From the NCBI RefSeq assembly GCF_000240225.1, contig NZ_AGUD01000192.1, positions 1 to 54,975 on the forward strand: a DNA stretch of 54,975 bases, read 5' to 3'. Under the pieces are notes generated by a model. The model had not been told where the DNA came from, did not search any database, and saw nothing but the letters and a program-made list of their open reading frames with translations. Below are positions 1 through 54,975 of this stretch, piece by piece. How positions within the stretch are numbered: position 1 is the stretch's first letter; each line of letters opens with the position of its first letter. A program made the position numbers and the translations under genes. The stretch is from Patulibacter medicamentivorans (GTDB taxonomy: Bacteria; Actinomycetota; Thermoleophilia; Solirubrobacterales; Solirubrobacteraceae).

Positions 1-125
1 GCGGCGACCCGCGGATCGCCCATCCACGGGCCGGCCGCGGCGAGCGCGCGGCGGACGACGGCGATCGGCAGGCGGGGCGACGCCGGAAGGCCGATCGCCC
101 GCGCCCCGGCCGCGCCGACGCTCAT
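1..125 (-). CDS. Partial CDS of unknown function, N-terminal part only
   Basis: An open frame starts with ATG at 125 and runs without a stop to the window edge, giving about 41 residues that begin MSVGAAGARAIGLPAS. Its ATG overlaps the TGA stop of the upstream GMC oxidoreductase gene by 4 bp (ATGA), the usual translational-coupling arrangement in this window, so it is very likely the third gene of the BVMO-GMC operon. Too little sequence is present to assign a family. An alpha/beta hydrolase that would open an ester or lactone made by the monooxygenase would fit the context, but that is only a guess from neighbours. Confidence 0.5.
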   Translation of the reverse strand, partial: MSVGAAGARAIGLPASPRLPIAVVRRALAAAGPWMGDPRVA

Positions 126-1744
126 GCCGTCGTCGCCGCCGGGCGCGCTTCCCGGACCTGCTCCGCGCTCGCGCCGCGGCGGATGAAGTCGGCGCAGCGC
201 TCGCCGATCATGATCGTCGGCGCGTGGGTGTTGCCGCGAGTGACGGTCGGCATCGCCGACGCGTCGCCGATCCGGAGGCCCTCGACGCCGTGCACGCGCA
301 GCTCGGGGTCGCAGGCCCCTTCCTCCGGGGATCCGATCCGCGCGGAGCATGCCGGGTGGTACGTGTGCTGCGCGGTGTGGCGGATGAATCCGCGCAGTGA
401 CCCGTCGTCGGCGGTCCAGGGACCGGGGTTGATCTCGGGTCCGCGGATCCCGTCGAGCGCCGGCTGGGCGACGATCTCGCGCGTCCGCTGGATCGCCCGG
501 ACGATCGCGTCGACCTCGGAGCCCTGGCTCAGCAGGTTCAGGCGCACGCGCGCCTTCTGCGTCGGGTCGCCCGAGCTGACCAGGACGCTCCCGCGGCTCT
601 CGGGCGCGACCAGCGACAGCCCGATCGAGAACGCCGGACGCGGATGCTGGCCCCGCCCGTGCTCCCAGAAGTAGATCGGTGCGATCACGAGCTCGACGTC
701 GGCGGCGGGCAGCGACGGATCGGTGCGGATGAAGGCCAGGCCCTCGCCGACGTTGGTGGTCAGCGGGCCCTTGCGGGTCGCCAGCCAGCGCGCGACGTTG
801 CGGGGGTGCTCGATGCCGAACAGGCCCGGGGTGCGCTCGTCGAGCTCCACGTTGACGAACTGGAACGGGTGATCCATCAGGTGGTGGCCGACGGCGGGCA
901 GGTCGACCGCCGGCGCGATGCCGACCGCCCGCAGGTGCTCGGCGGGGCCGATCCCCGAGCGCTGCAGGACCTCGGGCGTCCCGAACGCGCCCGCGCAGAG
1001 GACGATGTCCCCCGAGGCCTCGATCTGGCGGATCCGGTTGCGGCGATCCGAGAGCTCGACGGCGACCGCTCGGCCGCCGCGGAGCACGACGCGGTGCACG
1101 AGCGCCCCGGTCAGGATCTCGAGGTTCGGCCGCCGCCGGGCCGGGCCCAGGAACGCCGTCGCGGTGTCGTGGCGGACGCCGTCGCGGACGTTGACCTGCG
1201 TCAGAGCGACTCCATCCTGGTGCTCGCCGTTGATGTCGTCGCGGCGCGTGATCCCGGCCTGCGCGCAGGCCTCGACGGTGGCGAGCGTCACGGGGTCGGG
1301 GTCGCGCACGGTCTGGACGTGCAGCGGGCCGCCCTGCCCGTGGTAGCGGTCCCGGAGGTCCTCGTTGTCCTCGGAGCGGACGAAGAACGGGAGCACGTCC
1401 TCCGCGCTCCAGCCGGTCGCGCCGCCGGCCTCCCACGAATCGAAGTCGTGGGCGCTGCCGCGCACGTACATCATCGCGTTCATCGAGGAGCAGCCGCCGA
1501 GCAGCCGTCCGCGGGGGTGGAACAGCTCGCGACCGGCCAGGTGCTCCTCGGGCTCGGTCCGGTAGGCCCAGTCGAGCTTGGTGTCGAACTGGCTGGCGAA
1601 CGCCGCCGGCGCCTTGACCGACAGGCGGCGGTTGTGGCCACCGGCCTCGATCAGCAGCACGCGCCGGTCGGGATCCTCGCTCAGGCGGGCCGCGACGACG
1701 CAGCCGGCGGCTCCGGCGCCGATGACGATGTGATCGAAGCCCAT
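122..1744 (-). CDS. GMC family FAD-dependent oxidoreductase (choline/alcohol dehydrogenase-like)
   Basis: The 540-residue protein matches the usual GMC length. It opens with an FAD-binding Rossmann segment (GAGAAGCVVA) and an acidic ribose contact (LLIEAGG). It also carries the first GMC signature (GRLLGGCSSMNAMMYVRG) and the C-terminal signature region. The likely catalytic pair is His in HTYHPACSARIG and Asn in RGNTHAPTIM. Members oxidise primary or secondary alcohols using FAD. The start at 1744 is chosen because GAGGAGC lies about 6 nt upstream; the open frame extends further back without a better start. It lies 47 bp downstream of the Baeyer-Villiger monooxygenase gene and overlaps the next gene by 4 bp, suggesting stepwise oxidation of one hydrophobic substrate. 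The substrate cannot be told from sequence. Confidence 0.9.
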   Translation of the reverse strand: MGFDHIVIGAGAAGCVVAARLSEDPDRRVLLIEAGGHNRRLSVKAPAAFASQFDTKLDWAYRTEPEEHLAGRELFHPRGRLLGGCSSMNAMMYVRGSAHDFDSWEAGGATGWSAEDVLPFFVRSEDNEDLRDRYHGQGGPLHVQTVRDPDPVTLATVEACAQAGITRRDDINGEHQDGVALTQVNVRDGVRHDTATAFLGPARRRPNLEILTGALVHRVVLRGGRAVAVELSDRRNRIRQIEASGDIVLCAGAFGTPEVLQRSGIGPAEHLRAVGIAPAVDLPAVGHHLMDHPFQFVNVELDERTPGLFGIEHPRNVARWLATRKGPLTTNVGEGLAFIRTDPSLPAADVELVIAPIYFWEHGRGQHPRPAFSIGLSLVAPESRGSVLVSSGDPTQKARVRLNLLSQGSEVDAIVRAIQRTREIVAQPALDGIRGPEINPGPWTADDGSLRGFIRHTAQHTYHPACSARIGSPEEGACDPELRVHGVEGLRIGDASAMPTVTRGNTHAPTIMIGERCADFIRRGASAEQVREARPAATTA

Positions 1745-1791
1745 GATCTTGCTCCTCGGGATGGGGGTGTCGGACGTGATCGCGGAGGGCA

Positions 1792-3303
1792 TCAGGCGGC
1801 TGGCGCCGGTACCGGGACGCGATCGGGGACGGTCAGGGCGTACTCGGCGTCGTCGGGACGGCGCAGCATCCGGTAGAACGCGGCGATGTCGTAGGGCCAC
1901 AGGGTCGGGTGGCCGTCGGGCCCGATGTACCAGGAGCGGCAGCCGGTGACCCAGACCGTGCCGGTCATGTCGGCGCGCAGCTGCGCGTTGAAGCGCGCCG
2001 TCGCCTCGGCGGTCGGCGCGACGTGGGTCAGCTCGCCCCGCGCGATCCGGCGGATCCAGCCGACGACGTGCTCGGCCTGGCCCTCGGCGATCGGCACCAG
2101 CGACGTGTTGCCGATTGGGCTGTTGGGCCCCATCAGCAGGAAGAGGTTCGGGAACCCCGGCAGCATCGTCGTCCGGTGGGCGCGCGGGCCGTCGGCCCAG
2201 GCCCGGTCGAGCGTGCGGTCGCCGGCGCTGATCCGCATCGGGCGCATGAACGCGTGGGCGTCGAACCCGGTGGCGAGGATCAGGGCGTCGAGCTGGTGCC
2301 GGCGCCCGTCGCGGGTGACCACCGCATCGGGCTCCACCCGCTCGATCGGATCGGTGACCACGTCGACGTGGGGCCGCTGGACGGCCCGCAGGTAGCCGGA
2401 GGACATGACGAGCCGTCGGCACATCGGCTCGTCCGTCGGCGTCAGCCGCGCGCGCAGGGCGCCGTCGCGGACGGTGCGCAGGTTGAGCCGGCAGACTGCC
2501 GCGACGAGCCGCCGCTCCCAGCCGTCGCGGATCACCGCTCGGCCGAACAGCGAGAACTGCCAGGCCGCGTTGCGGTAGGCGAACCGCCGCAGGCGCGGCG
2601 AGCGGCCCAGCAGCAGGCGCCACGCCCGACTGTAGGTGTGGTCGGGGACCGGCAGGATCCACTGGGCAGTGCGCTGGAACTGGGTGACCGAGGCGGCGTC
2701 GCGCGCGAGCGCCGTCACCAGCTGGACGCCGGTCGATCCGCTGCCGACGACGCCGACCCGTCGACCCGCCGTCGACCACTCCGGCCGCCACTGCGCCGAG
2801 TGGGCGACGGGTCCGGCGAACCGCTCCAGGCCCTCGATCGACGGGATGCGGGGGCGCTGTAGCACGCCCGTTGCGAGCACGACCGCGTCGAACGCCTCGC
2901 GCTCGCCGTTGCCGCTCTCGAGCCACCATCGGCTGCCGTCGAAGTCGGCGCTGCGGACCTCGGTCCCGAAGCGGATGCGGTCGTGGATGCCGGCCTCTCG
3001 CGCGGTCGCGCCGAGGTAGGCGTGGATCTGGTCGCCCGGGGCGAAGCGCCGGCTCCAGCCCGGGTTGGGGGCGAAGGAGTACGCGTAGAACGGCGACGGC
3101 ACGTCGCACGCGACGCCCGGATAGCGGTTGGCCCGCCAGGTGCCGCCGAGGTCGTCGGCCTTCTCGAAGATCACGAACCGCGCGAAGCCGGCGTCGCGCA
3201 GCTTGATCGCCATGCAGATCCCGGACATGCCGGCGCCGACGATCGCGACGCGGGGTCCCTCGGTCGGGCTCGCTGGTCCGTCGGTCGGGCTGTCGAGGCG
3301 CAT
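1792..3303 (-). CDS. Flavin-containing Baeyer-Villiger-type monooxygenase
   Basis: The 503-residue protein has an FAD-binding GAGMSG at residues 23-28 and LGGTWRANRYPGVACD at about 52-67. The Baeyer-Villiger fingerprint FAGPVAHSAQW is at 162-172, and a second NADPH-binding GSGSTG is at 187-192. Such enzymes insert one oxygen atom into ketones to give esters or lactones, or hydroxylate, using NADPH and O2. It is the first gene of a minus-strand operon with the GMC oxidoreductase. On the coding strand a TAGCGT hexamer (complement of 3310-3315) lies only 6 nt before the ATG and no ribosome-binding site is visible, so the mRNA may be leaderless. It diverges from an AraC-type regulator, a possible controller. 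The substrate is unknown; ketones, terpenoids or steroids are all possible. Confidence 0.9.
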   Translation of the reverse strand: MRLDSPTDGPASPTEGPRVAIVGAGMSGICMAIKLRDAGFARFVIFEKADDLGGTWRANRYPGVACDVPSPFYAYSFAPNPGWSRRFAPGDQIHAYLGATAREAGIHDRIRFGTEVRSADFDGSRWWLESGNGEREAFDAVVLATGVLQRPRIPSIEGLERFAGPVAHSAQWRPEWSTAGRRVGVVGSGSTGVQLVTALARDAASVTQFQRTAQWILPVPDHTYSRAWRLLLGRSPRLRRFAYRNAAWQFSLFGRAVIRDGWERRLVAAVCRLNLRTVRDGALRARLTPTDEPMCRRLVMSSGYLRAVQRPHVDVVTDPIERVEPDAVVTRDGRRHQLDALILATGFDAHAFMRPMRISAGDRTLDRAWADGPRAHRTTMLPGFPNLFLLMGPNSPIGNTSLVPIAEGQAEHVVGWIRRIARGELTHVAPTAEATARFNAQLRADMTGTVWVTGCRSWYIGPDGHPTLWPYDIAAFYRMLRRPDDAEYALTVPDRVPVPAPAA

Positions 3304-3343
3304 GCCACGACGCTAGGCTCGGCCGGCGGGGGACGACAGGAGA
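3304..3343. promoter_or_regulatory. Short divergent promoter region, BVMO operon and AraC regulator
   Basis: The 40-bp gap holds GCTAGGCT on the plus strand. Read on the minus strand, TAGCGT (complement of 3310-3315) can act as a -10 for the monooxygenase, 6 nt before its ATG. Read on the plus strand, TAGGCT (3314-3319) could serve the AraC gene. The two promoters would share bases. Confidence 0.45.
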
Positions 3344-4480
3344 TTGACGGACCACGGCTTGAGATTTGCGGACACTGCCGCCGCGGGTGACCGCGACTTC
3401 GTGCCCGCGGCCCCGTCGTGGGACTTCCTGCGTGCCTCGGCCGGGGTGCGGACCGTGGTAGACGCGGGGGTCGCGCGCGGCGTCGCGGCCGAGCGCTGCC
3501 TGCGGCTCACCGGCCTGTCCCCGCGCGACCTCGAGTCGCCCGATCTCGTGGTCGAGGCGGGGCAGGAGCTACAGGCGATGCGGAACCTGGTCGCGGCGGT
3601 CGGCGACGAGCCCGGCCTGGGCGCCGACGTCGGGCGGCGGTTCACCCTCGGGACGTTCGGCATCTGGGGGTACACGCTGCTGACGAGCCCGACCTGGGCT
3701 GAGGTGGTGTCGACCGGCGTGCGGTTCGCGCGGCTGTCCTACGCCTTCATCCGGCCGGTCCGGACCGCGGCCCAGAACGGCGTCGGCATCGACCTCGATC
3801 CGGGGGATGTGCCCGTCGACCTCGTCGACTTCGTCGTCGAGCGCGACCTGGCCGCGGCGATCATGCTCTTCACGGGCGTCGGCGGCGGCACGGCGCCGCT
3901 GCGGTTCCTGACCAGGTTCTCCGGCGACCGGCTCGCCGCGATCCGGGACGTGGCGCCGAGCGCGCGCGTCGCCGGCGCCCGGGCCGTCGATCGGATCGTC
4001 GTCGACTCTGCGGCGACCTCCCGCCGGCCGCCGCAGGCCGACGCCGTGACCCGCCACGACGCCGGGCGCGCGTGCGAGGAGCTGCTGGAGCGTCGTGCCC
4101 GGCGTCGCGGCGTCGCGGCGCGCGTTCGGGCGTTGCTGCTGCGGGATCCGGCCCAGCGCCCGACGATGTCCGAGGTCGCGGCGCGGCTCAACGTCGACCC
4201 GCGGACCCTCCGCCGGCACCTGGCGCTCGAGGGCGTGCGCTTCGACGCGCTGCGGGACGAGGTCTACAGCACGCTCGCCGTCGAGCTGCTCGACACCGCG
4301 GGGCTGACGGTCGACGAGACGCGCCGGCGGCTCGGCTACGCGGACGCCGCGAGCTTCACCCACGCGTTCCGGCGCTGGACGGGGACGACCCCGGGGGCGT
4401 GGCGGCGTCGCGCTCCGGAGGCTGGTCCGCCGGGCGGCTCGCCCGCCAGGCGGTCGGTGTCTGACCGGTCCAGCGGGTGA
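3344..4480 (+). CDS. AraC-family transcriptional regulator (arabinose-binding-domain type)
   Basis: The 378-residue protein has an N-terminal ligand-sensing region of the OruR/AraC_arabin_bd type (roughly residues 30-220) and a C-terminal double helix-turn-helix. Visible HTH segments are MSEVAARLNVDPRTLRRHL and LGYADAASFTHAFRRWTG, followed by the typical TPGAWRRR. The start is uncertain. TTG at 3344 has AGGAG only 1 nt upstream, TTG at 3359 is 16 nt from the same motif, and GTG at 3401 lines up best with the start of the neighbouring paralogue (both then enter a PSWDF segment). It is divergent from the monooxygenase operon and convergent with a paralogous AraC gene, overlapping it by 125 bp. 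It probably controls the monooxygenase operon (inference from position). Confidence 0.85.
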   Translation: MTDHGLRFADTAAAGDRDFVPAAPSWDFLRASAGVRTVVDAGVARGVAAERCLRLTGLSPRDLESPDLVVEAGQELQAMRNLVAAVGDEPGLGADVGRRFTLGTFGIWGYTLLTSPTWAEVVSTGVRFARLSYAFIRPVRTAAQNGVGIDLDPGDVPVDLVDFVVERDLAAAIMLFTGVGGGTAPLRFLTRFSGDRLAAIRDVAPSARVAGARAVDRIVVDSAATSRRPPQADAVTRHDAGRACEELLERRARRRGVAARVRALLLRDPAQRPTMSEVAARLNVDPRTLRRHLALEGVRFDALRDEVYSTLAVELLDTAGLTVDETRRRLGYADAASFTHAFRRWTGTTPGAWRRRAPEAGPPGGSPARRSVSDRSSG

Positions 4481-5462
4481 ACGCCCGCGAGAAGCTGGCC
4501 GTCTCCGCGAACCCGGTGCGCGCGGCGACCTCGGCGATCGTCAGGCCGGGCTCCGCGACGAGCGCCTGACCGAGGGCCTGGCGGGCCTCGTCGAGCAGCG
4601 CGCGGAACGACGTCCCCTCCGCGGTGAGCCAGCGGCGGACGGTGCGCGGATCGGCGTTGAGCTCCCGCGCGATCTCGGCCAGCGAGGGGATTCTCCCCGG
4701 GTCCCGCAGCAGCCGCGCGCGGATCGCGCCCGCCCGCCCGGCGCGATGGCGACGGCGCTCCAGCAGCGCCCGGCACTGGCGCTCGCAGAGCGCGGCGCTC
4801 TCGTCGTCCGCCTGGGGGAGGGGGCGGCGCCAGAGCGACAGCGGCATCTCCAGGCGGGAGACGACGCCCGGGTCGGACGTCACCTCGCCGACGGTGGCGA
4901 GGGCGTCGGCGACGGAGCGGACGCTCGCTCCGGGCAGGTCGAGGACCATCCGCGTCCCGGGCAGCGGCCGCTCCCCGAGCATGCCGGCGATCAGGGCGAC
5001 GGCCGCGGTCGCGTCGCGCTCGAGGAAGAAGGTGCGGACGTCGGCGGGGATCGCGTCGGCGTGGAACGAGAACAGCGCGCGGCGGTTGTCGATGGCGAGC
5101 GCCGGTCGCACGAACGCCGAGGTCATGCCGGCGTTGCGGAGGGCGATCGTCAGCCCGTCGCCGACGGTCGGGCTCGCGAGCATGGCGAACGCCAGCATCC
5201 CTGTGTTGACCAGCCGGTAGCGGGCGCCGGCGTCGGCGCCCAGGCCCGGCCGGTTCCCGAGCGCGTGGACGAGGTTGCGCGCCACCTGCAGCTCCGCCAG
5301 CGCGGGCACGATCGTCTCCGACCGCCGCAGGTCGTCCGCCGACAGGCCGCTGCCGGCGAGCAGCGCGGCCGCGGGCACCCCGTGGTCCTCGCCGACCTCG
5401 GTCAGCATGCGCGTCGCGACCGCCGAGCGCGGGAAGTCCCAGGAGGGGCGATGCGACTCCAC
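4356..5462 (-). CDS. AraC-family transcriptional regulator (paralogue of the preceding gene)
   Basis: The 368-residue protein has the same architecture as its convergent neighbour: a sensing domain starting at PSWDFPRSAVATRM and a C-terminal AraC HTH with LAEIARELNADPRTVRRWL and TGFAETASFSRAFTRWTGQT. The GTG at 5462 is preceded by weak ribosome-binding sequence. A TAGCGT element (complement of 5471-5476) lies 8 nt upstream, so transcription may be leaderless. Its last 125 bp overlap the 3' end of the other AraC gene, and its conserved RWTGQTPTAW segment is encoded opposite the variable tail of that gene. It is divergent from an SDR gene at 5603, which may be its target. The two regulators look like an old inverted duplication. 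Confidence 0.87.
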   Translation of the reverse strand: MESHRPSWDFPRSAVATRMLTEVGEDHGVPAAALLAGSGLSADDLRRSETIVPALAELQVARNLVHALGNRPGLGADAGARYRLVNTGMLAFAMLASPTVGDGLTIALRNAGMTSAFVRPALAIDNRRALFSFHADAIPADVRTFFLERDATAAVALIAGMLGERPLPGTRMVLDLPGASVRSVADALATVGEVTSDPGVVSRLEMPLSLWRRPLPQADDESAALCERQCRALLERRRHRAGRAGAIRARLLRDPGRIPSLAEIARELNADPRTVRRWLTAEGTSFRALLDEARQALGQALVAEPGLTIAEVAARTGFAETASFSRAFTRWTGQTPTAWRASRPADQPPERDAATPPGSSPSSAGTRG

Positions 5463-5602
5463 CGACGCCGACGCTAGCAGCGGGAGCAGCGGCGACGGGC
5501 TCGCGGCGCCGATGCCTCGGGCCGCAAGGCGTGTCCGAACGGATCAACGGCCTGTCCGCGCGGATCGAGACGCCGCGACCGCGACCGCCTAGCGTCGGGG
5601 AC
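5463..5602. promoter_or_regulatory. Divergent promoter region between AraC gene and SDR gene
   Basis: Two copies of the same -10-like hexamer face outward. TAGCGT on the minus strand (complement of 5471-5476) is 8 nt before the AraC GTG. TAGCGT on the plus strand (5590-5595) is 7 nt before the SDR ATG at 5603. Both spacings suggest leaderless transcripts. No C-run/G-run tandem box of the type seen further right is present. Confidence 0.5.
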
Positions 5603-6526
5603 ATGGTCGAGGAGGAGCCGCGCCGGGTCGCTCCGTCGCCCTGCGCCGAGCGGGGCGGGCGTCGCCGCCTGTCGCTCCACGGACGGGTCGTCGTCATCAC
5701 CGGAGGGGCGCGGGGGATCGGCCTGGCGACCGCTCGCCGCGCGGTCTCCCGCGGCGCCAGCGTGGCGCTCGTCGACCGCGACGGCGACGAGGCCCGGCGT
5801 GCCGCCGAGTGCTTGGGCCCGGCGGCGCTCGGCGTGGAGGCCGACGTGACGGATCCCGTCGCGCTGCGCCTCGCCGTGTCCCGCATCGCCGAGGCGCTGG
5901 GCGGCATCGACGTGCTCGTGGCCAACGCCGGCGTCCCGCCGACGGTCGCGACCGTCGAGCGCGGCGACCGGGCGGCGCACGACCGCGTGATCGACGTCAA
6001 CCTGCGCGGCACGTGGAACACGATCGACGCCGTGCTGGGGGAGGTGGTGGCGCGCCGCGGCCACGTCCTGCTGGTGTCGTCGATGATGGCGTTCATGCCG
6101 TCGCCGTTCGGCGCCGCCTACGGCGCCTCGAAGGCGGCGGTCGAGGCGCTCGCCCGGGCGCTGCGCGTCGAGCTGGCGCCTGCGGGCGTGACGGTCGGGG
6201 TCGGCCACTTCGGGCTCGTGCGCACCGAACTGATCGACGGCGTCCTCGGCGATGCCGACTACGTGCGCTTCGCCGGCCAGGTCCCGGGCGCGCTGCGCTC
6301 GCGCGTCTCGGCCGAGCGGGTCGGGCGTGCGATCGTCGCGGGCGTCGAGCGGCGGTCGCCGCGGACGCTGGTCCCCGGCTGGCTCTGGGCCGCCTACCTG
6401 CTGCGTGGCGTGGTCGGCCCGGCGCTCGACGCCGTATACGCGCGCCGACCCGCCGCGCGCGAGGCCGCGGGCGCGCTCCGCGCGCGGGAGGCGGCCCGTG
6501 CGGCGGCGAGCGAGGCGGAGCGGTGA
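5603..6526 (+). CDS. Short-chain dehydrogenase/reductase
   Basis: The 307-residue SDR has the NAD(P)-binding TGGARGIG near residue 33, the NAG motif (VANAGVP), a catalytic Ser in LLVSSMMAF and the YGASK Tyr-Lys pair. After the Rossmann core it carries an extra C-terminal stretch with a hydrophobic, possibly membrane-associated segment (VPGWLWAAYLLRGVVG) and an Ala/Arg-rich tail. Proteins of this kind oxidise or reduce hydroxy/keto groups on lipids or other hydrophobic molecules; the substrate is unknown. I prefer ATG 5603 over an upstream GTG at 5531 because SDRs of this class start just before the glycine motif and because a TAGCGT -10 lies 7 nt before it. It is convergent with the beta-oxidation module and separated from it by a strong hairpin. 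Confidence 0.85.
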   Translation: MVEEEPRRVAPSPCAERGGRRRLSLHGRVVVITGGARGIGLATARRAVSRGASVALVDRDGDEARRAAECLGPAALGVEADVTDPVALRLAVSRIAEALGGIDVLVANAGVPPTVATVERGDRAAHDRVIDVNLRGTWNTIDAVLGEVVARRGHVLLVSSMMAFMPSPFGAAYGASKAAVEALARALRVELAPAGVTVGVGHFGLVRTELIDGVLGDADYVRFAGQVPGALRSRVSAERVGRAIVAGVERRSPRTLVPGWLWAAYLLRGVVGPALDAVYARRPAAREAAGALRAREAARAAASEAER

Positions 6527-6722
6527 TGGGCCGACGAGCGGCCGTGCGGCGGCGAGCGACGCGTCCGCGCCCGGGACCGCGCGAGCGATTAGGGCCCGTC
6601 GAGCCGAACGCGCGCCTCGGCGCGCCGACGGCACCCGACGGGTCCTCGGGCAACGCGGCCGGGCCGGCCTCCTCTCCGGCCATTGCGAGCCTCCATTCCC
6701 CGGCTCGGCCGCGCTCGCCCGT

Positions 6723-6750
6723 CCTCTCGCCGCCCTACGGCGGCGAGAGG
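6723..6750. terminator. Bidirectional hairpin terminator between convergent genes
   Basis: A perfect 12-bp GC-rich stem (CCTCTCGCCGCC paired with GGCGGCGAGAGG) closes a 4-nt CTAC loop. It sits between the SDR gene ending at 6526 and the convergent SDR gene ending at 6763. There is no T-run, as is common for hairpin terminators in high-GC actinobacteria. Position and symmetry suit both strands. The rest of 6527-6762 shows no convincing gene. Confidence 0.7.
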
Positions 6751-6762
6751 AGGGACCTGCGG

Positions 6763-7590
6763 TCAGAGGCTCAGCCCGCCGCCGCAGATCAGGGTCTGGC
6801 CGCTGATGTAGTCGGACTCGGGGGTGGTCAGCAGGTAGACCGCGCCGGCAGCCTCCTCGGGCGTGCCGGCGCGGCCGAGCGGGATCATCTGCTCCATCGC
6901 CGAGAACAGCTGCGGGTTGACGCCGACCTTGATCTCGCGGCCCTGGACGTCGATCGTGCTGGAGCCGTCGGCGGTGGCCTCGGTCAGGCGGGTGCGGATG
7001 AACCCGAACGCGACCGTGTTGACGTTGACCGCGTAGCGGCCCCACTCCTTCGAGAGCGTCTTGGTCAGGCCGGTGATGCCGGCTTTGGCGGAGGAGTAGT
7101 TCGACTGGCCGGGGTTGCCGCCGGTGCCGGCGATCGAGGAGATGTTGACGACCTTGCGGTGGCGGATCGTTCCCGCCTCGCGCTCGGCCTTGGCGCGGGC
7201 GGCGATCACCGGCTGCGCCGCGCGCAGGATCCGGAACGGGGCCTTCAGGTGGACGTCGAGGATCGCGTCCCACTGCTCGTCGGTCATCTTCTGGATCACG
7301 GAGTCCCAGGTGAAGCCGGCGTTGTTGACGATGATGTCGAGCCCGTCGAAGGCCTCGACCGCGGTGTCGATCAGGCGGTCCGCGAACCCGTCCTCCGCGA
7401 CGCTGCCGGCGACCGCGGTCGCGCTGCCGCCGGCCGCCGCGATCGCGGCCACGGCCTCGTCGGCCGGCTGCTGGTCGAGGTCGTTGACGACGACGCTCGC
7501 GCCCTCGCTCGCCAGCTTGGTCGCGATCTGCAGGCCGATGCCGCGCCCGCCGCCGGTGACCACGGCGACCTTTCCGTCCAGGGTTCCCAT
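6763..7590 (-). CDS. SDR, 3-hydroxyacyl-CoA dehydrogenase/FabG-type (HSD17B4-like)
   Basis: The 275-residue SDR has TGGGRGIG at about residues 12-19, NNAG, ISSIAG and the catalytic YSSAK. The closing region is typical of FabG/HSD17B4-like enzymes (IPLGRAGTPEEAAGAVYLL and ISGQTLICGGG). It probably oxidises (3R)-hydroxyacyl-CoA with NAD in beta-oxidation of fatty or steroid side chains. The ATG at 7590 has GAAGGA upstream. It is the last gene of a minus-strand set with two MaoC-like hydratases and a thiolase, supplying the dehydrogenase step between hydratase and thiolase. The gap to the MaoC gene is only 34 bp. It could instead act as a 3-ketoacyl-ACP reductase, but the context favours CoA substrates. 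Confidence 0.88.
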   Translation of the reverse strand: MGTLDGKVAVVTGGGRGIGLQIATKLASEGASVVVNDLDQQPADEAVAAIAAAGGSATAVAGSVAEDGFADRLIDTAVEAFDGLDIIVNNAGFTWDSVIQKMTDEQWDAILDVHLKAPFRILRAAQPVIAARAKAEREAGTIRHRKVVNISSIAGTGGNPGQSNYSSAKAGITGLTKTLSKEWGRYAVNVNTVAFGFIRTRLTEATADGSSTIDVQGREIKVGVNPQLFSAMEQMIPLGRAGTPEEAAGAVYLLTTPESDYISGQTLICGGGLSL

Positions 7591-7624
7591 CTCTGCTGTC
7601 TTCCTTCGTCGTTGGTGTCGGGAC

Positions 7625-8050
7625 TCAGGCGAGCGCGATCCGCGCGTCGCCGGCCAGGGTCAGGGTGCCGTCGGCGAGCGTCACGCCGAGCTCGACGGTG
7701 GCGATCCGCTCGCCGTCGACCTCGTCGATCGCGGTCACCCGTCCGCGGCAGGTGGGCTGGCCGTGGACCGGCGTGATCGCGGCGAACCGCACGCTCCACG
7801 ACCGCAGTCGCTGCTGCGGGGCCCAGCCGGTCAGCAGCCGGCCCAGGTAGGCCATCGACAGCATCCCGTGGGCGAAGACGTCCGGCAGGCCGGCCGACTT
7901 CGCGACGTCGAGGTCGATGTGGATCGGGTTGTGGTCGCCGGACGCGCCGGCGAACAGCGCCAGGGTCGTGCGGCTGATCGGCGGCAGCTCCAGCGGCGGC
8001 AGCTCGCTGCCGACGTCGACGGTGGTCCAGGCCGTGTCGGTGGAGCTCAT
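7625..8050 (-). CDS. MaoC-like hydratase subunit (single hotdog domain)
   Basis: The 141-residue protein is a single hotdog domain with the R-specific hydratase pattern GASGDHNPIHIDLDVAKSAG followed by VFAHGMLSMAYLGRLLT. The Asp and His of GDHNPIH are the expected catalytic residues of (R)-enoyl-CoA hydratases. Its ATG overlaps the TGA of the adjacent hotdog gene by 4 bp. Adjacent single-hotdog MaoC genes often encode heteromeric enoyl-CoA hydratases, such as ChsH1-ChsH2 in mycobacterial cholesterol side-chain degradation. This subunit holds the catalytic motif and the partner the FAS1-like N-terminal fold, so together they would form one active hydratase (inference). Confidence 0.88.
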   Translation of the reverse strand: MSSTDTAWTTVDVGSELPPLELPPISRTTLALFAGASGDHNPIHIDLDVAKSAGLPDVFAHGMLSMAYLGRLLTGWAPQQRLRSWSVRFAAITPVHGQPTCRGRVTAIDEVDGERIATVELGVTLADGTLTLAGDARIALA

Positions 8051-8502
8051 GCGCCGGCCCTCGGGTCGCGGACGACGATCGTGGTGCGGAGGTCGGCGAC
8101 CGGGGCGTCGTCGCCGTCGGTGACCGCGATCTCGCGGACGACGAACTGCAGCGCGCCGCCCTTCTTCTCGAACAGGTCGGCGATCCGCGAGCGGAACCGC
8201 AGCGGCTCGCCGGCGACCGCGACGCGGTGGTAGGCGAACGACTGCTCGCCGTGGAGCACGTGGCGCAGGTCGATGCCCATCTCGCCGACGTAGGCGAACG
8301 AGTCGGGGCGCTCGACGTCGAGGCCGAAGAGGAACGTCGGCGGCACCGGCAGGTCGCCGTGGCCGGCCGCCCTGGCCGCGTCCAGGTCGCTGTAGACCGG
8401 GTCCTGCTCGCCGATCGCGTGGGCGAAGAACCGCAGCCGGCCGCGCTCGGCGACCGCCTCGAACGAGCTGGTCTCGCGGCCGATGAAGGAGCGATCGATC
8501 AT
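8047..8502 (-). CDS. FAS1-like dehydratase / MaoC N-terminal-type hotdog subunit
   Basis: The 151-residue protein begins [20 protein letters not shown] and has the features of the FAS1-like dehydratase domain (MaoC_dehydrat_N). These are a F.G pattern, [21 protein letters not shown], and PPTFLFGLD. The GDHNPIH-type catalytic motif is replaced by GEQDPVYSD, as expected for the structural, substrate-tunnel half of a two-hotdog hydratase. The ATG at 8502 overlaps the thiolase stop by 4 bp and its own stop overlaps the next start by 4 bp. Equimolar synthesis with the catalytic MaoC partner is therefore likely. Confidence 0.85.
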
Positions 8503-9701
8503 GCCGCGACCTGCGGCTGGCGGTAGACGGTCACGACGGCGGCGCCGCCGAGCCCGAGGTTGTGCTGGAGGGCGACCTGGGCGCCGTCGACCTGGCGGCC
8601 CGCGGCCTGCCCGCGCAGCTGCCAGGTCAGCTCGCTGCACTGCGCCAGGCCGGTCGCGCCGAGCGGGTGGCCCTTCGAGATCAGGCCGCCGGACGGGTTG
8701 ACGACGGGGCCGTCGCCGCCGTAGGTCGTCGCCTGCCGCTCGACCAGCTCGTGGCCGTGGCCGACCTCGGCCAGGCCCAGCCCCTCGTAGGTCAGCAGCT
8801 CGTTGGTCGAGAAGCAGTCGTGCAGCTCGATCACGTCGACGTCGCCGATCGCGGTTTGGGCCTCGTCGAGCGCCAGGCGGGCCGCGTCGCGGGTCATGTC
8901 GAAGCCGACGACGCCGATCGCGGTCGCCTCGTCGCGGGTCGCGGGGGTGTCGGTCGTCAGCGCCTGGCCGGCGATCTCGATCGCGCGGTCCCAGAGGTCG
9001 TGCTCGTCGACGAACCGCTCGCTGGCGACGATCGCCGCGGCCGCGCCGTCCGAGGTCGGCGAGCACTGGAGCTTGGTCAGCGGGCTGAAGATCTCGCGCG
9101 CGTCCTTGATGTCCTGCAGCGAGTACTCGTCCTGGAACTGCGAGTACGGGTTCTCGACCGAGTGCTTGTGGTTCTTCCAGCCGATCCAGGCGAAGTGCTC
9201 GGGCTTGGAGCCATAGAGCTCCATGTGCTCGCGGCCGGCGGCGCCGAACAGCTGCGGCGCGAACGGCGCGCTCTCGTCCCAGCCGCGCAGCTCGACCAGC
9301 CGCGCCAGGTGGCGATCCATCGGCGAGGTCCGGTCGGGGAACTTCATCCCCAGCGACCCGCGCTCCATCTTCTCGAAGCCGATCGCGAGCGCGACGTCGG
9401 AGAGCCCGGCCTTGACCGCCCGCCGGGCCAGGTACAGGGCGCTGGAGCCGGTCGAGCAGTTGTTGTTGACGTTGACGATCGGGATCCCGGTCAGGCCGAG
9501 CCCGTAGATCGCGCGCTCGCCGGCGGTCGAGTCGCCGTAGCAGTAGCCGGCGTAGGCCTCCTGGACCAGCGAGTAGTCGATGCCGGCGTCGGCCAGCGCC
9601 TTGCCGCCGGCCTCGGCGGCCCAGTCGGGGTAGTCGCCCTGCTTGCTGCCGGGCTTGTCGAACTTCGTCATGCCGACGCCGATCACGTACGTGCGCTGCA
9701 C
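8499..9701 (-). CDS. SCP2-type thiolase / lipid-transfer protein-like
   Basis: The 400-residue thiolase has its nucleophilic Cys at about residue 82 ([11 protein letters not shown]), the [13 protein letters not shown] His motif and HNLGLGGA near the C-terminus. These are typical of SCP2-thiolases/Ltp proteins rather than biosynthetic thiolases. It would cleave 3-ketoacyl-CoA, or perform a retro-aldol if Ltp2-like. The frame runs further upstream to an ATG at 9749, but GTG 9701 is chosen because GAGAGGAGA lies 5 nt before it and the protein then begins [10 protein letters not shown] as the family does. First gene of the thiolase-MaoC-MaoC-SDR operon, all with 4-bp overlaps except the last. It is divergent from a TetR regulator. 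Confidence 0.9.
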
Positions 9702-9780
9702 GGGGTCTCCTCTCGTGGTCCTCACGCCGCCGGGTCGACCGGCGGGCACGGGCGGAATGGCCCACCCGGCCTAACACGAT

Positions 9781-9795
9781 ATACAGATTGCGTAT
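9781..9795. promoter_or_regulatory. Possible TetR operator in divergent region
   Basis: ATACAGATTGCGTAT is a short inverted repeat (ATAC, 7 nt, GTAT). It lies in the AT-richest part of the 106-bp gap between the thiolase operon and the TetR gene, 12 nt before the TetR GTG. Local AT-richness and position fit an autoregulatory operator, but the arms are short. Confidence 0.4.
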
Positions 9796-9807
9796 GAATG
9801 TAAGGCA

Positions 9808-10437
9808 GTGCGCGATACGATCGACCGCGTGAGCACCGCCGAGCCCGCCGCCGCCACGACCGTCGACCGGATCCTCGACGCGTGCGCCGAGCAGGCCGTC
9901 GACGTCGGCCTGCGGCGCGTGACGATGGAGGACGTCGCCCGCCGCGCGGGGCTGGCGCGCGTCACGCTCTACGCCCACTTCCCGAGCAAGCGGGCGGTCC
10001 TCGACGCGACGTTCGCCCGCGAGGTCGAGCGCTTCAACGCCTACGTCGCCCGGGTCGTCGAGCGCTTCGACGATCCCGGGGAGCGGATCGTCCAGACGTT
10101 CGTGCGCACCTGTCGCGGCCTGCGGGCGAACCGGATCGTCGGCCGCGCGCTGCGCAGCGACCCGGCGGAGTTCCTCGCGCTGATGGCGGGGGACAGCCCG
10201 GTGATGGCCGACGCGATCGGCTGGTGCGCGGACCACCTGCGGGCCGCCGTGGCCGCCACGCCGTACGAGGCGATGGACGCCGACGCGACGGCCGAGGTGC
10301 TGACGCGGCTGGCGCAGTCGCTGCTGATCAGCCCGCCGTCGGGCTTCGACCTCGACAGCGACGAGGGCGCGGCCGCGGTCGCGCGGGCGTGGATCCTGCC
10401 CGGCGTCCACGCGAGCATGGCCGCAGTCGAGCCGTAG
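9808..10437 (+). CDS. TetR-family transcriptional regulator
   Basis: The 209-residue protein has an N-terminal HTH (RILDACAEQAVDVGLRRVTM, then DVARRAGLARVTLYAHFPSK, the TetR signature) and an all-alpha ligand domain. The start is GTG 9808 or GTG 9829; neither has a clear ribosome-binding site, so a leaderless start is possible. It is divergent from the thiolase-MaoC-SDR operon, the common arrangement for a repressor that senses an acyl-CoA made by that pathway. An AT-rich inverted repeat lies in the 106-bp gap. The ligand is unknown. Confidence 0.88.
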   Translation: MRDTIDRVSTAEPAAATTVDRILDACAEQAVDVGLRRVTMEDVARRAGLARVTLYAHFPSKRAVLDATFAREVERFNAYVARVVERFDDPGERIVQTFVRTCRGLRANRIVGRALRSDPAEFLALMAGDSPVMADAIGWCADHLRAAVAATPYEAMDADATAEVLTRLAQSLLISPPSGFDLDSDEGAAAVARAWILPGVHASMAAVEP

Positions 10438-10718
10438 CCCTCCCCGGTCTCGGCGCCGTTCTGGCCCGATCCCCGCGCCCGAGCCGACGCATGCGAGTTG
10501 CCGGGGGGCGGGCCGTCCTGGGGAGCCCGGTCCCGGACCCAGGTCTCGGGCGGGCAGAGATGGCGCGTCGCTCAGTCGGTCCGCTACTCAGACGACGACC
10601 AACGCGATGCGCGCCCGCAGCCTGGATCGAGTAGCCCGACCTCTTGTACCTGGTGCGCCGGTGCGATGGCGGGTACGCTCGCGGCGTTCCGTTTCCGTGC
10701 TCCCTTGGAGGAGGCACC

Positions 10719-10898
10719 ATGGCGAAGTTCGTTGTGTATCCGGACGCTGGCGGCAACTACCGCTGGAAGCTCGTTGCCGGCAACGGGCAGACGACGGCGA
10801 GCTCCGGTGAGAGCTTCTCGTCCAAGTCGGCCGCGAAGTCCGCTGCGGAGGGCGTCAAGGCCTCCGCCGGAAGCGCCGAGATCGAGGTCCAGGACTAG
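10719..10898 (+). CDS. DUF1508 (YegP-like) small protein
   Basis: The 59-residue protein reads MAKFVVYPDAGGNYRWKLVA and continues with a Ser/Lys/Ala-rich half. This matches the DUF1508 pattern (F.VY.D..G.YRW.L.A.NG, then S.SF.SK..A...) as one repeat unit. GGAGGAGG sits 6 nt before the ATG, a strong ribosome-binding site. The function of the family is not established. It stands alone: the TetR gene ends 281 bp upstream, and a small hairpin with a T-run follows. Its codon use is ordinary for the region. Confidence 0.85.
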   Translation: MAKFVVYPDAGGNYRWKLVAGNGQTTASSGESFSSKSAAKSAAEGVKASAGSAEIEVQD

Positions 10899-10924
10899 GT
10901 CACAGACCGACCACGGGCTTCTGG

Positions 10925-10943
10925 CGCCGAGGGTTCGGCGTTT
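10925..10943 (+). terminator. Small hairpin with T-run after the DUF1508 gene
   Basis: CGCCGA and TCGGCG form a 6-bp stem around GGGT and are followed directly by TTT. This is one of the few places here where a hairpin is followed by T residues, 27 nt downstream of the DUF1508 stop. Confidence 0.5.
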
Positions 10944-11313
10944 GCCGGTCGCCCAGCTCGACCGCCGACGGGCATCACCCATCGCGGGAGGGATACCGCC
11001 CACCCGGGGGATGCCCGCGGATGATCGGGCGGCGATCCTGTCGTTGGTCGCGTCGCCGCGTGTCCGGTCTGGTCGCGGCGGCGCGGCGCGGTGTCGCGAA
11101 CGGGCCCGGCGGGAGCGTCGGAGCCGATCGTGGCGCACCCACATACCGCGTCGCGGCGGTCGCTTCCTCCGCGGCGCCCTCCTCCCCGGACCGCGTTGCT
11201 CGTCGACCGACGGGCGGCGCGGTCCACGGGGTCGCCGCGGTCCGCTCGGGGGAGCGAGATGCCCCCATCGAGAGACGAGTCCCCGCCGATCGCCGACTAG
11301 CGTCGCAGTCCTG
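10944..11313 (+). promoter_or_regulatory. Long gene-free region ending in tandem-box promoter of the LLM oxidoreductase
   Basis: No convincing gene is seen in these 370 bases; the open frames have the composition of non-coding GC-rich DNA. The last 75 bases carry the tandem-box design: an outer box around CTCGGGGGAG (11245-11254), an inner box GCCCCCATCGAGAGA (11261-11275), and a -10 TAGCGT (11298-11303). The -10 is 10 nt before the ATG at 11314, so the transcript may have a very short leader or none. Confidence 0.55.
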
Positions 11314-12366
11314 ATGCGACTCGGCCTGCACATCGCCTACTGGGGACTCGGCCTGGACGCCGCCGAGCAGCTGCGACTGGTGAAGGAGGCCGAGCGGCTG
11401 GACTTCGCGTCGGTCTGGGTCGGGGAGGCGTACGGATCCGACGCGGCGACGGTGCTCGCCTGGATCGCCGCCCAGACCGAGCGGATCGAGATCGGCTCCG
11501 GCGTCTTCCAGATGCCGGCCCGCTCGGCGGCGATGACGGCGATGACCGCCGCCACCCTCGACCAGCTCTCCGGTGGGCGCTTCCGGCTCGGCCTCGGGAC
11601 GTCGGGGCCGCAGGTCGCCGAGGGCTGGCACGGGTCGCGCTTCGACCGCCCGCTGACCCGCACTCGCGAGTACGTCGAGGTGGTGCGGATGGCGCTCGCC
11701 CGCGAGCGGGTCGCCTATGCCGGCAAGACCCTCACGCTGCCGCTGCCGGACGGCCCCGGCAAGGCGCTGAAGCTGACGATCGCGCCCCACCAGGAGCGGA
11801 TCCCGATCTCGCTCGCGGCGATCGGCCCCAAGAACACGACCCTTGCCGGCGAGATCGCGGACGGGTGGATCCCGGTCCTGTTCTCGCCCGAGCACGTCGA
11901 GACCACCGCCGGGCTGCTGCGCGAGGGCGCCGAGCGCGGGGGCCGCTCGATCGATGACGTCGCGATCACGCCGCTCGTCTACGCCGCGGTGATGGACGAC
12001 CTGGTGGCGGCGCGCGACGCGGTCCGGCCGATGCTGGCGCTCTACGTCGGCGGCATGGGCTCGCGCGAGAGGAACTTCTACAACACGCTCGTCCGCTCCT
12101 ACGGCTTCGGCGAGGCGGCCGATCGGGTCCAGGACCTCTACCTGGCCGGCCGCAAGGACGAGGCGATGGCCGCCCTGCCCGACGAGCTGATCGACAGCGT
12201 CTGCCTGTGCGCGACGCCGGACACCGTCGGCGAGCGGCTGGCCGCCTACGCCGACGCGGGGGTCGACACGCTGCTGATCAACCCGATCGGGGAGACGGTC
12301 GACGAGCGGCTGACGCAGCTGACCGCGCTGGCGCGGGCGGGTGCGGGCGCCGTCAGCGGGGCCTGA
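11314..12366 (+). CDS. LLM-class (luciferase-like) F420-dependent oxidoreductase
   Basis: The 350-residue protein is a bacterial-luciferase-like TIM barrel. It opens MRLGLHIAYWGLGL and contains ERLDFASVWVGEAYGSDA and TERIEIGSGVFQMPARSA, the usual core of F420-dependent LLM enzymes. SGGRFRLGLGTSGPQVAEGW is the family signature region. It would transfer hydride between F420 and an organic substrate, or be an FMN monooxygenase; the substrate is unknown. No ribosome-binding site is visible; a TAGCGT -10 lies 10 nt before the ATG. It is the leftmost gene carrying the tandem-box promoter. Length fits mycobacterial homologues of about 340 residues. Confidence 0.88.
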   Translation: MRLGLHIAYWGLGLDAAEQLRLVKEAERLDFASVWVGEAYGSDAATVLAWIAAQTERIEIGSGVFQMPARSAAMTAMTAATLDQLSGGRFRLGLGTSGPQVAEGWHGSRFDRPLTRTREYVEVVRMALARERVAYAGKTLTLPLPDGPGKALKLTIAPHQERIPISLAAIGPKNTTLAGEIADGWIPVLFSPEHVETTAGLLREGAERGGRSIDDVAITPLVYAAVMDDLVAARDAVRPMLALYVGGMGSRERNFYNTLVRSYGFGEAADRVQDLYLAGRKDEAMAALPDELIDSVCLCATPDTVGERLAAYADAGVDTLLINPIGETVDERLTQLTALARAGAGAVSGA

Positions 12367-12399
12367 CGAGACGGCGATCGGCCCGCCGCGCCGGCCGGA

Positions 12400-12465
12400 T
12401 CCCCCCGAAGGCGGAGCTTCGTCCTCCCGGCGGGCGTTGTCGGCGCAGGCCCAGGCGAGGACAGT
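12400..12465 (+). promoter_or_regulatory. Tandem-box promoter of the acyl-CoA ligase gene
   Basis: Outer box CCCCCCGAAGGCGG (12401-12414), inner box CCTCCCGGCGGG (12423-12434), and -10-like GACAGT (12460-12465). The inner C-run starts 34 nt before the -10, as at the other promoters of this type. The ATG follows the -10 by 7 nt, so the transcript may be leaderless. Confidence 0.55.
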
Positions 12466-12472
12466 CCCGCGC

Positions 12473-14431
12473 ATGCAACGCTACGCCTGGGAGCCGACGC
12501 CGGACCGGATCGCCGAGGCGAACGTCACGCGGCTGATGCGCAAGGCCGGCAGTGCGTCCATCGACGAGCTGCGGCGAAGCTCGGTGGCGGACATCGACTG
12601 GTACTGGGACCTGGTCGTCCACGACCTGGAGCTGCCCTTCGATCGACCCTACGAGCGGGTCCGCGACAGCTCGGCCGGAGTCGAGTGGACGAAGTGGTTC
12701 ATCGGCGGGCAGCTGAACGTGGCGACGGCCTGCGTCGACCGCTGGCGCCACGATCCGGACGTCGCCGACACGCCGGCGGTGATCCACGAGGACGAGACCG
12801 GCGAGACCAGCACGCTGAGCTACCGCGAACTGGCCGAGGCGGTCGACCGCGCCGCCGCCGGCCTGCGGGCGCGGGGGATCGGCAAGGGCGACGCGGTCGG
12901 GGTGTTCCTGCCGATGATCCCCGAGGCGGTGATCTCGGCCTACGCGATCGCCAAGGTCGGCGCGCTCTACGTGCCGCTCTTCTCCGGCTTCGCGGCGTCG
13001 GCGCTGGCCTCGCGCCTCGACGATGCCCAGGCGCGACTGGTGATCACCGCCGACTGGTCGTGGCGCCGCGGACGCCGGGGGCCGATGAAGCCGGCCCTCG
13101 ACGAGGCGCTGCCCGCCTGCCCGAGCGTCGAGACGGTGGTCGTGGTCGAGCGCGCCGATACCGATGCCGCCGTTCGCCGGGGTCCGATCGACGTCAGCTG
13201 GCGCGAGTTCGCCGCGCCGGTCGACGGCCCGGTCGCGGCGGCCCCGACCAGCGCCGAGGACCCGCTGCTGCTCGGCTACACGTCCGGCACCACCGGTCGG
13301 CCGAAGGGGGCCGTCCACACCCACGCCGGTTTCCTGGTCAAGGTCGCGTCCGAGGTCGCCTACGAGTTCGACCTGCGGCGCGGCGACGTCTTCTTCTGGG
13401 TCACCGACATGGGCTGGGTGATGGGGCCGTTGTCGACCTTCGGGACGCACGCCCTCGGCGGTGCGCTGCTGCTCTACGAGGGCGCACCCGACACGCCGGC
13501 GCCCGACCGGCTGTGGCAGGTCGCGGCCCGCCACCAGGTCTCGATGTTCGGGGTCTCGCCGACGCTCGTCCGGGCGCTGAAGGCCCACGGCGACGAACTG
13601 CCGGGCCGCCACGACCTGTCCGGCGTGCGGACCTTCGGCTCGACGGGGGAGCCATGGGACGAGGACTCCTACTGGTGGCTCAGCGACGTCGTCGGCGGCG
13701 GTCGGGCCCCGATCATCAACTTCTCCGGCGGGACCGAGATCGGCGGGGCGTTCCTGGCTCCGTTCGTCGTCGAGCCGATCCGGCCGTGCTCGCTCGGCGG
13801 GCCCTCGCTGGGGATGGACGTCGACGTCTTCGACGCCAGCGGGCGCCCGGTCCGCGGCGAGCTCGGCGAGCTGGTCTGCCGCCAGCCGTGGCCGGCGATG
13901 ACCCGCGGCGTCTGGGGCGACCCGGAGCGCTACCGCGAGGCCTACTGGTCGACGTTCCCCGGTGTCTGGCGCCACGGCGACTGGGCGAAGGCCGACCTCG
14001 ATGGCGAGTGGTACCTGTTCGGCCGCTCCGACGAGGCGATCAACGTCGCGGGCAAGCGGGTCGGGCCGGCCGAGGTCGAGAGCGTCCTGGTCGCCCATCC
14101 CGGCGTCGCCGAGGCCGCCGTGATCGGCGTCCCCGACGTCGACAAGGGCGAGGCGATCTGGTGCTACTGGACGCCGACGGCCGCCGAGGGCGAGGACGTC
14201 TCCGACGAGCTGCGGGCCGCGATCGGGGGCGAGCTGGGCAAGCCCTTCACGCCGGCCCGGGTGTTGCGCGTCGACGCCCTGCCGAAGACCCGCTCGGCCA
14301 AGATCATGCGCCGGGCGATCCGGGCGGTGACGATCGGCGGCGACCCGGGCGATCTCTCCGGGGCCGAGAACCCGGAGGCGCTGGAGCTGATCCGGACGGC
14401 CGCCGGCAGCGCGATCGCCGGCGTCGGCTGA
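12473..14431 (+). CDS. AMP-forming acyl-CoA synthetase (acetyl-CoA synthetase-like)
   Basis: The 652-residue ANL-superfamily ligase has the P-loop-like YTSGTTGRPKGAVHTH, the adenylate-binding INFSGGTEIGG and GRSDEAINVAGKRVGPAEVE hinge. The C-terminal catalytic Lys lies in KTRSAKIMRR. The length and the N-terminal ACAS-type extension (WTKWFIGGQLNVATACVDRW) place it nearer acetyl/propionyl-CoA synthetases than long-chain ligases. It activates a carboxylic acid to acyl-AMP then acyl-CoA. The ATG at 12473 is chosen over an in-frame upstream start because a -10-like GACAGT lies 7 nt before it. Its tandem-box promoter ties it to the MCE and Liu genes. Substrate may be a short or branched acid; this is inference. 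Confidence 0.9.
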   Translation: MQRYAWEPTPDRIAEANVTRLMRKAGSASIDELRRSSVADIDWYWDLVVHDLELPFDRPYERVRDSSAGVEWTKWFIGGQLNVATACVDRWRHDPDVADTPAVIHEDETGETSTLSYRELAEAVDRAAAGLRARGIGKGDAVGVFLPMIPEAVISAYAIAKVGALYVPLFSGFAASALASRLDDAQARLVITADWSWRRGRRGPMKPALDEALPACPSVETVVVVERADTDAAVRRGPIDVSWREFAAPVDGPVAAAPTSAEDPLLLGYTSGTTGRPKGAVHTHAGFLVKVASEVAYEFDLRRGDVFFWVTDMGWVMGPLSTFGTHALGGALLLYEGAPDTPAPDRLWQVAARHQVSMFGVSPTLVRALKAHGDELPGRHDLSGVRTFGSTGEPWDEDSYWWLSDVVGGGRAPIINFSGGTEIGGAFLAPFVVEPIRPCSLGGPSLGMDVDVFDASGRPVRGELGELVCRQPWPAMTRGVWGDPERYREAYWSTFPGVWRHGDWAKADLDGEWYLFGRSDEAINVAGKRVGPAEVESVLVAHPGVAEAAVIGVPDVDKGEAIWCYWTPTAAEGEDVSDELRAAIGGELGKPFTPARVLRVDALPKTRSAKIMRRAIRAVTIGGDPGDLSGAENPEALELIRTAAGSAIAGVG

Positions 14432-14460
14432 GGCTCGCCGCGGGCCCATCGCGAGGCGGT

Positions 14461-14525
14461 CCTCCCAACGGACGGTGCGGTTCCTCCCGCGGGAAGACGG
14501 CGCGCCACGGGGCCGCGACTACGGT
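14461..14525 (+). promoter_or_regulatory. Tandem-box promoter of the NTF2-like gene pair
   Basis: Outer box CCTCCCAACGGACGG (14461-14475), inner box TTCCTCCCGCGGGAAG (14481-14496, a near-perfect palindrome), -10 TACGGT (14520-14525). The inner C-run (14486) is 34 nt upstream of the -10. The transcript would have a leader of about 65 nt with a good AGGGAGG ribosome-binding site. Confidence 0.6.
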
Positions 14526-14596
14526 CGCTTCGAAGGGTCGGCCGGCGCCTCGCGGCACCGGTCCCACCACCACGAGCACCACCTAGGGAGGACCCC

Positions 14597-15064
14597 ATGG
14601 ACTACGCGTTCGCCGTCAAGTGGCTGAAGGCGTTCCGACACAGCGCGGAGGCGATCTGCGAGCTGTACGCGGACGACTTCGTCTTCGAGGACCCGATCCT
14701 CGACCAGTACCAGATCCGCGACAAGGGCGACCTCGGTCGGATCTTCGTGCTGTACGCGAACAAGGACCGCGAGAACGGCCTCGGCGTCCACAACTTCCGG
14801 ATCCGCGGCTACGAGGGCGACCGCCGCAGCGGCCTGATCCGCTGGGAGTGGACGCCCGAGGACGCCGGCAACTTCATCGGCCTCGACGTGACGAACAAGC
14901 CGTTCTTCACCCAGGGCCACACGTTCCACGTCTACGACGAGCAGGGCCGGATCACGCGCGAGTCGTCGTGGTGGGACGTCGGGGCGATCCTGACCGCGAT
15001 CGGCCAGCCCGGGATCGAGAAGGCCCGGATCCCCGCGAAGTCGGCTGTCGCCGGCGCGGCCTGA
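14597..15064 (+). CDS. NTF2/SnoaL-like small protein (paralogue 1)
   Basis: The 155-residue protein has the size and alternating pattern of the NTF2-like cone fold (ketosteroid isomerase/SnoaL group): an N-terminal helix with ICELYADDFVFEDP, then strands with LIRWEWTPEDAGNFIG and FHVYDEQGRITRESSWWD. AGGGAGG lies 6 nt before the ATG. Members bind hydrophobic ligands or act as isomerases or cyclases; no catalytic assignment is possible here. It shares YANKDR-NGLGV with the next gene, showing tandem duplication. A tandem-box promoter precedes it and the MCE operon follows the pair, suggesting a role in handling imported lipids. Confidence 0.75.
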   Translation: MDYAFAVKWLKAFRHSAEAICELYADDFVFEDPILDQYQIRDKGDLGRIFVLYANKDRENGLGVHNFRIRGYEGDRRSGLIRWEWTPEDAGNFIGLDVTNKPFFTQGHTFHVYDEQGRITRESSWWDVGAILTAIGQPGIEKARIPAKSAVAGAA

Positions 15065-15073
15065 GAGGACTCC

Positions 15074-15565
15074 ATGACCAGCATCGACTTCGCCCGCACC
15101 TGGGCGGACACCCGCCAGAACGACCTCGAGGCGCACGCCGCGCTGTACGCCGCCGACGAGCGCTTCACGATCGAGGAGCGGATGGTCGACGACCACCTCG
15201 GCGACACGATCAGCGATCGCGCGGACCTGCTCGCGCAGCTTGCGCCCTACGCCAACAAGGACCGCGACAACGGGCTCGGCGTCCAGACGATCACCGTCAC
15301 CGAGGCGTTCGCCGGCAACGGGCACCTGATGATCCACTGGGACTGGTCGGTCGAGGGCCTGGAGACCTTCCACGGCCTGCCGGTCGAGGGTCGCACCCTG
15401 ACCTCCAAGGGCTCGACGTTCCTGCAGTTCGACGATGCCGGGAAGATCACGCTCGAGTCGACGATCCTCAACGAGAACCCGGTCTTCCAGCAGCTCGGGC
15501 TGCCGATCATCACGCCGCACTACTGGGAGGAGGGCTTCGACCCCGCCTCCCTCACGGCTGCCTGA
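15074..15565 (+). CDS. NTF2/SnoaL-like small protein (paralogue 2)
   Basis: The 163-residue protein starts MTSIDFARTWADTRQNDLEA and has the same NTF2-like layout as its neighbour, including YANKDRDNGLGV, HWDWSVEGLETFHG and FLQFDDAGKITLEST. Only 9 bp separate the two genes, and GAGAGGAC precedes the ATG, so they are co-transcribed. The differing N-terminal halves suggest different ligands or a heterodimer. No known enzyme is recognisable. A strong hairpin follows. Confidence 0.75.
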   Translation: MTSIDFARTWADTRQNDLEAHAALYAADERFTIEERMVDDHLGDTISDRADLLAQLAPYANKDRDNGLGVQTITVTEAFAGNGHLMIHWDWSVEGLETFHGLPVEGRTLTSKGSTFLQFDDAGKITLESTILNENPVFQQLGLPIITPHYWEEGFDPASLTAA

Positions 15566-15620
15566 CCGGCGCCCGCACGCGCCCCCGCGGCGCGGCCCAC
15601 GAGACCCCATCCAGCACGCG

Positions 15621-15645
15621 CGGCCGGGAGCACTGCTCCCGGCCG
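15621..15645 (+). terminator. Strong hairpin after the NTF2-like pair
   Basis: CGGCCGGGAG pairs with CTCCCGGCCG around CACTG, a perfect 10-bp GC stem 55 nt after the second NTF2-like stop. It separates that unit from the MCE promoter. Confidence 0.7.
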
Positions 15646-15711
15646 TCGCGCGTCATCGAGCAGCAGAACGCGGGCCCCGGCGCAAGCGTCGTGGACGGCC
15701 GTCGGAGGGCG

Positions 15712-15780
15712 TCTCCCACCAAGGGGGGAGGGATCCTCTCCCCCCGCAGGATGGTTCCTGTGCACGGCCGCACATACGGT
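15712..15780 (+). promoter_or_regulatory. Tandem-box promoter of the first MCE operon
   Basis: Outer box CTCCCACCAAGGGGGGAG (about 15712-15730), inner box CTCTCCCCCCGCAGGATGG (15736-15754), -10 TACGGT (15775-15780), 33-35 nt from the inner C-run. The leader runs about 55-60 nt to a short upstream reading frame. The rest of 15566-15863 holds only the hairpin at 15621-15645. Confidence 0.6.
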
Positions 15781-15840
15781 AGCTCTCGTTGGGAACCGCG
15801 CCTGGGAGTGGCGCCCGGATCCCACCGGGAGAGAGAGCCA

Positions 15841-15864
15841 ATGAGCCTGGACGGAGACGCCTGA
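15841..15864 (+). CDS. Possible 7-codon upstream reading frame (MSLDGDA) coupled to yrbE
   Basis: The sequence GGGAGAGAGAG followed by ATG at 15841 is the best ribosome-binding site in the leader, yet the frame it opens stops after seven codons. Its TGA overlaps the ATG of the first YrbE gene (TGATG at 15862-15866). It could be a leader peptide that couples translation, or simply the remnant of an older start. Too short to judge by composition. Confidence 0.35.
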   Translation: MSLDGDA

Positions 15865-16739
15865 TGGCTACAGCCACGGGTACCAATGCCGGAGCGACCG
15901 TCGAGCGCGGTCAGCTCCCGGGCGGCCTGACGCGGCCACCCGCGCCACCGAAGGGGCTGCCCGCCCCGCTCGGTTGGATCGAGCAGCTGACGGGGATGAC
16001 CCTCCTGACCCTGCAGACGATGCGGGCCGCGGTCTCGCCGCCGTACAACTGGGGCGGCGAGTTCATCGAGCAGTGCTGGCTGGTGACCAAGCGGGCGTTC
16101 ATCCCGCTGATGTTCTGCACGCTGGTCTTCTCCTACGGCGCGCCTGGCGTCACCGGCGGCAGCATCCTCGCGACGCTCGCCACCACCGACCGGCTCGGGG
16201 CGTTCGCCGTCATGGCCTCGGTCCGCGAGCTGGCGACCTGGATCAACGGGATGGTGATCGCGGGCGTCGCCGGGACCGCGATCTGCGCCGACCTCGGCGC
16301 CCGCAAGGTCCGCGACGAGCTCGACGCGCTGGCCGTGCTCGGGACCGACCTGATCAAGACGCTGATCGTCCCGCGGTTCTTCGCGCTCGGGCTGATGACG
16401 GTCGTCTTCAACTACTGGAACACCGCGATCAGCCTGGTCGGGCAGCTGATCGCGAACATGACCGTCTGGCAGGAGTCGGCGGCCGGGTACCTGTCGACCT
16501 TCTCGTCGAACTTCACGATCGCCGAGGTCGCCTTCAACACCCTGAAGGTCCTGACGTTCGGCTTCATCATCGCCGTCGTCTGCTGCTACAAGGGCATGAA
16601 CGCCAAGGGCGGCGCGGCCGGGGTCGGGCGCGCGGTCAACCAGGCCGTCGTCGTCTCGTTCTGCGCGGTCTACGTCTACAACTACCTCCTGAACTCGCTG
16701 CTCCTCGGCGCGTTCCCGGAGACGTCCACGCTTCGCTGA
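15864..16739 (+). CDS. yrbE: MCE-associated permease, YrbE/MlaE family (first subunit)
   Basis: The 291-residue integral membrane protein has the MlaE/YrbE fold: hydrophobic helices around FIPLMFCTLVFSYGA and the conserved loop ELATWINGMVIAGVAGTA, ICADLGARKVRDELDALAVL. The latter is the EExDAL-type coupling region that contacts the ATPase. KGMNAKGGAAGVGRAVNQAVV completes the signature. With the next gene it forms the inner-membrane permease dimer of an MCE lipid importer. ATG 15864 overlaps the stop of a 7-codon frame. First of eight or nine co-directional genes. No ATPase gene is in the operon; the likely ATPase is at 47702. Confidence 0.93.
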   Translation: MATATGTNAGATVERGQLPGGLTRPPAPPKGLPAPLGWIEQLTGMTLLTLQTMRAAVSPPYNWGGEFIEQCWLVTKRAFIPLMFCTLVFSYGAPGVTGGSILATLATTDRLGAFAVMASVRELATWINGMVIAGVAGTAICADLGARKVRDELDALAVLGTDLIKTLIVPRFFALGLMTVVFNYWNTAISLVGQLIANMTVWQESAAGYLSTFSSNFTIAEVAFNTLKVLTFGFIIAVVCCYKGMNAKGGAAGVGRAVNQAVVVSFCAVYVYNYLLNSLLLGAFPETSTLR

Positions 16740-16754
16740 GGCCGGGAGAGCACC

Positions 16755-17624
16755 GTGGAAGCTGGAGTCCAACCCTCCCCGTACGAGCCGCGTCGCCGGC
16801 GCCCGACCCGCCCCTCGGGCCTGGAGCGCTTCGCGAACGGCTTCGTCGACCCCGTCCGCAACATCCTGGTCGAGGCCGGCCAGATCGCCGCCTTCGGGTT
16901 CCGGGCGATCATCGAGCTGCCCGGCGTGCTGCGCTACAGCGCCGAGATGCTGCGCCAGGTCGCGCTGCTGATCACCGGCTCCGCGCTGGTGCTGTGGGCG
17001 ATGCAGTTCACCTTCGGGCTGACCTGCGGCAACGAGTCGGTCTACGTCCTGCGCGGCTACGGCGCGTCGAGCTACGCCGGCGTCTTCAGCGCGCTCTGCC
17101 CGATCCGCGAGGCGACGCCGTTCATGTTCGCCTACATGGTCGGGGCCAAGATCGGCTGCGGCTACGTAGCCGAGATCGGCTCGATGCGGATCAACGAGGA
17201 GATCGACGCGATGGAGTCGCTCGGCCTCAACCCGATGCGGTACCTGATCGGGACGCGGCTGCTGGCGAACATCCTCGTCTCGCTGCCGATCTTCGTCGTC
17301 GGGCTGGTGCTCTTCTACGTCGGCGAGGTCTTCGTGATCCTGTTCCAGATCGGCGAGATCTCCCGCGGTGCGTGGGAGTCGGTCCACTGGGCCTTCACCG
17401 ACGGACCGTCGATCATCTTCAGCTACCTGAAGACGCTGGTGATGTGGATCGCGATCGTGATCGCGTCCATGTACTACGGCTACACCGCTCGCGGCGGACC
17501 CGTCGGGGTGGGGGAGGCGACGGCCAGATCGATGGTCGTCGCGTTGATGCTGACGATGGTCCTGAACGAGGGCTTCACGTTCTTCTTCTGGGGCGTCGAT
17601 CCCAAGCTCCCGGTCGGTGGGTGA
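16755..17624 (+). CDS. yrbE: MCE-associated permease, YrbE/MlaE family (second subunit)
   Basis: The 289-residue MlaE-family protein has GAKIGCGYVAEIGSMRINEE and IDAMESLGLNPMRYLIG, the expected ATPase-coupling segment. Hydrophobic helices and YYGYTARGGPVGVGEATARS follow near the C-terminus. The N-terminal 25 residues are Arg/Pro-rich and cytosolic. GTG 16755 follows GGGAGAG by about 5 nt. It lies 15 bp after the first YrbE and 6 bp before the first MCE gene. It differs from the first subunit as usual for actinobacterial YrbE A/B pairs, which are thought to heterodimerise. Confidence 0.93.
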   Translation: MEAGVQPSPYEPRRRRPTRPSGLERFANGFVDPVRNILVEAGQIAAFGFRAIIELPGVLRYSAEMLRQVALLITGSALVLWAMQFTFGLTCGNESVYVLRGYGASSYAGVFSALCPIREATPFMFAYMVGAKIGCGYVAEIGSMRINEEIDAMESLGLNPMRYLIGTRLLANILVSLPIFVVGLVLFYVGEVFVILFQIGEISRGAWESVHWAFTDGPSIIFSYLKTLVMWIAIVIASMYYGYTARGGPVGVGEATARSMVVALMLTMVLNEGFTFFFWGVDPKLPVGG

Positions 17625-17630
17625 GGCCGG

Positions 17631-19133
17631 ATGCCACAGGAACAGAGCGTTCCGCGGACGCCCCTGCGCCGACTCGGGCCCAGCAGCGGTCCGCAGCCGC
17701 CGCGCAGGCGCGGTCCCAACCCGGTCGTCGGCGGCGTTCGCTGGCTCGTCGGCCACCCGTGGTCGATCGTCGGCGCCGCCTTCGTCGTCTGGTTCGCCTT
17801 CTGGGTGATCGGAACCCGCGAGCAGAAGCACCACGTCAAGGCGGCCTTCTCGTCGGCCTTCAACATCACGCCGGGGCTCGACGTCCAAGTCGACGGCCTC
17901 GATGTCGGCAAGGTCGGCAAGGTCGAGTACCAGGACGGTCGCGCGATCGTCGAGATCGGCGTCAACGACGACGACTACTGGCCGCTGCCGCAGGGCACCA
18001 CCGTCAAGACCCGCTACGGCACGACGATCGGCTCCGGCACCCGCCGGCTCGACCTGCACCTGGGACCCAAGGGCGCGCCGGCGATCCCGGACGGCGGGAT
18101 CATCGCGGCCAAGGACACGCGGCCGGCGGTCGACGTCGATCAGGTCCTCAACACGCTCAACGACGACACCCGCGGCAAGGTCAAGAGCCTTCAGGGCAAC
18201 GTCGACAGCGCGGTCTCCGGGACCGAGCGCGACGCCAACCGCGGGCTCGCCGCGACTGGCCGCGGGATCCGCGACATCGATGGCTTCCTGGCCGACCTCG
18301 GCAGCGACAGCGCGGCCCTCCGCGGGCTCGTCGCCAACACCGATCGCCTGACCCGCACGCTCGCCTCGCGGGCACCGCAGGTCAGCGATCTGGTGACCGT
18401 CGGCGCCCGGACCTTCGAGGCGTTCGGATCGCGCTCGCGCGAGATCCAGCAGACGCTCGACGGCGTGCCCGGCGCGATGGCCGAGGCCCGCACCACGCTG
18501 GCCCGGGTCGACGGCAGCGTCGGCACCCTGACCGGCCTGGTCGGCGACCTCGAGCCCGGCGCCAAGCGGCTGAAGCCGCTGGCCCGCGCCGCGACGCCGG
18601 CGCTGCGACAGCTCTACGACATCGTGCCGACGGCGCTCTCGACCGTCCGCACCACGACCCGGGTCGCGCCGGCGCTGAACAGCCTGCTGACCGACGGCTC
18701 GCCGTTCGTCACCAAGGCCGAGCGGATCCTGCGCGAGGCCAAGCCGATGATCGCCTGCATCCGTCCGTACACCCCTGAGGCGGCCGGGGCGGTCGTCGGG
18801 CTCGGCGGTTGGCTGCAGTCGTACCAGCTGAAGGACAAGCAGGCCCCGATCGAGACCCAGCTGCTCGACCAGCCGATGCCGTACCGCGGACGCGAGGAGA
18901 ACGGCAAGATCCGGCTCCACGGCATCCGCGCGCGGATCAACGCCAGCACGGCCACGCTGCACGCCTGGCCCCCGATCGTCACCACCGAGCTGTTCACCAA
19001 GATCGGGCTCAAGCAGTACGCCTACCCGCGCCCGCCGGGGCTGATCCGCGGCGAGCCGTGGTTCCAGCCCCAGTGCGGGGTCGGGCCCGAGTCGCTCGAC
19101 CCGAGCAAGGATCCTGAGGAGCGCGACCGATGA
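17631..19133 (+). CDS. MCE family protein, first of six (MceA position)
   Basis: The 500-residue protein has a Pro/Arg-rich cytosolic N-terminus, one membrane helix at about residues 43-61 and an MCE domain (KAAFSSAFNITPGLDVQVDG, then VGKVGKVEYQDG and LPQGTTVKTRYGTTIGSGT). A long alpha-helical region with repeated small-residue heptads follows (about 170-400). Such helices assemble with the other MCE proteins into a needle- or tube-like channel for lipid transport across the envelope. ATG 17631 follows the YrbE stop by 6 bp; its stop overlaps the next start (ATGA). Cargo is unknown. Confidence 0.92.
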   Translation: MPQEQSVPRTPLRRLGPSSGPQPPRRRGPNPVVGGVRWLVGHPWSIVGAAFVVWFAFWVIGTREQKHHVKAAFSSAFNITPGLDVQVDGLDVGKVGKVEYQDGRAIVEIGVNDDDYWPLPQGTTVKTRYGTTIGSGTRRLDLHLGPKGAPAIPDGGIIAAKDTRPAVDVDQVLNTLNDDTRGKVKSLQGNVDSAVSGTERDANRGLAATGRGIRDIDGFLADLGSDSAALRGLVANTDRLTRTLASRAPQVSDLVTVGARTFEAFGSRSREIQQTLDGVPGAMAEARTTLARVDGSVGTLTGLVGDLEPGAKRLKPLARAATPALRQLYDIVPTALSTVRTTTRVAPALNSLLTDGSPFVTKAERILREAKPMIACIRPYTPEAAGAVVGLGGWLQSYQLKDKQAPIETQLLDQPMPYRGREENGKIRLHGIRARINASTATLHAWPPIVTTELFTKIGLKQYAYPRPPGLIRGEPWFQPQCGVGPESLDPSKDPEERDR

Positions 19134-20614
19134 CCCCGCGACGGATCGTCGTCGGGCTGCTGGCCGCCGCCGTCCTGGTGACGGGGTGGATCCTGCTGTC
19201 CGGCGGCGACGACGCCTACCGCGTCGACGTGGAGCTGCCGAACGCCGGGGGGCTGCGCAAGCACTCCTCGGTCAAGATCGCCGGGGTTCCCGGCGGGACG
19301 GTGGCCGACCTGGAGATCACCGATCGCGACACCGCGATCGCCAAGCTCGACCTGAAGTCGAACTCCGCCCCGATCGGGCGCGGCGCGTCGGTCAAGATCC
19401 GCCCGACCGACCTGCTCGGCGAGCGCTACGTCGCGCTCGACGTCGGCGACCGCCGCCGTCCGCTGCCGTCCGGCTCCCGGATCCCGCTGGCCAAGGCCTC
19501 GCTGCCGGTCGAGCTGGACGACGTCCTGAACACGTTCGACGAGGACACGCGGACCCGCGTCAAGATCCTGGTCAACGAGTTCGGCGTCGCGCTCGGCTCG
19601 CGGGGGAAGGACCTGGCCAAGCTGCTCGACGCGATGCCGCCGTCGCTCGACGACGCGCGCAAGCTCGTCTCCGAGGTCGTGGCCGAGAACCGGTCGCTCG
19701 GCGCCCTGATCGAGCGCGGCGACCGGATCACCGCGTCGATCGACCCGAAGAAGGACGACCTCGCGAAGCTGATCGACCAGGCCGACCGGACGCTGAAGGA
19801 GGTCGCCGACCGTCGCCAGTCGCTGGGGCGCGCTCTCGACAGCGCTCCGGCCGGCCTCGCCGAGCTGCGGCGGACGCTCGCCCAGCTGCGGACGACCTCG
19901 ACCAGCCTGCGGCCCGCCGCGGCCGACCTGCAGCGCAGCGCCCAGCCGCTGCGCGGCACGCTCGCCGCGCTGCCCGGGTTCGAGGACGCGGCCCGCGACA
20001 GCCTGAAGGCCGCCAACGAGGCGGCGCCGCAGCTGCGCAAGCTCGGCGATCAGGCGACCGCACCGCTGCAGCGCCTGCGCCCGACCCTGGCGCAGCTGCG
20101 TCAGGTCTCCGACCTGGCCACCCCGACCCTCGACGAGCTCGACCGACGGGCCTTCGAGGACATCCTCTGGTTCGTCCAGAACTGGTCGCTGGGGCTGAAG
20201 AACCGCGACGGCCTCGGACACTTCATCGGCGCCAAGGTCTCCGTCGGCACGCAGACGATCCGCTCGGTGGTCGACAGCCTGCTGGGCGGCGGCACCGAGC
20301 ACGGCCAGCCGCCGGACCCGGCCGATCCGCCGGATCCCGACCTCGCTGCCGACGCGGCCGGGGCGACGGCCGCGGCCCGCGCCGCGACGCCGCGCAAGCC
20401 GTTGCTGCGGTCGGTGCTCGACGCCGCGAGCGGAGTCGGACGCCGGGTCGGCGGTCACGGGCGCGGCGTCGATGCCCGGCGGACCGCTGCCGAGCGCGCG
20501 GCCCGTCGCGCCGAGCGCCGTCGCGCCGCCGCTCGTGCCCGGGCGACCTCGGCGGCGACGGCTCCGAAGCGGGCCGCGACCCGCGGGCTCCTCAACACCT
20601 GGGTGGGACGATGA
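19130..20614 (+). CDS. MCE family protein, second of six, with basic C-terminal tail
   Basis: The 494-residue protein has a membrane helix at about residues 5-23, an MCE domain (YRVDVELPNAGGLRKHSSVK, then IAGVPGGTVADLEIT) and a helical region to about residue 370. Unlike its neighbours it ends in roughly 100 residues that are Pro/Asp-rich and then Arg/Ala-rich (for example RRTAAERAARRAERRRAAAR). Such a basic low-complexity tail on the outer end could contact cell-wall polymer or acidic lipids; that is inference. ATGA overlaps join it to both neighbours. Confidence 0.9.
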   Translation: MTPRRIVVGLLAAAVLVTGWILLSGGDDAYRVDVELPNAGGLRKHSSVKIAGVPGGTVADLEITDRDTAIAKLDLKSNSAPIGRGASVKIRPTDLLGERYVALDVGDRRRPLPSGSRIPLAKASLPVELDDVLNTFDEDTRTRVKILVNEFGVALGSRGKDLAKLLDAMPPSLDDARKLVSEVVAENRSLGALIERGDRITASIDPKKDDLAKLIDQADRTLKEVADRRQSLGRALDSAPAGLAELRRTLAQLRTTSTSLRPAAADLQRSAQPLRGTLAALPGFEDAARDSLKAANEAAPQLRKLGDQATAPLQRLRPTLAQLRQVSDLATPTLDELDRRAFEDILWFVQNWSLGLKNRDGLGHFIGAKVSVGTQTIRSVVDSLLGGGTEHGQPPDPADPPDPDLAADAAGATAAARAATPRKPLLRSVLDAASGVGRRVGGHGRGVDARRTAAERAARRAERRRAAARARATSAATAPKRAATRGLLNTWVGR

Positions 20615-21978
20615 GACGGATTGGACGTCGCGCGGCCGGTCGCCGCACCAGCAGGTTCTCGGTCCTGGCGATCGGGCTGGCGGCGATCGCCGTGCTGTCG
20701 CTGATGGCATGGGTCGGCTACCGCGCCGCCGACACCGTCCCCGGGCGCGAGTACTACAACCTCAAGGCCGAGTTCGACGGCGCGGACAACCTCGCCAACC
20801 ACTACGAGGTCCGGATCGGCGGGCTCCGCGCCGGTCAGATCCTTCGGCCGCGCGTCAAGGACGGCAAGGCGCTCGTCGACCTGCGACTCGACAAGAAGTT
20901 CGCGCCGCTGCGCTCGGACACCCAGCTGCGGATCCGCCTGCGCAGCGCCGTCGGCGTCCGCTACCTGGAGATGATCCCGGGGACCAAGGGTCGCCCGTTG
21001 CCCGAGGGCGCGACGATCCCGGCGGCCAACGCCCGGATCCCGGTCGCGCTCGACGACGTGCTCGGCACGCTCGACCCGCGGACCCGCGAGCGGACCCGCA
21101 CGTTGCTGAACGAGCTCGGCGCGGGCGCGGGCGGCGCGGGCGACCAGGTCAACCTGGCACTGAAGGAGTTGCCGCCGTTCCTGCGCGACGTCCAGACGCT
21201 GGCCGAGCCGCTCGTCGCCGAGCCGGGGATCACCGGCCGCTTCGTCCGCTCGACCGCCAGCGCCGCGGCCGGCTTCGACGCCGTCCGCGACACGATGGCC
21301 GCCGGCTTCGAGCCGGAGCGGGCGGCCCTGAAGCCGTTCGCCGACAACGCCGACGCGCTCGGCGAGACGCTCGACGAGGCGACCCCGACGCTGAACCAGC
21401 TGCAGGCGCAGCTGCCGCAGGTCGAGCGGCTGGTGGCGGCCGTCGACGGGCTCGCCCGCGATGGACGCCCGGCGCTGCGGGTCGCGCCGGCCGCGCTGCG
21501 CCAGACGACCGCGTTGATGCGCGGCTCGCGGCCCGCCCTGCGACAGGCGCGCGAGACGCTCGACAAGGCTCGCGACGCGGTCGACCCGACCGTCGGCCTG
21601 CTGACCGACCTGGTCCCGCAGGCGCCGCGGATCGAGCGGGCGCTCGGCGACATCACGCCGACGCTGCGCTCGGTCGCCCCACGCGCCTGCGAGCTCAGCA
21701 ACGCGATGACCGGCTGGAGCGAGTTCATGAAGTGGGGCAACACGACCAGCAACTTCATCCGCTTCCAGGTCACCTTCAACCCGGGCGACATCCTCGGCGG
21801 CGCGACCGCGACGCGGCAGGGCCCGGACGGCAAGCCGCTGCTTTCCCAGTTCGTGCACACCAACCCCTACCCCGGACCGTGCGTCAACGGCGAGGGCGAG
21901 GCCGGCAAGCAGATGCCCCGGGTGGAGGAATCGATGAAGGGCCTCACCTACTCCAAGAGCTTCCAGGCGATCCGATGA
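20611..21978 (+). CDS. MCE family protein, third of six
   Basis: The 455-residue protein has an Arg-rich N-terminus, a membrane helix at about residues 16-36 and an MCE domain (YYNLKAEFDGADNLANHYEV, then RIGGLRAGQILRP and LRIRLRSAVGVRYLEMIPG). A long helical segment follows, then a C-terminal region with two Cys (SVAPRACELSNAMTGW and NPYPGPCVNGEG) that may form a disulfide outside the membrane. The ATG at 20611 overlaps the previous stop; its own stop overlaps the next start. Third wall of the putative hexameric MCE channel. Confidence 0.92.
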   Translation: MRRIGRRAAGRRTSRFSVLAIGLAAIAVLSLMAWVGYRAADTVPGREYYNLKAEFDGADNLANHYEVRIGGLRAGQILRPRVKDGKALVDLRLDKKFAPLRSDTQLRIRLRSAVGVRYLEMIPGTKGRPLPEGATIPAANARIPVALDDVLGTLDPRTRERTRTLLNELGAGAGGAGDQVNLALKELPPFLRDVQTLAEPLVAEPGITGRFVRSTASAAAGFDAVRDTMAAGFEPERAALKPFADNADALGETLDEATPTLNQLQAQLPQVERLVAAVDGLARDGRPALRVAPAALRQTTALMRGSRPALRQARETLDKARDAVDPTVGLLTDLVPQAPRIERALGDITPTLRSVAPRACELSNAMTGWSEFMKWGNTTSNFIRFQVTFNPGDILGGATATRQGPDGKPLLSQFVHTNPYPGPCVNGEGEAGKQMPRVEESMKGLTYSKSFQAIR

Positions 21979-23474
21979 GCCGTCGCACGCGCAAGGGCGG
22001 TCGCCGCCGGTTCGAGATCCAGCCCGGCCAGCACCGCCCCAAGAACGCCCGCAACGGCCTGATCTTCGTCGTCCTCGCCGGCCTCTTCCTGTTCGTGATC
22101 TACACGAAGCCGGGAATCCCGTTCCTGGACGGCGGCGGCACCGAGATCGCCGCCGACATCGACAACGGCGCCAACATCCGGCCGGGCTACACCCCGGTCC
22201 GCGTCCAGGGCGTCGAGGTCGGCCAGGTCACCAGCGTCGGGCGCGCCGCGTCCGGCAAGGGCGTCCGGATCGCGATGAAGATCGACGACGGCAAGGGCGT
22301 CAGCGTCCGCCGCGACGCGACCCTGACCCTGCGCTGGCGGACGCTGCTGGGCCGCAACCTGTACGTCGACCTGAAGCCGGGCTCGCCGAGCGCCCCGCCG
22401 CTCGGCGACGACACGATCGCCCTCGCGAGGACATCGACCCAGACCGAGCTCGACGAGGCGATCGAGCCGCTCGACGACCACGGCCGCCAGGCGGTCAAGA
22501 CGATCGTCAACGAGTTCGACAAGGGCTTCGCGTCGCCCGACGGCTACCGCCGGACGGTCCGGGCGCTGCGCCCGGCGATGCGCTCGCTCGGCCCCGGCCT
22601 GCGGGCGCTGCGCGGGACCCAGCCCGGAGACCTGCCGCGGATGATCCGGGCCACCAGCCGCACGGTCGGCGCGGTCGCACGCGACGAGGTCGCGCTCGGC
22701 GAGCTGATCAACAGCGGCCGCGTCGCGCTTGGCGTCACGGCGGCCCGCCAGGCGGACCTGCGCGGGCTGCTCAGCGCCGCGCCCGGGGCGCTGGCCGAGA
22801 CGCGGCGGACGATGGTCCGGTTGCGCTCGACGCTCGACGTCCTCGACCCGCTGGCCCGCGACCTGCGGCCGGGGGTGCGCAAGCTGGAGGGCTCGGCCCG
22901 CGATGCCCAGACGGTCCTGACCGCGGCGACCCCGCTGCTGAAGGACGCCCGCCCGACGCTGCGGGCACTGCAGCCTGCGGTCCAGGACCTGACCAAGCTG
23001 ACGACCTCGGGCAACGCCTTCATCGACGCGCTCGACCCGACCCTCGACCGGCTGATCTACCCGATCCTGCCGTGGGCCCGCCAGCGCGACATCGAGTCGA
23101 AGCGCAAGAACTACGAGGTGATCGGGCCGGCCCTCTCGTCGGCGGCGGGCGTCACGGCACTCGGTGACCGCAACGGCCCGGTCGCCAACTTCGAGGCGGG
23201 CGTCGGGGAGGGCCTGCCGGGTCTCTCGCCCTGCAAGACCTTCCTCACCAACGAGTACGTCGCGCCGGACGAGAAGCTCAACTGCGAGCTGGCGGCGCGC
23301 CTGATCCAGGGCCTCCTGACCGGCACCCCGCCGGACAAGGTCGAGCTGCGCGGCGGGACGGTGCCCGAGAAGAAGCTGCGGGCGATCATGGACGACAAGG
23401 CGAAGCTGCGGTCGCTGGTGCGCAAGGCCGCGCCGGGGCTGGCCGGCACGACCACGAAGGAGCGGGGCCGATGA
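21975..23474 (+). CDS. MCE family protein, fourth of six
   Basis: The 499-residue protein has a basic N-terminus, a membrane helix at about residues 28-43 and an MCE domain (TEIAADIDNGANIRPGYTPV, then RVQGVEVGQVTSVGR and LRWRTLLGRNLYVDLKPGS). The helical region reaches about residue 350. The C-terminal portion has a Cys pair region (LSPCKTFLTNEYV and KLNCELAARLIQG). ATGA overlaps at both ends. The length is at the upper end of the set. Confidence 0.92.
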   Translation: MSRRTRKGGRRRFEIQPGQHRPKNARNGLIFVVLAGLFLFVIYTKPGIPFLDGGGTEIAADIDNGANIRPGYTPVRVQGVEVGQVTSVGRAASGKGVRIAMKIDDGKGVSVRRDATLTLRWRTLLGRNLYVDLKPGSPSAPPLGDDTIALARTSTQTELDEAIEPLDDHGRQAVKTIVNEFDKGFASPDGYRRTVRALRPAMRSLGPGLRALRGTQPGDLPRMIRATSRTVGAVARDEVALGELINSGRVALGVTAARQADLRGLLSAAPGALAETRRTMVRLRSTLDVLDPLARDLRPGVRKLEGSARDAQTVLTAATPLLKDARPTLRALQPAVQDLTKLTTSGNAFIDALDPTLDRLIYPILPWARQRDIESKRKNYEVIGPALSSAAGVTALGDRNGPVANFEAGVGEGLPGLSPCKTFLTNEYVAPDEKLNCELAARLIQGLLTGTPPDKVELRGGTVPEKKLRAIMDDKAKLRSLVRKAAPGLAGTTTKERGR

Positions 23475-24814
23475 GCGACAAGGTCGGACTCGATCGGCTC
23501 AAGCTCGAGCTCCGCCGCGCGACGGTCCCGGGCCTGCTGTTCCTGGGGCTCTGCGTGGCCGGGCTGTTCACGGCGGTCAACATCGTCCGCAACCTGGCCG
23601 GCGACAAGCCGTGGGTCGACTACGTCCAGTACAAGGTCGCCTTCGACAACGTCGAGGGCGTGGTCCCCGGACGCCACGAGCTGCGGATCGCCGGGGTCAA
23701 GGCCGGCAGCATCGCCGATTCGCGGCTGGAGCACGGCCATCCGGTCCTGGTCCTGAAGGTCGAGAAGAAGTACGCGCCGCTGCACACCAACGCCAAGGTC
23801 GTGATCCGGCCGGTGACCGCGCTGGAGGACATGTACGTCGACATCGTCAGCCGCGGGACCAAGAGCGCCCCCGTCCTGCAGGCCAGCGCGACCCTGCCGG
23901 CCACCCGCACCAAGTCGATGGTCGAGGTCGGCCGGGTCCTGAACGTGCTCGACGAGGACACGCGGCCGCGGCTGGCGACGCTGCTGACCCAGCTGGCCCG
24001 GGGCACCGACGATCGGGGCGAGCGGATGCGCCAGGCGTTCGCGCAGCTCGGGCCGTTCCTCGAGGTCGCGACCCAGCTCGGCGACACGCTCAACGGCCGC
24101 CGCGCGAGCCTCGCCCGCCTGGTCCACAACTTCGGCAACGTGACCGAGGTCCTCGCGACGCGCGACCGGCAGCTCGCCGGCTTCGTCGACCAGGGCAGCA
24201 AGACGCTCGCGACGCTGGCCCAGCACGACCGGTCGCTGTCGGCGACGATCGGCCAGCTGCCCGGCACCCTCGGCGAGCTGCGCACGACCTTCGCCAACGT
24301 CCGCCGGACCGAGACGACGCTCGACTCCGCGCTGCGGTCGCTGCGCCCCGTCGCCAAGGCGCTGCCGTCGGGGCTCGACAGCCTGAGCGCGTTCTCGAAG
24401 GACGCGACCCCGGCGATCCGCTCGCTGCGACCGGCGATGCGGAGCCTGGTGCCGTTGGCGCAGGAGCTGCCCAACACGGCGGCGACCGGCGAGCGAGCGC
24501 TCGCTCCGCTGGCGAAGCAGGCCAAGCAGCTCGACCACGGGACGACGCTGCTGCAGCCGTGCCTGCCGCTGGTCAGCACGTTCCTGAACCGGCTCAACTC
24601 GCTGCTCAAGTTCGGCGATGGAGGCTATGTCCCCGACGCCCGGGCCTCGGTGATCGTGGACTTCCACACGCCGCTCGAGCTGCTCAAGGACCCGGACTGG
24701 CGAATCGCGCCGCCGTGCTTCAAGGACCCGGAGGCCGCGTACCGGGCCAACGGGCCGCAGACCAAGCGGCTGCCGTCGCGCGACGACGCGGAGAGCAAGG
24801 AGAGCGCCCGATGA
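23471..24814 (+). CDS. MCE family protein, fifth of six
   Basis: The 447-residue protein has a membrane helix at about residues 19-37 and an MCE domain (YKVAFDNVEGVVPGRHELRI, then AGVKAGSIADSRLEHG and IRPVTALEDMYVDIVSRGT). A helical region is followed by a C-terminal part with LLQPCLPLVSTFLNRL. In mycobacterial operons the fifth MCE protein is often a lipoprotein. Here the Cys in FLGLCVAGL is not in a good lipobox, so lipidation is doubtful. ATGA overlaps at both ends. Confidence 0.92.
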   Translation: MSDKVGLDRLKLELRRATVPGLLFLGLCVAGLFTAVNIVRNLAGDKPWVDYVQYKVAFDNVEGVVPGRHELRIAGVKAGSIADSRLEHGHPVLVLKVEKKYAPLHTNAKVVIRPVTALEDMYVDIVSRGTKSAPVLQASATLPATRTKSMVEVGRVLNVLDEDTRPRLATLLTQLARGTDDRGERMRQAFAQLGPFLEVATQLGDTLNGRRASLARLVHNFGNVTEVLATRDRQLAGFVDQGSKTLATLAQHDRSLSATIGQLPGTLGELRTTFANVRRTETTLDSALRSLRPVAKALPSGLDSLSAFSKDATPAIRSLRPAMRSLVPLAQELPNTAATGERALAPLAKQAKQLDHGTTLLQPCLPLVSTFLNRLNSLLKFGDGGYVPDARASVIVDFHTPLELLKDPDWRIAPPCFKDPEAAYRANGPQTKRLPSRDDAESKESAR

Positions 24815-26166
24815 AGAACACCCGGCTCGGCGGCAAGGCGCTCGTCCTCCTGACCCTGGTGGCAGGCGGACTGGCGATCTTGGCCTACTTCTACACGACA
24901 GCCGGCGGCCGACTGCCGCTGACGGAGGACCCGTACCGGGTGACGGCGGTCCTCTCGGACTCGCAGCAGCTGCTGAAGCACGCCGACGTCCGTGCGGCCG
25001 GGGTCAAGATCGGCTCGGTCGGCACGATCGAGAACGACGGCGATCGGATCCGCGTCGACCTGGAGCTCGACAAGAAGTACGCGCCGATCTACCGCAACGC
25101 GAAGATCCTGGTTCGCCAGAAGACCCTGGTCGGCGAGAACTACGTCGAGATCACGCCCGGCGACCCGAAGTCCGGCGGCGTGCCCGACGGCGGCACGCTG
25201 GCCGTCGCCCGCCAGCGCGAGGCGGTCCCGATCGACCGCGTCCTCAACTCGCTCGACGCGCGGACGCGGCGCGACGTCAGCCGCAACCTGCAGACCGCGG
25301 GCGGGAGCGTCGCGGGCCGCGCCGAGGATCTCAACGACCTCTTCGACCGCGTCCCGCCGCTGGCCGAGGACGGCAGCAAGCTGCTCGACGTGCTCAACGA
25401 CCAGCGCGGCCAGATCACGGCGATCGTCCGCAACACCGGCACGGTGATGCAGGCGATCAGCGATCGCAGCGGCGACCTTCAGTCGCTGGTCCGGACCGCC
25501 AAGACGACGGCCGAGGCGGTCGCCGCCCGCGACGGCGCCGTCAAGGAGACCTTCGAGTCGCTGCCGCCGACGCTGCGCCAGGCGCGCACCAGCGTCCGCA
25601 AGCTGACGGGCTTCTCGGGAACGGCGACGCCAGTGGTCGAGGATCTGCGGACGTCGCTGCAGACGCTGCGCCCGGTGCTGGCCGAGCTGGCACCGACCGC
25701 CACCCGTGCCCGCAAGCTGACCGACGAGTTGCCGGCGCTGTTCCGCGCCGCCAACCCGGCGCTGGCGAGCCTGCGGACGTTCACGGTCGACGCGACCGGC
25801 ACCGTCCCGCGGCTCGAGGCGATGCTGCGCGAGGCGAACCCGGCGCTGGACTACCTGAAGCCCTACAACCGCGACATCGCCGGCCTGCTGTCGAACTTCG
25901 GCACCGCCGCGATGTTCGACAAGTGGGGCACGGTCGGCCGCTGCCTGTGCCCGATCAGCGACCGGACGCTGGCCAACTGGACGCCGGAGCTGCGAGCGCT
26001 CGTCGCGCCGCTGCTGGACCAGGGGATCGTCAAGGACCTGATCCACGAGTCGACCAACCCCTACCGCAGGCCGGGTTCGCTGCCCTACGCTGACCAGGAG
26101 TTCACGGGCACGTACCCGCGGATCCGGAGCGACACCAGCGGATTGGACGCGGAGCGTGGGAAGTAG
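24811..26166 (+). CDS. MCE family protein, sixth of six
   Basis: The 451-residue protein has a membrane helix at about residues 9-28, an MCE domain (YRVTAVLSDSQQLLKHADVR, then AAGVKIGSVGTIENDG and VRQKTLVGENYVEITPGDP), a helical region and a C-terminus with CLCPISDRTLANW. The ATG at 24811 overlaps the previous stop. Its TAG at 26164 overlaps the start of the following membrane-protein gene by 11 bp. Six distinct MCE proteins in a row match the canonical actinobacterial MceA-F set. Confidence 0.92.
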   Translation: MKNTRLGGKALVLLTLVAGGLAILAYFYTTAGGRLPLTEDPYRVTAVLSDSQQLLKHADVRAAGVKIGSVGTIENDGDRIRVDLELDKKYAPIYRNAKILVRQKTLVGENYVEITPGDPKSGGVPDGGTLAVARQREAVPIDRVLNSLDARTRRDVSRNLQTAGGSVAGRAEDLNDLFDRVPPLAEDGSKLLDVLNDQRGQITAIVRNTGTVMQAISDRSGDLQSLVRTAKTTAEAVAARDGAVKETFESLPPTLRQARTSVRKLTGFSGTATPVVEDLRTSLQTLRPVLAELAPTATRARKLTDELPALFRAANPALASLRTFTVDATGTVPRLEAMLREANPALDYLKPYNRDIAGLLSNFGTAAMFDKWGTVGRCLCPISDRTLANWTPELRALVAPLLDQGIVKDLIHESTNPYRRPGSLPYADQEFTGTYPRIRSDTSGLDAERGK

Positions 26167-26914
26167 CGACGAGGACGAGGCAGTGCTCGCCCGCGAGCGG
26201 CGACGGGGGCGGTTGGTCGGCGTGGCCGGGATCGCCAGCGTCGCGGCGATGCTCGGAGCGGTGATGCTCGCCAGCGCCGCGACCAGCGGCTCGGCGCGGC
26301 CGACCGGCCCCGGCTTCACCGACGAGCCGATCGATCGAGCCCGTCACCTGGCCGACTTCCACGAGCACGCCGGCACCCACACCGGCTCGGCGAGCCTGCG
26401 GGTGCTCGGACTGGTGCTGGTCGCCCTCGTCGGGCTCTACCTGTGGTCGCTGGTTCGGACCCGCGACGCGGCGGTCGCGCGGCCGTACCTGCTGTGGCTG
26501 ACCGTCCTCGGACCCGGCCTCGTCGCCGCAGCCACGATCTTCGGCTTCGCGGCCCTCCAGCACGTCGCCGACCTCTTCATGGCCTCGGGCGCCCGCACGA
26601 CGCCGCGGGCGAAGCAGCTGATCGACGACTCCGGGGCGATGCGCGTGGCGAGCGTCGCCGACGGCCTCAGCCGGATCGTCTTCGCCGTCTGGCTGGCGCT
26701 GCTGGCGACCGCGGCGATGCGGGTTGGGCTGCTGTCGCGCTTCCTGGGGTACTGGGGCGTGGCCGGTGCAGGCTCGTTCGTGCTGCTGCCGATCGGCGAC
26801 GCGATGGTCGCCGCCTGGGTCGGCAGCATCGGGGTCCTGGCGCTCGGCTACTGGCCGGGTGGGCGCCCGCCGGCGTGGCGCAGCACGACGCCGCAGCCGG
26901 TCGAGGCGATCTGA
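26156..26914 (+). CDS. Integral membrane protein of unknown function at the end of the MCE operon
   Basis: The 252-residue protein appears to have six membrane helices, at about residues 20-43, 80-100, 110-135, 163-190, 195-214 and 216-234. A charged loop after helix 1 contains HLADFHEHAGTHTG, with several His that might bind metal. The GTG at 26156 lies inside the last codons of the sixth MCE gene (11-bp overlap), so translation is probably coupled. MCE operons in actinobacteria often end with accessory Mas proteins, but this polytopic protein is not one that I recognise. A bidirectional hairpin follows. Confidence 0.75.
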   Translation: MGSSDEDEAVLARERRRGRLVGVAGIASVAAMLGAVMLASAATSGSARPTGPGFTDEPIDRARHLADFHEHAGTHTGSASLRVLGLVLVALVGLYLWSLVRTRDAAVARPYLLWLTVLGPGLVAAATIFGFAALQHVADLFMASGARTTPRAKQLIDDSGAMRVASVADGLSRIVFAVWLALLATAAMRVGLLSRFLGYWGVAGAGSFVLLPIGDAMVAAWVGSIGVLALGYWPGGRPPAWRSTTPQPVEAI

Positions 26915-26930
26915 CGCAGGCGAACGCGAA

Positions 26931-26952
26931 GCGGCGGCCCGAGGGCCGCCGC
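26931..26952. terminator. Bidirectional hairpin terminator after the MCE operon
   Basis: GCGGCGGCCC and GGGCCGCCGC form a perfect 10-bp stem with a 2-nt GA centre. It lies 16 nt after the membrane-protein stop and 34 nt beyond the stop of the convergent SCP2-like gene. Confidence 0.7.
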
Positions 26953-26986
26953 GCGGATGCTGCCTGGGCGGTTGGCTGCCCGAAAC

Positions 26987-27490
26987 TCAGAGGCCGGCCG
27001 CGGGAGCGCGGGACTGTGCGGACGCGCCGTTCGACGTCGCGGTGCCGGCCGCCGCGGCCAGGCCCGGGTTCGGGACCTCGGCACGCGCCGCGTGGCCGAC
27101 GTTGCCGCGCCAGACGTCGAAGTCGAAGCCCTTGAGGATCGGCGCCACCCGCAGGAACTTGCGGACCGGCCCGCTGTAGTCGACCTTGCCCTGAGCGACC
27201 GCGATCGGCAGCGGCAGGCGGTCGGCCAGCAGGTCGAGCCAGAGCGCGGTCGGCGCGTACAGGTGGATCTCGGCCCCGCTGTCGATCCCGGATGTCGCGT
27301 CGATCGGCGTGCCGGCGAGGTGCAACGTGCAGCCCGTCCCGTCGGGCGCGTCCGTCAGGTGCAGCGCGACCGTGGTCCGGGCGAACGACATCCGCTCGGC
27401 GAGCTCCGGCTGCCGCGCGGCGCTGGCGAAGAACTCCTCGAGCAGCCGGATGAACTCCTGTGGCTCGACCGTGTCCCGTTGCACGAGCAT
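26987..27490 (-). CDS. SCP2 sterol-binding-domain-like protein
   Basis: The 167-residue protein has an SCP2-like fold pattern: a central CTLHLAGTPIDATSGIDSGA, LYAPTALWLDLLADRLPLPI and a C-terminal GKVDYSGPVRKFLRVAPIL, matching the G.....G....K.L.....L ending of SCP2 lipid carriers. A Pro/Ala/Ser-rich tail follows. The ATG at 27490 has GGGGAGGAG 4 nt upstream. It is divergent from a second SCP2 gene. It is likely a soluble carrier of acyl chains or sterol-like molecules delivered by the MCE importer (inference). Two inverted-repeat boxes spaced 21 nt lie upstream in its orientation. Confidence 0.72.
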   Translation of the reverse strand: MLVQRDTVEPQEFIRLLEEFFASAARQPELAERMSFARTTVALHLTDAPDGTGCTLHLAGTPIDATSGIDSGAEIHLYAPTALWLDLLADRLPLPIAVAQGKVDYSGPVRKFLRVAPILKGFDFDVWRGNVGHAARAEVPNPGLAAAAGTATSNGASAQSRAPAAGL

Positions 27491-27812
27491 CACTCCTCCC
27501 CGCCGCGCTGGCGGCGATCTCCACTCTCCGACCGGCGGCGCCCGTCCTCCGACGAGCGCAGCCGGCACCGACGTGGTCAGGCTCGCACGCCCTCGAGGCG
27601 GCGAGCCTCCTCGGATCGGAGGAAGGCCCTCCCCCGATGGGGGCAGCGATCGCGGCGGTCCCGGCGGCCACGGATCGTTCGGTGGACGGATCTCCCCCTG
27701 GCGAGAGATGCCGCGCCAGAGGCCCGCGGGGGAGTCTGCTCGCAGGAGATCGCCGTGGGCCGAGCCGCGTCCGCGACGGTCTACCGACCACCACACGGAC
27801 GAGGAGCGAGAG
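27491..27812. promoter_or_regulatory. Divergent control region between the two SCP2-like genes
   Basis: This 322-bp gap has no gene. It contains CCTCCTCGGATCGGAGG (27606-27622) and CCCCCGATGGGGG (27631-27643), whose G-runs are 21 nt apart, the same box spacing as at the other promoters, here oriented toward the minus-strand gene. A further pair of C-run/G-run boxes, CTCCCCCTGGCGAGAG (27693-27708) and CCCGCGGGGGAG (27723-27734), could serve the plus-strand gene. I could not place a TAnnGT -10 at the usual distance for either. Confidence 0.45.
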
Positions 27813-28214
27813 ATGGCCTTCTTCAAGGACGCCGACGAGGTCTACCAGTACGTCGGCGGCGTCTTCCGCCAGGCGAGCGAGCACCCGGAGGCGGGCCCGA
27901 AGCTCGCCGCGGCGAACGTCGTGATGCAGGTCTACTACACCGATCCCGACAGCTCGCTGACGATCCGGATGACGGAGCCGATGGAGGTGATCGACGGCGG
28001 CGACGATGCCGACGCCGACGTCAAGCTGTGGATGCCGGCCGACATCGCCGACAAGTACTGGCGCGGCGAGTACAACCTGGCGGTCGGGCTGGCCAAGGGC
28101 AAGGTCAAGGCGCGAGGCCCCGTCAGCAAGATCCTGAAGCTGGTCCCGATCACCAAGCCGCTGTTCCCGCTCTACCGCGACCTCGTGGCAGAGAAGGACG
28201 CCGCGGTCGTCTGA
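27813..28214 (+). CDS. SCP2 sterol-transfer family protein
   Basis: The 133-residue protein has a compact SCP2 domain: MAFFKDADEVYQYVGGVFRQ, then VMQVYYTDPDSSLTIRM, LWMPADIADKYWRGEYNLAV and the ending GKVKARGPVSKILKLVPITK. These are the strands and C-terminal helix lining the lipid-binding tunnel in SCP2 proteins. GAGGAGCGAGAG precedes the ATG. Eight bases separate its stop from the AveC-like gene, so they form an operon. It is a probable cytosolic lipid carrier. Confidence 0.85.
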   Translation: MAFFKDADEVYQYVGGVFRQASEHPEAGPKLAAANVVMQVYYTDPDSSLTIRMTEPMEVIDGGDDADADVKLWMPADIADKYWRGEYNLAVGLAKGKVKARGPVSKILKLVPITKPLFPLYRDLVAEKDAAVV

Positions 28215-28222
28215 GCCGGAGC

Positions 28223-29380
28223 ATGAGCACGATCGACACCGCGACCGTGCCGCCGATCGGCGGCACGGTCGCGCCGCCGGCGGCGCTGGCCGCCGGCGAT
28301 CCCGACCAGCCAGCCCCGTCGCGACGCTGGCTGGCCGTCGCCTTCGGCGTCTTCGCGACGATCCTGGGCGCGATGCTGGCCGTGGCCGAGACCGGCCCCG
28401 GCGCGCTGCGCGACCCGAACCCGATCGGGACCCATTGGGTCAACGGCAACCCGCGTGCGAACGAGCCGTTCCTCGGCTTCGACTACTGGCCGCAGCTGTG
28501 GCAGGTGGTCGGCTTCGGAGGCGCGGCGATCCTGCTCGGGATCTTCGGCTGGCGCTCGTGGAAGTCGCGGCAGATGCACAACGGCCTGCTGGTGACGTTC
28601 GCCGCGGGCGGGATGTACTTCTTCGACCCGTTCTACAACTGGCTCGGGTACTTCCCGACCGACCCGCGGTTCCTGCACATCCCGCACGGGACGATCCCGT
28701 TCTGGTCGGACCTGGCGCCGACCTTCGAGCCGGTCTTCTTCTTCCCGCTCTACATGGTCTGGCTCGTCTACCCGGCGTTGCTGACCCACTGGATCTGGCG
28801 GCGGCTGCAGGCGCGAGCAGAGCGCCGCAAGGGTCCCGGATCGTGGATCCAGCGTCACCGGCTGATCAGCCTGCTGATCGTCTGCAAGTGCGTCACCTTC
28901 GCGATCGACCTGGCCGGCTTCCGCACCGGGACGGTCACCGAGGCGTTCATCTTCAGCCAGGCGCCGGGGCCGCTGATCGACGGCGGCGACACGTCGCAGG
29001 CGCAGCTGCTGTGGGAGCCGCTGCTGTTCGAGCTGACGATGATGGCGACCTGCCTGCTGTTCTACCGCGACGCCCAGGGCCGGACCCCGCAGCGCCGGAT
29101 CGCCCGCCGAATCCGCAGCTTCGCCCGCTTCCCGCGGACGACCGAGTTCGCCGCCGCCTGGTCGATCATCGCGATCGCCTACGTGATCTGCCTGATCGGG
29201 ATGGGGACGCTGCGGTTCACCGGCCAGACGGACAAGCTGGCGCAGCCCTGGCCGTACGAGGACACCCAGGTCTACGATCCCGACGGGCTCTACGAGCAGG
29301 CCGGCCATCCGGGGCTCAAGCGCGCCGGCGACGGCAACTGGAACGGGACGCGGCCGACCTACGACGGCACGCGGCCCTGA
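28223..29380 (+). CDS. Polytopic membrane protein, AveC-like (spirocyclase-like family)
   Basis: The 385-residue protein has a Pro/Ala-rich cytosolic N-terminus (about 35 residues) and several membrane helices. Conserved-looking segments include YFFDPFYNWLGYFPTDPRFL and PFWSDLAPTFEPVFFFPLYM. These resemble the AveC-like family, named after the spirocyclase of avermectin biosynthesis and widespread in actinobacteria without known function. Assignment is from memory of the motif pattern and is moderate. It follows an SCP2 gene by 8 bp. Codons 7-17 lie inside a perfect 34-bp palindrome, which could hinder or regulate translation. A strong hairpin follows the stop. Confidence 0.6.
   Translation: MSTIDTATVPPIGGTVAPPAALAAGDPDQPAPSRRWLAVAFGVFATILGAMLAVAETGPGALRDPNPIGTHWVNGNPRANEPFLGFDYWPQLWQVVGFGGAAILLGIFGWRSWKSRQMHNGLLVTFAAGGMYFFDPFYNWLGYFPTDPRFLHIPHGTIPFWSDLAPTFEPVFFFPLYMVWLVYPALLTHWIWRRLQARAERRKGPGSWIQRHRLISLLIVCKCVTFAIDLAGFRTGTVTEAFIFSQAPGPLIDGGDTSQAQLLWEPLLFELTMMATCLLFYRDAQGRTPQRRIARRIRSFARFPRTTEFAAAWSIIAIAYVICLIGMGTLRFTGQTDKLAQPWPYEDTQVYDPDGLYEQAGHPGLKRAGDGNWNGTRPTYDGTRP
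28240..28273. repeat. Perfect 34-bp palindrome inside the AveC-like gene
   Basis: Each 17-nt half is the exact reverse complement of the other (first half CGCGACCGTGCCGCCGA, centre between 28256 and 28257). It begins 17 nt after the ATG at 28223 and encodes roughly TATVPPIGGTVA. In RNA it would form a very stable hairpin just inside the coding region. Confidence 0.9.
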
Positions 29381-29383
29381 CGC

Positions 29384-29415
29384 CGGGCGGCGGTCGCAGC
29401 AGCGACCGCCGCCCG
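29384..29415. terminator. Strong bidirectional hairpin terminator
   Basis: CGGGCGGCGGTCGC pairs with GCGACCGCCGCCCG around AGCA: 14 perfect base pairs, 3 nt after the AveC-like stop and 14 nt from the stop of the convergent flavin reductase gene. Confidence 0.8.
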
Positions 29416-29429
29416 ACCCCGCCGTGGAG

Positions 29430-29948
29430 TCAGCCGCCGGTGCTGGTGCCGTCGTCCTGCAGGCTCCAGCAGAACTTGCGGCGGTGGTAGAGCAACGGCG
29501 CCGCGTGCTGGTCGGCGATGCGGTCGATCGCCACGATCGCCCCGATCAGGAGCGTGTGGTCGTGGTGCGTGAAGGCGGTGTCGCGGTGACAGCGCAGGTA
29601 GGCGAGTGCGCCGTCGAGCCGCGGCACGTCGCCATCCCAGGCCCACGACAGTCCGGCGAACTTGTCGTCGTCCTTGCGCACGAAGGCCATCGCCACCTGC
29701 TCCTGGTCGCGCGCCAGCAGGTGGACGCCGAACTGCTCGCAGCCGAGCAGCGGGTCGCACGAGCGCGAGCCATGGGAGACCGAGACCATCAGCGACGGCG
29801 GCTCGGCGGTGAAGGGGCCCATCGAGGTCACCGTCAGCCCCATCGGCCCGTCGGGCCCGCGGGTGGTGATGACCGCCACGCCGGCCGGCAGGTCGGCCAT
29901 GGCGTCGGCGAAGCTGGTCGGGGTGATGACGTCGGCTGGGGTGCTCAC
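29430..29948 (-). CDS. Flavin reductase domain protein (FMN-binding, HpaC/HsaB-like)
   Basis: The 172-residue protein has the split-barrel flavin reductase pattern: FADAMADLPAGVAVITTRG, GLTVTSMGPFTAEPPSLMVS, CEQFGVHLLARDQEQVAMAF and a C-terminal HHDHTLLIGAIVAID. Such proteins reduce FMN or FAD with NAD(P)H and feed a separate flavin-dependent oxygenase; HsaB of steroid degradation is one example. The GTG at 29948 has AGGAGC about 9 nt upstream. It is 18 bp downstream of the RibBA-like gene, so flavin supply and flavin reduction are co-transcribed. Its oxygenase partner is not adjacent; the ACAD-fold protein at 39559 is one candidate. Confidence 0.87.
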   Translation of the reverse strand: MSTPADVITPTSFADAMADLPAGVAVITTRGPDGPMGLTVTSMGPFTAEPPSLMVSVSHGSRSCDPLLGCEQFGVHLLARDQEQVAMAFVRKDDDKFAGLSWAWDGDVPRLDGALAYLRCHRDTAFTHHDHTLLIGAIVAIDRIADQHAAPLLYHRRKFCWSLQDDGTSTGG

Positions 29949-29966
29949 GGGTCGTTGCTCCTGCTC

Positions 29967-31145
29967 TCAGGCGGTCGGGACCATGCCGCCGACGAGCGGT
30001 GCGCGGTCGCTGGCGTGCTCGCGGCGGTGACGGACGGTGGCGCGGATGCCGTGCTCGGACAGCTCCTCGAGCGCCGCGCGATCGGCCTCCATCAGCTGCA
30101 CCGACCAGAGGCCGAGGTCGGCCAGCACCTCGCCGGCGACGGCGAAGTCCGGCCCCGCCGGGCGGCTGCTGCCGGCGAGACGCCGGACCAGCGTGTCGAG
30201 CCGGTCCTCGCCGGCCAGGTAGAGCAGCACCCCGGCGCCCTCGTCCTGGATCCAGCGCATCGCCGCGTTGACCTCGCTGTGGCCGTCGGCGATCGCGAAG
30301 ACGTCGCCGAGCACGTCGGCGCGGTGGACGTGGACCGGGACCTCGTCGAGGCCTCCGACGTCGCCGTGGACCAGCGCGACGTGCTCCTGGCGGCCGTCGA
30401 GGCCGCGGTAGCCGACGATCTGAAACGGCCCGACGCCGGTCGGCATCCGGGTGCCGACGACCCGCCGCACGTGCTGCTCCTCGCGACGGCGATAGCGCGC
30501 CAGGGCGGCGACCGAGACCATCTTCAGCCCGTGGGCCTCGCAGAAGCCCGTCAGGTCGGGAACCCGGGCCATCGTGCCGTCGTCGTTCATCACCTCGCAG
30601 ATCACGCCGGCCGGCGTCAGGCCGGCCAGCCGCGCCAGGTCGACGGCCGCCTCGGTCTGGCCGCGCCGCTCGAGGACGCCGCCGGCCCGGGCGGTCAGCG
30701 GGAACATGTGGCCCGGCGAGACCAGGTCGCCGGGGCCCGCGTCGCGGTCGATCGCGACGGCGATCGTACGGGCGCGGTCGGCGGCGGAGATCCCGGTCGT
30801 GACGCCCTCACGAGCCTCGACCGAGACCGTGAACGCGGTTCCGTGCGGGGCCTCGTTGCGGTTCGCCATCGGGCGCAGCTCCATCTCGAGGCAGCGCTCG
30901 GGCGTCAGCGCCAGGCAGATCAGGCCCCGGCCATGGGTCGCCATGAAGTTGATCGCCTCGGGCGTCGCGAACTCGGCCGCGATCGTCAGGTCGCCCTCGT
31001 TCTCGCGATCCTCGTCGTCGCAGACCACGATCATCCGGCCGGCTCGCAGCTCGGCGATCGCCTCGGGGATCGAAGCGAACGGCACGTGGGCGTCGCCGGC
31101 GACATCGTCGATCGACGCGCCCGGGTTGATCTCGTCGTGGAACAC
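29967..31145 (-). CDS. RibBA-like protein: intact DHBP synthase, degenerate GTP cyclohydrolase II half
   Basis: The 392-residue protein has a complete RibB half (about 1-220) with DDEDRENEGDL at 43-53, THGRGLICLAL, TAFTVSVEA and GVTTGISAADRA, and PGDLVSPGHMFPLTAR. This makes 3,4-dihydroxy-2-butanone 4-phosphate from ribulose 5-phosphate for riboflavin. The C-terminal half (about 223-392) has the RibA layout. Where the zinc cysteines should be (HSECLTGD and RCDCG in active enzymes) it has HVHRADVLGDVF at 272-283 followed by AIADGHSEVN, so GTP cyclohydrolase activity is unlikely. GTG 31145 follows GGGGAGGCGAGG. Its tandem-box promoter places it in the lipid regulon, and it is followed by a flavin reductase. 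Confidence 0.87.
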   Translation of the reverse strand: MFHDEINPGASIDDVAGDAHVPFASIPEAIAELRAGRMIVVCDDEDRENEGDLTIAAEFATPEAINFMATHGRGLICLALTPERCLEMELRPMANRNEAPHGTAFTVSVEAREGVTTGISAADRARTIAVAIDRDAGPGDLVSPGHMFPLTARAGGVLERRGQTEAAVDLARLAGLTPAGVICEVMNDDGTMARVPDLTGFCEAHGLKMVSVAALARYRRREEQHVRRVVGTRMPTGVGPFQIVGYRGLDGRQEHVALVHGDVGGLDEVPVHVHRADVLGDVFAIADGHSEVNAAMRWIQDEGAGVLLYLAGEDRLDTLVRRLAGSSRPAGPDFAVAGEVLADLGLWSVQLMEADRAALEELSEHGIRATVRHRREHASDRAPLVGGMVPTA

Positions 31146-31191
31146 GGTCCTCGCCTCCCCGCCGGTGGCCCGGCATCGCTCTCTTGCACCG

Positions 31192-31254
31192 ACAGTAGGC
31201 GGGATGCCACGGTCGGAAATCCCCTCAGGGGGGAGCTTGTCTCCTCCATCCGGG
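31192..31254 (-). promoter_or_regulatory. Tandem-box promoter of the RibBA/flavin reductase operon
   Basis: On the minus strand: outer box CCCGGATGGAGGAG (complement of 31241-31254), inner box CTCCCCCCTGAGGGG (complement of 31219-31233), -10 TACTGT (complement of 31192-31197), 36 nt from the inner C-run. The stretch after the inner box (ATTTCCGACCGTGG) nearly matches the equivalent stretch of the promoter at 39457-39521. Confidence 0.6.
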
Positions 31255-31291
31255 TCGAAGGCCCAGCGGACCGCCCTCGACCCGCGGCGGC

Positions 31292-33070
31292 TCAGGCGTA
31301 GAGCGCCTCGATCTCGGCTGCGAAGTGCTCGTCGACGACCTTGCGCTTGACCTTCAGCGTCGGGGTCAGCTCGCCGCTCTCCTGCGACAGGTCACGGGGG
31401 AGGACGGCGAACCGCTTGACCTGCTCGACGCGCGCCAGCCTGGCGTTGGCGCGGTCGACCTCGGCCTGGATCAGGGCCCGGACCTGCTCGTGCCCGGCCA
31501 GCTCCGCGATGCCGGTCGGCAGCCCCTGCTCCTGCGCCCAGGCGACGATCGTCTCGGGGTCGAGGGTCACCAGCGCGATCGGGAACGGCCGGCGGTCGCC
31601 GTGCATCACCGCCTGGCTGATCCACTTCGAGCGCTTGAGGTCGTTCTCGAAGTTGGCGGGGGTCAGGTTCTTGCCGCCGGCGGTGATGATGATGTCCTTC
31701 TTGCGGCCGACGATCGAGATGTAGCCGTCGTCGTCGATCGCGCCGAGGTCGCCGGTGTGGAGCCAGCCGTCGTCGATCGCCTCACGGGTCGCGTCCGGCA
31801 GGCCGTGGTAGCCCTGGAAGATGTTCGGTCCGCGCAGCAGCAGCTCGCCGTCGGCGGCGATCCGCGCCTCCTGGCCCGGCAGCGAACGGCCGACGGTCCC
31901 GAAGCGGTGGTGCTCCGGGGTGTTCATCGCCGCCGCGGTCGACGTCTCGGTCATCCCGAAGCCCTCGGTGATCAGGATGCCGCAGCCCCAGAAGAACTCG
32001 GCGATCTCCTGCGACAGCGGGGCACCGCCGCTGATCGCTCGCTGGAGGTCGCCGCCGAAGAGCGCGCGGACCTTGGCGAAGACGGCGTCGTCGGCGGCTT
32101 CGAAGCGGGCTCGCATCTCGTCCGGGATCGGTTCGCCGCGGTGCTGGCGCTCGCGGACCTCGAACCCCAGGCGGGCGGCGGCGAGCAGCTGCTCGCGGAC
32201 CTCCGGCTCCTTGCTGCCGACGGCGGCGGAGTAGATCTTCTCGAAGATCCGCGGAACCGACGGCAGGTGGGTCGGTCGGGTCTGCGCCAGCTCGGGGACG
32301 AGCTTCGCCGTGTCGCCGCCCCAGTAGACGAGCACCGCCCCGTGATCGAGCACGATCAACTGGAAGAGCAGCGCGAAGGCGTGCGCCAGCGGCAGGAACA
32401 GATACATGACGCTGTCGCGGTCGATGCCCGACAGCTCGTCGGCGGCGTCGAGGATGAAGCGGTAGTTGCCGTGCGACAGCACGCAGCCCTTCGGCGGGCC
32501 GGTGGTGCCCGAGGTGTACATGAACATGTACGCGTCCTCGGGAACGACGGCGGCAGCGCGGTCGCGCAGCTCCTGCTCGTCGCGGTCACGGCCGCGACGG
32601 CGGACCTCGGCCAGCGGGATCGCGCCGTCGGCCTCGCCGTCGAGGACCACGATCCACTCCAGGTCCGGCAGCTGGTCGCGGACCTGCTGGATCTTCGCCA
32701 CCTGGTCGGCGTCCTCGCAGATGATCCCGCGGGAGCCGGAGTCGCCGACGACCCAGGCGCACTCCTCCGGCGCGTTGGTCGGGTAGACCGAGACGTGCAC
32801 CGCCCCGGTCGCGGTCAGGCCCAGGTGCGCGACCGACCACAGCGGACGGGTGTTGCCCAGCACGGCGACCCGGTCGCCGTGCTCGAGCCCGAGCTCGATC
32901 AGCCCGAGCCCGAGCTCGATCGCCTGGCCCGCAAGGTCGGCGTAGCTGATGTCGCTCCACGCGCCGGGCGCCGTCTGGTGGCGGGCGGCCGGGCGGTCGC
33001 CGTAGGCCGCGGCGGCGCGGAACGCGAAGTCGGCGATCGTGGTGCCGGCGACGGTGGCGGTGGTGGTCAT
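31292..33070 (-). CDS. Long-chain fatty-acid-CoA ligase (FadD/FACL family)
   Basis: The 592-residue AMP-forming ligase has MYTSGTTGPPKGCVLSH (P-loop-like), ITEGFGMTETSTAA and WLHTGDLGAIDDDGYISIVG. The hinge KKDIIITAGGKNLTP and a C-terminal LTPTLKVKRKVV with the catalytic Lys complete the family pattern. The layout is that of long-chain ligases (FAA1/FadD15-like) of about 600 residues. It activates long-chain acids to acyl-CoA at the cytosolic membrane face. The ATG at 33070 follows GGGGAGAG. It lies downstream of the divergent control region shared with the isovaleryl-CoA dehydrogenase operon. Probably activates MCE-imported acids. Confidence 0.9.
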   Translation of the reverse strand: MTTTATVAGTTIADFAFRAAAAYGDRPAARHQTAPGAWSDISYADLAGQAIELGLGLIELGLEHGDRVAVLGNTRPLWSVAHLGLTATGAVHVSVYPTNAPEECAWVVGDSGSRGIICEDADQVAKIQQVRDQLPDLEWIVVLDGEADGAIPLAEVRRRGRDRDEQELRDRAAAVVPEDAYMFMYTSGTTGPPKGCVLSHGNYRFILDAADELSGIDRDSVMYLFLPLAHAFALLFQLIVLDHGAVLVYWGGDTAKLVPELAQTRPTHLPSVPRIFEKIYSAAVGSKEPEVREQLLAAARLGFEVRERQHRGEPIPDEMRARFEAADDAVFAKVRALFGGDLQRAISGGAPLSQEIAEFFWGCGILITEGFGMTETSTAAAMNTPEHHRFGTVGRSLPGQEARIAADGELLLRGPNIFQGYHGLPDATREAIDDGWLHTGDLGAIDDDGYISIVGRKKDIIITAGGKNLTPANFENDLKRSKWISQAVMHGDRRPFPIALVTLDPETIVAWAQEQGLPTGIAELAGHEQVRALIQAEVDRANARLARVEQVKRFAVLPRDLSQESGELTPTLKVKRKVVDEHFAAEIEALYA

Positions 33071-33377
33071 GGCTCTCCCCTCGTGGTGGTCCGGACCGCC
33101 GCGACGCTCCCGGTGCCGCGACAGGCGCCGATCTTGGCTGCCGCGCGAGTGTCGATGCGCCATGTTCTTCCGTCCGGAGCAGCAAGCTCACCCTTTCGAG
33201 AGGCGGCCGACGGTTCGCGTCGGTCAAGTGCCGGCCGGACGGCGGCCGGACTCCCCCGATCGGTGAGGAGAACCCTGCGAAGGGGTGACGAGCGGCGGTT
33301 GGCGCCGGCCTAGGGTCGATGTCCCGAGGTGCGACGCCCGTCGCACGAGGGCGACGAGGAGAGGGGCCAGCCACCGC
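33071..33377. promoter_or_regulatory. Divergent control region: acyl-CoA ligase (minus) and Liu operon (plus)
   Basis: For the plus strand: outer box CCCCCGATCGGTGAGGAG (33253-33270), inner box ACCCTGCGAAGGGGT (33272-33286), -10 TAGGGT (33311-33316), 38 nt from the inner C-run. The ATG is 61 nt further on. For the minus strand, weaker boxes CCTCTCGAAAGGGTGAGC (complement of 33186-33203) and TGCTCCGGACGGAAGA (complement of 33167-33182) are seen, without a clear -10. No gene lies in this stretch. Confidence 0.55.
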
Positions 33378-34568
33378 ATGTCCGCCGTCATCACCGAGAG
33401 CCGCCAGTCGTTCGGCCTGAGCGACGAGCACCGCGAGATCCTGGAGCAGGTCGACCGCTTCGCGCAGTCCGAGCTGTTCGCGCACCAGGAGCGGATGGAC
33501 GACGAGGAGTGGTGGCCGCCGGACGCGTTCCCGAAGCTCGGGGCCAGCGGCTACCTGGGCGTGACCGCGCCGACCGAGCTCGGCGGGGCCGAGCTGGACT
33601 TCTTCGCCTCGGGCCTGGTCCTGCAGGCGGTCGCACGCTGGAACCCGTCGATCTCGCTCGGGATCCTCGCCCACGAGAACCTCTGCCTGAACAACATCCT
33701 CCACAACGCGGGCGAGGAGCTGCGACAGCGCTACCTGCCGGGGATGTGCGACGGCTCGCTCGTCGGCTGCCTGTGCCTGACCGAGCCGGGCGCCGGCTCC
33801 GACGCGCTCGGCGGGATGGCGACGACGGCCCGCCGCGACGGCGACGACTACGTCCTCGACGGGACCAAGATCTTCATCACCAACGGGCCGATGGCGGACG
33901 TCGCCCTGGTCTACGCCAAGACCGCGCCGGAGCTGGGGGCGAAGGGGATCTCGGCGTTCGTCGTCGAGACCGCCACCCCCGGCTTCCAGGTGGCCCAGAA
34001 GCTCGTGAAGATGGGCATGCGCGGCACCCAGACCGCCGAGATCGTCCTCGACGGCTGCCGGGTCCCGGCAGCCAACCTGGTCGGGAGCGAGAACGAGGGC
34101 GTCAAGGTCGTGATGAGCGGCCTCGACCTGGAGCGGATCGGGCTGTCGTTCATGATCCTCGGGATGGCCGAGCGGGCGCTCGAGCTGGCCGTCGACTACG
34201 CCCGCTCGCGCAAGCAGTTCGGCAGGGCGATCGGCGAGTTCCAGCTGGTCCAGGGGATGCTCGCCGACATCTACACCGAGGTCGAGGTGCTGCGGAGCTT
34301 CTGCTACGACGTCGGTCGCGAGGTCAGCGCGATCGAGCACGGCGCCGCTCGCAGCCGGGTCCACAAGCGCTCGGCGGCGCTGGTCCTGCAGGCGGGTCTG
34401 ATGATCATGCGGGTCGCCGACAACGCGCTCCAGATCCACGGTGGCGCCGGCTACATCTGGGAGATGGAGGTGAACCGGCTCTACCGCGCCGGCAAGCTGC
34501 TCCAGATCGGCGCCGGGACCAACGAGATCCGGCGCGTGATCATCGCCCGCGAGCTGCTGGGAGCGTGA
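33378..34568 (+). CDS. liuA: Isovaleryl-CoA dehydrogenase-like acyl-CoA dehydrogenase
   Basis: The 396-residue ACAD has ACAD signatures CLTEPGAGSDALG and FITNGPMADVALVYAK, and ends QIGAGTNEIRRVIIAR. The position that carries the catalytic Glu in MCAD-type enzymes is Ala (GAGT). A Glu in MSGLDLER at about residue 252 matches the alternative catalytic Glu of isovaleryl-CoA dehydrogenases, which also end in IGAGTSE. It would oxidise isovaleryl-CoA to 3-methylcrotonyl-CoA with FAD. The start is ATG 33378, with GAGGAGAGGGG about 12 nt upstream. The next genes encode hydratase and both methylcrotonyl-CoA carboxylase subunits, with 4-bp overlaps, supporting the leucine-pathway role. Confidence 0.87.
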   Translation: MSAVITESRQSFGLSDEHREILEQVDRFAQSELFAHQERMDDEEWWPPDAFPKLGASGYLGVTAPTELGGAELDFFASGLVLQAVARWNPSISLGILAHENLCLNNILHNAGEELRQRYLPGMCDGSLVGCLCLTEPGAGSDALGGMATTARRDGDDYVLDGTKIFITNGPMADVALVYAKTAPELGAKGISAFVVETATPGFQVAQKLVKMGMRGTQTAEIVLDGCRVPAANLVGSENEGVKVVMSGLDLERIGLSFMILGMAERALELAVDYARSRKQFGRAIGEFQLVQGMLADIYTEVEVLRSFCYDVGREVSAIEHGAARSRVHKRSAALVLQAGLMIMRVADNALQIHGGAGYIWEMEVNRLYRAGKLLQIGAGTNEIRRVIIARELLGA

Positions 34569-35392
34569 CGGTGTCCGACGAGCAGGACGTCCCGCGGGCC
34601 CGGCTCGAGGTCGCCGATGGCGTCGCGACGATCACCCTCGCCGACCCGGCTGGCGTCAACGCGATCGACGCCCGGATGGCCGATGACCTGCGCCGCTGCG
34701 TCGAGCAGGCCGGCGCTCGTCGCGACGTCGGGGTGATCCTGACCGCGGCCGAGGGGCTGTCGTGGTGCGTCGGCGGCGCGGTCAAGACCTTCGCCGAGCT
34801 CGGCGAGGGGGTCCACGACTACATCCGCAAGGTCGGGACCGACGTCAACCCGCTGGTGGCCGCGATCCACCGCTCGCCGAAGGTCACGATCGCCGCCGTC
34901 CACGGTCCGGTCGCGGGTGGCGGGATCGGGCTGATGGCCGCCCACGACATCGTCGTCGCCGACCCCGGCACGACCGTGACCGTCGCCTACCGCCGCCTGG
35001 GCCTCAGCCCCGACGCCGGAGGGACCTACTTCCTGGCCCGCGACATGGGCTACCGGCGGGCGCTCGACCTGTACCTGAGCGACGCCACGCTCGACGCCGC
35101 CGCGGCGCTCGAGGCCGGCATCGTGTCGCGCGTCGCCGGCGACGACGCGTTGGCGACCGAGGTCCAGGCGCTGGCGCTGCGGCTGGCCGCAGGCCCGCGC
35201 GAGGCCCACGCCGCGACCAAGCGGCTGCTGCGCCAGACCGGCGACGCGCTGCTGGAGCGGCAGCTCGAGGACGAGATCCGGTCGCTGGCGGACGGGGCGG
35301 CATCGGCCGACTTCGCCGAGGGGCTGCGGGCGTTCCTCGAGCGCCGTGCGCCGCGGTTCGGAGGGGCGCCGACCGGCGTCGGGCACTCGTGA
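34565..35392 (+). CDS. liuC: Enoyl-CoA hydratase/isomerase, probable methylglutaconyl-CoA hydratase
   Basis: The 275-residue crotonase-fold protein has AAVHGPVAGGGIGLMAAHDI, supplying the oxyanion hole, and YRRLGLSPDAGGTYFLAR. The usual second catalytic Glu (PE.xLG region) is represented by SPDAGGT, as in some PaaG/LiuC-like members. So hydratase activity is inferred from context rather than proved by residues. GTG 34565 overlaps the dehydrogenase stop (GTGA) and its stop overlaps the next start (GTGA). In the Liu pathway this enzyme converts 3-methylglutaconyl-CoA to HMG-CoA, the substrate of the lyase at 43995. Confidence 0.82.
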   Translation: MTVSDEQDVPRARLEVADGVATITLADPAGVNAIDARMADDLRRCVEQAGARRDVGVILTAAEGLSWCVGGAVKTFAELGEGVHDYIRKVGTDVNPLVAAIHRSPKVTIAAVHGPVAGGGIGLMAAHDIVVADPGTTVTVAYRRLGLSPDAGGTYFLARDMGYRRALDLYLSDATLDAAAALEAGIVSRVAGDDALATEVQALALRLAAGPREAHAATKRLLRQTGDALLERQLEDEIRSLADGAASADFAEGLRAFLERRAPRFGGAPTGVGHS

Positions 35393-37392
35393 GCGACGGG
35401 CGCCCGATGTTCTCGACGGTCCTGATCGCCAACCGCGGCGAGATCGCCGTGCGCGTGATCCGGACCCTGCGCGAGTTGGGGATCCGCTCGGTCGCGGTCT
35501 ACTCCGACGCCGACGCCGGCGCGGTCCACGTGGCCGAGGCCGACGAGGCGGTGCGGCTGGGGCCGGCTCCTGCCGCCGAGTCGTACCTGTCGATCGAGCG
35601 GGTGCTCGACGCGGCGGCGGCCAGTGGCGCCGACGCGATCCACCCCGGCTACGGCTTCCTGTCGGAGAACCCCGCGTTCGCGCGCGCCTGCGCGGCGCGC
35701 GGGATCGTCTTCATCGGCCCGCCGCCCGAGGCGATGGAGGCGCTCGGCGACAAGGTTCGGGCGAAGCTCGCGGCGGAGGCGGCCGACGTGCCGGTGCTGC
35801 CGGGCCTGCAGCGCCCCGAACTGACCGACGACGAGCTGCTGGCATTCGCCGACGAGCACCCGCAGGCGTTCCCGCTGATGGTGAAGGCGGCCGCCGGCGG
35901 TGGCGGCCGCGGGATGCGGATCGTCCGCGAGCGCGCGGCGCTGCCCGCCGCGCTGGAGGCCGCCCGTCGCGAGGCGCGTGCCGGCTTCGGCGACGACGCG
36001 CTGCTCGTGGAGCGCTACGTCGAGCGGGCCCGCCACATCGAGGTCCAGCTGCTGGCCGACGCCCACGGCAACGCGGTCCACCTGGGCGAGCGCGAATGCA
36101 GCCTTCAGCGGCGCCACCAGAAGGTCGTCGAGGAGAGCCCGTCGCCGACCGTCTCGCCGGAGATGCGCGAGCGGCTCGGTGCCGCGGCGGTGCGGCTGGC
36201 GCGCGAGGCCGGCTACGTCGGCGCCGGGACCGCCGAGTTCATCGTCTCGGCCGACGACCCCGACCAGTTCTTCTTCCTCGAGGTCAACGCGCGGCTGCAG
36301 GTCGAGCACCCGGTGACCGAGCTGGTGACCGGCCTGGACCTGGTCGAGCAGCAGCTGCTCGTGGCCGCTGGCCGACCGTTGGCGTTCGGGCAGCAGGACG
36401 TGCGGCTCGACGGCTGGGCGATCGAGGTCCGTCTCTGCGCCGAGGACCCTGCCAACGGCTTCCTGCCGGCGACCGGCGCGATCGGGCTCTGGCAGGCGCC
36501 GACCGGCCCCGGCGTGCGAGTCGACAGCGGGTTCGCCGCAGGCAGTGCGGTGACGCCGCACTACGACTCGCTGCTGGCGAAGGTGATCGCCCACGGCGGC
36601 GACCGCGAGCAGGCGCTCGGCCGACTGAGCGGGGCGCTCGAGGACCTGCGCGTGCTCGGCGTGACCACCAACGCGGGCTTCCTGACCCGGCTGCTGGCGG
36701 TCCCCGAGGTGGTCCGCGGCGAGCTCGACACGGGCCTGATCGAGCGCGACGCGGCGGACGCGTTGCCACCGGACGCCGAGGCCCGCCAGGCCGCGATCGC
36801 GCTGGCGATGATCGGAACCCTGGAGCTGGATCGCGCCGGCGACGGCCACGACCCCTGGGACACGCTGGTCTCGTGGCGGATTGACGGTCGCGCACCGGTC
36901 AGCTGGGAGCTGCAGGCCGTCGGCCGGGACGAGCCGCAGGTCGTGCGGGTCGATGGCCCGGCAACCGGTGCGCTGGTCGAGCTCGACGGCGAGCGCGTCA
37001 ACGTCTCGGCGACGGTGCTTGCGCCGCACCGCACGCGCGTGGTCACCGACGGCCGCGGGCGGCGCTGGGACCACGTGCTCCTCGACGGTCGCCGGTGGCT
37101 GGCGGCGGGCGCCGACGCGTTCGCGCTGACCGTCCGCGAGCCGGTGGTCGAGGGTGCCGACGCGGCTGGCGAAGGCTCGCTCGAGGCGCCGATGCCGGGA
37201 ACCGTGATCGCCGTCCGCACCAGCGGCGGCGCCGAGGTCGAGGAGGGTGACGTGCTGGTCGTGCTGGAGTCGATGAAGATGGAGATCACGCTGGTCGCGC
37301 CGATGGCCGCGACGGTCGTCGACGTGCAGATCGCGGTCGGCGACAGCGTCCGCCAGGGCCAGGCGCTGGTCGAGCTGGAGGCAACGGCATGA
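35389..37392 (+). CDS. liuD: Methylcrotonyl-CoA carboxylase biotin carboxylase/carrier (alpha) subunit
   Basis: The 667-residue protein contains a biotin carboxylase ([20 protein letters not shown], the ATP-grasp loop [34 protein letters not shown]) and a C-terminal biotinyl domain with ESMKMEI (biotinylated Lys at about residue 630). It carboxylates biotin with ATP and bicarbonate. Length fits MCC alpha or acyl-CoA carboxylase alpha. GTG 35389 overlaps the hydratase stop; an ATG at 35407 ([12 protein letters not shown]) is an alternative. Followed with ATGA overlap by the carboxyltransferase. Geranyl-CoA carboxylase is the main alternative identity. Confidence 0.88.
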
Positions 37393-38975
37393 GCGTCGTC
37401 CTGCGCAGCCACGCCGACCCGTCCAGCGACGGGTTCCGCGCCAACGCCGGCGCCCACGCCCAGCTCGACGCCGATCTGCGGTCGCAGCTGCAGCGGGTCC
37501 GCGCCGGCGGCGGTCCGCGGGCGGCCGAGCGCCACGTCGCCCGCGGCAAGCTGCTTCCGCGCGAGCGCGTCGACCGGCTGCTGGATCGCGGGTCGCCGTT
37601 CCTGGAGCTGTCGCCGCTGGCCGCCCACGGGATGTACGACGACCAGGCACCGGGCGCGGGGATCATCACCGGGATCGGCCGGGTCTCCGGTCGCGAGGTG
37701 CTGATCGTCTGCAACGACGCCACCGTCAAGGGCGGGTCGTACTTCCCGATGACGGCCCGCAAGCACACCCGGGCCCAGGAGATCGCGCTCCAGAACCGGC
37801 TGCCGTGCGTCTACCTCGTCGATTCGGGCGGCGGCTACCTGCCGCTGCAGGACGAGCTGTTCCCCGACGTCCGCGGCTTCGGCCAGAGCTTCTACAACCA
37901 GGCCAACCTGTCGGCCGAGGGGATCCCGCAGATCGCCGCCGTGCTCGGGTCCTGCACCGCCGGCGGCGCCTACGTGCCGGCGATGTGCGACGAGTCGGTG
38001 ATCGTCAAGGAGCAGGGCACGATCTTCCTCGGCGGACCGCCGCTGGTGAAGGCGGCGACCGGCGAGGAGGTCACGGCCGAGGAGCTGGGCGGCGGTGAGC
38101 TGCACACCAAGCGCTCGGGGGTCGCCGACCACCTGGCGGCCGACGACGGCGACGCGCTGGCGATCGTCCGCTCGATCGTCGCGAGCCTGCCGGAGAAGGG
38201 CCCGGTCCCGTGGCGGACGCGGACGCCGGAGCCGCCGGCGGTCGACCCGGCCGAGCTGACCGGCGCCGTCCCGGCGGACCTGCGGACGCCCTACGACCCG
38301 CGCGAGATCATCGCCCGGATCGTCGACGGCAGCCGCTTCCACGAGTTCAAGGCCGGCTACGGCACGACCCTCGTCTGCGGCCTGGCGCACCTGCACGGGC
38401 ACCAGGTCGGGATCCTCGCCAACCAAGGCGTGATCTTCAGCTCGAGCGCGCTCAAAGGCGCGCACTTCATCGAGATGTGCGACCAGCGCGGGATCCCGCT
38501 GGTCTTCCTCCAGAACATCACCGGCTTCATGGTCGGCCGCGACGCCGAGGCCGGCGGGATCGCCAAGGACGGCGCGAAGCTGATCTCGGCCGTCTCGACG
38601 ACCCGCGTGCCGCGGCTGACGGTGATCGTCGGCGGCTCGTTCGGCGCCGGCAACTACGGGATGTCGGGACGGCCGTACTTCCCGCGCTTCCTGTGGATGT
38701 GGCCGAACGCGCGGATCTCGGTGATGGGCGGCGACCAGGCGGCGAACGTGCTGGCGACCGTCGGCAAGGAGACCGACCCCGAGAAGGTCGAGGCGCGCAA
38801 GCGGGAGATCCGCGAGCAGTTCGAGACCCAGGGGCACCCCTACTACTCCAGCGCGCGGCTGTGGGACGACGGCGTCATCGCGCCGGGGTCGACCCGCGAC
38901 GTGCTGGGGCTGGCGCTGTCGACGTGCGCCAATGCGCCGCTCGGCCCACGTCGTCAGCCGATCTTCCGGATGTAA
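37389..38975 (+). CDS. liuB: Methylcrotonyl-CoA carboxylase carboxyltransferase (beta) subunit
   Basis: The 528-residue protein has both crotonase-like halves of acyl-CoA carboxyltransferases: [57 protein letters not shown] and later [20 protein letters not shown] and [20 protein letters not shown]. The segment after DSGG resembles MCC beta more than propionyl-CoA carboxylase beta. It moves CO2 from biotin to 3-methylcrotonyl-CoA. Last gene of the overlapped Liu operon. Geranyl-CoA carboxylase (AtuF-like partner) cannot be excluded. Confidence 0.88.
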
Positions 38976-39001
38976 TCGGTTCCCACGGCAGGAGAGAGAA
39001 C

Positions 39002-39427
39002 ATGGGCAAGCTCGACGGTCGCTGCCTCTGCGGCAGCATCCGCTACACGGTCGACTCCGAGGAGCCGATCATGACCGCCATCTGCCATTGCAGGGACTGC
39101 CAGCGGCAGACGGCGTCGGCGTACTCGATCATCGCCGGGGTGGCGGTCGAGGACCTCCACGTGACCGGGGAGACGAAGGTCTTCGACACGATCGGGAGCG
39201 ACCGCGGCCAGCCAGCCCATCGGCATTTCTGTCCCAACTGCGGGTCGCCGATCATGTCGATCCTGGCTGACGCCGACGAGGTCGCCTGGATCAAGGCCGG
39301 GACCCTCGACGACGGCTCCTGGCTGGTGCCCGAGCTGGAGGCGTGGACCGACTCCGCGCAGCCCTGGGCGCGGACGCCGGAGCGCGACGATCGCGGGTAC
39401 TTCCCGCGTGGGCTCGACACCGAGTGA
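39002..39427 (+). CDS. GFA (glutathione-dependent formaldehyde-activating)/CENP-V-like zinc protein
   Basis: The 141-residue protein has the Cys pattern of the GFA/CENP-V domain: GRCLCGSIRY, AICHCRDCQRQTASAY and HFCPNCGSPIMSI, which binds two zinc ions. Family members are often of unknown substrate; the formaldehyde role applies to few. GCAGGAGAGAG lies before the ATG. It is 26 bp after the carboxyltransferase gene, so it may be the last gene of that transcript. An acceptor of thiol adducts or aldehydes is possible. Confidence 0.85.
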   Translation: MGKLDGRCLCGSIRYTVDSEEPIMTAICHCRDCQRQTASAYSIIAGVAVEDLHVTGETKVFDTIGSDRGQPAHRHFCPNCGSPIMSILADADEVAWIKAGTLDDGSWLVPELEAWTDSAQPWARTPERDDRGYFPRGLDTE

Positions 39428-39456
39428 GGGGCGGCCGGAGCCGCCGCGAGCGGCCT

Positions 39457-39521
39457 CACCCCATCGGAGGGGGCAGAGTCCCCCTAGGCGGGATTTCCGG
39501 CCGTGGAGCCGGATCTAGGGT
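39457..39521 (+). promoter_or_regulatory. Tandem-box promoter of the second ACAD-fold gene
   Basis: Outer box CACCCCATCGGAGGGGGC (39457-39474), inner box GTCCCCCTAGGCGGGATT (39478-39495), -10 TAGGGT (39516-39521), 36 nt from the inner C-run. ATTTCCGGCCGTGG follows the inner box, nearly identical to the stretch in the RibBA promoter. Confidence 0.62.
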
Positions 39522-39558
39522 CGGTTCATCAACGTCCACACGGGGAGTGACATCGAGC

Positions 39559-40812
39559 ATGGGCAAGCATGACGTGGTGATGACGGAGGCCGAGCAGGCC
39601 GACGTGATCGAGCGGGCGCGGGAGCTCGCCAAGGAGTTCGCGGCGGTCGGGCCGCAGGCGGACGCCGACAACCGGTTCCCGAAGGAGCTCGTCCCGCTGT
39701 ACAAGGAGGCGAACCTCCCGGCGCTGGCCGTGCCGAAGGAGTACGGCGGGCTCGGCGCCGACATCTGGACCACGACGCTCGTCTCGAAGGAGCTCGCCAA
39801 GGGCGACCCCGGGGCCGCGCTGGCGTTCAACATGCACCAGACGATGATCGGCATCTTCCGCGGGCTGCTCGACGACGCCGCCAAGGAGCGGGTCTTCTCG
39901 CAGGTCGTGAACGAGCGCAAGATCGTCTGCGGCCCGTTCAGCGAGGATCGCGCCGGGCTTTCCGGCCTGGCCGACACGGTCGCGATCCCCGACGGCCGGG
40001 GCGGCTGGCGGATCAACGGCAAGAAGACCTGGGCGACGCTCTGCCAGGGCGCCGACATCGTCGCCTTCAACGCGACGGTCACCGACGCGGATGGCGAGCT
40101 GCCCGAGGACTTCCTGGAGCACGCCTCGCGCGAGTCGGTCTTCATCCTCCCGATGGACACGCCCGGGATCTCGATCAAGGAGACCTGGGACACGATGGGG
40201 ATGCGGGCGACCGGCACCCACACCGTGATCTTCGATGACGTCGCCGCGCCGGCCGACTCCTACGGCGGCAACTTCCGCCAGGGCCTCTTCGGCGAGTTCG
40301 AGTGGGCGTCGATGAGCTTCGCCGGCGTCTATCAGGGCCTGGCCGAGAAGGCCTACACGGAGTGCCGCGAGATTCTCAAGAAGAAGACGCTCGGCGCCAC
40401 GATGGAGGGCAAGGACGTGGCGCTGAAGGGCGTCGGGTTCGTCCAGTACGGCCTCGGCAAGCTGCTGCTCGAGACCCAGGCCGCGGCCCGCACGCTCGAG
40501 GCGACCGGCAAGATCCTGATCGAGGGTCGCGACGCCGAGTGGGACCCGATCGCGCGCACGGCCTGGCTCGACGTGGCGAAGGTCACCTCGACCGAGAACG
40601 CGATCCGCGCGACCGACGCCGCGCTGCGGCTGGTCGGCGGTCAGGCGTTCCGCCGCGGGCACGTCCTCGAGCGCCTGTACCGTGACGCACGCGCCGGACC
40701 GTTCCACCCGCTGACGACCGACCAGGCGTACGATCTGCTGGGGCGGTCGGAGCTGGGCCTGCTGGCCGCGCCGGAGCCCGCACCAACCGACGAGCAGGTC
40801 GTGGCCGCGTAG
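39559..40812 (+). CDS. Acyl-CoA dehydrogenase-fold flavoprotein
   Basis: The 417-residue protein has ACAD-fold domains: VPKEYGGLGADIWTTTLVSK, GPFSEDRAGLSGLADTVAIP, KKTWATLCQGADIVAFNATV and the C-terminal RLVGGQAFRRGHVLERLYRD and PFHPLTTDQAYDLLGRSELG. The usual QIYEGT/IGAGT end is absent, replaced by GPFHPLTT. That places it with ACAD relatives that include dehydrogenases of unknown substrate and flavin-dependent oxygenases (DszC/HsaA-like). If it is an oxygenase, the flavin reductase at 29430 could supply reduced flavin. Preceded by a tandem-box promoter. Substrate unknown. Confidence 0.8.
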   Translation: MGKHDVVMTEAEQADVIERARELAKEFAAVGPQADADNRFPKELVPLYKEANLPALAVPKEYGGLGADIWTTTLVSKELAKGDPGAALAFNMHQTMIGIFRGLLDDAAKERVFSQVVNERKIVCGPFSEDRAGLSGLADTVAIPDGRGGWRINGKKTWATLCQGADIVAFNATVTDADGELPEDFLEHASRESVFILPMDTPGISIKETWDTMGMRATGTHTVIFDDVAAPADSYGGNFRQGLFGEFEWASMSFAGVYQGLAEKAYTECREILKKKTLGATMEGKDVALKGVGFVQYGLGKLLLETQAAARTLEATGKILIEGRDAEWDPIARTAWLDVAKVTSTENAIRATDAALRLVGGQAFRRGHVLERLYRDARAGPFHPLTTDQAYDLLGRSELGLLAAPEPAPTDEQVVAA

Positions 40813-40851
40813 ACGCGACCACGGCCGGAACCGAGACGGAGACTTCCTTCC

Positions 40852-41376
40852 ATGGCGACCACCGACAGTCTGGGCTGGGGGTCGCCATGGGTACGTCTCG
40901 GAGACGCGCGACGCGCGCCGCACCCAGCCGACGCAGTGGAGAGCGAGTGCAGCACGCCCGACGAACGGGCGCCGGTCGACGAGGCGCCGGTCGGCGTCGA
41001 CGGGCCGATCGGGATCTTCGCCCGGCGCGTCGCCGCGGGCCTGACGCACCCGGAGGCCGCCGAGCGGCTGGCGCAGGCCGATGTCCGCGCCCTGATCGAG
41101 GTCACCGACGTCCCTGACGCGACGGTCGCGTTGCTGCTCGACCGCGAACCGCCGCGGGTCGTCGTGGGCGCGATCCTCGACGAGGAGCCGACGGTCCGGC
41201 TGTACCTGACGGCCGCCGATCTCGACGGGATGCTCGACCAGGGCACCCACCTGCCGATGGCGATCCTGGCGGGCGAGGTCCGCTTCGAGGGCGCCGTCCG
41301 CAAGCTGCTGCGCGTGCTGCCGATCCTGCGCGGCGCCGTCGGCGAGCTGGAAGCCGGCGGCGCCGCCGGGGCCTGA
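40852..41376 (+). CDS. SCP2-like protein with variable N-terminus
   Basis: The 174-residue frame ends in a clear SCP2-type half: VRLYLTAADLDGMLDQGTHL, then PMAILAGEVRFEGAVRKLLR, closely similar in layout to the protein at 26987. The first 45 residues are not recognisable and polar. The true start may be the in-frame GTG at 40936 (VESECSTPDE) rather than ATG 40852. It lies 40 bp after the ACAD-fold gene and 9 bp from the convergent LuxR gene. Third SCP2-like protein in the window. Confidence 0.65.
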   Translation: MATTDSLGWGSPWVRLGDARRAPHPADAVESECSTPDERAPVDEAPVGVDGPIGIFARRVAAGLTHPEAAERLAQADVRALIEVTDVPDATVALLLDREPPRVVVGAILDEEPTVRLYLTAADLDGMLDQGTHLPMAILAGEVRFEGAVRKLLRVLPILRGAVGELEAGGAAGA

Positions 41377-41385
41377 CCGGGGCGG

Positions 41386-42591
41386 TCAGTCCTGGCCGAT
41401 CTGGGCGATCCCGAGGTAGCGCGCGATCGCCTGCGAGCGGTTGACCGCCCCGAGCTTGCGGAGGATGTGCTTGACGTGGGACTTGACGGTCCCCTCGGTG
41501 ATCACCAGCTGCTCCGCGATCGCGCCGTTGGTCGCACCGACGACCATCAGCTCGAGCACCTCGCGCTCGCGGGCCGTCAGCTCGCTGAGGGCGTCGGCGT
41601 CGGAGGACAGCGCCGAGACGGCGCTGCGGGTGACGATCGTCCCCGGATCCGGGTGCTGCGCCAGGTCGATCCCGGAGTCGCACAGCTCGTCCATCATCCG
41701 CTCGGTCGAGGCCAGCGTCTCGCGCACGTGGTCGCGCTGGGCCCGCAGGCGCTCCAGCAGCACGCTGCGCTCGTAGATCTGGCCGAAGCCCTCGGCGAAC
41801 GCCCACAGGACGTCGCGGTCGACGTCGTCGACGCGGCGGGCGGACGGATGGTAGTCGGCGTGCAGGAAGCCGACCACGGTGCCGCCCGGCATCACCGGGG
41901 CCGCGACGTAGGACCGCGACCGGCCGGCGTCGACGATGATCGGCCGGTGGACGGTCGCCGTCTCGGTGTCGTAGACGATCCCGGGGCGCCGCTCGCGCAG
42001 CAGTTGCGCCTCGAGCGTGTCCTCGTCGAGCGGGATCGCCTGGTTGACCCAGTCGGTGAACCAGGACTCGAACTCCTGCTCGTCGCTGAAGTAGCCCATC
42101 CACGGCTTCCAGATGCCGTTCTCGACCCGCGAGAGGACGACCCGGCCGAAGCCACAGCGACGGACCAGCTCCTCGCAGACCTGATCGATCAGATCGGCCG
42201 AGGTCGGCAGCGACCGAAGCCGCGAGAGCCCGGCCGAGCAGTCGACCAGGCGCCGGGTCCGCAGGCTCAGCTCGTGCTCGTAGAGCTCGAGCGCCAGCTG
42301 CTGCAGCTCGGCGACCAGACCGCAGAGCCGTGCGGTCGTCTCGTGGTCGGCCTCGGCGGTCAGCCGCAGCCGCTCGATGCAGATCCAGGTCAGGGCGGAG
42401 ACGATCTCGGCCGAGCGCCCCGGACGGTCGCGATCGACGCCCGACACCGCCAACGCCTCGCCGAGGGCTTCGGAGACCGCCTGGTGCATCGTGGTGACCC
42501 GCGTGACCAGCTCGCTCTCGCGGCGCCGCCAGCCGGGGCTGCGCGACGGCGCCGGGAACGCGCGCGGGACCTCCTCGTCGACGGCGGTCAT
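41386..42591 (-). CDS. GAF-domain LuxR-family transcriptional regulator (downstream paralogue)
   Basis: The 401-residue protein has an N-terminal helical part, a GAF-like sensing domain (CGFGRVVLSRVENGIWKPWM, SRSYVAAPVMPGGTVVGFLH) and a C-terminal LuxR/NarL HTH (LTAREREVLELMVVGATNGA, IAEQLVITEGTVKSHVKHIL). It is paralogous to the adjacent upstream gene and overlaps it by 4 bp (ATGA), so both are made together, perhaps as a heterodimer. GAF domains bind small ligands. The pair sits in the middle of the genes with tandem-box promoters and is the best candidate for their activator (inference). Confidence 0.88.
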   Translation of the reverse strand: MTAVDEEVPRAFPAPSRSPGWRRRESELVTRVTTMHQAVSEALGEALAVSGVDRDRPGRSAEIVSALTWICIERLRLTAEADHETTARLCGLVAELQQLALELYEHELSLRTRRLVDCSAGLSRLRSLPTSADLIDQVCEELVRRCGFGRVVLSRVENGIWKPWMGYFSDEQEFESWFTDWVNQAIPLDEDTLEAQLLRERRPGIVYDTETATVHRPIIVDAGRSRSYVAAPVMPGGTVVGFLHADYHPSARRVDDVDRDVLWAFAEGFGQIYERSVLLERLRAQRDHVRETLASTERMMDELCDSGIDLAQHPDPGTIVTRSAVSALSSDADALSELTAREREVLELMVVGATNGAIAEQLVITEGTVKSHVKHILRKLGAVNRSQAIARYLGIAQIGQD

Positions 42592-43757
42592 GCCACCGGG
42601 TGCTGGTTGCGGGCCAGGCGCAGGTAGCGCGAGACCGCTTCGGCGCGGTTCGACGCCCGCAGCTTGCGCAGGATGTGCTTGACGTGCGATTTCACGGTGC
42701 TCTCCGAGACGACCAGCTGATCGGCGATCTGGACGTTGGTGGCCCCGCTGGCGAGCAGGCCGAGGACCTCGCGCTCGCGCGGGGTCAGGATCCCGTGGAT
42801 CCGGGCTTCGGGCGCGGTCAGCATCGCCGCCGGCGACGTCTGGGGGGCGTCGGTCCCGACCTCCTCGCGGGCCAGCTGGACCTGCTGCTCGCAGAGCTCG
42901 GCGATCATCGACTCGGTCGACGAGAAGACCGCGCCGATCCGCTCGCGCTGCATCGCCAGCCGCTCGACCAGGACCGCTCGCTCGAAGATCAGGCCGAAGC
43001 CCTCGGCGAACGTCTGCAGGTTGTCGCGGTCGTAGCTGGTCAGCGGCCGCCCGGACCAGTAGGCGTCGGCGTGCAGGAAGCCGATGACCGGTCCGGTGGT
43101 GACGATCGGCGCGACGACGTAGGCACGGGTCTCGGACAGCTCGATCAGCGGCCGGAAGGTCCGTGCCTCGCCCTGCGCGTCGTGGATCAGCGCTGGTGCC
43201 CGACGGCGGACCAGCTCGGCCTCGAGCATCGAGGTCGTCAGCGGGATCTCGATCCCGTCGAGGAACTGCTTCAGCTCCCCGTTGACCTCGCTGTCCTCGC
43301 CCGCGGCGATATGCAGCACGTCCGGCACCCAGGTCGACCCGCGCACGCGCGAGATCAGCGCTCGGTCGAAGCCGCAGGCCGCGCACAGCTCGGCGGGGGC
43401 GGCTTCGATCAGCGCCGCCGAGCTGGGGGCCTGGCGGATCCGGGCCAGCGCCTCGTGGATCCGGTGGAGGGTCTGGAAGCGCAACCCGAGCGTGTGCTCG
43501 CGCAGGTCGGACTGCAGCTCGCCGACCTCGACCAGCAGCTCGCAGAGGTCGGCGGCGCGGTCGGGGCGCAGGCGGCCGGCGAGGAACTCGGCGCTGATCT
43601 GCTCGGTGGTGGTCGTCAGGGTTGCGATCAGCTGACGGGCGGAGTCGGGGTCCGGGTCCGGTGGATCGGCCGCGACCAGGCCACGAGTGGCGGCGGTGAG
43701 CTCTCGCACCCGCAGGTCGATGTCCGGTGCTGCAGGCGTGGCTGCTGCCGAGGTCAA
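42588..43757 (-). CDS. GAF-domain LuxR-family transcriptional regulator (upstream paralogue)
   Basis: The 389-residue protein shares architecture with its neighbour: GAF-like segment (CGFDRALISRVRGSTWVPDV, TRAYVVAPIVTTGPVIGFLH), then coiled region (QTFAEGFGLIFERAVLVERL) and HTH (LTPREREVLGLLASGATNVQ, IADQLVVSESTVKSHVKHIL). The start is TTG 43757, chosen because AGGAGGAG lies about 8 nt upstream; no ATG or GTG with a comparable site is nearby. It is divergent from the HMG-CoA lyase gene, whose control region carries the inner tandem box. Confidence 0.88.
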   Translation of the reverse strand: MTSAAATPAAPDIDLRVRELTAATRGLVAADPPDPDPDSARQLIATLTTTTEQISAEFLAGRLRPDRAADLCELLVEVGELQSDLREHTLGLRFQTLHRIHEALARIRQAPSSAALIEAAPAELCAACGFDRALISRVRGSTWVPDVLHIAAGEDSEVNGELKQFLDGIEIPLTTSMLEAELVRRRAPALIHDAQGEARTFRPLIELSETRAYVVAPIVTTGPVIGFLHADAYWSGRPLTSYDRDNLQTFAEGFGLIFERAVLVERLAMQRERIGAVFSSTESMIAELCEQQVQLAREEVGTDAPQTSPAAMLTAPEARIHGILTPREREVLGLLASGATNVQIADQLVVSESTVKSHVKHILRKLRASNRAEAVSRYLRLARNQHPVA

Positions 43758-43994
43758 AACCCGTCTCCTCCTGTAACGCTCGCGAGCGCGGCGCGCCGAC
43801 GCTCGCACGGGCCTCCCAGTCCCGATGGCCGATGCTACCCCAGCGTCGGCCGCCAGAACGGGCCTCGAACGGCCCCTGACCGCGAGCGGGGGAGCGATCT
43901 CCTCCACAGGGAGGACGAGCGGCCGTTGGCCAGCCGGCAGATTGCTCCCGTGCAGCCGACGGCTGCCTCGCCACGCCGTCCCGGGAGCGCCGAC
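43758..43994. promoter_or_regulatory. Divergent control region: GAF-LuxR operon (minus) and HMG-CoA lyase (plus)
   Basis: For the plus strand an inner box TCTCCTCCACAGGGAGGA (about 43899-43916) lies 36 nt before a -10-like CAGATT (43938-43943). An outer G-run (GCGGGGGAG, 43885-43893) lies about 20 nt upstream of the inner one. The stretch GACGAGCGGCCGTTGGC after the inner box nearly repeats the one at 33287-33303. The minus-strand promoter for the regulators is not obvious. Confidence 0.5.
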
Positions 43995-44924
43995 GTGCCT
44001 GCCGACACGACCCTGCCCGCCGCCGTCACGATCCGTGAGGTCGGGCCTCGCGACGGCTTCCAGAACGAGCCCGAGCGGATCGCCACCGCCGACAAGGTGC
44101 GCTTGATCGAGGCGCTCGCCCGGACCGGTCTGCAGCGGATCGAGGTGGCCAGCTTCGTGCGGCCCGACGTGCTGCCGCAGCTGGACGACGGCGTCGCTGT
44201 GCTGCAGGCGATCGACGTCCCCGACGACGTCCACCTGAGCGTCCTGGTTCCCAACCAGCGGGGGCTCGATCGAGCGCTGGAGCTGCGCGACCGGTTCCAC
44301 GAGATCTGCCTGTTCCTCAGCGCCAGCGAGACCCACAACCGCCGCAACGTCAACAGCGCGGTCGACGACTCGCTGGCCGCGATCGAGCGGATGCTGCCGC
44401 AGGTCCACGCCGCCGGGCTGCGTTGCCAGGCCGTGGTGGCGACCGCGTTCGGCTGCCCCTACGAGGGCGTGGTCCCGGGCGAGCGGACCCTGGAGATCGC
44501 GGGGCGGCTGGCCGCCGCCGGGGCCGACGAGGTCGGCTTCGGCGACACGACCGGGATGGCCAACCCGCTGCAGGTCCGCGCCTTCTTCGCGGCCGCGCGG
44601 CAGGCGCTGCCGAACGTGGAGCTGACCGCGCACTTCCACAACACGCGCGGGCAGGGGCTGGCCAACGTGCTCGCGGCGCTGGAGGCGGGCTGCACGTCGT
44701 TCGAGTCGAGCTTCGGCGAGCTGGGCGGCTGCCCGGTGCCGGCGGGGGCGACCGGCAACATCGCCAGCGAGGACCTCGTCTCGATGCTGCACGAGATGGG
44801 GATCGAGACCGGGGTCTCGCTGCCGGCACTGCTCGACGCCACCCGTGACGTCCAGCGGGTGCTCGGCCGGCCGCTCGGCAGCCATGTGCTGGTGGCCGGG
44901 CCGATCGAGTGGGCCACCGCCTGA
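43995..44924 (+). CDS. liuE: Hydroxymethylglutaryl-CoA lyase
   Basis: The 309-residue TIM-barrel lyase has IREVGPRDGFQNE (metal and substrate site), IEVASFVRPDVLPQLDD, ATAFGCPYEGVVPG, GFGDTTGMANP, TAHFHNTRGQGLANVLAALE and the Cys loop FGELGGCPVPAGATGNIASED that carries the catalytic Cys in HMG-CoA lyases. It cleaves HMG-CoA to acetyl-CoA and acetoacetate, the last step of leucine degradation and of isoprenoid acid degradation (Atu/Liu). GTG 43995 follows GGGAG. It stands apart from the Liu operon (33378-38975) but has the same promoter type, so co-regulation replaces co-transcription. Confidence 0.9.
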   Translation: MPADTTLPAAVTIREVGPRDGFQNEPERIATADKVRLIEALARTGLQRIEVASFVRPDVLPQLDDGVAVLQAIDVPDDVHLSVLVPNQRGLDRALELRDRFHEICLFLSASETHNRRNVNSAVDDSLAAIERMLPQVHAAGLRCQAVVATAFGCPYEGVVPGERTLEIAGRLAAAGADEVGFGDTTGMANPLQVRAFFAAARQALPNVELTAHFHNTRGQGLANVLAALEAGCTSFESSFGELGGCPVPAGATGNIASEDLVSMLHEMGIETGVSLPALLDATRDVQRVLGRPLGSHVLVAGPIEWATA

Positions 44925-44928
44925 GTGC

Positions 44929-44990
44929 TGCCCCAACGGGGGGCACGAACCCTTCGGCGGTGAGATGGCGTGCCGTCGATCGCTGACGAG
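44929..44990 (+). promoter_or_regulatory. Tandem boxes upstream of the aldehyde dehydrogenase gene
   Basis: Outer box TGCCCCAACGGGGGGCA (44929-44945, almost a perfect palindrome) and inner box ACCCTTCGGCGGTG (44949-44962), C-runs 19-20 nt apart. A -10 at the expected place (about 44985) is poor (CTGACG), so this promoter is less certain. Confidence 0.45.
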
Positions 44991-45058
44991 AATCGGAGCG
45001 ATCCGCCGCGTCGCGCTCTCTCGCGCGGCCGCGGCGACCACCGATCCGGGAGACGAGC

Positions 45059-46576
45059 ATGGCGACCGTGGGCGTCCAGCACCACAAGATGTTCATCGGC
45101 GGCGAGTGGCGCGACGCCGCCGACGCGTACGAGATTCGCAACCCCGCCAACGAGGAGCTCGTCGCGACGGTCGCGAAGGGCGGCGCCGACGACGTCGACG
45201 CCGCCGTCGCAGCCGCTCGGGCCGCGTTCCGGAGCGGCTGCTGGTCGGGGCTGACCGGTGACGAGCGGCGCGCGGTGATGCTGCGGATCGCCGAGGGCGT
45301 CTCGGAGAACCTGGAGGAGCTGATCGAGCTGGAGATCGCCGCCAACGGCGCGACGGTCCGCCAAGCCGGCGGCTTCCACATCGGGCTCGCCGCCCCGCAC
45401 ATGACCTACTTCGCCGAGCTCGCCGCCAAGCACGAGGTCGAGCGGGGGATCGCGACGGCGCCCTATCCGACGATCTCCCACAACATCCTGCGACGCGAGC
45501 CGATCGGCGTCTGCGCTGGGATCCTGCCCTGGAACTTCCCCCTGGTCCTCAGCCTGTGGAAGATCGGACCGGCGCTCGCCGCGGGCAACACGGTGGTGAT
45601 CAAGACCGACGAGAAGACGCCGCTGTCGACCCTGGCCTTCGCCCGGATCGCGCACGAGGCCGGGCTGCCGGCCGGGGTCCTGAACGTGATCACCGGCGAC
45701 GGCGAGGACGTCGGCGCGCGGCTGGCCTCGCACCCGGACGTCGGCAAGGTCGCCTTCACCGGCTCGACCGCGGTCGGGCGCGAGATCATGCGGCTGGCCT
45801 CGCAGACGGTCAAGAAGGTCTCGCTGGAGCTGGGCGGGAAGGGCGCGGCCGTCGTGCTCGACGACGCCGACCTGGAGACCGTGGCCGACGCCGCGCTGTT
45901 CGGCTGCTGCCTCTACAGCGGCCAGATGTGCGAGTCGATCACCCGCCTGATCGTGCCGGACTCGATCCACGACGAGCTGGTCGCGCGGATCGTCGCGCGG
46001 GCCGCCACGATCAAGCTCGGCGACCCGGCCGACTACGACACCGACCTCGGCCCGGTGATCTCGGCCGAGCAGCACGAGCGGATCCTCAGCTACCTGCAGA
46101 TCGGCCGCGACGAGGGCGCGACGGTGGCGACCGGCGGCGGCGTGCCCGAGGGCCCTGGCTTCGAGAAGGGCTTCTGGGTCCAGCCGACCGTCTTCACCGA
46201 CGTCACCAACGACATGCGGATCGCGCGCGAGGAGATCTTCGGCCCGGTCCTGACGGTGATCAGATACAGCGGCGACCCGGCCGAGGGCGTGGCGATCGCC
46301 AACGACTCGATCTACGGCCTCTCGGCCGCGGTCTGGAGCGGCGACTACGAGCGAGCGCTCGAGGTCGCGGCCAAGCTCGAGGCCGGCACCGTCTGGGTCA
46401 ACGACGTCCACATGGTGACCCCGGAGTTGCCGTTCGGCGGCTACAAGCAGAGCGGCCTCGGCCGTGAGCTGGGCCCCGACGCGCTCAACGAGTACAGCGA
46501 GGTCAAGCACATCCACGTCGATCTGTCGCAGCGACGGGAAGCACGCGCCTACGACATGGTCCTCAGCGACGGCTGA
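45059..46576 (+). CDS. Aldehyde dehydrogenase (NAD-dependent, betaine-aldehyde-type)
   Basis: The 505-residue ALDH has ILPWNFPLVLSLWKIGPALA, the NAD-binding GSTAVGREIMR, the general-base Glu in SLELGGKGAA and the catalytic Cys in YSGQMCESITRL. The closing LPFGGYKQSGLGRELG is also present. It oxidises an aldehyde to the acid with NAD(P). The ATG at 45059 follows GGGAGACGAGC. Tandem boxes upstream suggest co-control with the lipid genes. It could complete alcohol-to-acid conversion begun by a GMC-type oxidoreductase, but this is speculative. Substrate unknown. Confidence 0.92.
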   Translation: MATVGVQHHKMFIGGEWRDAADAYEIRNPANEELVATVAKGGADDVDAAVAAARAAFRSGCWSGLTGDERRAVMLRIAEGVSENLEELIELEIAANGATVRQAGGFHIGLAAPHMTYFAELAAKHEVERGIATAPYPTISHNILRREPIGVCAGILPWNFPLVLSLWKIGPALAAGNTVVIKTDEKTPLSTLAFARIAHEAGLPAGVLNVITGDGEDVGARLASHPDVGKVAFTGSTAVGREIMRLASQTVKKVSLELGGKGAAVVLDDADLETVADAALFGCCLYSGQMCESITRLIVPDSIHDELVARIVARAATIKLGDPADYDTDLGPVISAEQHERILSYLQIGRDEGATVATGGGVPEGPGFEKGFWVQPTVFTDVTNDMRIAREEIFGPVLTVIRYSGDPAEGVAIANDSIYGLSAAVWSGDYERALEVAAKLEAGTVWVNDVHMVTPELPFGGYKQSGLGRELGPDALNEYSEVKHIHVDLSQRREARAYDMVLSDG

Positions 46577-46583
46577 GGCCGCG

Positions 46584-47513
46584 CTACCGGCGGGCCTGCT
46601 CGTGGCGACGCGCCTCGAGCAGGCGGACGCCGCTGACGAGCGCGCCCTCCAGCTGCTCGAGCTCGTCGTCGCCGAGCGGCCGCTCCAGCGCGACGTCGGC
46701 CAGCGCGGCCGTCGTCGCGACCGCGGCGGACAGGGCCTCGTCGTCGCGCGGCGCCAGCTCGGCCCGCAGCAGGCGCAGCGCCGCGGCTGCCTGGAGCGCG
46801 GCGCCGCGGCTGCGACCGTGGTCCAGGTCCAGGTGCGTGCGCAGCAGCAGGTCCTCGGCCTCCAGCACTGCCTGGCGCCCCGTCAGCGCGTCGGCGACGG
46901 CCTGCGACGGGGCCAGCGCGGCCGCCCGTCGCTGGCGCCCGCCGGAGGGGGCCGGCAACTCGACGGCCTCGGTCCAGCCGCCGTCGGCGACCTGGCTGGT
47001 GGTGCCGTAGCCGATCCGGACCGCGCGGGCGTCGCGTCGCGTCACCTCGCTGACGTAGGGATCGCCAGCGCCGGCGCGGTGGGCGCGTATCGCCCGGTTG
47101 AGGACCTCCAGCCCCTCCTCGACCCAACGCTGCTGGAGCCCCTCGTCTCCGACGATCTCGTCGAGCCGCTCGCGGGCGGCCTGCTTGCCCGTCAGCGGCG
47201 CGCTGCCCTCGACGAAGCTGGCGAGGGCCACCGGCACCGGCTCGCCAGCGGCCTCGGCGACCGCCGGGCGCGCGCGGCGGCGGAGCTTGAACCCGGTCGT
47301 GCGGGCGCCGACGACCGCGATCACCAGCACGTCTGCCTCGCCGGTGGTCAGGAGCGTGCCGGTGGTGCGGTGTCGCTCGCGCGCCGGCTGCGGTCGGCCG
47401 TCGTCGCCGTCGGCCGTCCGCAGCCCGCGGAGGGGTGCGGCGACGTAGCGCCCGGGCGTCGGTCCGAGCCCGTGGGTGAACTCGAACTGGACGAAGACGA
47501 AGAGCGGATCCAC
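46584..47513 (-). CDS. Protein of unknown function
   Basis: The 309-residue protein begins MDPLFVFVQFEFTHGLGPTP and is rich in Ala, Arg and Leu with much predicted helix in its second half (for example AAALRLLRAELAPRDDEALS). I recognise no family, signal peptide or membrane segment. The first 80 residues contain GRYVAAPLRGL and VLVIAVVGARTTGF, suggesting a small beta domain. The GTG start has TAGAGT (complement of 47520-47525) only 6 nt upstream, so the mRNA may be leaderless. It is divergent from the MCE ATPase gene and convergent with the aldehyde dehydrogenase (7 bp between stops). Confidence 0.6.
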   Translation of the reverse strand: MDPLFVFVQFEFTHGLGPTPGRYVAAPLRGLRTADGDDGRPQPARERHRTTGTLLTTGEADVLVIAVVGARTTGFKLRRRARPAVAEAAGEPVPVALASFVEGSAPLTGKQAARERLDEIVGDEGLQQRWVEEGLEVLNRAIRAHRAGAGDPYVSEVTRRDARAVRIGYGTTSQVADGGWTEAVELPAPSGGRQRRAAALAPSQAVADALTGRQAVLEAEDLLLRTHLDLDHGRSRGAALQAAAALRLLRAELAPRDDEALSAAVATTAALADVALERPLGDDELEQLEGALVSGVRLLEARRHEQARR

Positions 47514-47701
47514 GGCCCGACTCTACGCCCGGCACGGCATCCGCACGGGGTGCTCCCCCTCCCAGGGAGGATGGATATCCACCCCCTTGGGCATCCACTT
47601 CGCGGAGGGCCGACCGTACGATCGTCTGGCAGTGTGGGAGCCGGTCGGTCCGACTCCGCGAGCCGCCTCGTGCGGTGCGCTGCACGGCAAGGAGAGAAGC
47701 G
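47514..47701. promoter_or_regulatory. Divergent control region with tandem-box promoter of the MCE ATPase
   Basis: Plus strand: outer box CTCCCAGGGAGG (about 47559-47570) within a longer C-rich run, inner box ACCCCCTTGGGC (47581-47592), -10 TACGAT (47617-47622), 35 nt from the inner C-run. The leader of about 75 nt ends with AAGGAGAGAAG. Minus strand: TAGAGT (complement of 47520-47525), 6 nt before the GTG of the unknown gene. Confidence 0.58.
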
Positions 47702-48619
47702 ATGTCGGGACGGGGGCTGCTCCACCGGAGGGCCGGCGGCGAGGACGGGTTCGATACCGGCGACGGCATCGCTGCCGACGCCGAGACCAAGGAGCTGCTC
47801 GACCGCGCCCACGAGTACAGCCTGCACGAGGGGCAGACCAGCTTCCGCGAGAAGCACCCCGGCGAGTTCTGGTCGATCGAGTGCATCGACGTCTACAAGA
47901 GCTTCGGCCGCCAGCCGATCCTCAACGGGCTGAACCTCGGCATCCCCGAGGGCATGATCACGATCGTGCTGGGCCCGTCGGGCACCGGCAAGAGCGTCCT
48001 GATCAAGCACCTGATCGGCCTGCTCTTCCCCGACTACGGCGACATCATCGTCCACGGCCAGTCGGTCCCGCACCTGACGACCTCGCAGCTGCTGGAGATG
48101 CGCCAGAAGTTCGGGATCCTGTTCCAGGACGGCGCGCTGTTCGGGTCGATGAACATCTTCGACAACGTCGCCTTCCCGCTGCGGCAGAACACCGACATGC
48201 CGGAGGACCGGATCGCCGATGTCGTCCACCAGCGGCTGTCCGAAGTCGGGATGGGCCACGCCGGCGAGCTGATGCCGAGCGAGTTGTCGGGCGGCATGCG
48301 CAAGCGCGCCGGGTTCGCCCGCGCGCTGGTGACCGAGCCGGAGATCGTCGTCTTCGACGAGCCGGATTCCGGTCTCGATCCGGTCCGCACCGCGCTGCTC
48401 TGCGACCTGATCGTGAAGATGCATGCCCAGCACGGCGGGACCTACGTCGTGGTCACGCACGACATCGCGTCGCTGCACCAGATCGGGCAGTACATCAGCG
48501 TGCTCTGGAAGGGACGGATCGTCCAAGCGGGCGGGCGCGAGGAGATGTTCGCGTCGGAGAACCCATTCGTCCGCCAGTTCCTCAATCGTCGGACCGAGGG
48601 CCCGCTCGGGATGGACTGA
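47702..48619 (+). CDS. mkl: MCE-type lipid importer ATPase (Mkl/MlaF family)
   Basis: The 305-residue ABC ATPase has Walker A GPSGTGKS, Q-loop LFQDGALFGSMNIFDNVAFP, signature LSGGMRKRAGFARALV, Walker B IVVFDEPDSGLDPVR and the switch His in VVTHDIASLH. FQDGALF and DEPDSGLDP are typical of Mkl/MlaF rather than other ABC families. An N-terminal extension of about 60 residues precedes the core. AAGGAGAG precedes the ATG. MCE operons in actinobacteria usually lack an ATPase gene and share one encoded elsewhere. This is the likely motor for both YrbE pairs in the window, and its promoter has the same tandem boxes as the first MCE operon. Confidence 0.92.
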   Translation: MSGRGLLHRRAGGEDGFDTGDGIAADAETKELLDRAHEYSLHEGQTSFREKHPGEFWSIECIDVYKSFGRQPILNGLNLGIPEGMITIVLGPSGTGKSVLIKHLIGLLFPDYGDIIVHGQSVPHLTTSQLLEMRQKFGILFQDGALFGSMNIFDNVAFPLRQNTDMPEDRIADVVHQRLSEVGMGHAGELMPSELSGGMRKRAGFARALVTEPEIVVFDEPDSGLDPVRTALLCDLIVKMHAQHGGTYVVVTHDIASLHQIGQYISVLWKGRIVQAGGREEMFASENPFVRQFLNRRTEGPLGMD

Positions 48620-48658
48620 GCCCGTCGGCCGGCGCCGGCGGGTCCTCCCGCTGCGAAC

Positions 48659-48708
48659 GAGACCGATGCCGGGGTGCTTCCCCGCGTGCCGTCCCCGGCG
48701 TCGGTCTC
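48659..48708 (+). terminator. Long hairpin after the MCE ATPase gene
   Basis: GAGACCGATGCCGGGG (48659-48674) and CCCCGGCGTCGGTCTC (48693-48708) pair over 16 positions with a single G-U type mismatch around an 18-nt loop. It starts 40 nt after the ATPase stop and probably ends that transcript. Confidence 0.65.
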
Positions 48709-48772
48709 CGTTCGGCTGCGCCGAGCGTCGGTTCGCCCCCGATGCCATCGCCGTGATCGTGCGAGCCCTTCG

Positions 48773-48904
48773 ATGATGTGGCTGCTGCTGGCCGTGACGA
48801 TCGGCAGCGAGGTCTTCGCGACGTCGATGCTGCGCGCTGCCGGCTCGGACGATGCGGTGGCGATGGCGGGGCTCGGGATGGTCAACCTGGCCGAGACGAC
48901 GTGA
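48773..48904 (+). pseudogene. Truncated small multidrug resistance (SMR) transporter, first helix only
   Basis: A 43-residue frame begins MMWLLLAVTIGSEVFATSML, which matches helix 1 of SMR/EmrE proteins including the essential membrane Glu (SEV). Complete SMR proteins are about 105 residues with four helices. Here homology ends after about 27 residues and a stop follows at 48902. The stop overlaps the GTG of the next gene (GTGA). It is most likely a relic left by a deletion that joined it to the downstream gene; a retained short hydrophobic coupling peptide is the alternative. Confidence 0.65.
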
Positions 48905-49593
48905 GCGCGGTGACGCGACCGCCCGGACAGTCGTCGCCGATGCCGGCGGCGCCGCGGGCCGACAGCGGCTGGATCGCGCCCGACGTCGCCGAGGAGCTTC
49001 CCGGTCTCGGGCTGGCCAGCTTCGAGGGCCCGTGCCCCGTGGCCGCGCGCAGTCCCCGGTGGGCGAAGGACCACCTGCGCCAGCTCTCGACCGCGATCGA
49101 CGGCCGCGACGTCCTGCACATGCATCAGATGACGGTGCCGGCCGCCTTCCGCGCCCTCTTCCGGGCGTTGGGTCGCGACCCGGACCACGACCGTTCGCCG
49201 TACGAGGCGGCGTGCATCGAGCGGCTGGCCCGCGGTGGCTTCCGCCCCGGCGGCCTGCCGGACGACGCACTGCTGATCGCCCTGGTCGAGACCGGGGTGC
49301 CGGTCTGGGCGCTCGACGCCGACGCGGTTGACGGCACGCTCGGGATCCGCTGCAGCCTCAGCGGCGAGATCCCGGACCCGACCGATCCGGGCCGGCCGCT
49401 GCCACCGGGTCGCCTGGTGGTGGCGGACGAGCGGCGGGCGCTGGCCGACCTCTGCCGACCGCCGCGAGCCGAGGTCGCCGTCGGCCGCCGCACCGAGCGT
49501 GCGGTCTTCTTCGCCATCCGTCCTCCGGGCGTCGCAGCGATCACCGTCGACGAGGCGCTGTGGTCGTGCCACGCGCTGCTGGCGGCCGGATGA
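48901..49593 (+). CDS. B3/4 tRNA-binding-domain protein
   Basis: The 230-residue protein matches the B3/4 domain found in the phenylalanyl-tRNA synthetase beta chain and in free-standing proteins. Segments include ELPGLGLASFEGPCPVAARS, VPAAFRALFRALGRDPDHDR, ERLARGGFRPGGLPDDALLI and ALVETGVPVWALDADAVDGT. Free-standing members are thought to have editing-like or unknown roles. GTG 48901 overlaps the truncated SMR stop by 4 bp; no independent promoter or strong ribosome-binding site is visible. It has no clear link to lipid metabolism. Confidence 0.78.
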   Translation: MSAVTRPPGQSSPMPAAPRADSGWIAPDVAEELPGLGLASFEGPCPVAARSPRWAKDHLRQLSTAIDGRDVLHMHQMTVPAAFRALFRALGRDPDHDRSPYEAACIERLARGGFRPGGLPDDALLIALVETGVPVWALDADAVDGTLGIRCSLSGEIPDPTDPGRPLPPGRLVVADERRALADLCRPPRAEVAVGRRTERAVFFAIRPPGVAAITVDEALWSCHALLAAG

Positions 49594-49606
49594 GCCCGCC
49601 GGCTCG

Positions 49607-49669
49607 CTCGAACGGGGGACGGCAACGCTCCCTCGGGCAGATGCGCGCTGCGCGCCGCCGACCTACGGT
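49607..49669 (+). promoter_or_regulatory. Tandem-box promoter of the small secreted peptide/ABC transporter unit
   Basis: Outer box CTCGAACGGGGGA (49607-49619), inner box GCTCCCTCGGGC (49627-49638), -10 TACGGT (49664-49669), 34 nt from the inner C-run. G-runs of the two boxes are about 20 nt apart. Confidence 0.55.
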
Positions 49670-49743
49670 GGCGTTGGGAGAGAGGGGCCGGCGCCGAGCG
49701 CCGATCGACGCCCTGAGAGAGATCGGCTGAGGAGGGGGACGGT

Positions 49744-49881
49744 ATGGCGCGTAGGGTGCTGGTGGGGTTGTCGGCTGCGGGTACGGTCGTGGTGGGGCTC
49801 GGGGCGACGCAGGGCGCGTCGGCGGAGTCGCGGAGAATGACGACGCGCGATGATGGGTGGCGATGGGTTCTTCGCCGTTGA
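49744..49881 (+). CDS. Small secreted-type peptide overlapping the ABC transporter start
   Basis: A 45-residue frame starts at ATG 49744 with GAGGAGGGGG 5 nt upstream, the strongest ribosome-binding site of this unit. It reads like a signal peptide: MARRVLVGLSAAGTVVVGLG, a helix, and a GASA-ES cleavage site near residue 27, then about 18 Arg-rich residues. The ABC gene starts inside its last codons in another frame. It may be a genuine small exported peptide, a translational-coupling leader, or the remains of a longer secreted protein cut short when the ABC gene arrived. Too short for the frame track. Confidence 0.5.
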   Translation: MARRVLVGLSAAGTVVVGLGATQGASAESRRMTTRDDGWRWVLRR

Positions 49882-51566
49882 TCGATGAGGGTCGTGCGTC
49901 GTTGGCCGTGACGGGTCGGGCGTTGCGTGGTCGTGCCGTCGGCGTCCAGGCGCGCGGGACGGTGTTGGTGCGCGACGTCGATCTGGAGGTGCGGCCGGGC
50001 GAGTTGTGTGCGGTGATCGGGGCCAGTGGCTCGGGCAAGTCGACGCTGTTGCGGGTGTTGGCGGGCGTCAACGCGCCGAGCAGCGGGTCGGTGAGCGTTG
50101 GTGAGGAGCCGATCTGGAGCTGCACGGATGCGGTCGGCTACGTCCCGACCGGTGATCTGGTCCATCCGCAGCTGACGGTGCGCGAGGCGCTGGCCTATGC
50201 CGCTGCGTTGCGGGTTCACGACGTCCCGGCGGCCGAGCGCGCGGCGCGGGTGGAGGAGGTCCTCGACGAGCTGCACATGACCGCGCGTGGCGATCATCAG
50301 GTGCGGTCGCTGTCGGATGGCGAGCGTCGTCGGGTGGCGTGTGGCACGGAGCTGGTCGGGCGGCCGTCGGTGCTGGTCCTCGACGAGCCGACGACGGGGC
50401 TGGATCCGGGGCTGGAGCGGCGGTTGATGCTGCTGCTGCGCGAGCTTGCCGATCGTGGGCTGGCGATCCTGGCGTCGACGCACGCGACCGGCAGCCTGAC
50501 CCTCTGCGATCGGATCGCGGTGATGGGGCCGGGTGGTCGGGTCGTCTTCTCCGGCAGTCACGACGAGGTGCTGCGGCACTTCGGCGCGAGCTCGATCGAC
50601 GAGGTCTACACGGCGGTCGCGCAGCCGCTGACCGAGGCCCCGGGCCCGTTGCGGGCGGTGTCGGCCGAGAGTCCGGACGCGCCGGTCCGGCGTCGCGGGC
50701 TGCCGCCGGCGAGCGCTCAGGTTCGGACGCTCGCGTCGCGCTATGCGCTGTGCCTGGCGCGGGATCCGCGGTCGCTGGCGTTGATGATCGGGCAGGCGCC
50801 GTTGATCGGGATCGCGATCGGCTTGACGGTGCCCAGCCGGATCCTCTCCGATGCGGTGCTGGGCCCGTTCTACGGGGTGCTGCTGGCGTTCATGCTGGTC
50901 GTCGGCGCGGTCTGGCTGGGGCTGATCACGGCCTGTCGCGAGATCGCGCGTGAGCGCGACGCGCTCTATCGCGAGGTCGCGGTCGGAGTGCGGCTGGACT
51001 CCTATCTGCTGTCGAAGTGCGTGGTCCTGTTCCCGTTGATCGCGTTCCAGATCCTGCTGCTGGTGATCGCGGTCGCGGTCCTGCAGCCGCCTGACGGGCC
51101 GGCCAGTCAGTACCTCGGCGTGCTGGCGGTCTGCGTCGTGGCGGGCTGGGGGAGCGCCGCGATCGGGCTGCTGGTGTCGGCGGCGGTCCGCAACCCCGGT
51201 CAGGCGACGACGGCGCTGCCGTTGGTGGTGATCCCGCAGTTCCTGCTGGCCGGGGCGCTGATCCCGCCGTCGCAGATGATCGACCCGGTGCGGTTGCTGT
51301 CCGACATGACCTTGTCGCGTTGGGCGCTGTCGGGGATCGGCGGATCGCTCGACCTGGGGGCGGGGATCTCGAGCGAGTTGCGGACCGCGACCGGCCTGGA
51401 GGGCTCGTTCTTCGCCGACGGCGTCGGGCGGCCGTTGCTGATGATCGCGCTGCTGTCGGTGGTCACGCTGTTCCTCGCCGCGATCGTCCTCGACCGTCGG
51501 GTGACGGCCGCGGTCTACGACGAGTACGACGAGATCCCGACCACCCGACACGACACCACCAACTGA
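49857..51566 (+). CDS. ABC half-transporter, ATPase fused to ABC2-type membrane domain (ABCG-like)
   Basis: The 569-residue protein has an N-terminal ATPase: Walker A GASGSGKSTLLRVLAG, signature LSDGERRRVACGTEL, Walker B VLVLDEPTTGLDPG and switch His STHATG. A C-terminal ABC2-type membrane domain with about six helices follows (for example FYGVLLAFMLVVGAVWLGLI, IAFQILLLVIAVAVLQPP, GWGSAAIGLLVSAAVRNP). The domain order matches ABCG/White half-transporters, which dimerise and often export lipids or sterols. Start is GTG 49857 or ATG 49863, inside the small peptide gene. Codons end in G or T (GTG, TTG, CGT, GGT) far more than in neighbouring genes, suggesting a different origin. Confidence 0.88.
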   Translation: MAMGSSPLIDEGRASLAVTGRALRGRAVGVQARGTVLVRDVDLEVRPGELCAVIGASGSGKSTLLRVLAGVNAPSSGSVSVGEEPIWSCTDAVGYVPTGDLVHPQLTVREALAYAAALRVHDVPAAERAARVEEVLDELHMTARGDHQVRSLSDGERRRVACGTELVGRPSVLVLDEPTTGLDPGLERRLMLLLRELADRGLAILASTHATGSLTLCDRIAVMGPGGRVVFSGSHDEVLRHFGASSIDEVYTAVAQPLTEAPGPLRAVSAESPDAPVRRRGLPPASAQVRTLASRYALCLARDPRSLALMIGQAPLIGIAIGLTVPSRILSDAVLGPFYGVLLAFMLVVGAVWLGLITACREIARERDALYREVAVGVRLDSYLLSKCVVLFPLIAFQILLLVIAVAVLQPPDGPASQYLGVLAVCVVAGWGSAAIGLLVSAAVRNPGQATTALPLVVIPQFLLAGALIPPSQMIDPVRLLSDMTLSRWALSGIGGSLDLGAGISSELRTATGLEGSFFADGVGRPLLMIALLSVVTLFLAAIVLDRRVTAAVYDEYDEIPTTRHDTTN

Positions 51567-51724
51567 GCCGAAGCCACCTCTGACGATGGCGAGCGATCAA
51601 CGTCGTCGGTGATCGGCGGCGTCGAGCGGCGGGCTCCGGTCGAGATCGCTCTGCCGCTACGGCCAGGTCGCGAGGTCCACGTAGGCGACCAGTCCGCTGG
51701 TGTCTGGGCGAGCGTCGTCGCCGC

Positions 51725-52360
51725 TCAGGCGGACGGCAGCTCGCCGCCCAGGGCGTCGCCGGCCGCGAGGAAGAACCTCGTCGCGCGCGCGACGACCTCG
51801 TCGCGTGGCCACTGCAGGTGGCCGACATGCCAGGCGGCGAGCACGTCGGCGACGGCGCTGATCACCAGCTCGCCGGCGAGGTCCGTGGATGCGGGGTCGC
51901 CCGCGGTTGGCCAGAAGAGCGTCGCCCGGGCGGAGATCTCCTGGCCGAGGGCGCGGGCGGTCACGGCTCGGCCGCGGGTGATGACTTCGCTCGACTGGCT
52001 CTCGGTGGCGAGCACGCTCAGTCGTGGCTCCGACAGCATCAGGTCGATCAGTCCCTCGATCAGGCCGCGGGCCCGGGCCTCGCGCGAGGCTCCGCGGGCC
52101 GCGGCCTCCTCCAGCACGCCGGTGGCGACCGCGACCACGTCCTCGAAGAGCGCGTCGATCAGGGCCTCGCGGTTGGCGAAGCTCTCGTAGAAGTAGCGCT
52201 CGCTGAGCTTCGCGGCCTGGCAGACCCCGGTCACGGTCAGGCCCTTCGCGTCGCCGTCGGCGAGCAGCGCGCGGGCCGCCTTCAGCAGTCGCGTGCGGCG
52301 CTGCGCCTGGCGCTCGTCGGCGGTCAGGCCGTTGTAGACGCGTTGGCCGGCGGCGGACAC
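51725..52360 (-). CDS. TetR-family transcriptional regulator of the second MCE operon
   Basis: The 211-residue protein has a TetR HTH (RTRLLKAARALLADGDAKGL, VTGVCQAAKLSERYFYESFA) and an all-alpha ligand domain. The GTG at 52360 (VSAAGQRVYNG) is the most likely start; the frame extends upstream without support. It is divergent from the second MCE operon with a 119-bp gap containing a large inverted repeat over a good promoter, so it very likely represses that operon and perhaps itself. The 158-bp gap between its stop and the ABC gene holds nothing that I can name. Confidence 0.87.
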   Translation of the reverse strand: MSAAGQRVYNGLTADERQAQRRTRLLKAARALLADGDAKGLTVTGVCQAAKLSERYFYESFANREALIDALFEDVVAVATGVLEEAAARGASREARARGLIEGLIDLMLSEPRLSVLATESQSSEVITRGRAVTARALGQEISARATLFWPTAGDPASTDLAGELVISAVADVLAAWHVGHLQWPRDEVVARATRFFLAAGDALGGELPSA

Positions 52361-52388
52361 GGAGCCATGGTCGCAGAGACGACCCGAA

Positions 52389-52432
52389 TCTGACAAGAGC
52401 CTTTCTTGACATCTGGAAATCGCTCTGTCAGA
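52389..52432. promoter_or_regulatory. TetR operator overlapping the second MCE promoter
   Basis: Inverted repeat: CTGACAAGAGCCTTTC (52390-52405) and GAAATCGCTCTGTCAG (52416-52431), pairing with small offsets around a 10-nt centre; TCTGACA and TGTCAGA mark the outer ends (52389-52432). Repressor binding here would block the promoter at 52406-52434. Confidence 0.7.
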
Positions 52433-52434
52433 GT
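52406..52434 (+). promoter_or_regulatory. Promoter of the second MCE operon
   Basis: TTGACA (52406-52411), a 17-nt spacer, then CAGAGT (52429-52434). This is the clearest housekeeping-type -35/-10 pair in the window. It lies 45 nt before the GTG at 52480 and inside the TetR inverted repeat. No tandem C/G boxes are present. Confidence 0.6.
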
Positions 52435-52479
52435 GGCGCCGCTCGCGAGCCCGGTGGCGGCCGCGAGCGGGAGAGCGAC

Positions 52480-53334
52480 GTGGATCGAACGATCGACAAC
52501 GGGGCCGGGCGACCACCGGCGAGCACCCGTCCGGCGCCCCGCCGGGCGTGGCTCGACGGGCGGCTGGCCGGGGCGACGCTGCAGGCCGGCGGGATGCTCC
52601 AGCTGGCCGGTCAGGCGTTCTGGCGCGGCTTCCGCCCGCCGTACGACTACGGGCCCGAGCTGGTCGAGCAGTTGCGGTTCGCGCTCCGGATCTCGCTCTT
52701 CCCGCTGGTCCTGACCGCCTTCGCGCTCTCGTTCGGCCCGGCCGGCATCCAGGCCTCCAACTTCCTCGGCCTGTTCGGCGCGCTCGACCGGCTCGGCGGG
52801 GTCTACGTGATCGTCGTGATCCGCGAGTTCGCGCCGCTGGTGACGGCGATCGTGGTCGCCGGAGTGGCCGGCACCGCGATTTGCGCCGACCTCGGCGCCC
52901 GCCGCGTGCGCGAGGAGATCGACGCGCTCGAGGTGCTCGGGATCGACACCGTGCGGGCGCTGGTCGTCCCGCGGCTGTTCGCGATCGTGATCGTCTGCGT
53001 GCTCTTCGACGTCTTCGCGCTGCTGGCGGGCGTCCTCGGCGCGGTGCTGGTGGTGGTCCAGAACCACGCTCCGGTCGGCCCCTTCTTCTCGACCTTCTTC
53101 AGCAGCGCGACGACGCTGGAACTGGCCGCCTCGTTCGTGAAGTGCGCGATCTACGGGGTGATGATCGCGATCGTCTGCTGCTACAAGGGGATCAACGCCT
53201 CCGGCGGCGCGGCCGGCGTCGGGCGGGCGGTCAACCAGTCGGTGGTCGTGGCGTTCCTCGCGACCGGCGCGATCAACTACGTCTTCACCCAGCTGCTGCT
53301 GGCGACCAACCCGATCCTCTCGGAGGTTCGCTGA
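52480..53334 (+). CDS. yrbE: MCE-associated permease, YrbE/MlaE family (second operon, first subunit)
   Basis: The 284-residue MlaE-family protein has REFAPLVTAIVVAGVAGTAI, CADLGARRVREEIDALEVLG (ATPase-coupling loop) and KGINASGGAAGVGRAVNQSV, closely resembling the first YrbE at 15864. An Arg/Pro-rich N-terminus precedes the helices. GCGGGAGAG precedes GTG 52480. First gene of a second MCE operon that runs off the window. Control differs from the first operon: a TetR operator instead of tandem boxes. Confidence 0.93.
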   Translation: MDRTIDNGAGRPPASTRPAPRRAWLDGRLAGATLQAGGMLQLAGQAFWRGFRPPYDYGPELVEQLRFALRISLFPLVLTAFALSFGPAGIQASNFLGLFGALDRLGGVYVIVVIREFAPLVTAIVVAGVAGTAICADLGARRVREEIDALEVLGIDTVRALVVPRLFAIVIVCVLFDVFALLAGVLGAVLVVVQNHAPVGPFFSTFFSSATTLELAASFVKCAIYGVMIAIVCCYKGINASGGAAGVGRAVNQSVVVAFLATGAINYVFTQLLLATNPILSEVR

Positions 53335-54146
53335 TGGCGGTCCGGGCCGCCGGCCGCCGCGCGCGCGAGGTCCGCGACGGGCTCGACGCGCTCGGCGACG
53401 GCGCCGAGTTCGCCTGGCGGGTCGCCAGCGGCGCGCTCAGCTCGCGGATCCGCCGCTACCTGGTCGAGGTCCTGCGGCAGGCGAGCCTGCTGATCACCGG
53501 CTCGGTCCTGATCGTGCTCGGCCTGGTCTTCGCGCTCGGGTTGGCGATCGGGATCGAGGGCGCCTACGCCTCGAAGATCGTCGGCGCGCCGTCGGTGGCC
53601 GGGGCGTTCGCGGCGATCGCCGACCTGCGCGAGATCGCCCCGTACGCCTTCGGCTACATGATGGCCGCGAAGGTCTCGACCGGCTACGTGGCGGAGATCG
53701 GGACGATGCAGATCGCCGAGGAGGTCGACGCGCTCGAGGTGATGGGCCTGGATTCGGTGCTCTTCCTCTGCTCGACGCGGCTGCTCGGCACCTGGCTGAT
53801 CCTGCCGTTCGTCTACGCGATCGCGATCGTGGTCTCCTACGTCGGCTCGTTCGTCGCGGTCGTGATGCAGGTCGGGCAGGTCTCGGCCGGCGGCTACCTG
53901 GAGCTGTTCTGGAAGTTCCAGAGCCCGCAGGACTACCTCTTCTCCGGGATCAAGGGCATGACGATGGCGACCTTCGTGGTCCTCGTCGGCTGCTACTACG
54001 GCTACCGCGTCCGCGGCGGGCCGGTCGACGTCGGCCGGGCGACCGCGCGGGCGATGGTCGTCAACCTGATCGGCGTCCACGTGATCGGCATCCTCGGCTC
54101 CCAGCTCTTCTGGGGCGGGATGCCTCGGCTCCCGATCGGCGGCTGA
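53334..54146 (+). CDS. yrbE: MCE-associated permease, YrbE/MlaE family (second operon, second subunit)
   Basis: The 270-residue MlaE-family protein has MAAKVSTGYVAEIGTMQIAE, EVDALEVMGLDSVLFLCSTR and YYGYRVRGGPVDVGRATARA. It parallels the second subunit of the first operon, so the two operons are duplicated units. Its ATG shares one base with the previous stop (TGATG). It is followed 3 bp later by the first MCE gene. Confidence 0.93.
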   Translation: MAVRAAGRRAREVRDGLDALGDGAEFAWRVASGALSSRIRRYLVEVLRQASLLITGSVLIVLGLVFALGLAIGIEGAYASKIVGAPSVAGAFAAIADLREIAPYAFGYMMAAKVSTGYVAEIGTMQIAEEVDALEVMGLDSVLFLCSTRLLGTWLILPFVYAIAIVVSYVGSFVAVVMQVGQVSAGGYLELFWKFQSPQDYLFSGIKGMTMATFVVLVGCYYGYRVRGGPVDVGRATARAMVVNLIGVHVIGILGSQLFWGGMPRLPIGG

Positions 54147-54149
54147 GCG

Positions 54150-54975
54150 GTGGCCGGTGGGCAGGAGCGGACGCCGCGCGCGGGAGCACCCGCGCCGGTC
54201 GCGCGGCGCGCGGCACGCCGGCGGACCCGCCGCGGGGTCGCCGTCGCGCTGCTGGCGGCGGTGGTCGCGGCCGTGGCGCTGCTGGTCGCCGGCGGCGACG
54301 ACGGCTATCGGGTCCACGCGCGGTTCGCCAACGCCGGCCAGATGGTCGAGGGCGCGACCGTCCAGGTGGCCGGTCGCCGGGTCGGCACCGTCACCCGGCT
54401 GACGCTGGCCGCCGACGGCACCGCCGACGCCGAGCTGTCGCTGAGCGACCGGCTCGCGCGGCCGCTGCGGCGCGACGCGCGGGCGGCGATCCGGGCCGTC
54501 GGCCAGGCCGGCGTCGCCAGCCGCTTCGTCGACCTGACCCCCGGCTCGTCGCGGGCCCCGGCGATCGCCGACGGCGGCACCCTGCCGCTGGCCCAGACCC
54601 GCGGGATCGTCGACCTCGACGCGATCCTCGACCGGCTCGACGCGCCCGCCCGCCACGACGTCCGCGGGCTGATCCGCGGCGCGTCCCGGATCTACGCCGG
54701 ATCGGGCGCGGCCTCGTTCAACCGGATGCTCGCGCGGCTCGACCCCGCGCTGGGCGAGACGGCTCGGCTGTTCGGCGAGCTGGAGGCCGACGGCGACGAC
54801 GTCGAGCGGCTGATCATCCGCGCCGGCGACGCGGCCGGCGTGATCGCCGCCCGTCGCGAGGACCTGCGGCGGGCCGTCTCCGCGACGGCGCGGGCGCTCG
54901 GCGCGGTGGCCGAGCGGCGGACCGCGCTCGACGGGGTGCTGCGGCGGGCGCCGGCGGTGCTGCGGACGGCCCGCG
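54150..54975 (+). CDS. MCE family protein, first of the second operon (cut by window end)
   Basis: From GTG 54150 an open frame of 275 codons reaches the window end. It has an Arg/Ala-rich N-terminus, a membrane helix at about residues 29-47 and an MCE domain (YRVHARFANAGQMVEGATVQ, VAGRRVGTVTRLTLAADG, VGQAGVASRFVDLTPGSSR). The start of the long helical region follows. It resembles the second MCE protein of the first operon (19130) more than the first, with the same VAGGDDGYRV/SGGDDAYRV junction after the helix. The C-terminal part lies outside the window. Confidence 0.88.
   Translation, partial: MAGGQERTPRAGAPAPVARRAARRRTRRGVAVALLAAVVAAVALLVAGGDDGYRVHARFANAGQMVEGATVQVAGRRVGTVTRLTLAADGTADAELSLSDRLARPLRRDARAAIRAVGQAGVASRFVDLTPGSSRAPAIADGGTLPLAQTRGIVDLDAILDRLDAPARHDVRGLIRGASRIYAGSGAASFNRMLARLDPALGETARLFGELEADGDDVERLIIRAGDAAGVIAARREDLRRAVSATARALGAVAERRTALDGVLRRAPAVLRTAR

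What the first reader, a model, noticed from the sequence alone, without database searches (positions are those of the whole stretch)
11240..49670. A shared tandem-box promoter design links at least ten lipid-uptake and catabolism genes
Two C-run/G-run inverted repeats lie about 20-22 bp apart, the inner C-run starting 34-38 nt before a TAnnGT-like -10. Inner C-run and -10 positions: 11262/11298, 12426/12460, 14486/14520, 15740/15775, 33273/33311, 39480/39516, 43902/43938, 47582/47617, 49630/49664, and 31233/31197 on the minus strand. Boxes without a clear -10 occur at 44929-44962, 27606-27643 and 33167-33203. The constant spacing places the inner box just upstream of the -35 position, as for a class II activator. 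The genes served include the MCE operon, its distant ATPase, acyl-CoA ligases, Liu genes, HMG-CoA lyase, RibBA and an ABC transporter. GC-rich DNA gives C/G runs by chance, but not at a fixed spacing before -10s of gene starts.
Basis: seen in the sequence. Interest (0 to 1): 0.92.

Follow-up and report, generated by a model that had tools for sequence, protein, structure and literature searches.

The report
Paired-box promoters controlling lipid-breakdown genes
A Patulibacter-like bacterium has one strict promoter layout, two mirror-image DNA boxes about 22 letters apart at a fixed distance from the start signal, in front of many lipid-uptake and lipid-breakdown genes, probably so that neighbouring sensor proteins can switch them on together.

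Summary
Aligned as inverted repeats, the ten sites have boxes 22 bp (8) or 21 bp (2) apart and a TAnnnT-like -10 at 37 bp (9) or 38 bp (1) from the inner box start. Each box is a 16-bp 7-2-7 repeat, TCCYCCS-NN-SGGRGGA, abutting a weak -35. The layout recurs around GAF-LuxR genes of this genome and relatives: 18 promoter-like hits of 20 bits or more in 562 kb against 3 in 857 kb of other DNA; 30 of 81 best box pairs lie 21-22 bp apart. Upstream regions of four gene families carry it in 14 of 39 loci of genomes with a GAF-LuxR relative and 2 of 54 without (kinship confounds). Best explanation: dimers of NarL-type HTH regulators, most likely the GAF-LuxR pair at 41386-43709, bind side by side near -42.5 and -64.5 and activate a lipid regulon. 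Binding, activation, starts and ligand are inferred. Closest known: NarL 7-2-7 promoters (geometry) and RamA (C/G runs); the proteins belong to neither. New variant of a known kind.

The parts
11238..11303 (+). Promoter of F420-dependent LLM oxidoreductase gene 11314-12366: outer box 11238-11253, inner box 11260-11275, -10 TAGCGT 11298-11303
   Evidence: d 22, t 37; G001 orthologue 23.1 bits
12401..12465 (+). Promoter of AMP-binding acyl-CoA ligase 12473-14431: boxes 12401-12416 and 12422-12437, -10 GACAGT 12460-12465
   Evidence: d 21, t 37; G001 orthologue 19.3
14460..14525 (+). Promoter of two SnoaL-like genes 14597-15565: boxes 14460-14475 and 14482-14497, -10 TACGGT 14520-14525
   Evidence: d 22, t 37; G001 orthologue 24.0
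15714..15780 (+). Promoter of the MCE operon 15996-26166 (two MlaE permeases, six MlaD/MCE proteins): boxes 15714-15729 and 15736-15751, -10 TACGGT 15775-15780
   Evidence: d 22, t 38; genes by Pfam; G001 orthologue only 14.1, outer box degenerate; G006 7.3
27608..27674 (+). Promoter of SCP2 gene 27813-28214 and AveC-like gene: boxes 27608-27623 and 27630-27645, weak -10 CACGGA; the same boxes may serve 26987-27490 on the minus strand
   Evidence: 9 of 15 SCP2 upstream regions in genomes with a GAF-LuxR relative score 16 or more (window gene included), 0 of 15 in those without
31192..31257 (-). Promoter of RibBA gene 29967-31145 and flavin reductase: boxes 31257-31242 and 31235-31220, -10 TACTGT 31197-31192
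   Evidence: d 22, t 37; no orthologous promoter examined
33166..33203 (-). Box pair upstream of acyl-CoA ligase 31292-33070 (minus strand); no TAnnnT-like -10 at the expected place
   Evidence: 13.2 bits at best; G001 orthologue 19.6 with GACCGT
33252..33316 (+). Promoter of acyl-CoA dehydrogenase / enoyl-CoA hydratase / methylcrotonyl-CoA carboxylase genes 33378-38975: boxes 33252-33267 and 33273-33288, -10 TAGGGT 33311-33316
   Evidence: d 21, t 37; G001 23.2 and G006 28.0, both with TAGGGT
39456..39521 (+). Promoter of acyl-CoA dehydrogenase 39559-40812: boxes 39456-39471 and 39478-39493, -10 TAGGGT 39516-39521
   Evidence: d 22, t 37; highest score in the window, 37.5 bits
43878..43943 (+). 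Promoter of HMG-CoA lyase 43995-44924 in the region shared with the GAF-LuxR pair: boxes 43878-43893 and 43900-43915, -10 CAGATT 43938-43943
   Evidence: d 22, t 37; G006 orthologue 18.2
44928..44993 (+). Promoter of aldehyde dehydrogenase 45059-46576: boxes 44928-44943 and 44950-44965, -10 GAGAAT 44988-44993
   Evidence: 22.1 bits, d 22, t 37; G006 orthologue 27.8, G001 21.6
47557..47622 (+). Promoter of ABC ATPase 47702-48619: boxes 47557-47572 and 47579-47594, -10 TACGAT 47617-47622
   Evidence: d 22, t 37; G001 18.1, G006 22.4
49604..49669 (+). Promoter of ABC-2 transporter 49968-51566: boxes 49604-49619 and 49626-49641, -10 TACGGT 49664-49669
   Evidence: d 22, t 37; no site of 16 bits or more listed before the G001 homologue
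42588..43709 (-). GAF-LuxR regulator 1 (373 aa), proposed activator
   Evidence: Pfam GAF and GerE; relatives 78% in G001 and 76% in G006
41386..42591 (-). GAF-LuxR regulator 2 (401 aa), overlapping the end of regulator 1 by 4 bp
   Evidence: Pfam GAF_2 and GerE; the same 4-bp overlap in the G001 orthologous pair

Best explanation
The boxes are operator sites of NarL/LuxR-type HTH proteins. Each 16-bp 7-2-7 repeat (TCCYCCS-NN-SGGRGGA) holds one dimer. Two dimers sit 22 bp, two helical turns, apart on the same face of the DNA. If the -10 hexamer covers -12 to -7, they are centred near -42.5 and -64.5, with the inner one abutting a weak -35 (ATG-type, 17-bp spacer), as expected for a class-II activator with a second dimer behind it. 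The most likely proteins are the two GAF-LuxR regulators encoded at 41386-43709: on binding an unknown ligand through their GAF domains they recruit RNA polymerase to some 13 promoters and switch on the MCE importer, an ABC ATPase, acyl-CoA ligases, acyl-CoA dehydrogenases, the methylcrotonyl-CoA carboxylase / HMG-CoA lyase route, SCP2 proteins and flavin supply as one regulon. Shown: boxes, spacing, -10 distance, conservation, link to GAF-LuxR genes. Inferred: which protein binds, dimer number, activation, ligand.
For: Fixed geometry, leave-one-out and random-set EM. Outside the window: 30 of 81 best pairs (sum 9 bits or more) at 21-22 bp in GAF-LuxR regions plus L035, p 2.4e-11, against 15 of 83 in other DNA, p 0.011; best -10 at offset 37-38 in 10 of 30 against 1 of 15. 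Promoter-like hits of 20 bits or more: 18 in 562,167 bp around GAF-LuxR genes against 3 in 857,452 bp elsewhere; of 19 genes with such a hit (L035 included) 11 are not orthologues of window genes. Columns that the model never scored are conserved: T/A flanks that make 7-2-7, and AT(G) after the inner box. The regulator HTH is closest to NarL among solved chains, E 2.4e-11; a single NarL 7-2-7 site activates at -44.5 and about -67 (PMC9314961, PMC7419079, passages). Presence in 14 of 39 loci of genomes with a GAF-LuxR relative, 2 of 54 without, p 6e-5. Link with lipid genes. Of the three other-DNA hits of 20 bits or more, one precedes an SCP2 gene and one a LuxR gene, the third an AAA ATPase gene.
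Against: No biochemical or expression data. The link with GAF-LuxR across genomes is confounded with kinship, since genomes with the gene include the nearest relatives. Many related promoters lack the site: in genomes with GAF-LuxR only 2 of 11 HMG-CoA lyase, 5 of 10 MlaE and 3 of 7 acyl-CoA dehydrogenase regions score 14 or more, window genes included. In the own genome's other GAF-LuxR regions alone the 21-22 bp excess is weak, 4 of 13, p 0.029. Other DNA also shows a slight excess at 21 bp. The regulator pair has no clear own promoter of this type: the minus reading of the 43.9-kb boxes scores 17.3 with TGGCGG as -10. Shuffled DNA gives many weak hits, so sites below about 18 bits are uncertain. 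p values treat related promoters as independent.
Confidence: 0.72

Rival explanations
1. The boxes are operators of another regulator family, for example an AraC-type activator (direct repeats about 21 bp apart; gene 4356-5462) or a TetR repressor (genes 9808-10437, 51725-52360).
For: AraC and TetR genes lie in the window. AraC sites are often tandem, about 21 bp apart, next to -35 (recalled).
Against: Counts per column show each box palindromic (the matrix used to pick the sites was made symmetric, so this is not fully independent). Of 15 fetched regions with sites, 1 has a homologue of the window's AraC protein at E 1e-5. TetR homologues also occur in regions without selected sites. Placement upstream of -35 fits an activator better than a repressor.
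Confidence: 0.12
2. The sites bind GAF-LuxR proteins that act as repressors or dual regulators rather than activators.
For: RamA, a LuxR-type regulator with C4/G4 motifs, represses bca in C. glutamicum (PMC4847777, passages).
Against: Two boxes upstream of a poor -35 at one fixed helical phase is the layout of activated promoters (NarL precedent).
Confidence: 0.1
3. GC-rich DNA gives C/G runs by chance, or the repeats are terminators of the upstream genes.
For: Five shuffles of 306,705 bp give 215-260 hits of 12 bits or more, and at 20 bits or more as many as the real held-out DNA.
Against: Fixed spacing, recurrence around GAF-LuxR genes and EM null sets. Four divergent intergenic regions, where no gene ends, hold 5 of the 13 promoters (gene coordinates).
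Confidence: 0.03

Closest known systems
NarL-activated promoters of E. coli (ogt, yeaR)
   Same: 7-2-7 inverted repeats bound by dimers of a GerE-type HTH protein; at ogt tandem sites, one abutting -35; single sites active at -44.5 and about -67 (passages).
   Different: NarL is a phosphorylated response regulator; its half-site differs (NarL consensus recalled); the ogt sites, at -44.5 and -77.5, are farther apart; here a 21-22 bp spacing is shared by about 13 promoters.
RamA regulon of Corynebacterium glutamicum
   Same: LuxR-type regulator (GAF domain recalled) of carbon metabolism that recognises C4/G4 runs (A/T/C-GGGG-N and A/T/C-CCCC-N; PMC4847777, passages).
   Different: The motif is given there as single runs, not phased 7-2-7 pairs; the NCBIfam RamA model matches only the HTH, 34.6 and 32.0 bits against a cut-off of 500.
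TpdR / P-TTMP promoter of Rhodococcus jostii TMP1
   Same: LuxR-family activator and two repeats upstream of an actinobacterial catabolic promoter, -79/-65 and -51/-37 (PMC6099782, passages).
   Different: TpdR is a large ATP-binding (LAL) regulator; the repeats are 15-bp direct repeats of other sequence.

Membership tests
GAF-LuxR (GerE HTH) regulators | GAF domain followed by C-terminal GerE HTH in one protein | tested here: met
   Pfam: both proteins above cut-off for GerE and for a GAF model
RamA (NCBIfam NF041673) | Whole-protein score above the curated cut-off of 500 bits | tested here: not met
   34.6 and 32.0 bits, HTH part only
RamA-type binding sites | C4/G4 runs in target promoters | tested here: met
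   C/G-run half-sites TCCYCCS
NarL response regulators | N-terminal receiver domain plus GerE HTH | tested here: not met
   Pfam lists GAF and no Response_reg domain for either protein
NarL-type 7-2-7 operators | Two 7-bp half-sites inverted around 2 bp | tested here: met
   Unscored flank columns T at -23 and -1, A at -8 and +14 (67 promoters). Half-site matches 4.9-5.6 of 7 against 2.9 by composition, in promoters picked by the model (62 promoters)
Class-II activated promoters | Activator site overlapping or abutting -35, near -41.5 | tested here: inconclusive
   Geometry fits (centre about -42.5, inferred); transcription starts not mapped
Class-II activated promoters | Loss of transcription without the activator | not testable with these tools
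   needs mutants or in vitro transcription

The most novel reading that the evidence does not exclude
GAF-LuxR genes of Patulibacter have multiplied as translationally coupled pairs (4-bp overlaps), each pair forming a hetero-oligomeric two-input sensor that fills the two phased 7-2-7 boxes; lipid and other catabolic clusters are then wired by one standard tandem-box promoter that the pairs re-use with small half-site changes. Against it: outer and inner boxes do not differ (0 of 16 columns at p < 0.01, 62 promoters), and tandem boxes also occur near unpaired GAF-LuxR genes.
Probability: 0.22. Interest if true: 0.75.

Novelty: new variant of a known kind. Interest (0 to 1): 0.55.

Why it matters
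It gives a testable regulatory code for lipid uptake and breakdown in Thermoleophilia, a lineage with few cultivated and characterised species (abstract of PMC6544083, seen in the listing): a promoter model that predicts regulon members from sequence, and a candidate activator family. It would tie MCE importers, many of whose substrates are unknown (recalled), to defined catabolic genes through shared control.

Tried and rejected
Rejected: chance C/G runs; terminators (four divergent regions); an AraC regulator; membership in RamA; different specificities of outer and inner box. Led nowhere: searches for print on RamA-like or GAF-LuxR tandem operators, Patulibacter LuxR regulators or mce control in Thermoleophilia listed nothing that I recognised as this layout; only titles and abstract starts were seen, apart from the passages cited, and the library holds open-licence papers only, so this is no proof of absence. 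(passages of PMC10663231) and one search gave nothing useful. Box pairs scored with a strict single-box cut-off were too few to judge spacing; the softer test is.

Mended on the way. One search did not turn minus-strand loci round; one search did, but took every locus to have 1,500 upstream bases, which was wrong for truncated ones (G006 acyl-CoA dehydrogenase and G003 MlaE were missed); one search corrects this (14 of 39 against 2 of 54; one search had 12 of 39 and 2 of 54). L035 was counted with GAF-LuxR regions; no GAF-LuxR gene was found in it, but a receiver-LuxR and a cupin-HTH gene, so recounts without it. L028, with a 24.2-bit hit, was left out of the 'other DNA' set by oversight; one search includes it. 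Held-out contigs were partly chosen because they had weak matches to the window. The G001 sample was spread along the chromosome but shifted away from known GAF-LuxR stretches. L037, in the 'other DNA' set, overlaps L120, a GAF-LuxR region.
Full report
What was checked. The window is contig C162 of a 5.09-Mb draft genome. A same-genus relative with the closest regulator match, G001, has one contig of 5,521,807 bp, the length of the Patulibacter minatonensis DSM 18081 scaffold found, where the same 78% match lies at the same place within one codon. The window is therefore from a Patulibacter-like organism (inference). Genes were called with a codon-usage script, 50 in the window; 38 of them were scanned with Pfam and ten with NCBIfam.

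Anatomy. In 67 promoters (14 of the window, the odd 5553 site and the ten training sites included, and 53 from other regions, L035 included) columns that the model had not scored are conserved: T before and A after each box, which makes each box a 16-bp 7-2-7 repeat, and A-T-G right after the inner box. A hexamer starting there lies 17 bp from the -10, so the inner box abuts a weak -35. If the -10 covers -12 to -7, the boxes are centred near -42.5 and -64.5. The half-sites that face each other are the better kept: 5.5 and 5.6 matches of 7 against 4.9 and 5.0 for the outward ones (62 promoters).

Is it more than chance? The EM log-likelihood is 159.3 against a mean of 77.7 (sd 5.8, maximum 87.1) in 25 random sets, and leave-one-out scores are 17.8-33.1 bits. 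In regions around GAF-LuxR genes of this genome and relatives plus L035 (260 intergenic stretches) the best box pair scores 9 bits or more in 81, and 30 of these are 21-22 bp apart (p 2.4e-11 for a flat 15-35 bp; p is 1.5e-8 or lower at all six cut-offs tried). The relatives alone give 24 of 62, the own genome's other GAF-LuxR regions only 4 of 13 (p 0.029). In 421 stretches of other DNA it is 15 of 83 (p 0.011), a slight excess. Of the 30 pairs, 10 have their best -10 at 37-38, of the 15 only 1. The full model at 20 bits or more gives 14 promoter-like hits in the window, 18 in 562,167 bp around GAF-LuxR genes and 3 in 857,452 bp of other DNA. Against a genome-wide reading: in 306,705 bp of held-out own DNA, hits of 20 bits or more number 4, all intergenic, while five shuffles give 1-6; the motif is enriched locally, not everywhere. 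The p values treat promoters as independent, which orthologous ones are not; of 19 genes with a site of 20 bits or more (L035 included), 11 are not orthologues (above 55% identity) of window genes.

Conservation. In G001 a site of 16 bits or more lies before the orthologues of the LLM oxidoreductase, both ligases, the SnoaL pair, SCP2, the acyl-CoA dehydrogenase at 33378, aldehyde dehydrogenase and the ABC ATPase; the MCE operon has 14.1 with a poor outer box, and none is listed before the ABC-2 transporter homologue. The RibBA promoter and that of the acyl-CoA dehydrogenase at 39559 had no orthologue examined. G006 keeps the sites of HMG-CoA lyase, aldehyde dehydrogenase, the ATPase and the dehydrogenase at 33378 (28.0 bits, TAGGGT). 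Upstream regions of four gene families, 97 loci that handed out (not all rows listed there): without the window's own four genes, 14 of 39 score 16 or more in genomes with a GAF-LuxR relative (E 1e-30 or better, 12 of 41 genomes) and 2 of 54 in the others, p 6e-5; SCP2 alone, window gene included, 9 of 15 against 0 of 15. Kinship confounds this. The dehydrogenase site is kept in the two orthologues of 82-83% identity and absent in the four relatives of 61-62%.

Which genes. Among leading genes in the GAF-LuxR regions (L035 included), 24 of 52 with a site and 25 of 225 without are homologues of the window's lipid, CoA, MCE or SCP2 genes (p 6e-8). The three hits of 20 bits or more in other DNA precede an SCP2 gene (L149), an AAA ATPase gene (L028) and a LuxR gene (L117). 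The set in the window reads as one programme: an MCE importer (two MlaE, six MlaD-type proteins) and a separate ABC ATPase, acyl-CoA ligases, acyl-CoA dehydrogenases, methylcrotonyl-CoA carboxylase, HMG-CoA lyase, SCP2 and SnoaL-like proteins, RibBA with a flavin reductase, and an F420-dependent oxidoreductase of the Rv3520c family (385 bits, cut-off 335). The substrate is not known; a lipid with branched or isoprenoid parts is a guess from the carboxylase/lyase route.

Which regulator. Two GAF-LuxR genes, overlapping by 4 bp, lie beside the HMG-CoA lyase promoter. The HTH of the first is nearest to NarL among solved chains (E 2.4e-11), and NarL dimers read 7-2-7 sites and activate from -44.5, about -67 and -77.5 (passages of PMC7419079 and PMC9314961), close to the two positions inferred here. 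In the G001 stretches taken, which were chosen from the hits, there are ten pairs of such genes, eight overlapping by 4 bp, one by 8 and one 176 bp apart, and five apparent singles, one of which (L112) has a partner hit (starts by my own gene caller). Tandem boxes also occur beside unpaired ones, and outer and inner boxes do not differ in any of 16 columns at p < 0.01, so a rule of one paralogue per box is not supported. An AraC regulator is unlikely: 1 of 15 regions with sites has a homologue of the window's AraC protein.

Verdict. A real, strict promoter architecture, most likely tandem dimers of GAF-LuxR activators in class-II position, controlling a lipid regulon. The geometry works like NarL promoters and the C/G-run half-site resembles RamA motifs, but the proteins are neither. 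Inferred and not shown: binding, activation, start sites, ligand.

Noticed in passing
window 5531-5595: A tandem pair with another half-site (GTGTCCG-AA-CGGATCA, 21 bp apart, -10 TAGCGT at 37) precedes the SDR gene 5603, next to a divergent AraC-family gene 4356-5462; perhaps a different regulator using the same layout.
   Followed up: partly
L035 (G000:C150), 515-15100: Palindromes CCTCCGATCGGAGG and near copies recur before several genes (lipoyl/E3-binding protein, hydrolase, ABC permease, cupin-HTH), with a cupin-HTH and a receiver-LuxR gene in the cluster; likely another regulon.
   Followed up: partly
G001 (L098-L114): GAF-LuxR genes are numerous in the Patulibacter minatonensis-like genome, in the stretches taken mostly as overlapping pairs (20 of 25 genes).
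   Followed up: partly
G001:C1:726494-727234 and 4650404-4651144: Two MlaE genes match the window's MlaE with the same score and identity (84%), and a third place at 2644-3231 matches at 79%; the MCE locus may be duplicated.
   Followed up: no
window 46584-47513: A 309-aa protein with no Pfam or NCBIfam match at E 0.001, with a 56% identical protein in G001 beside the ATPase gene.
   Followed up: no
L117:4725 (G001): A LuxR gene with no GAF domain found by Pfam is preceded by a tandem pair with other half-sites (TACCCG/TGCCCG) at 21/37; possibly autoregulation by a cousin of the same layout.
   Followed up: no
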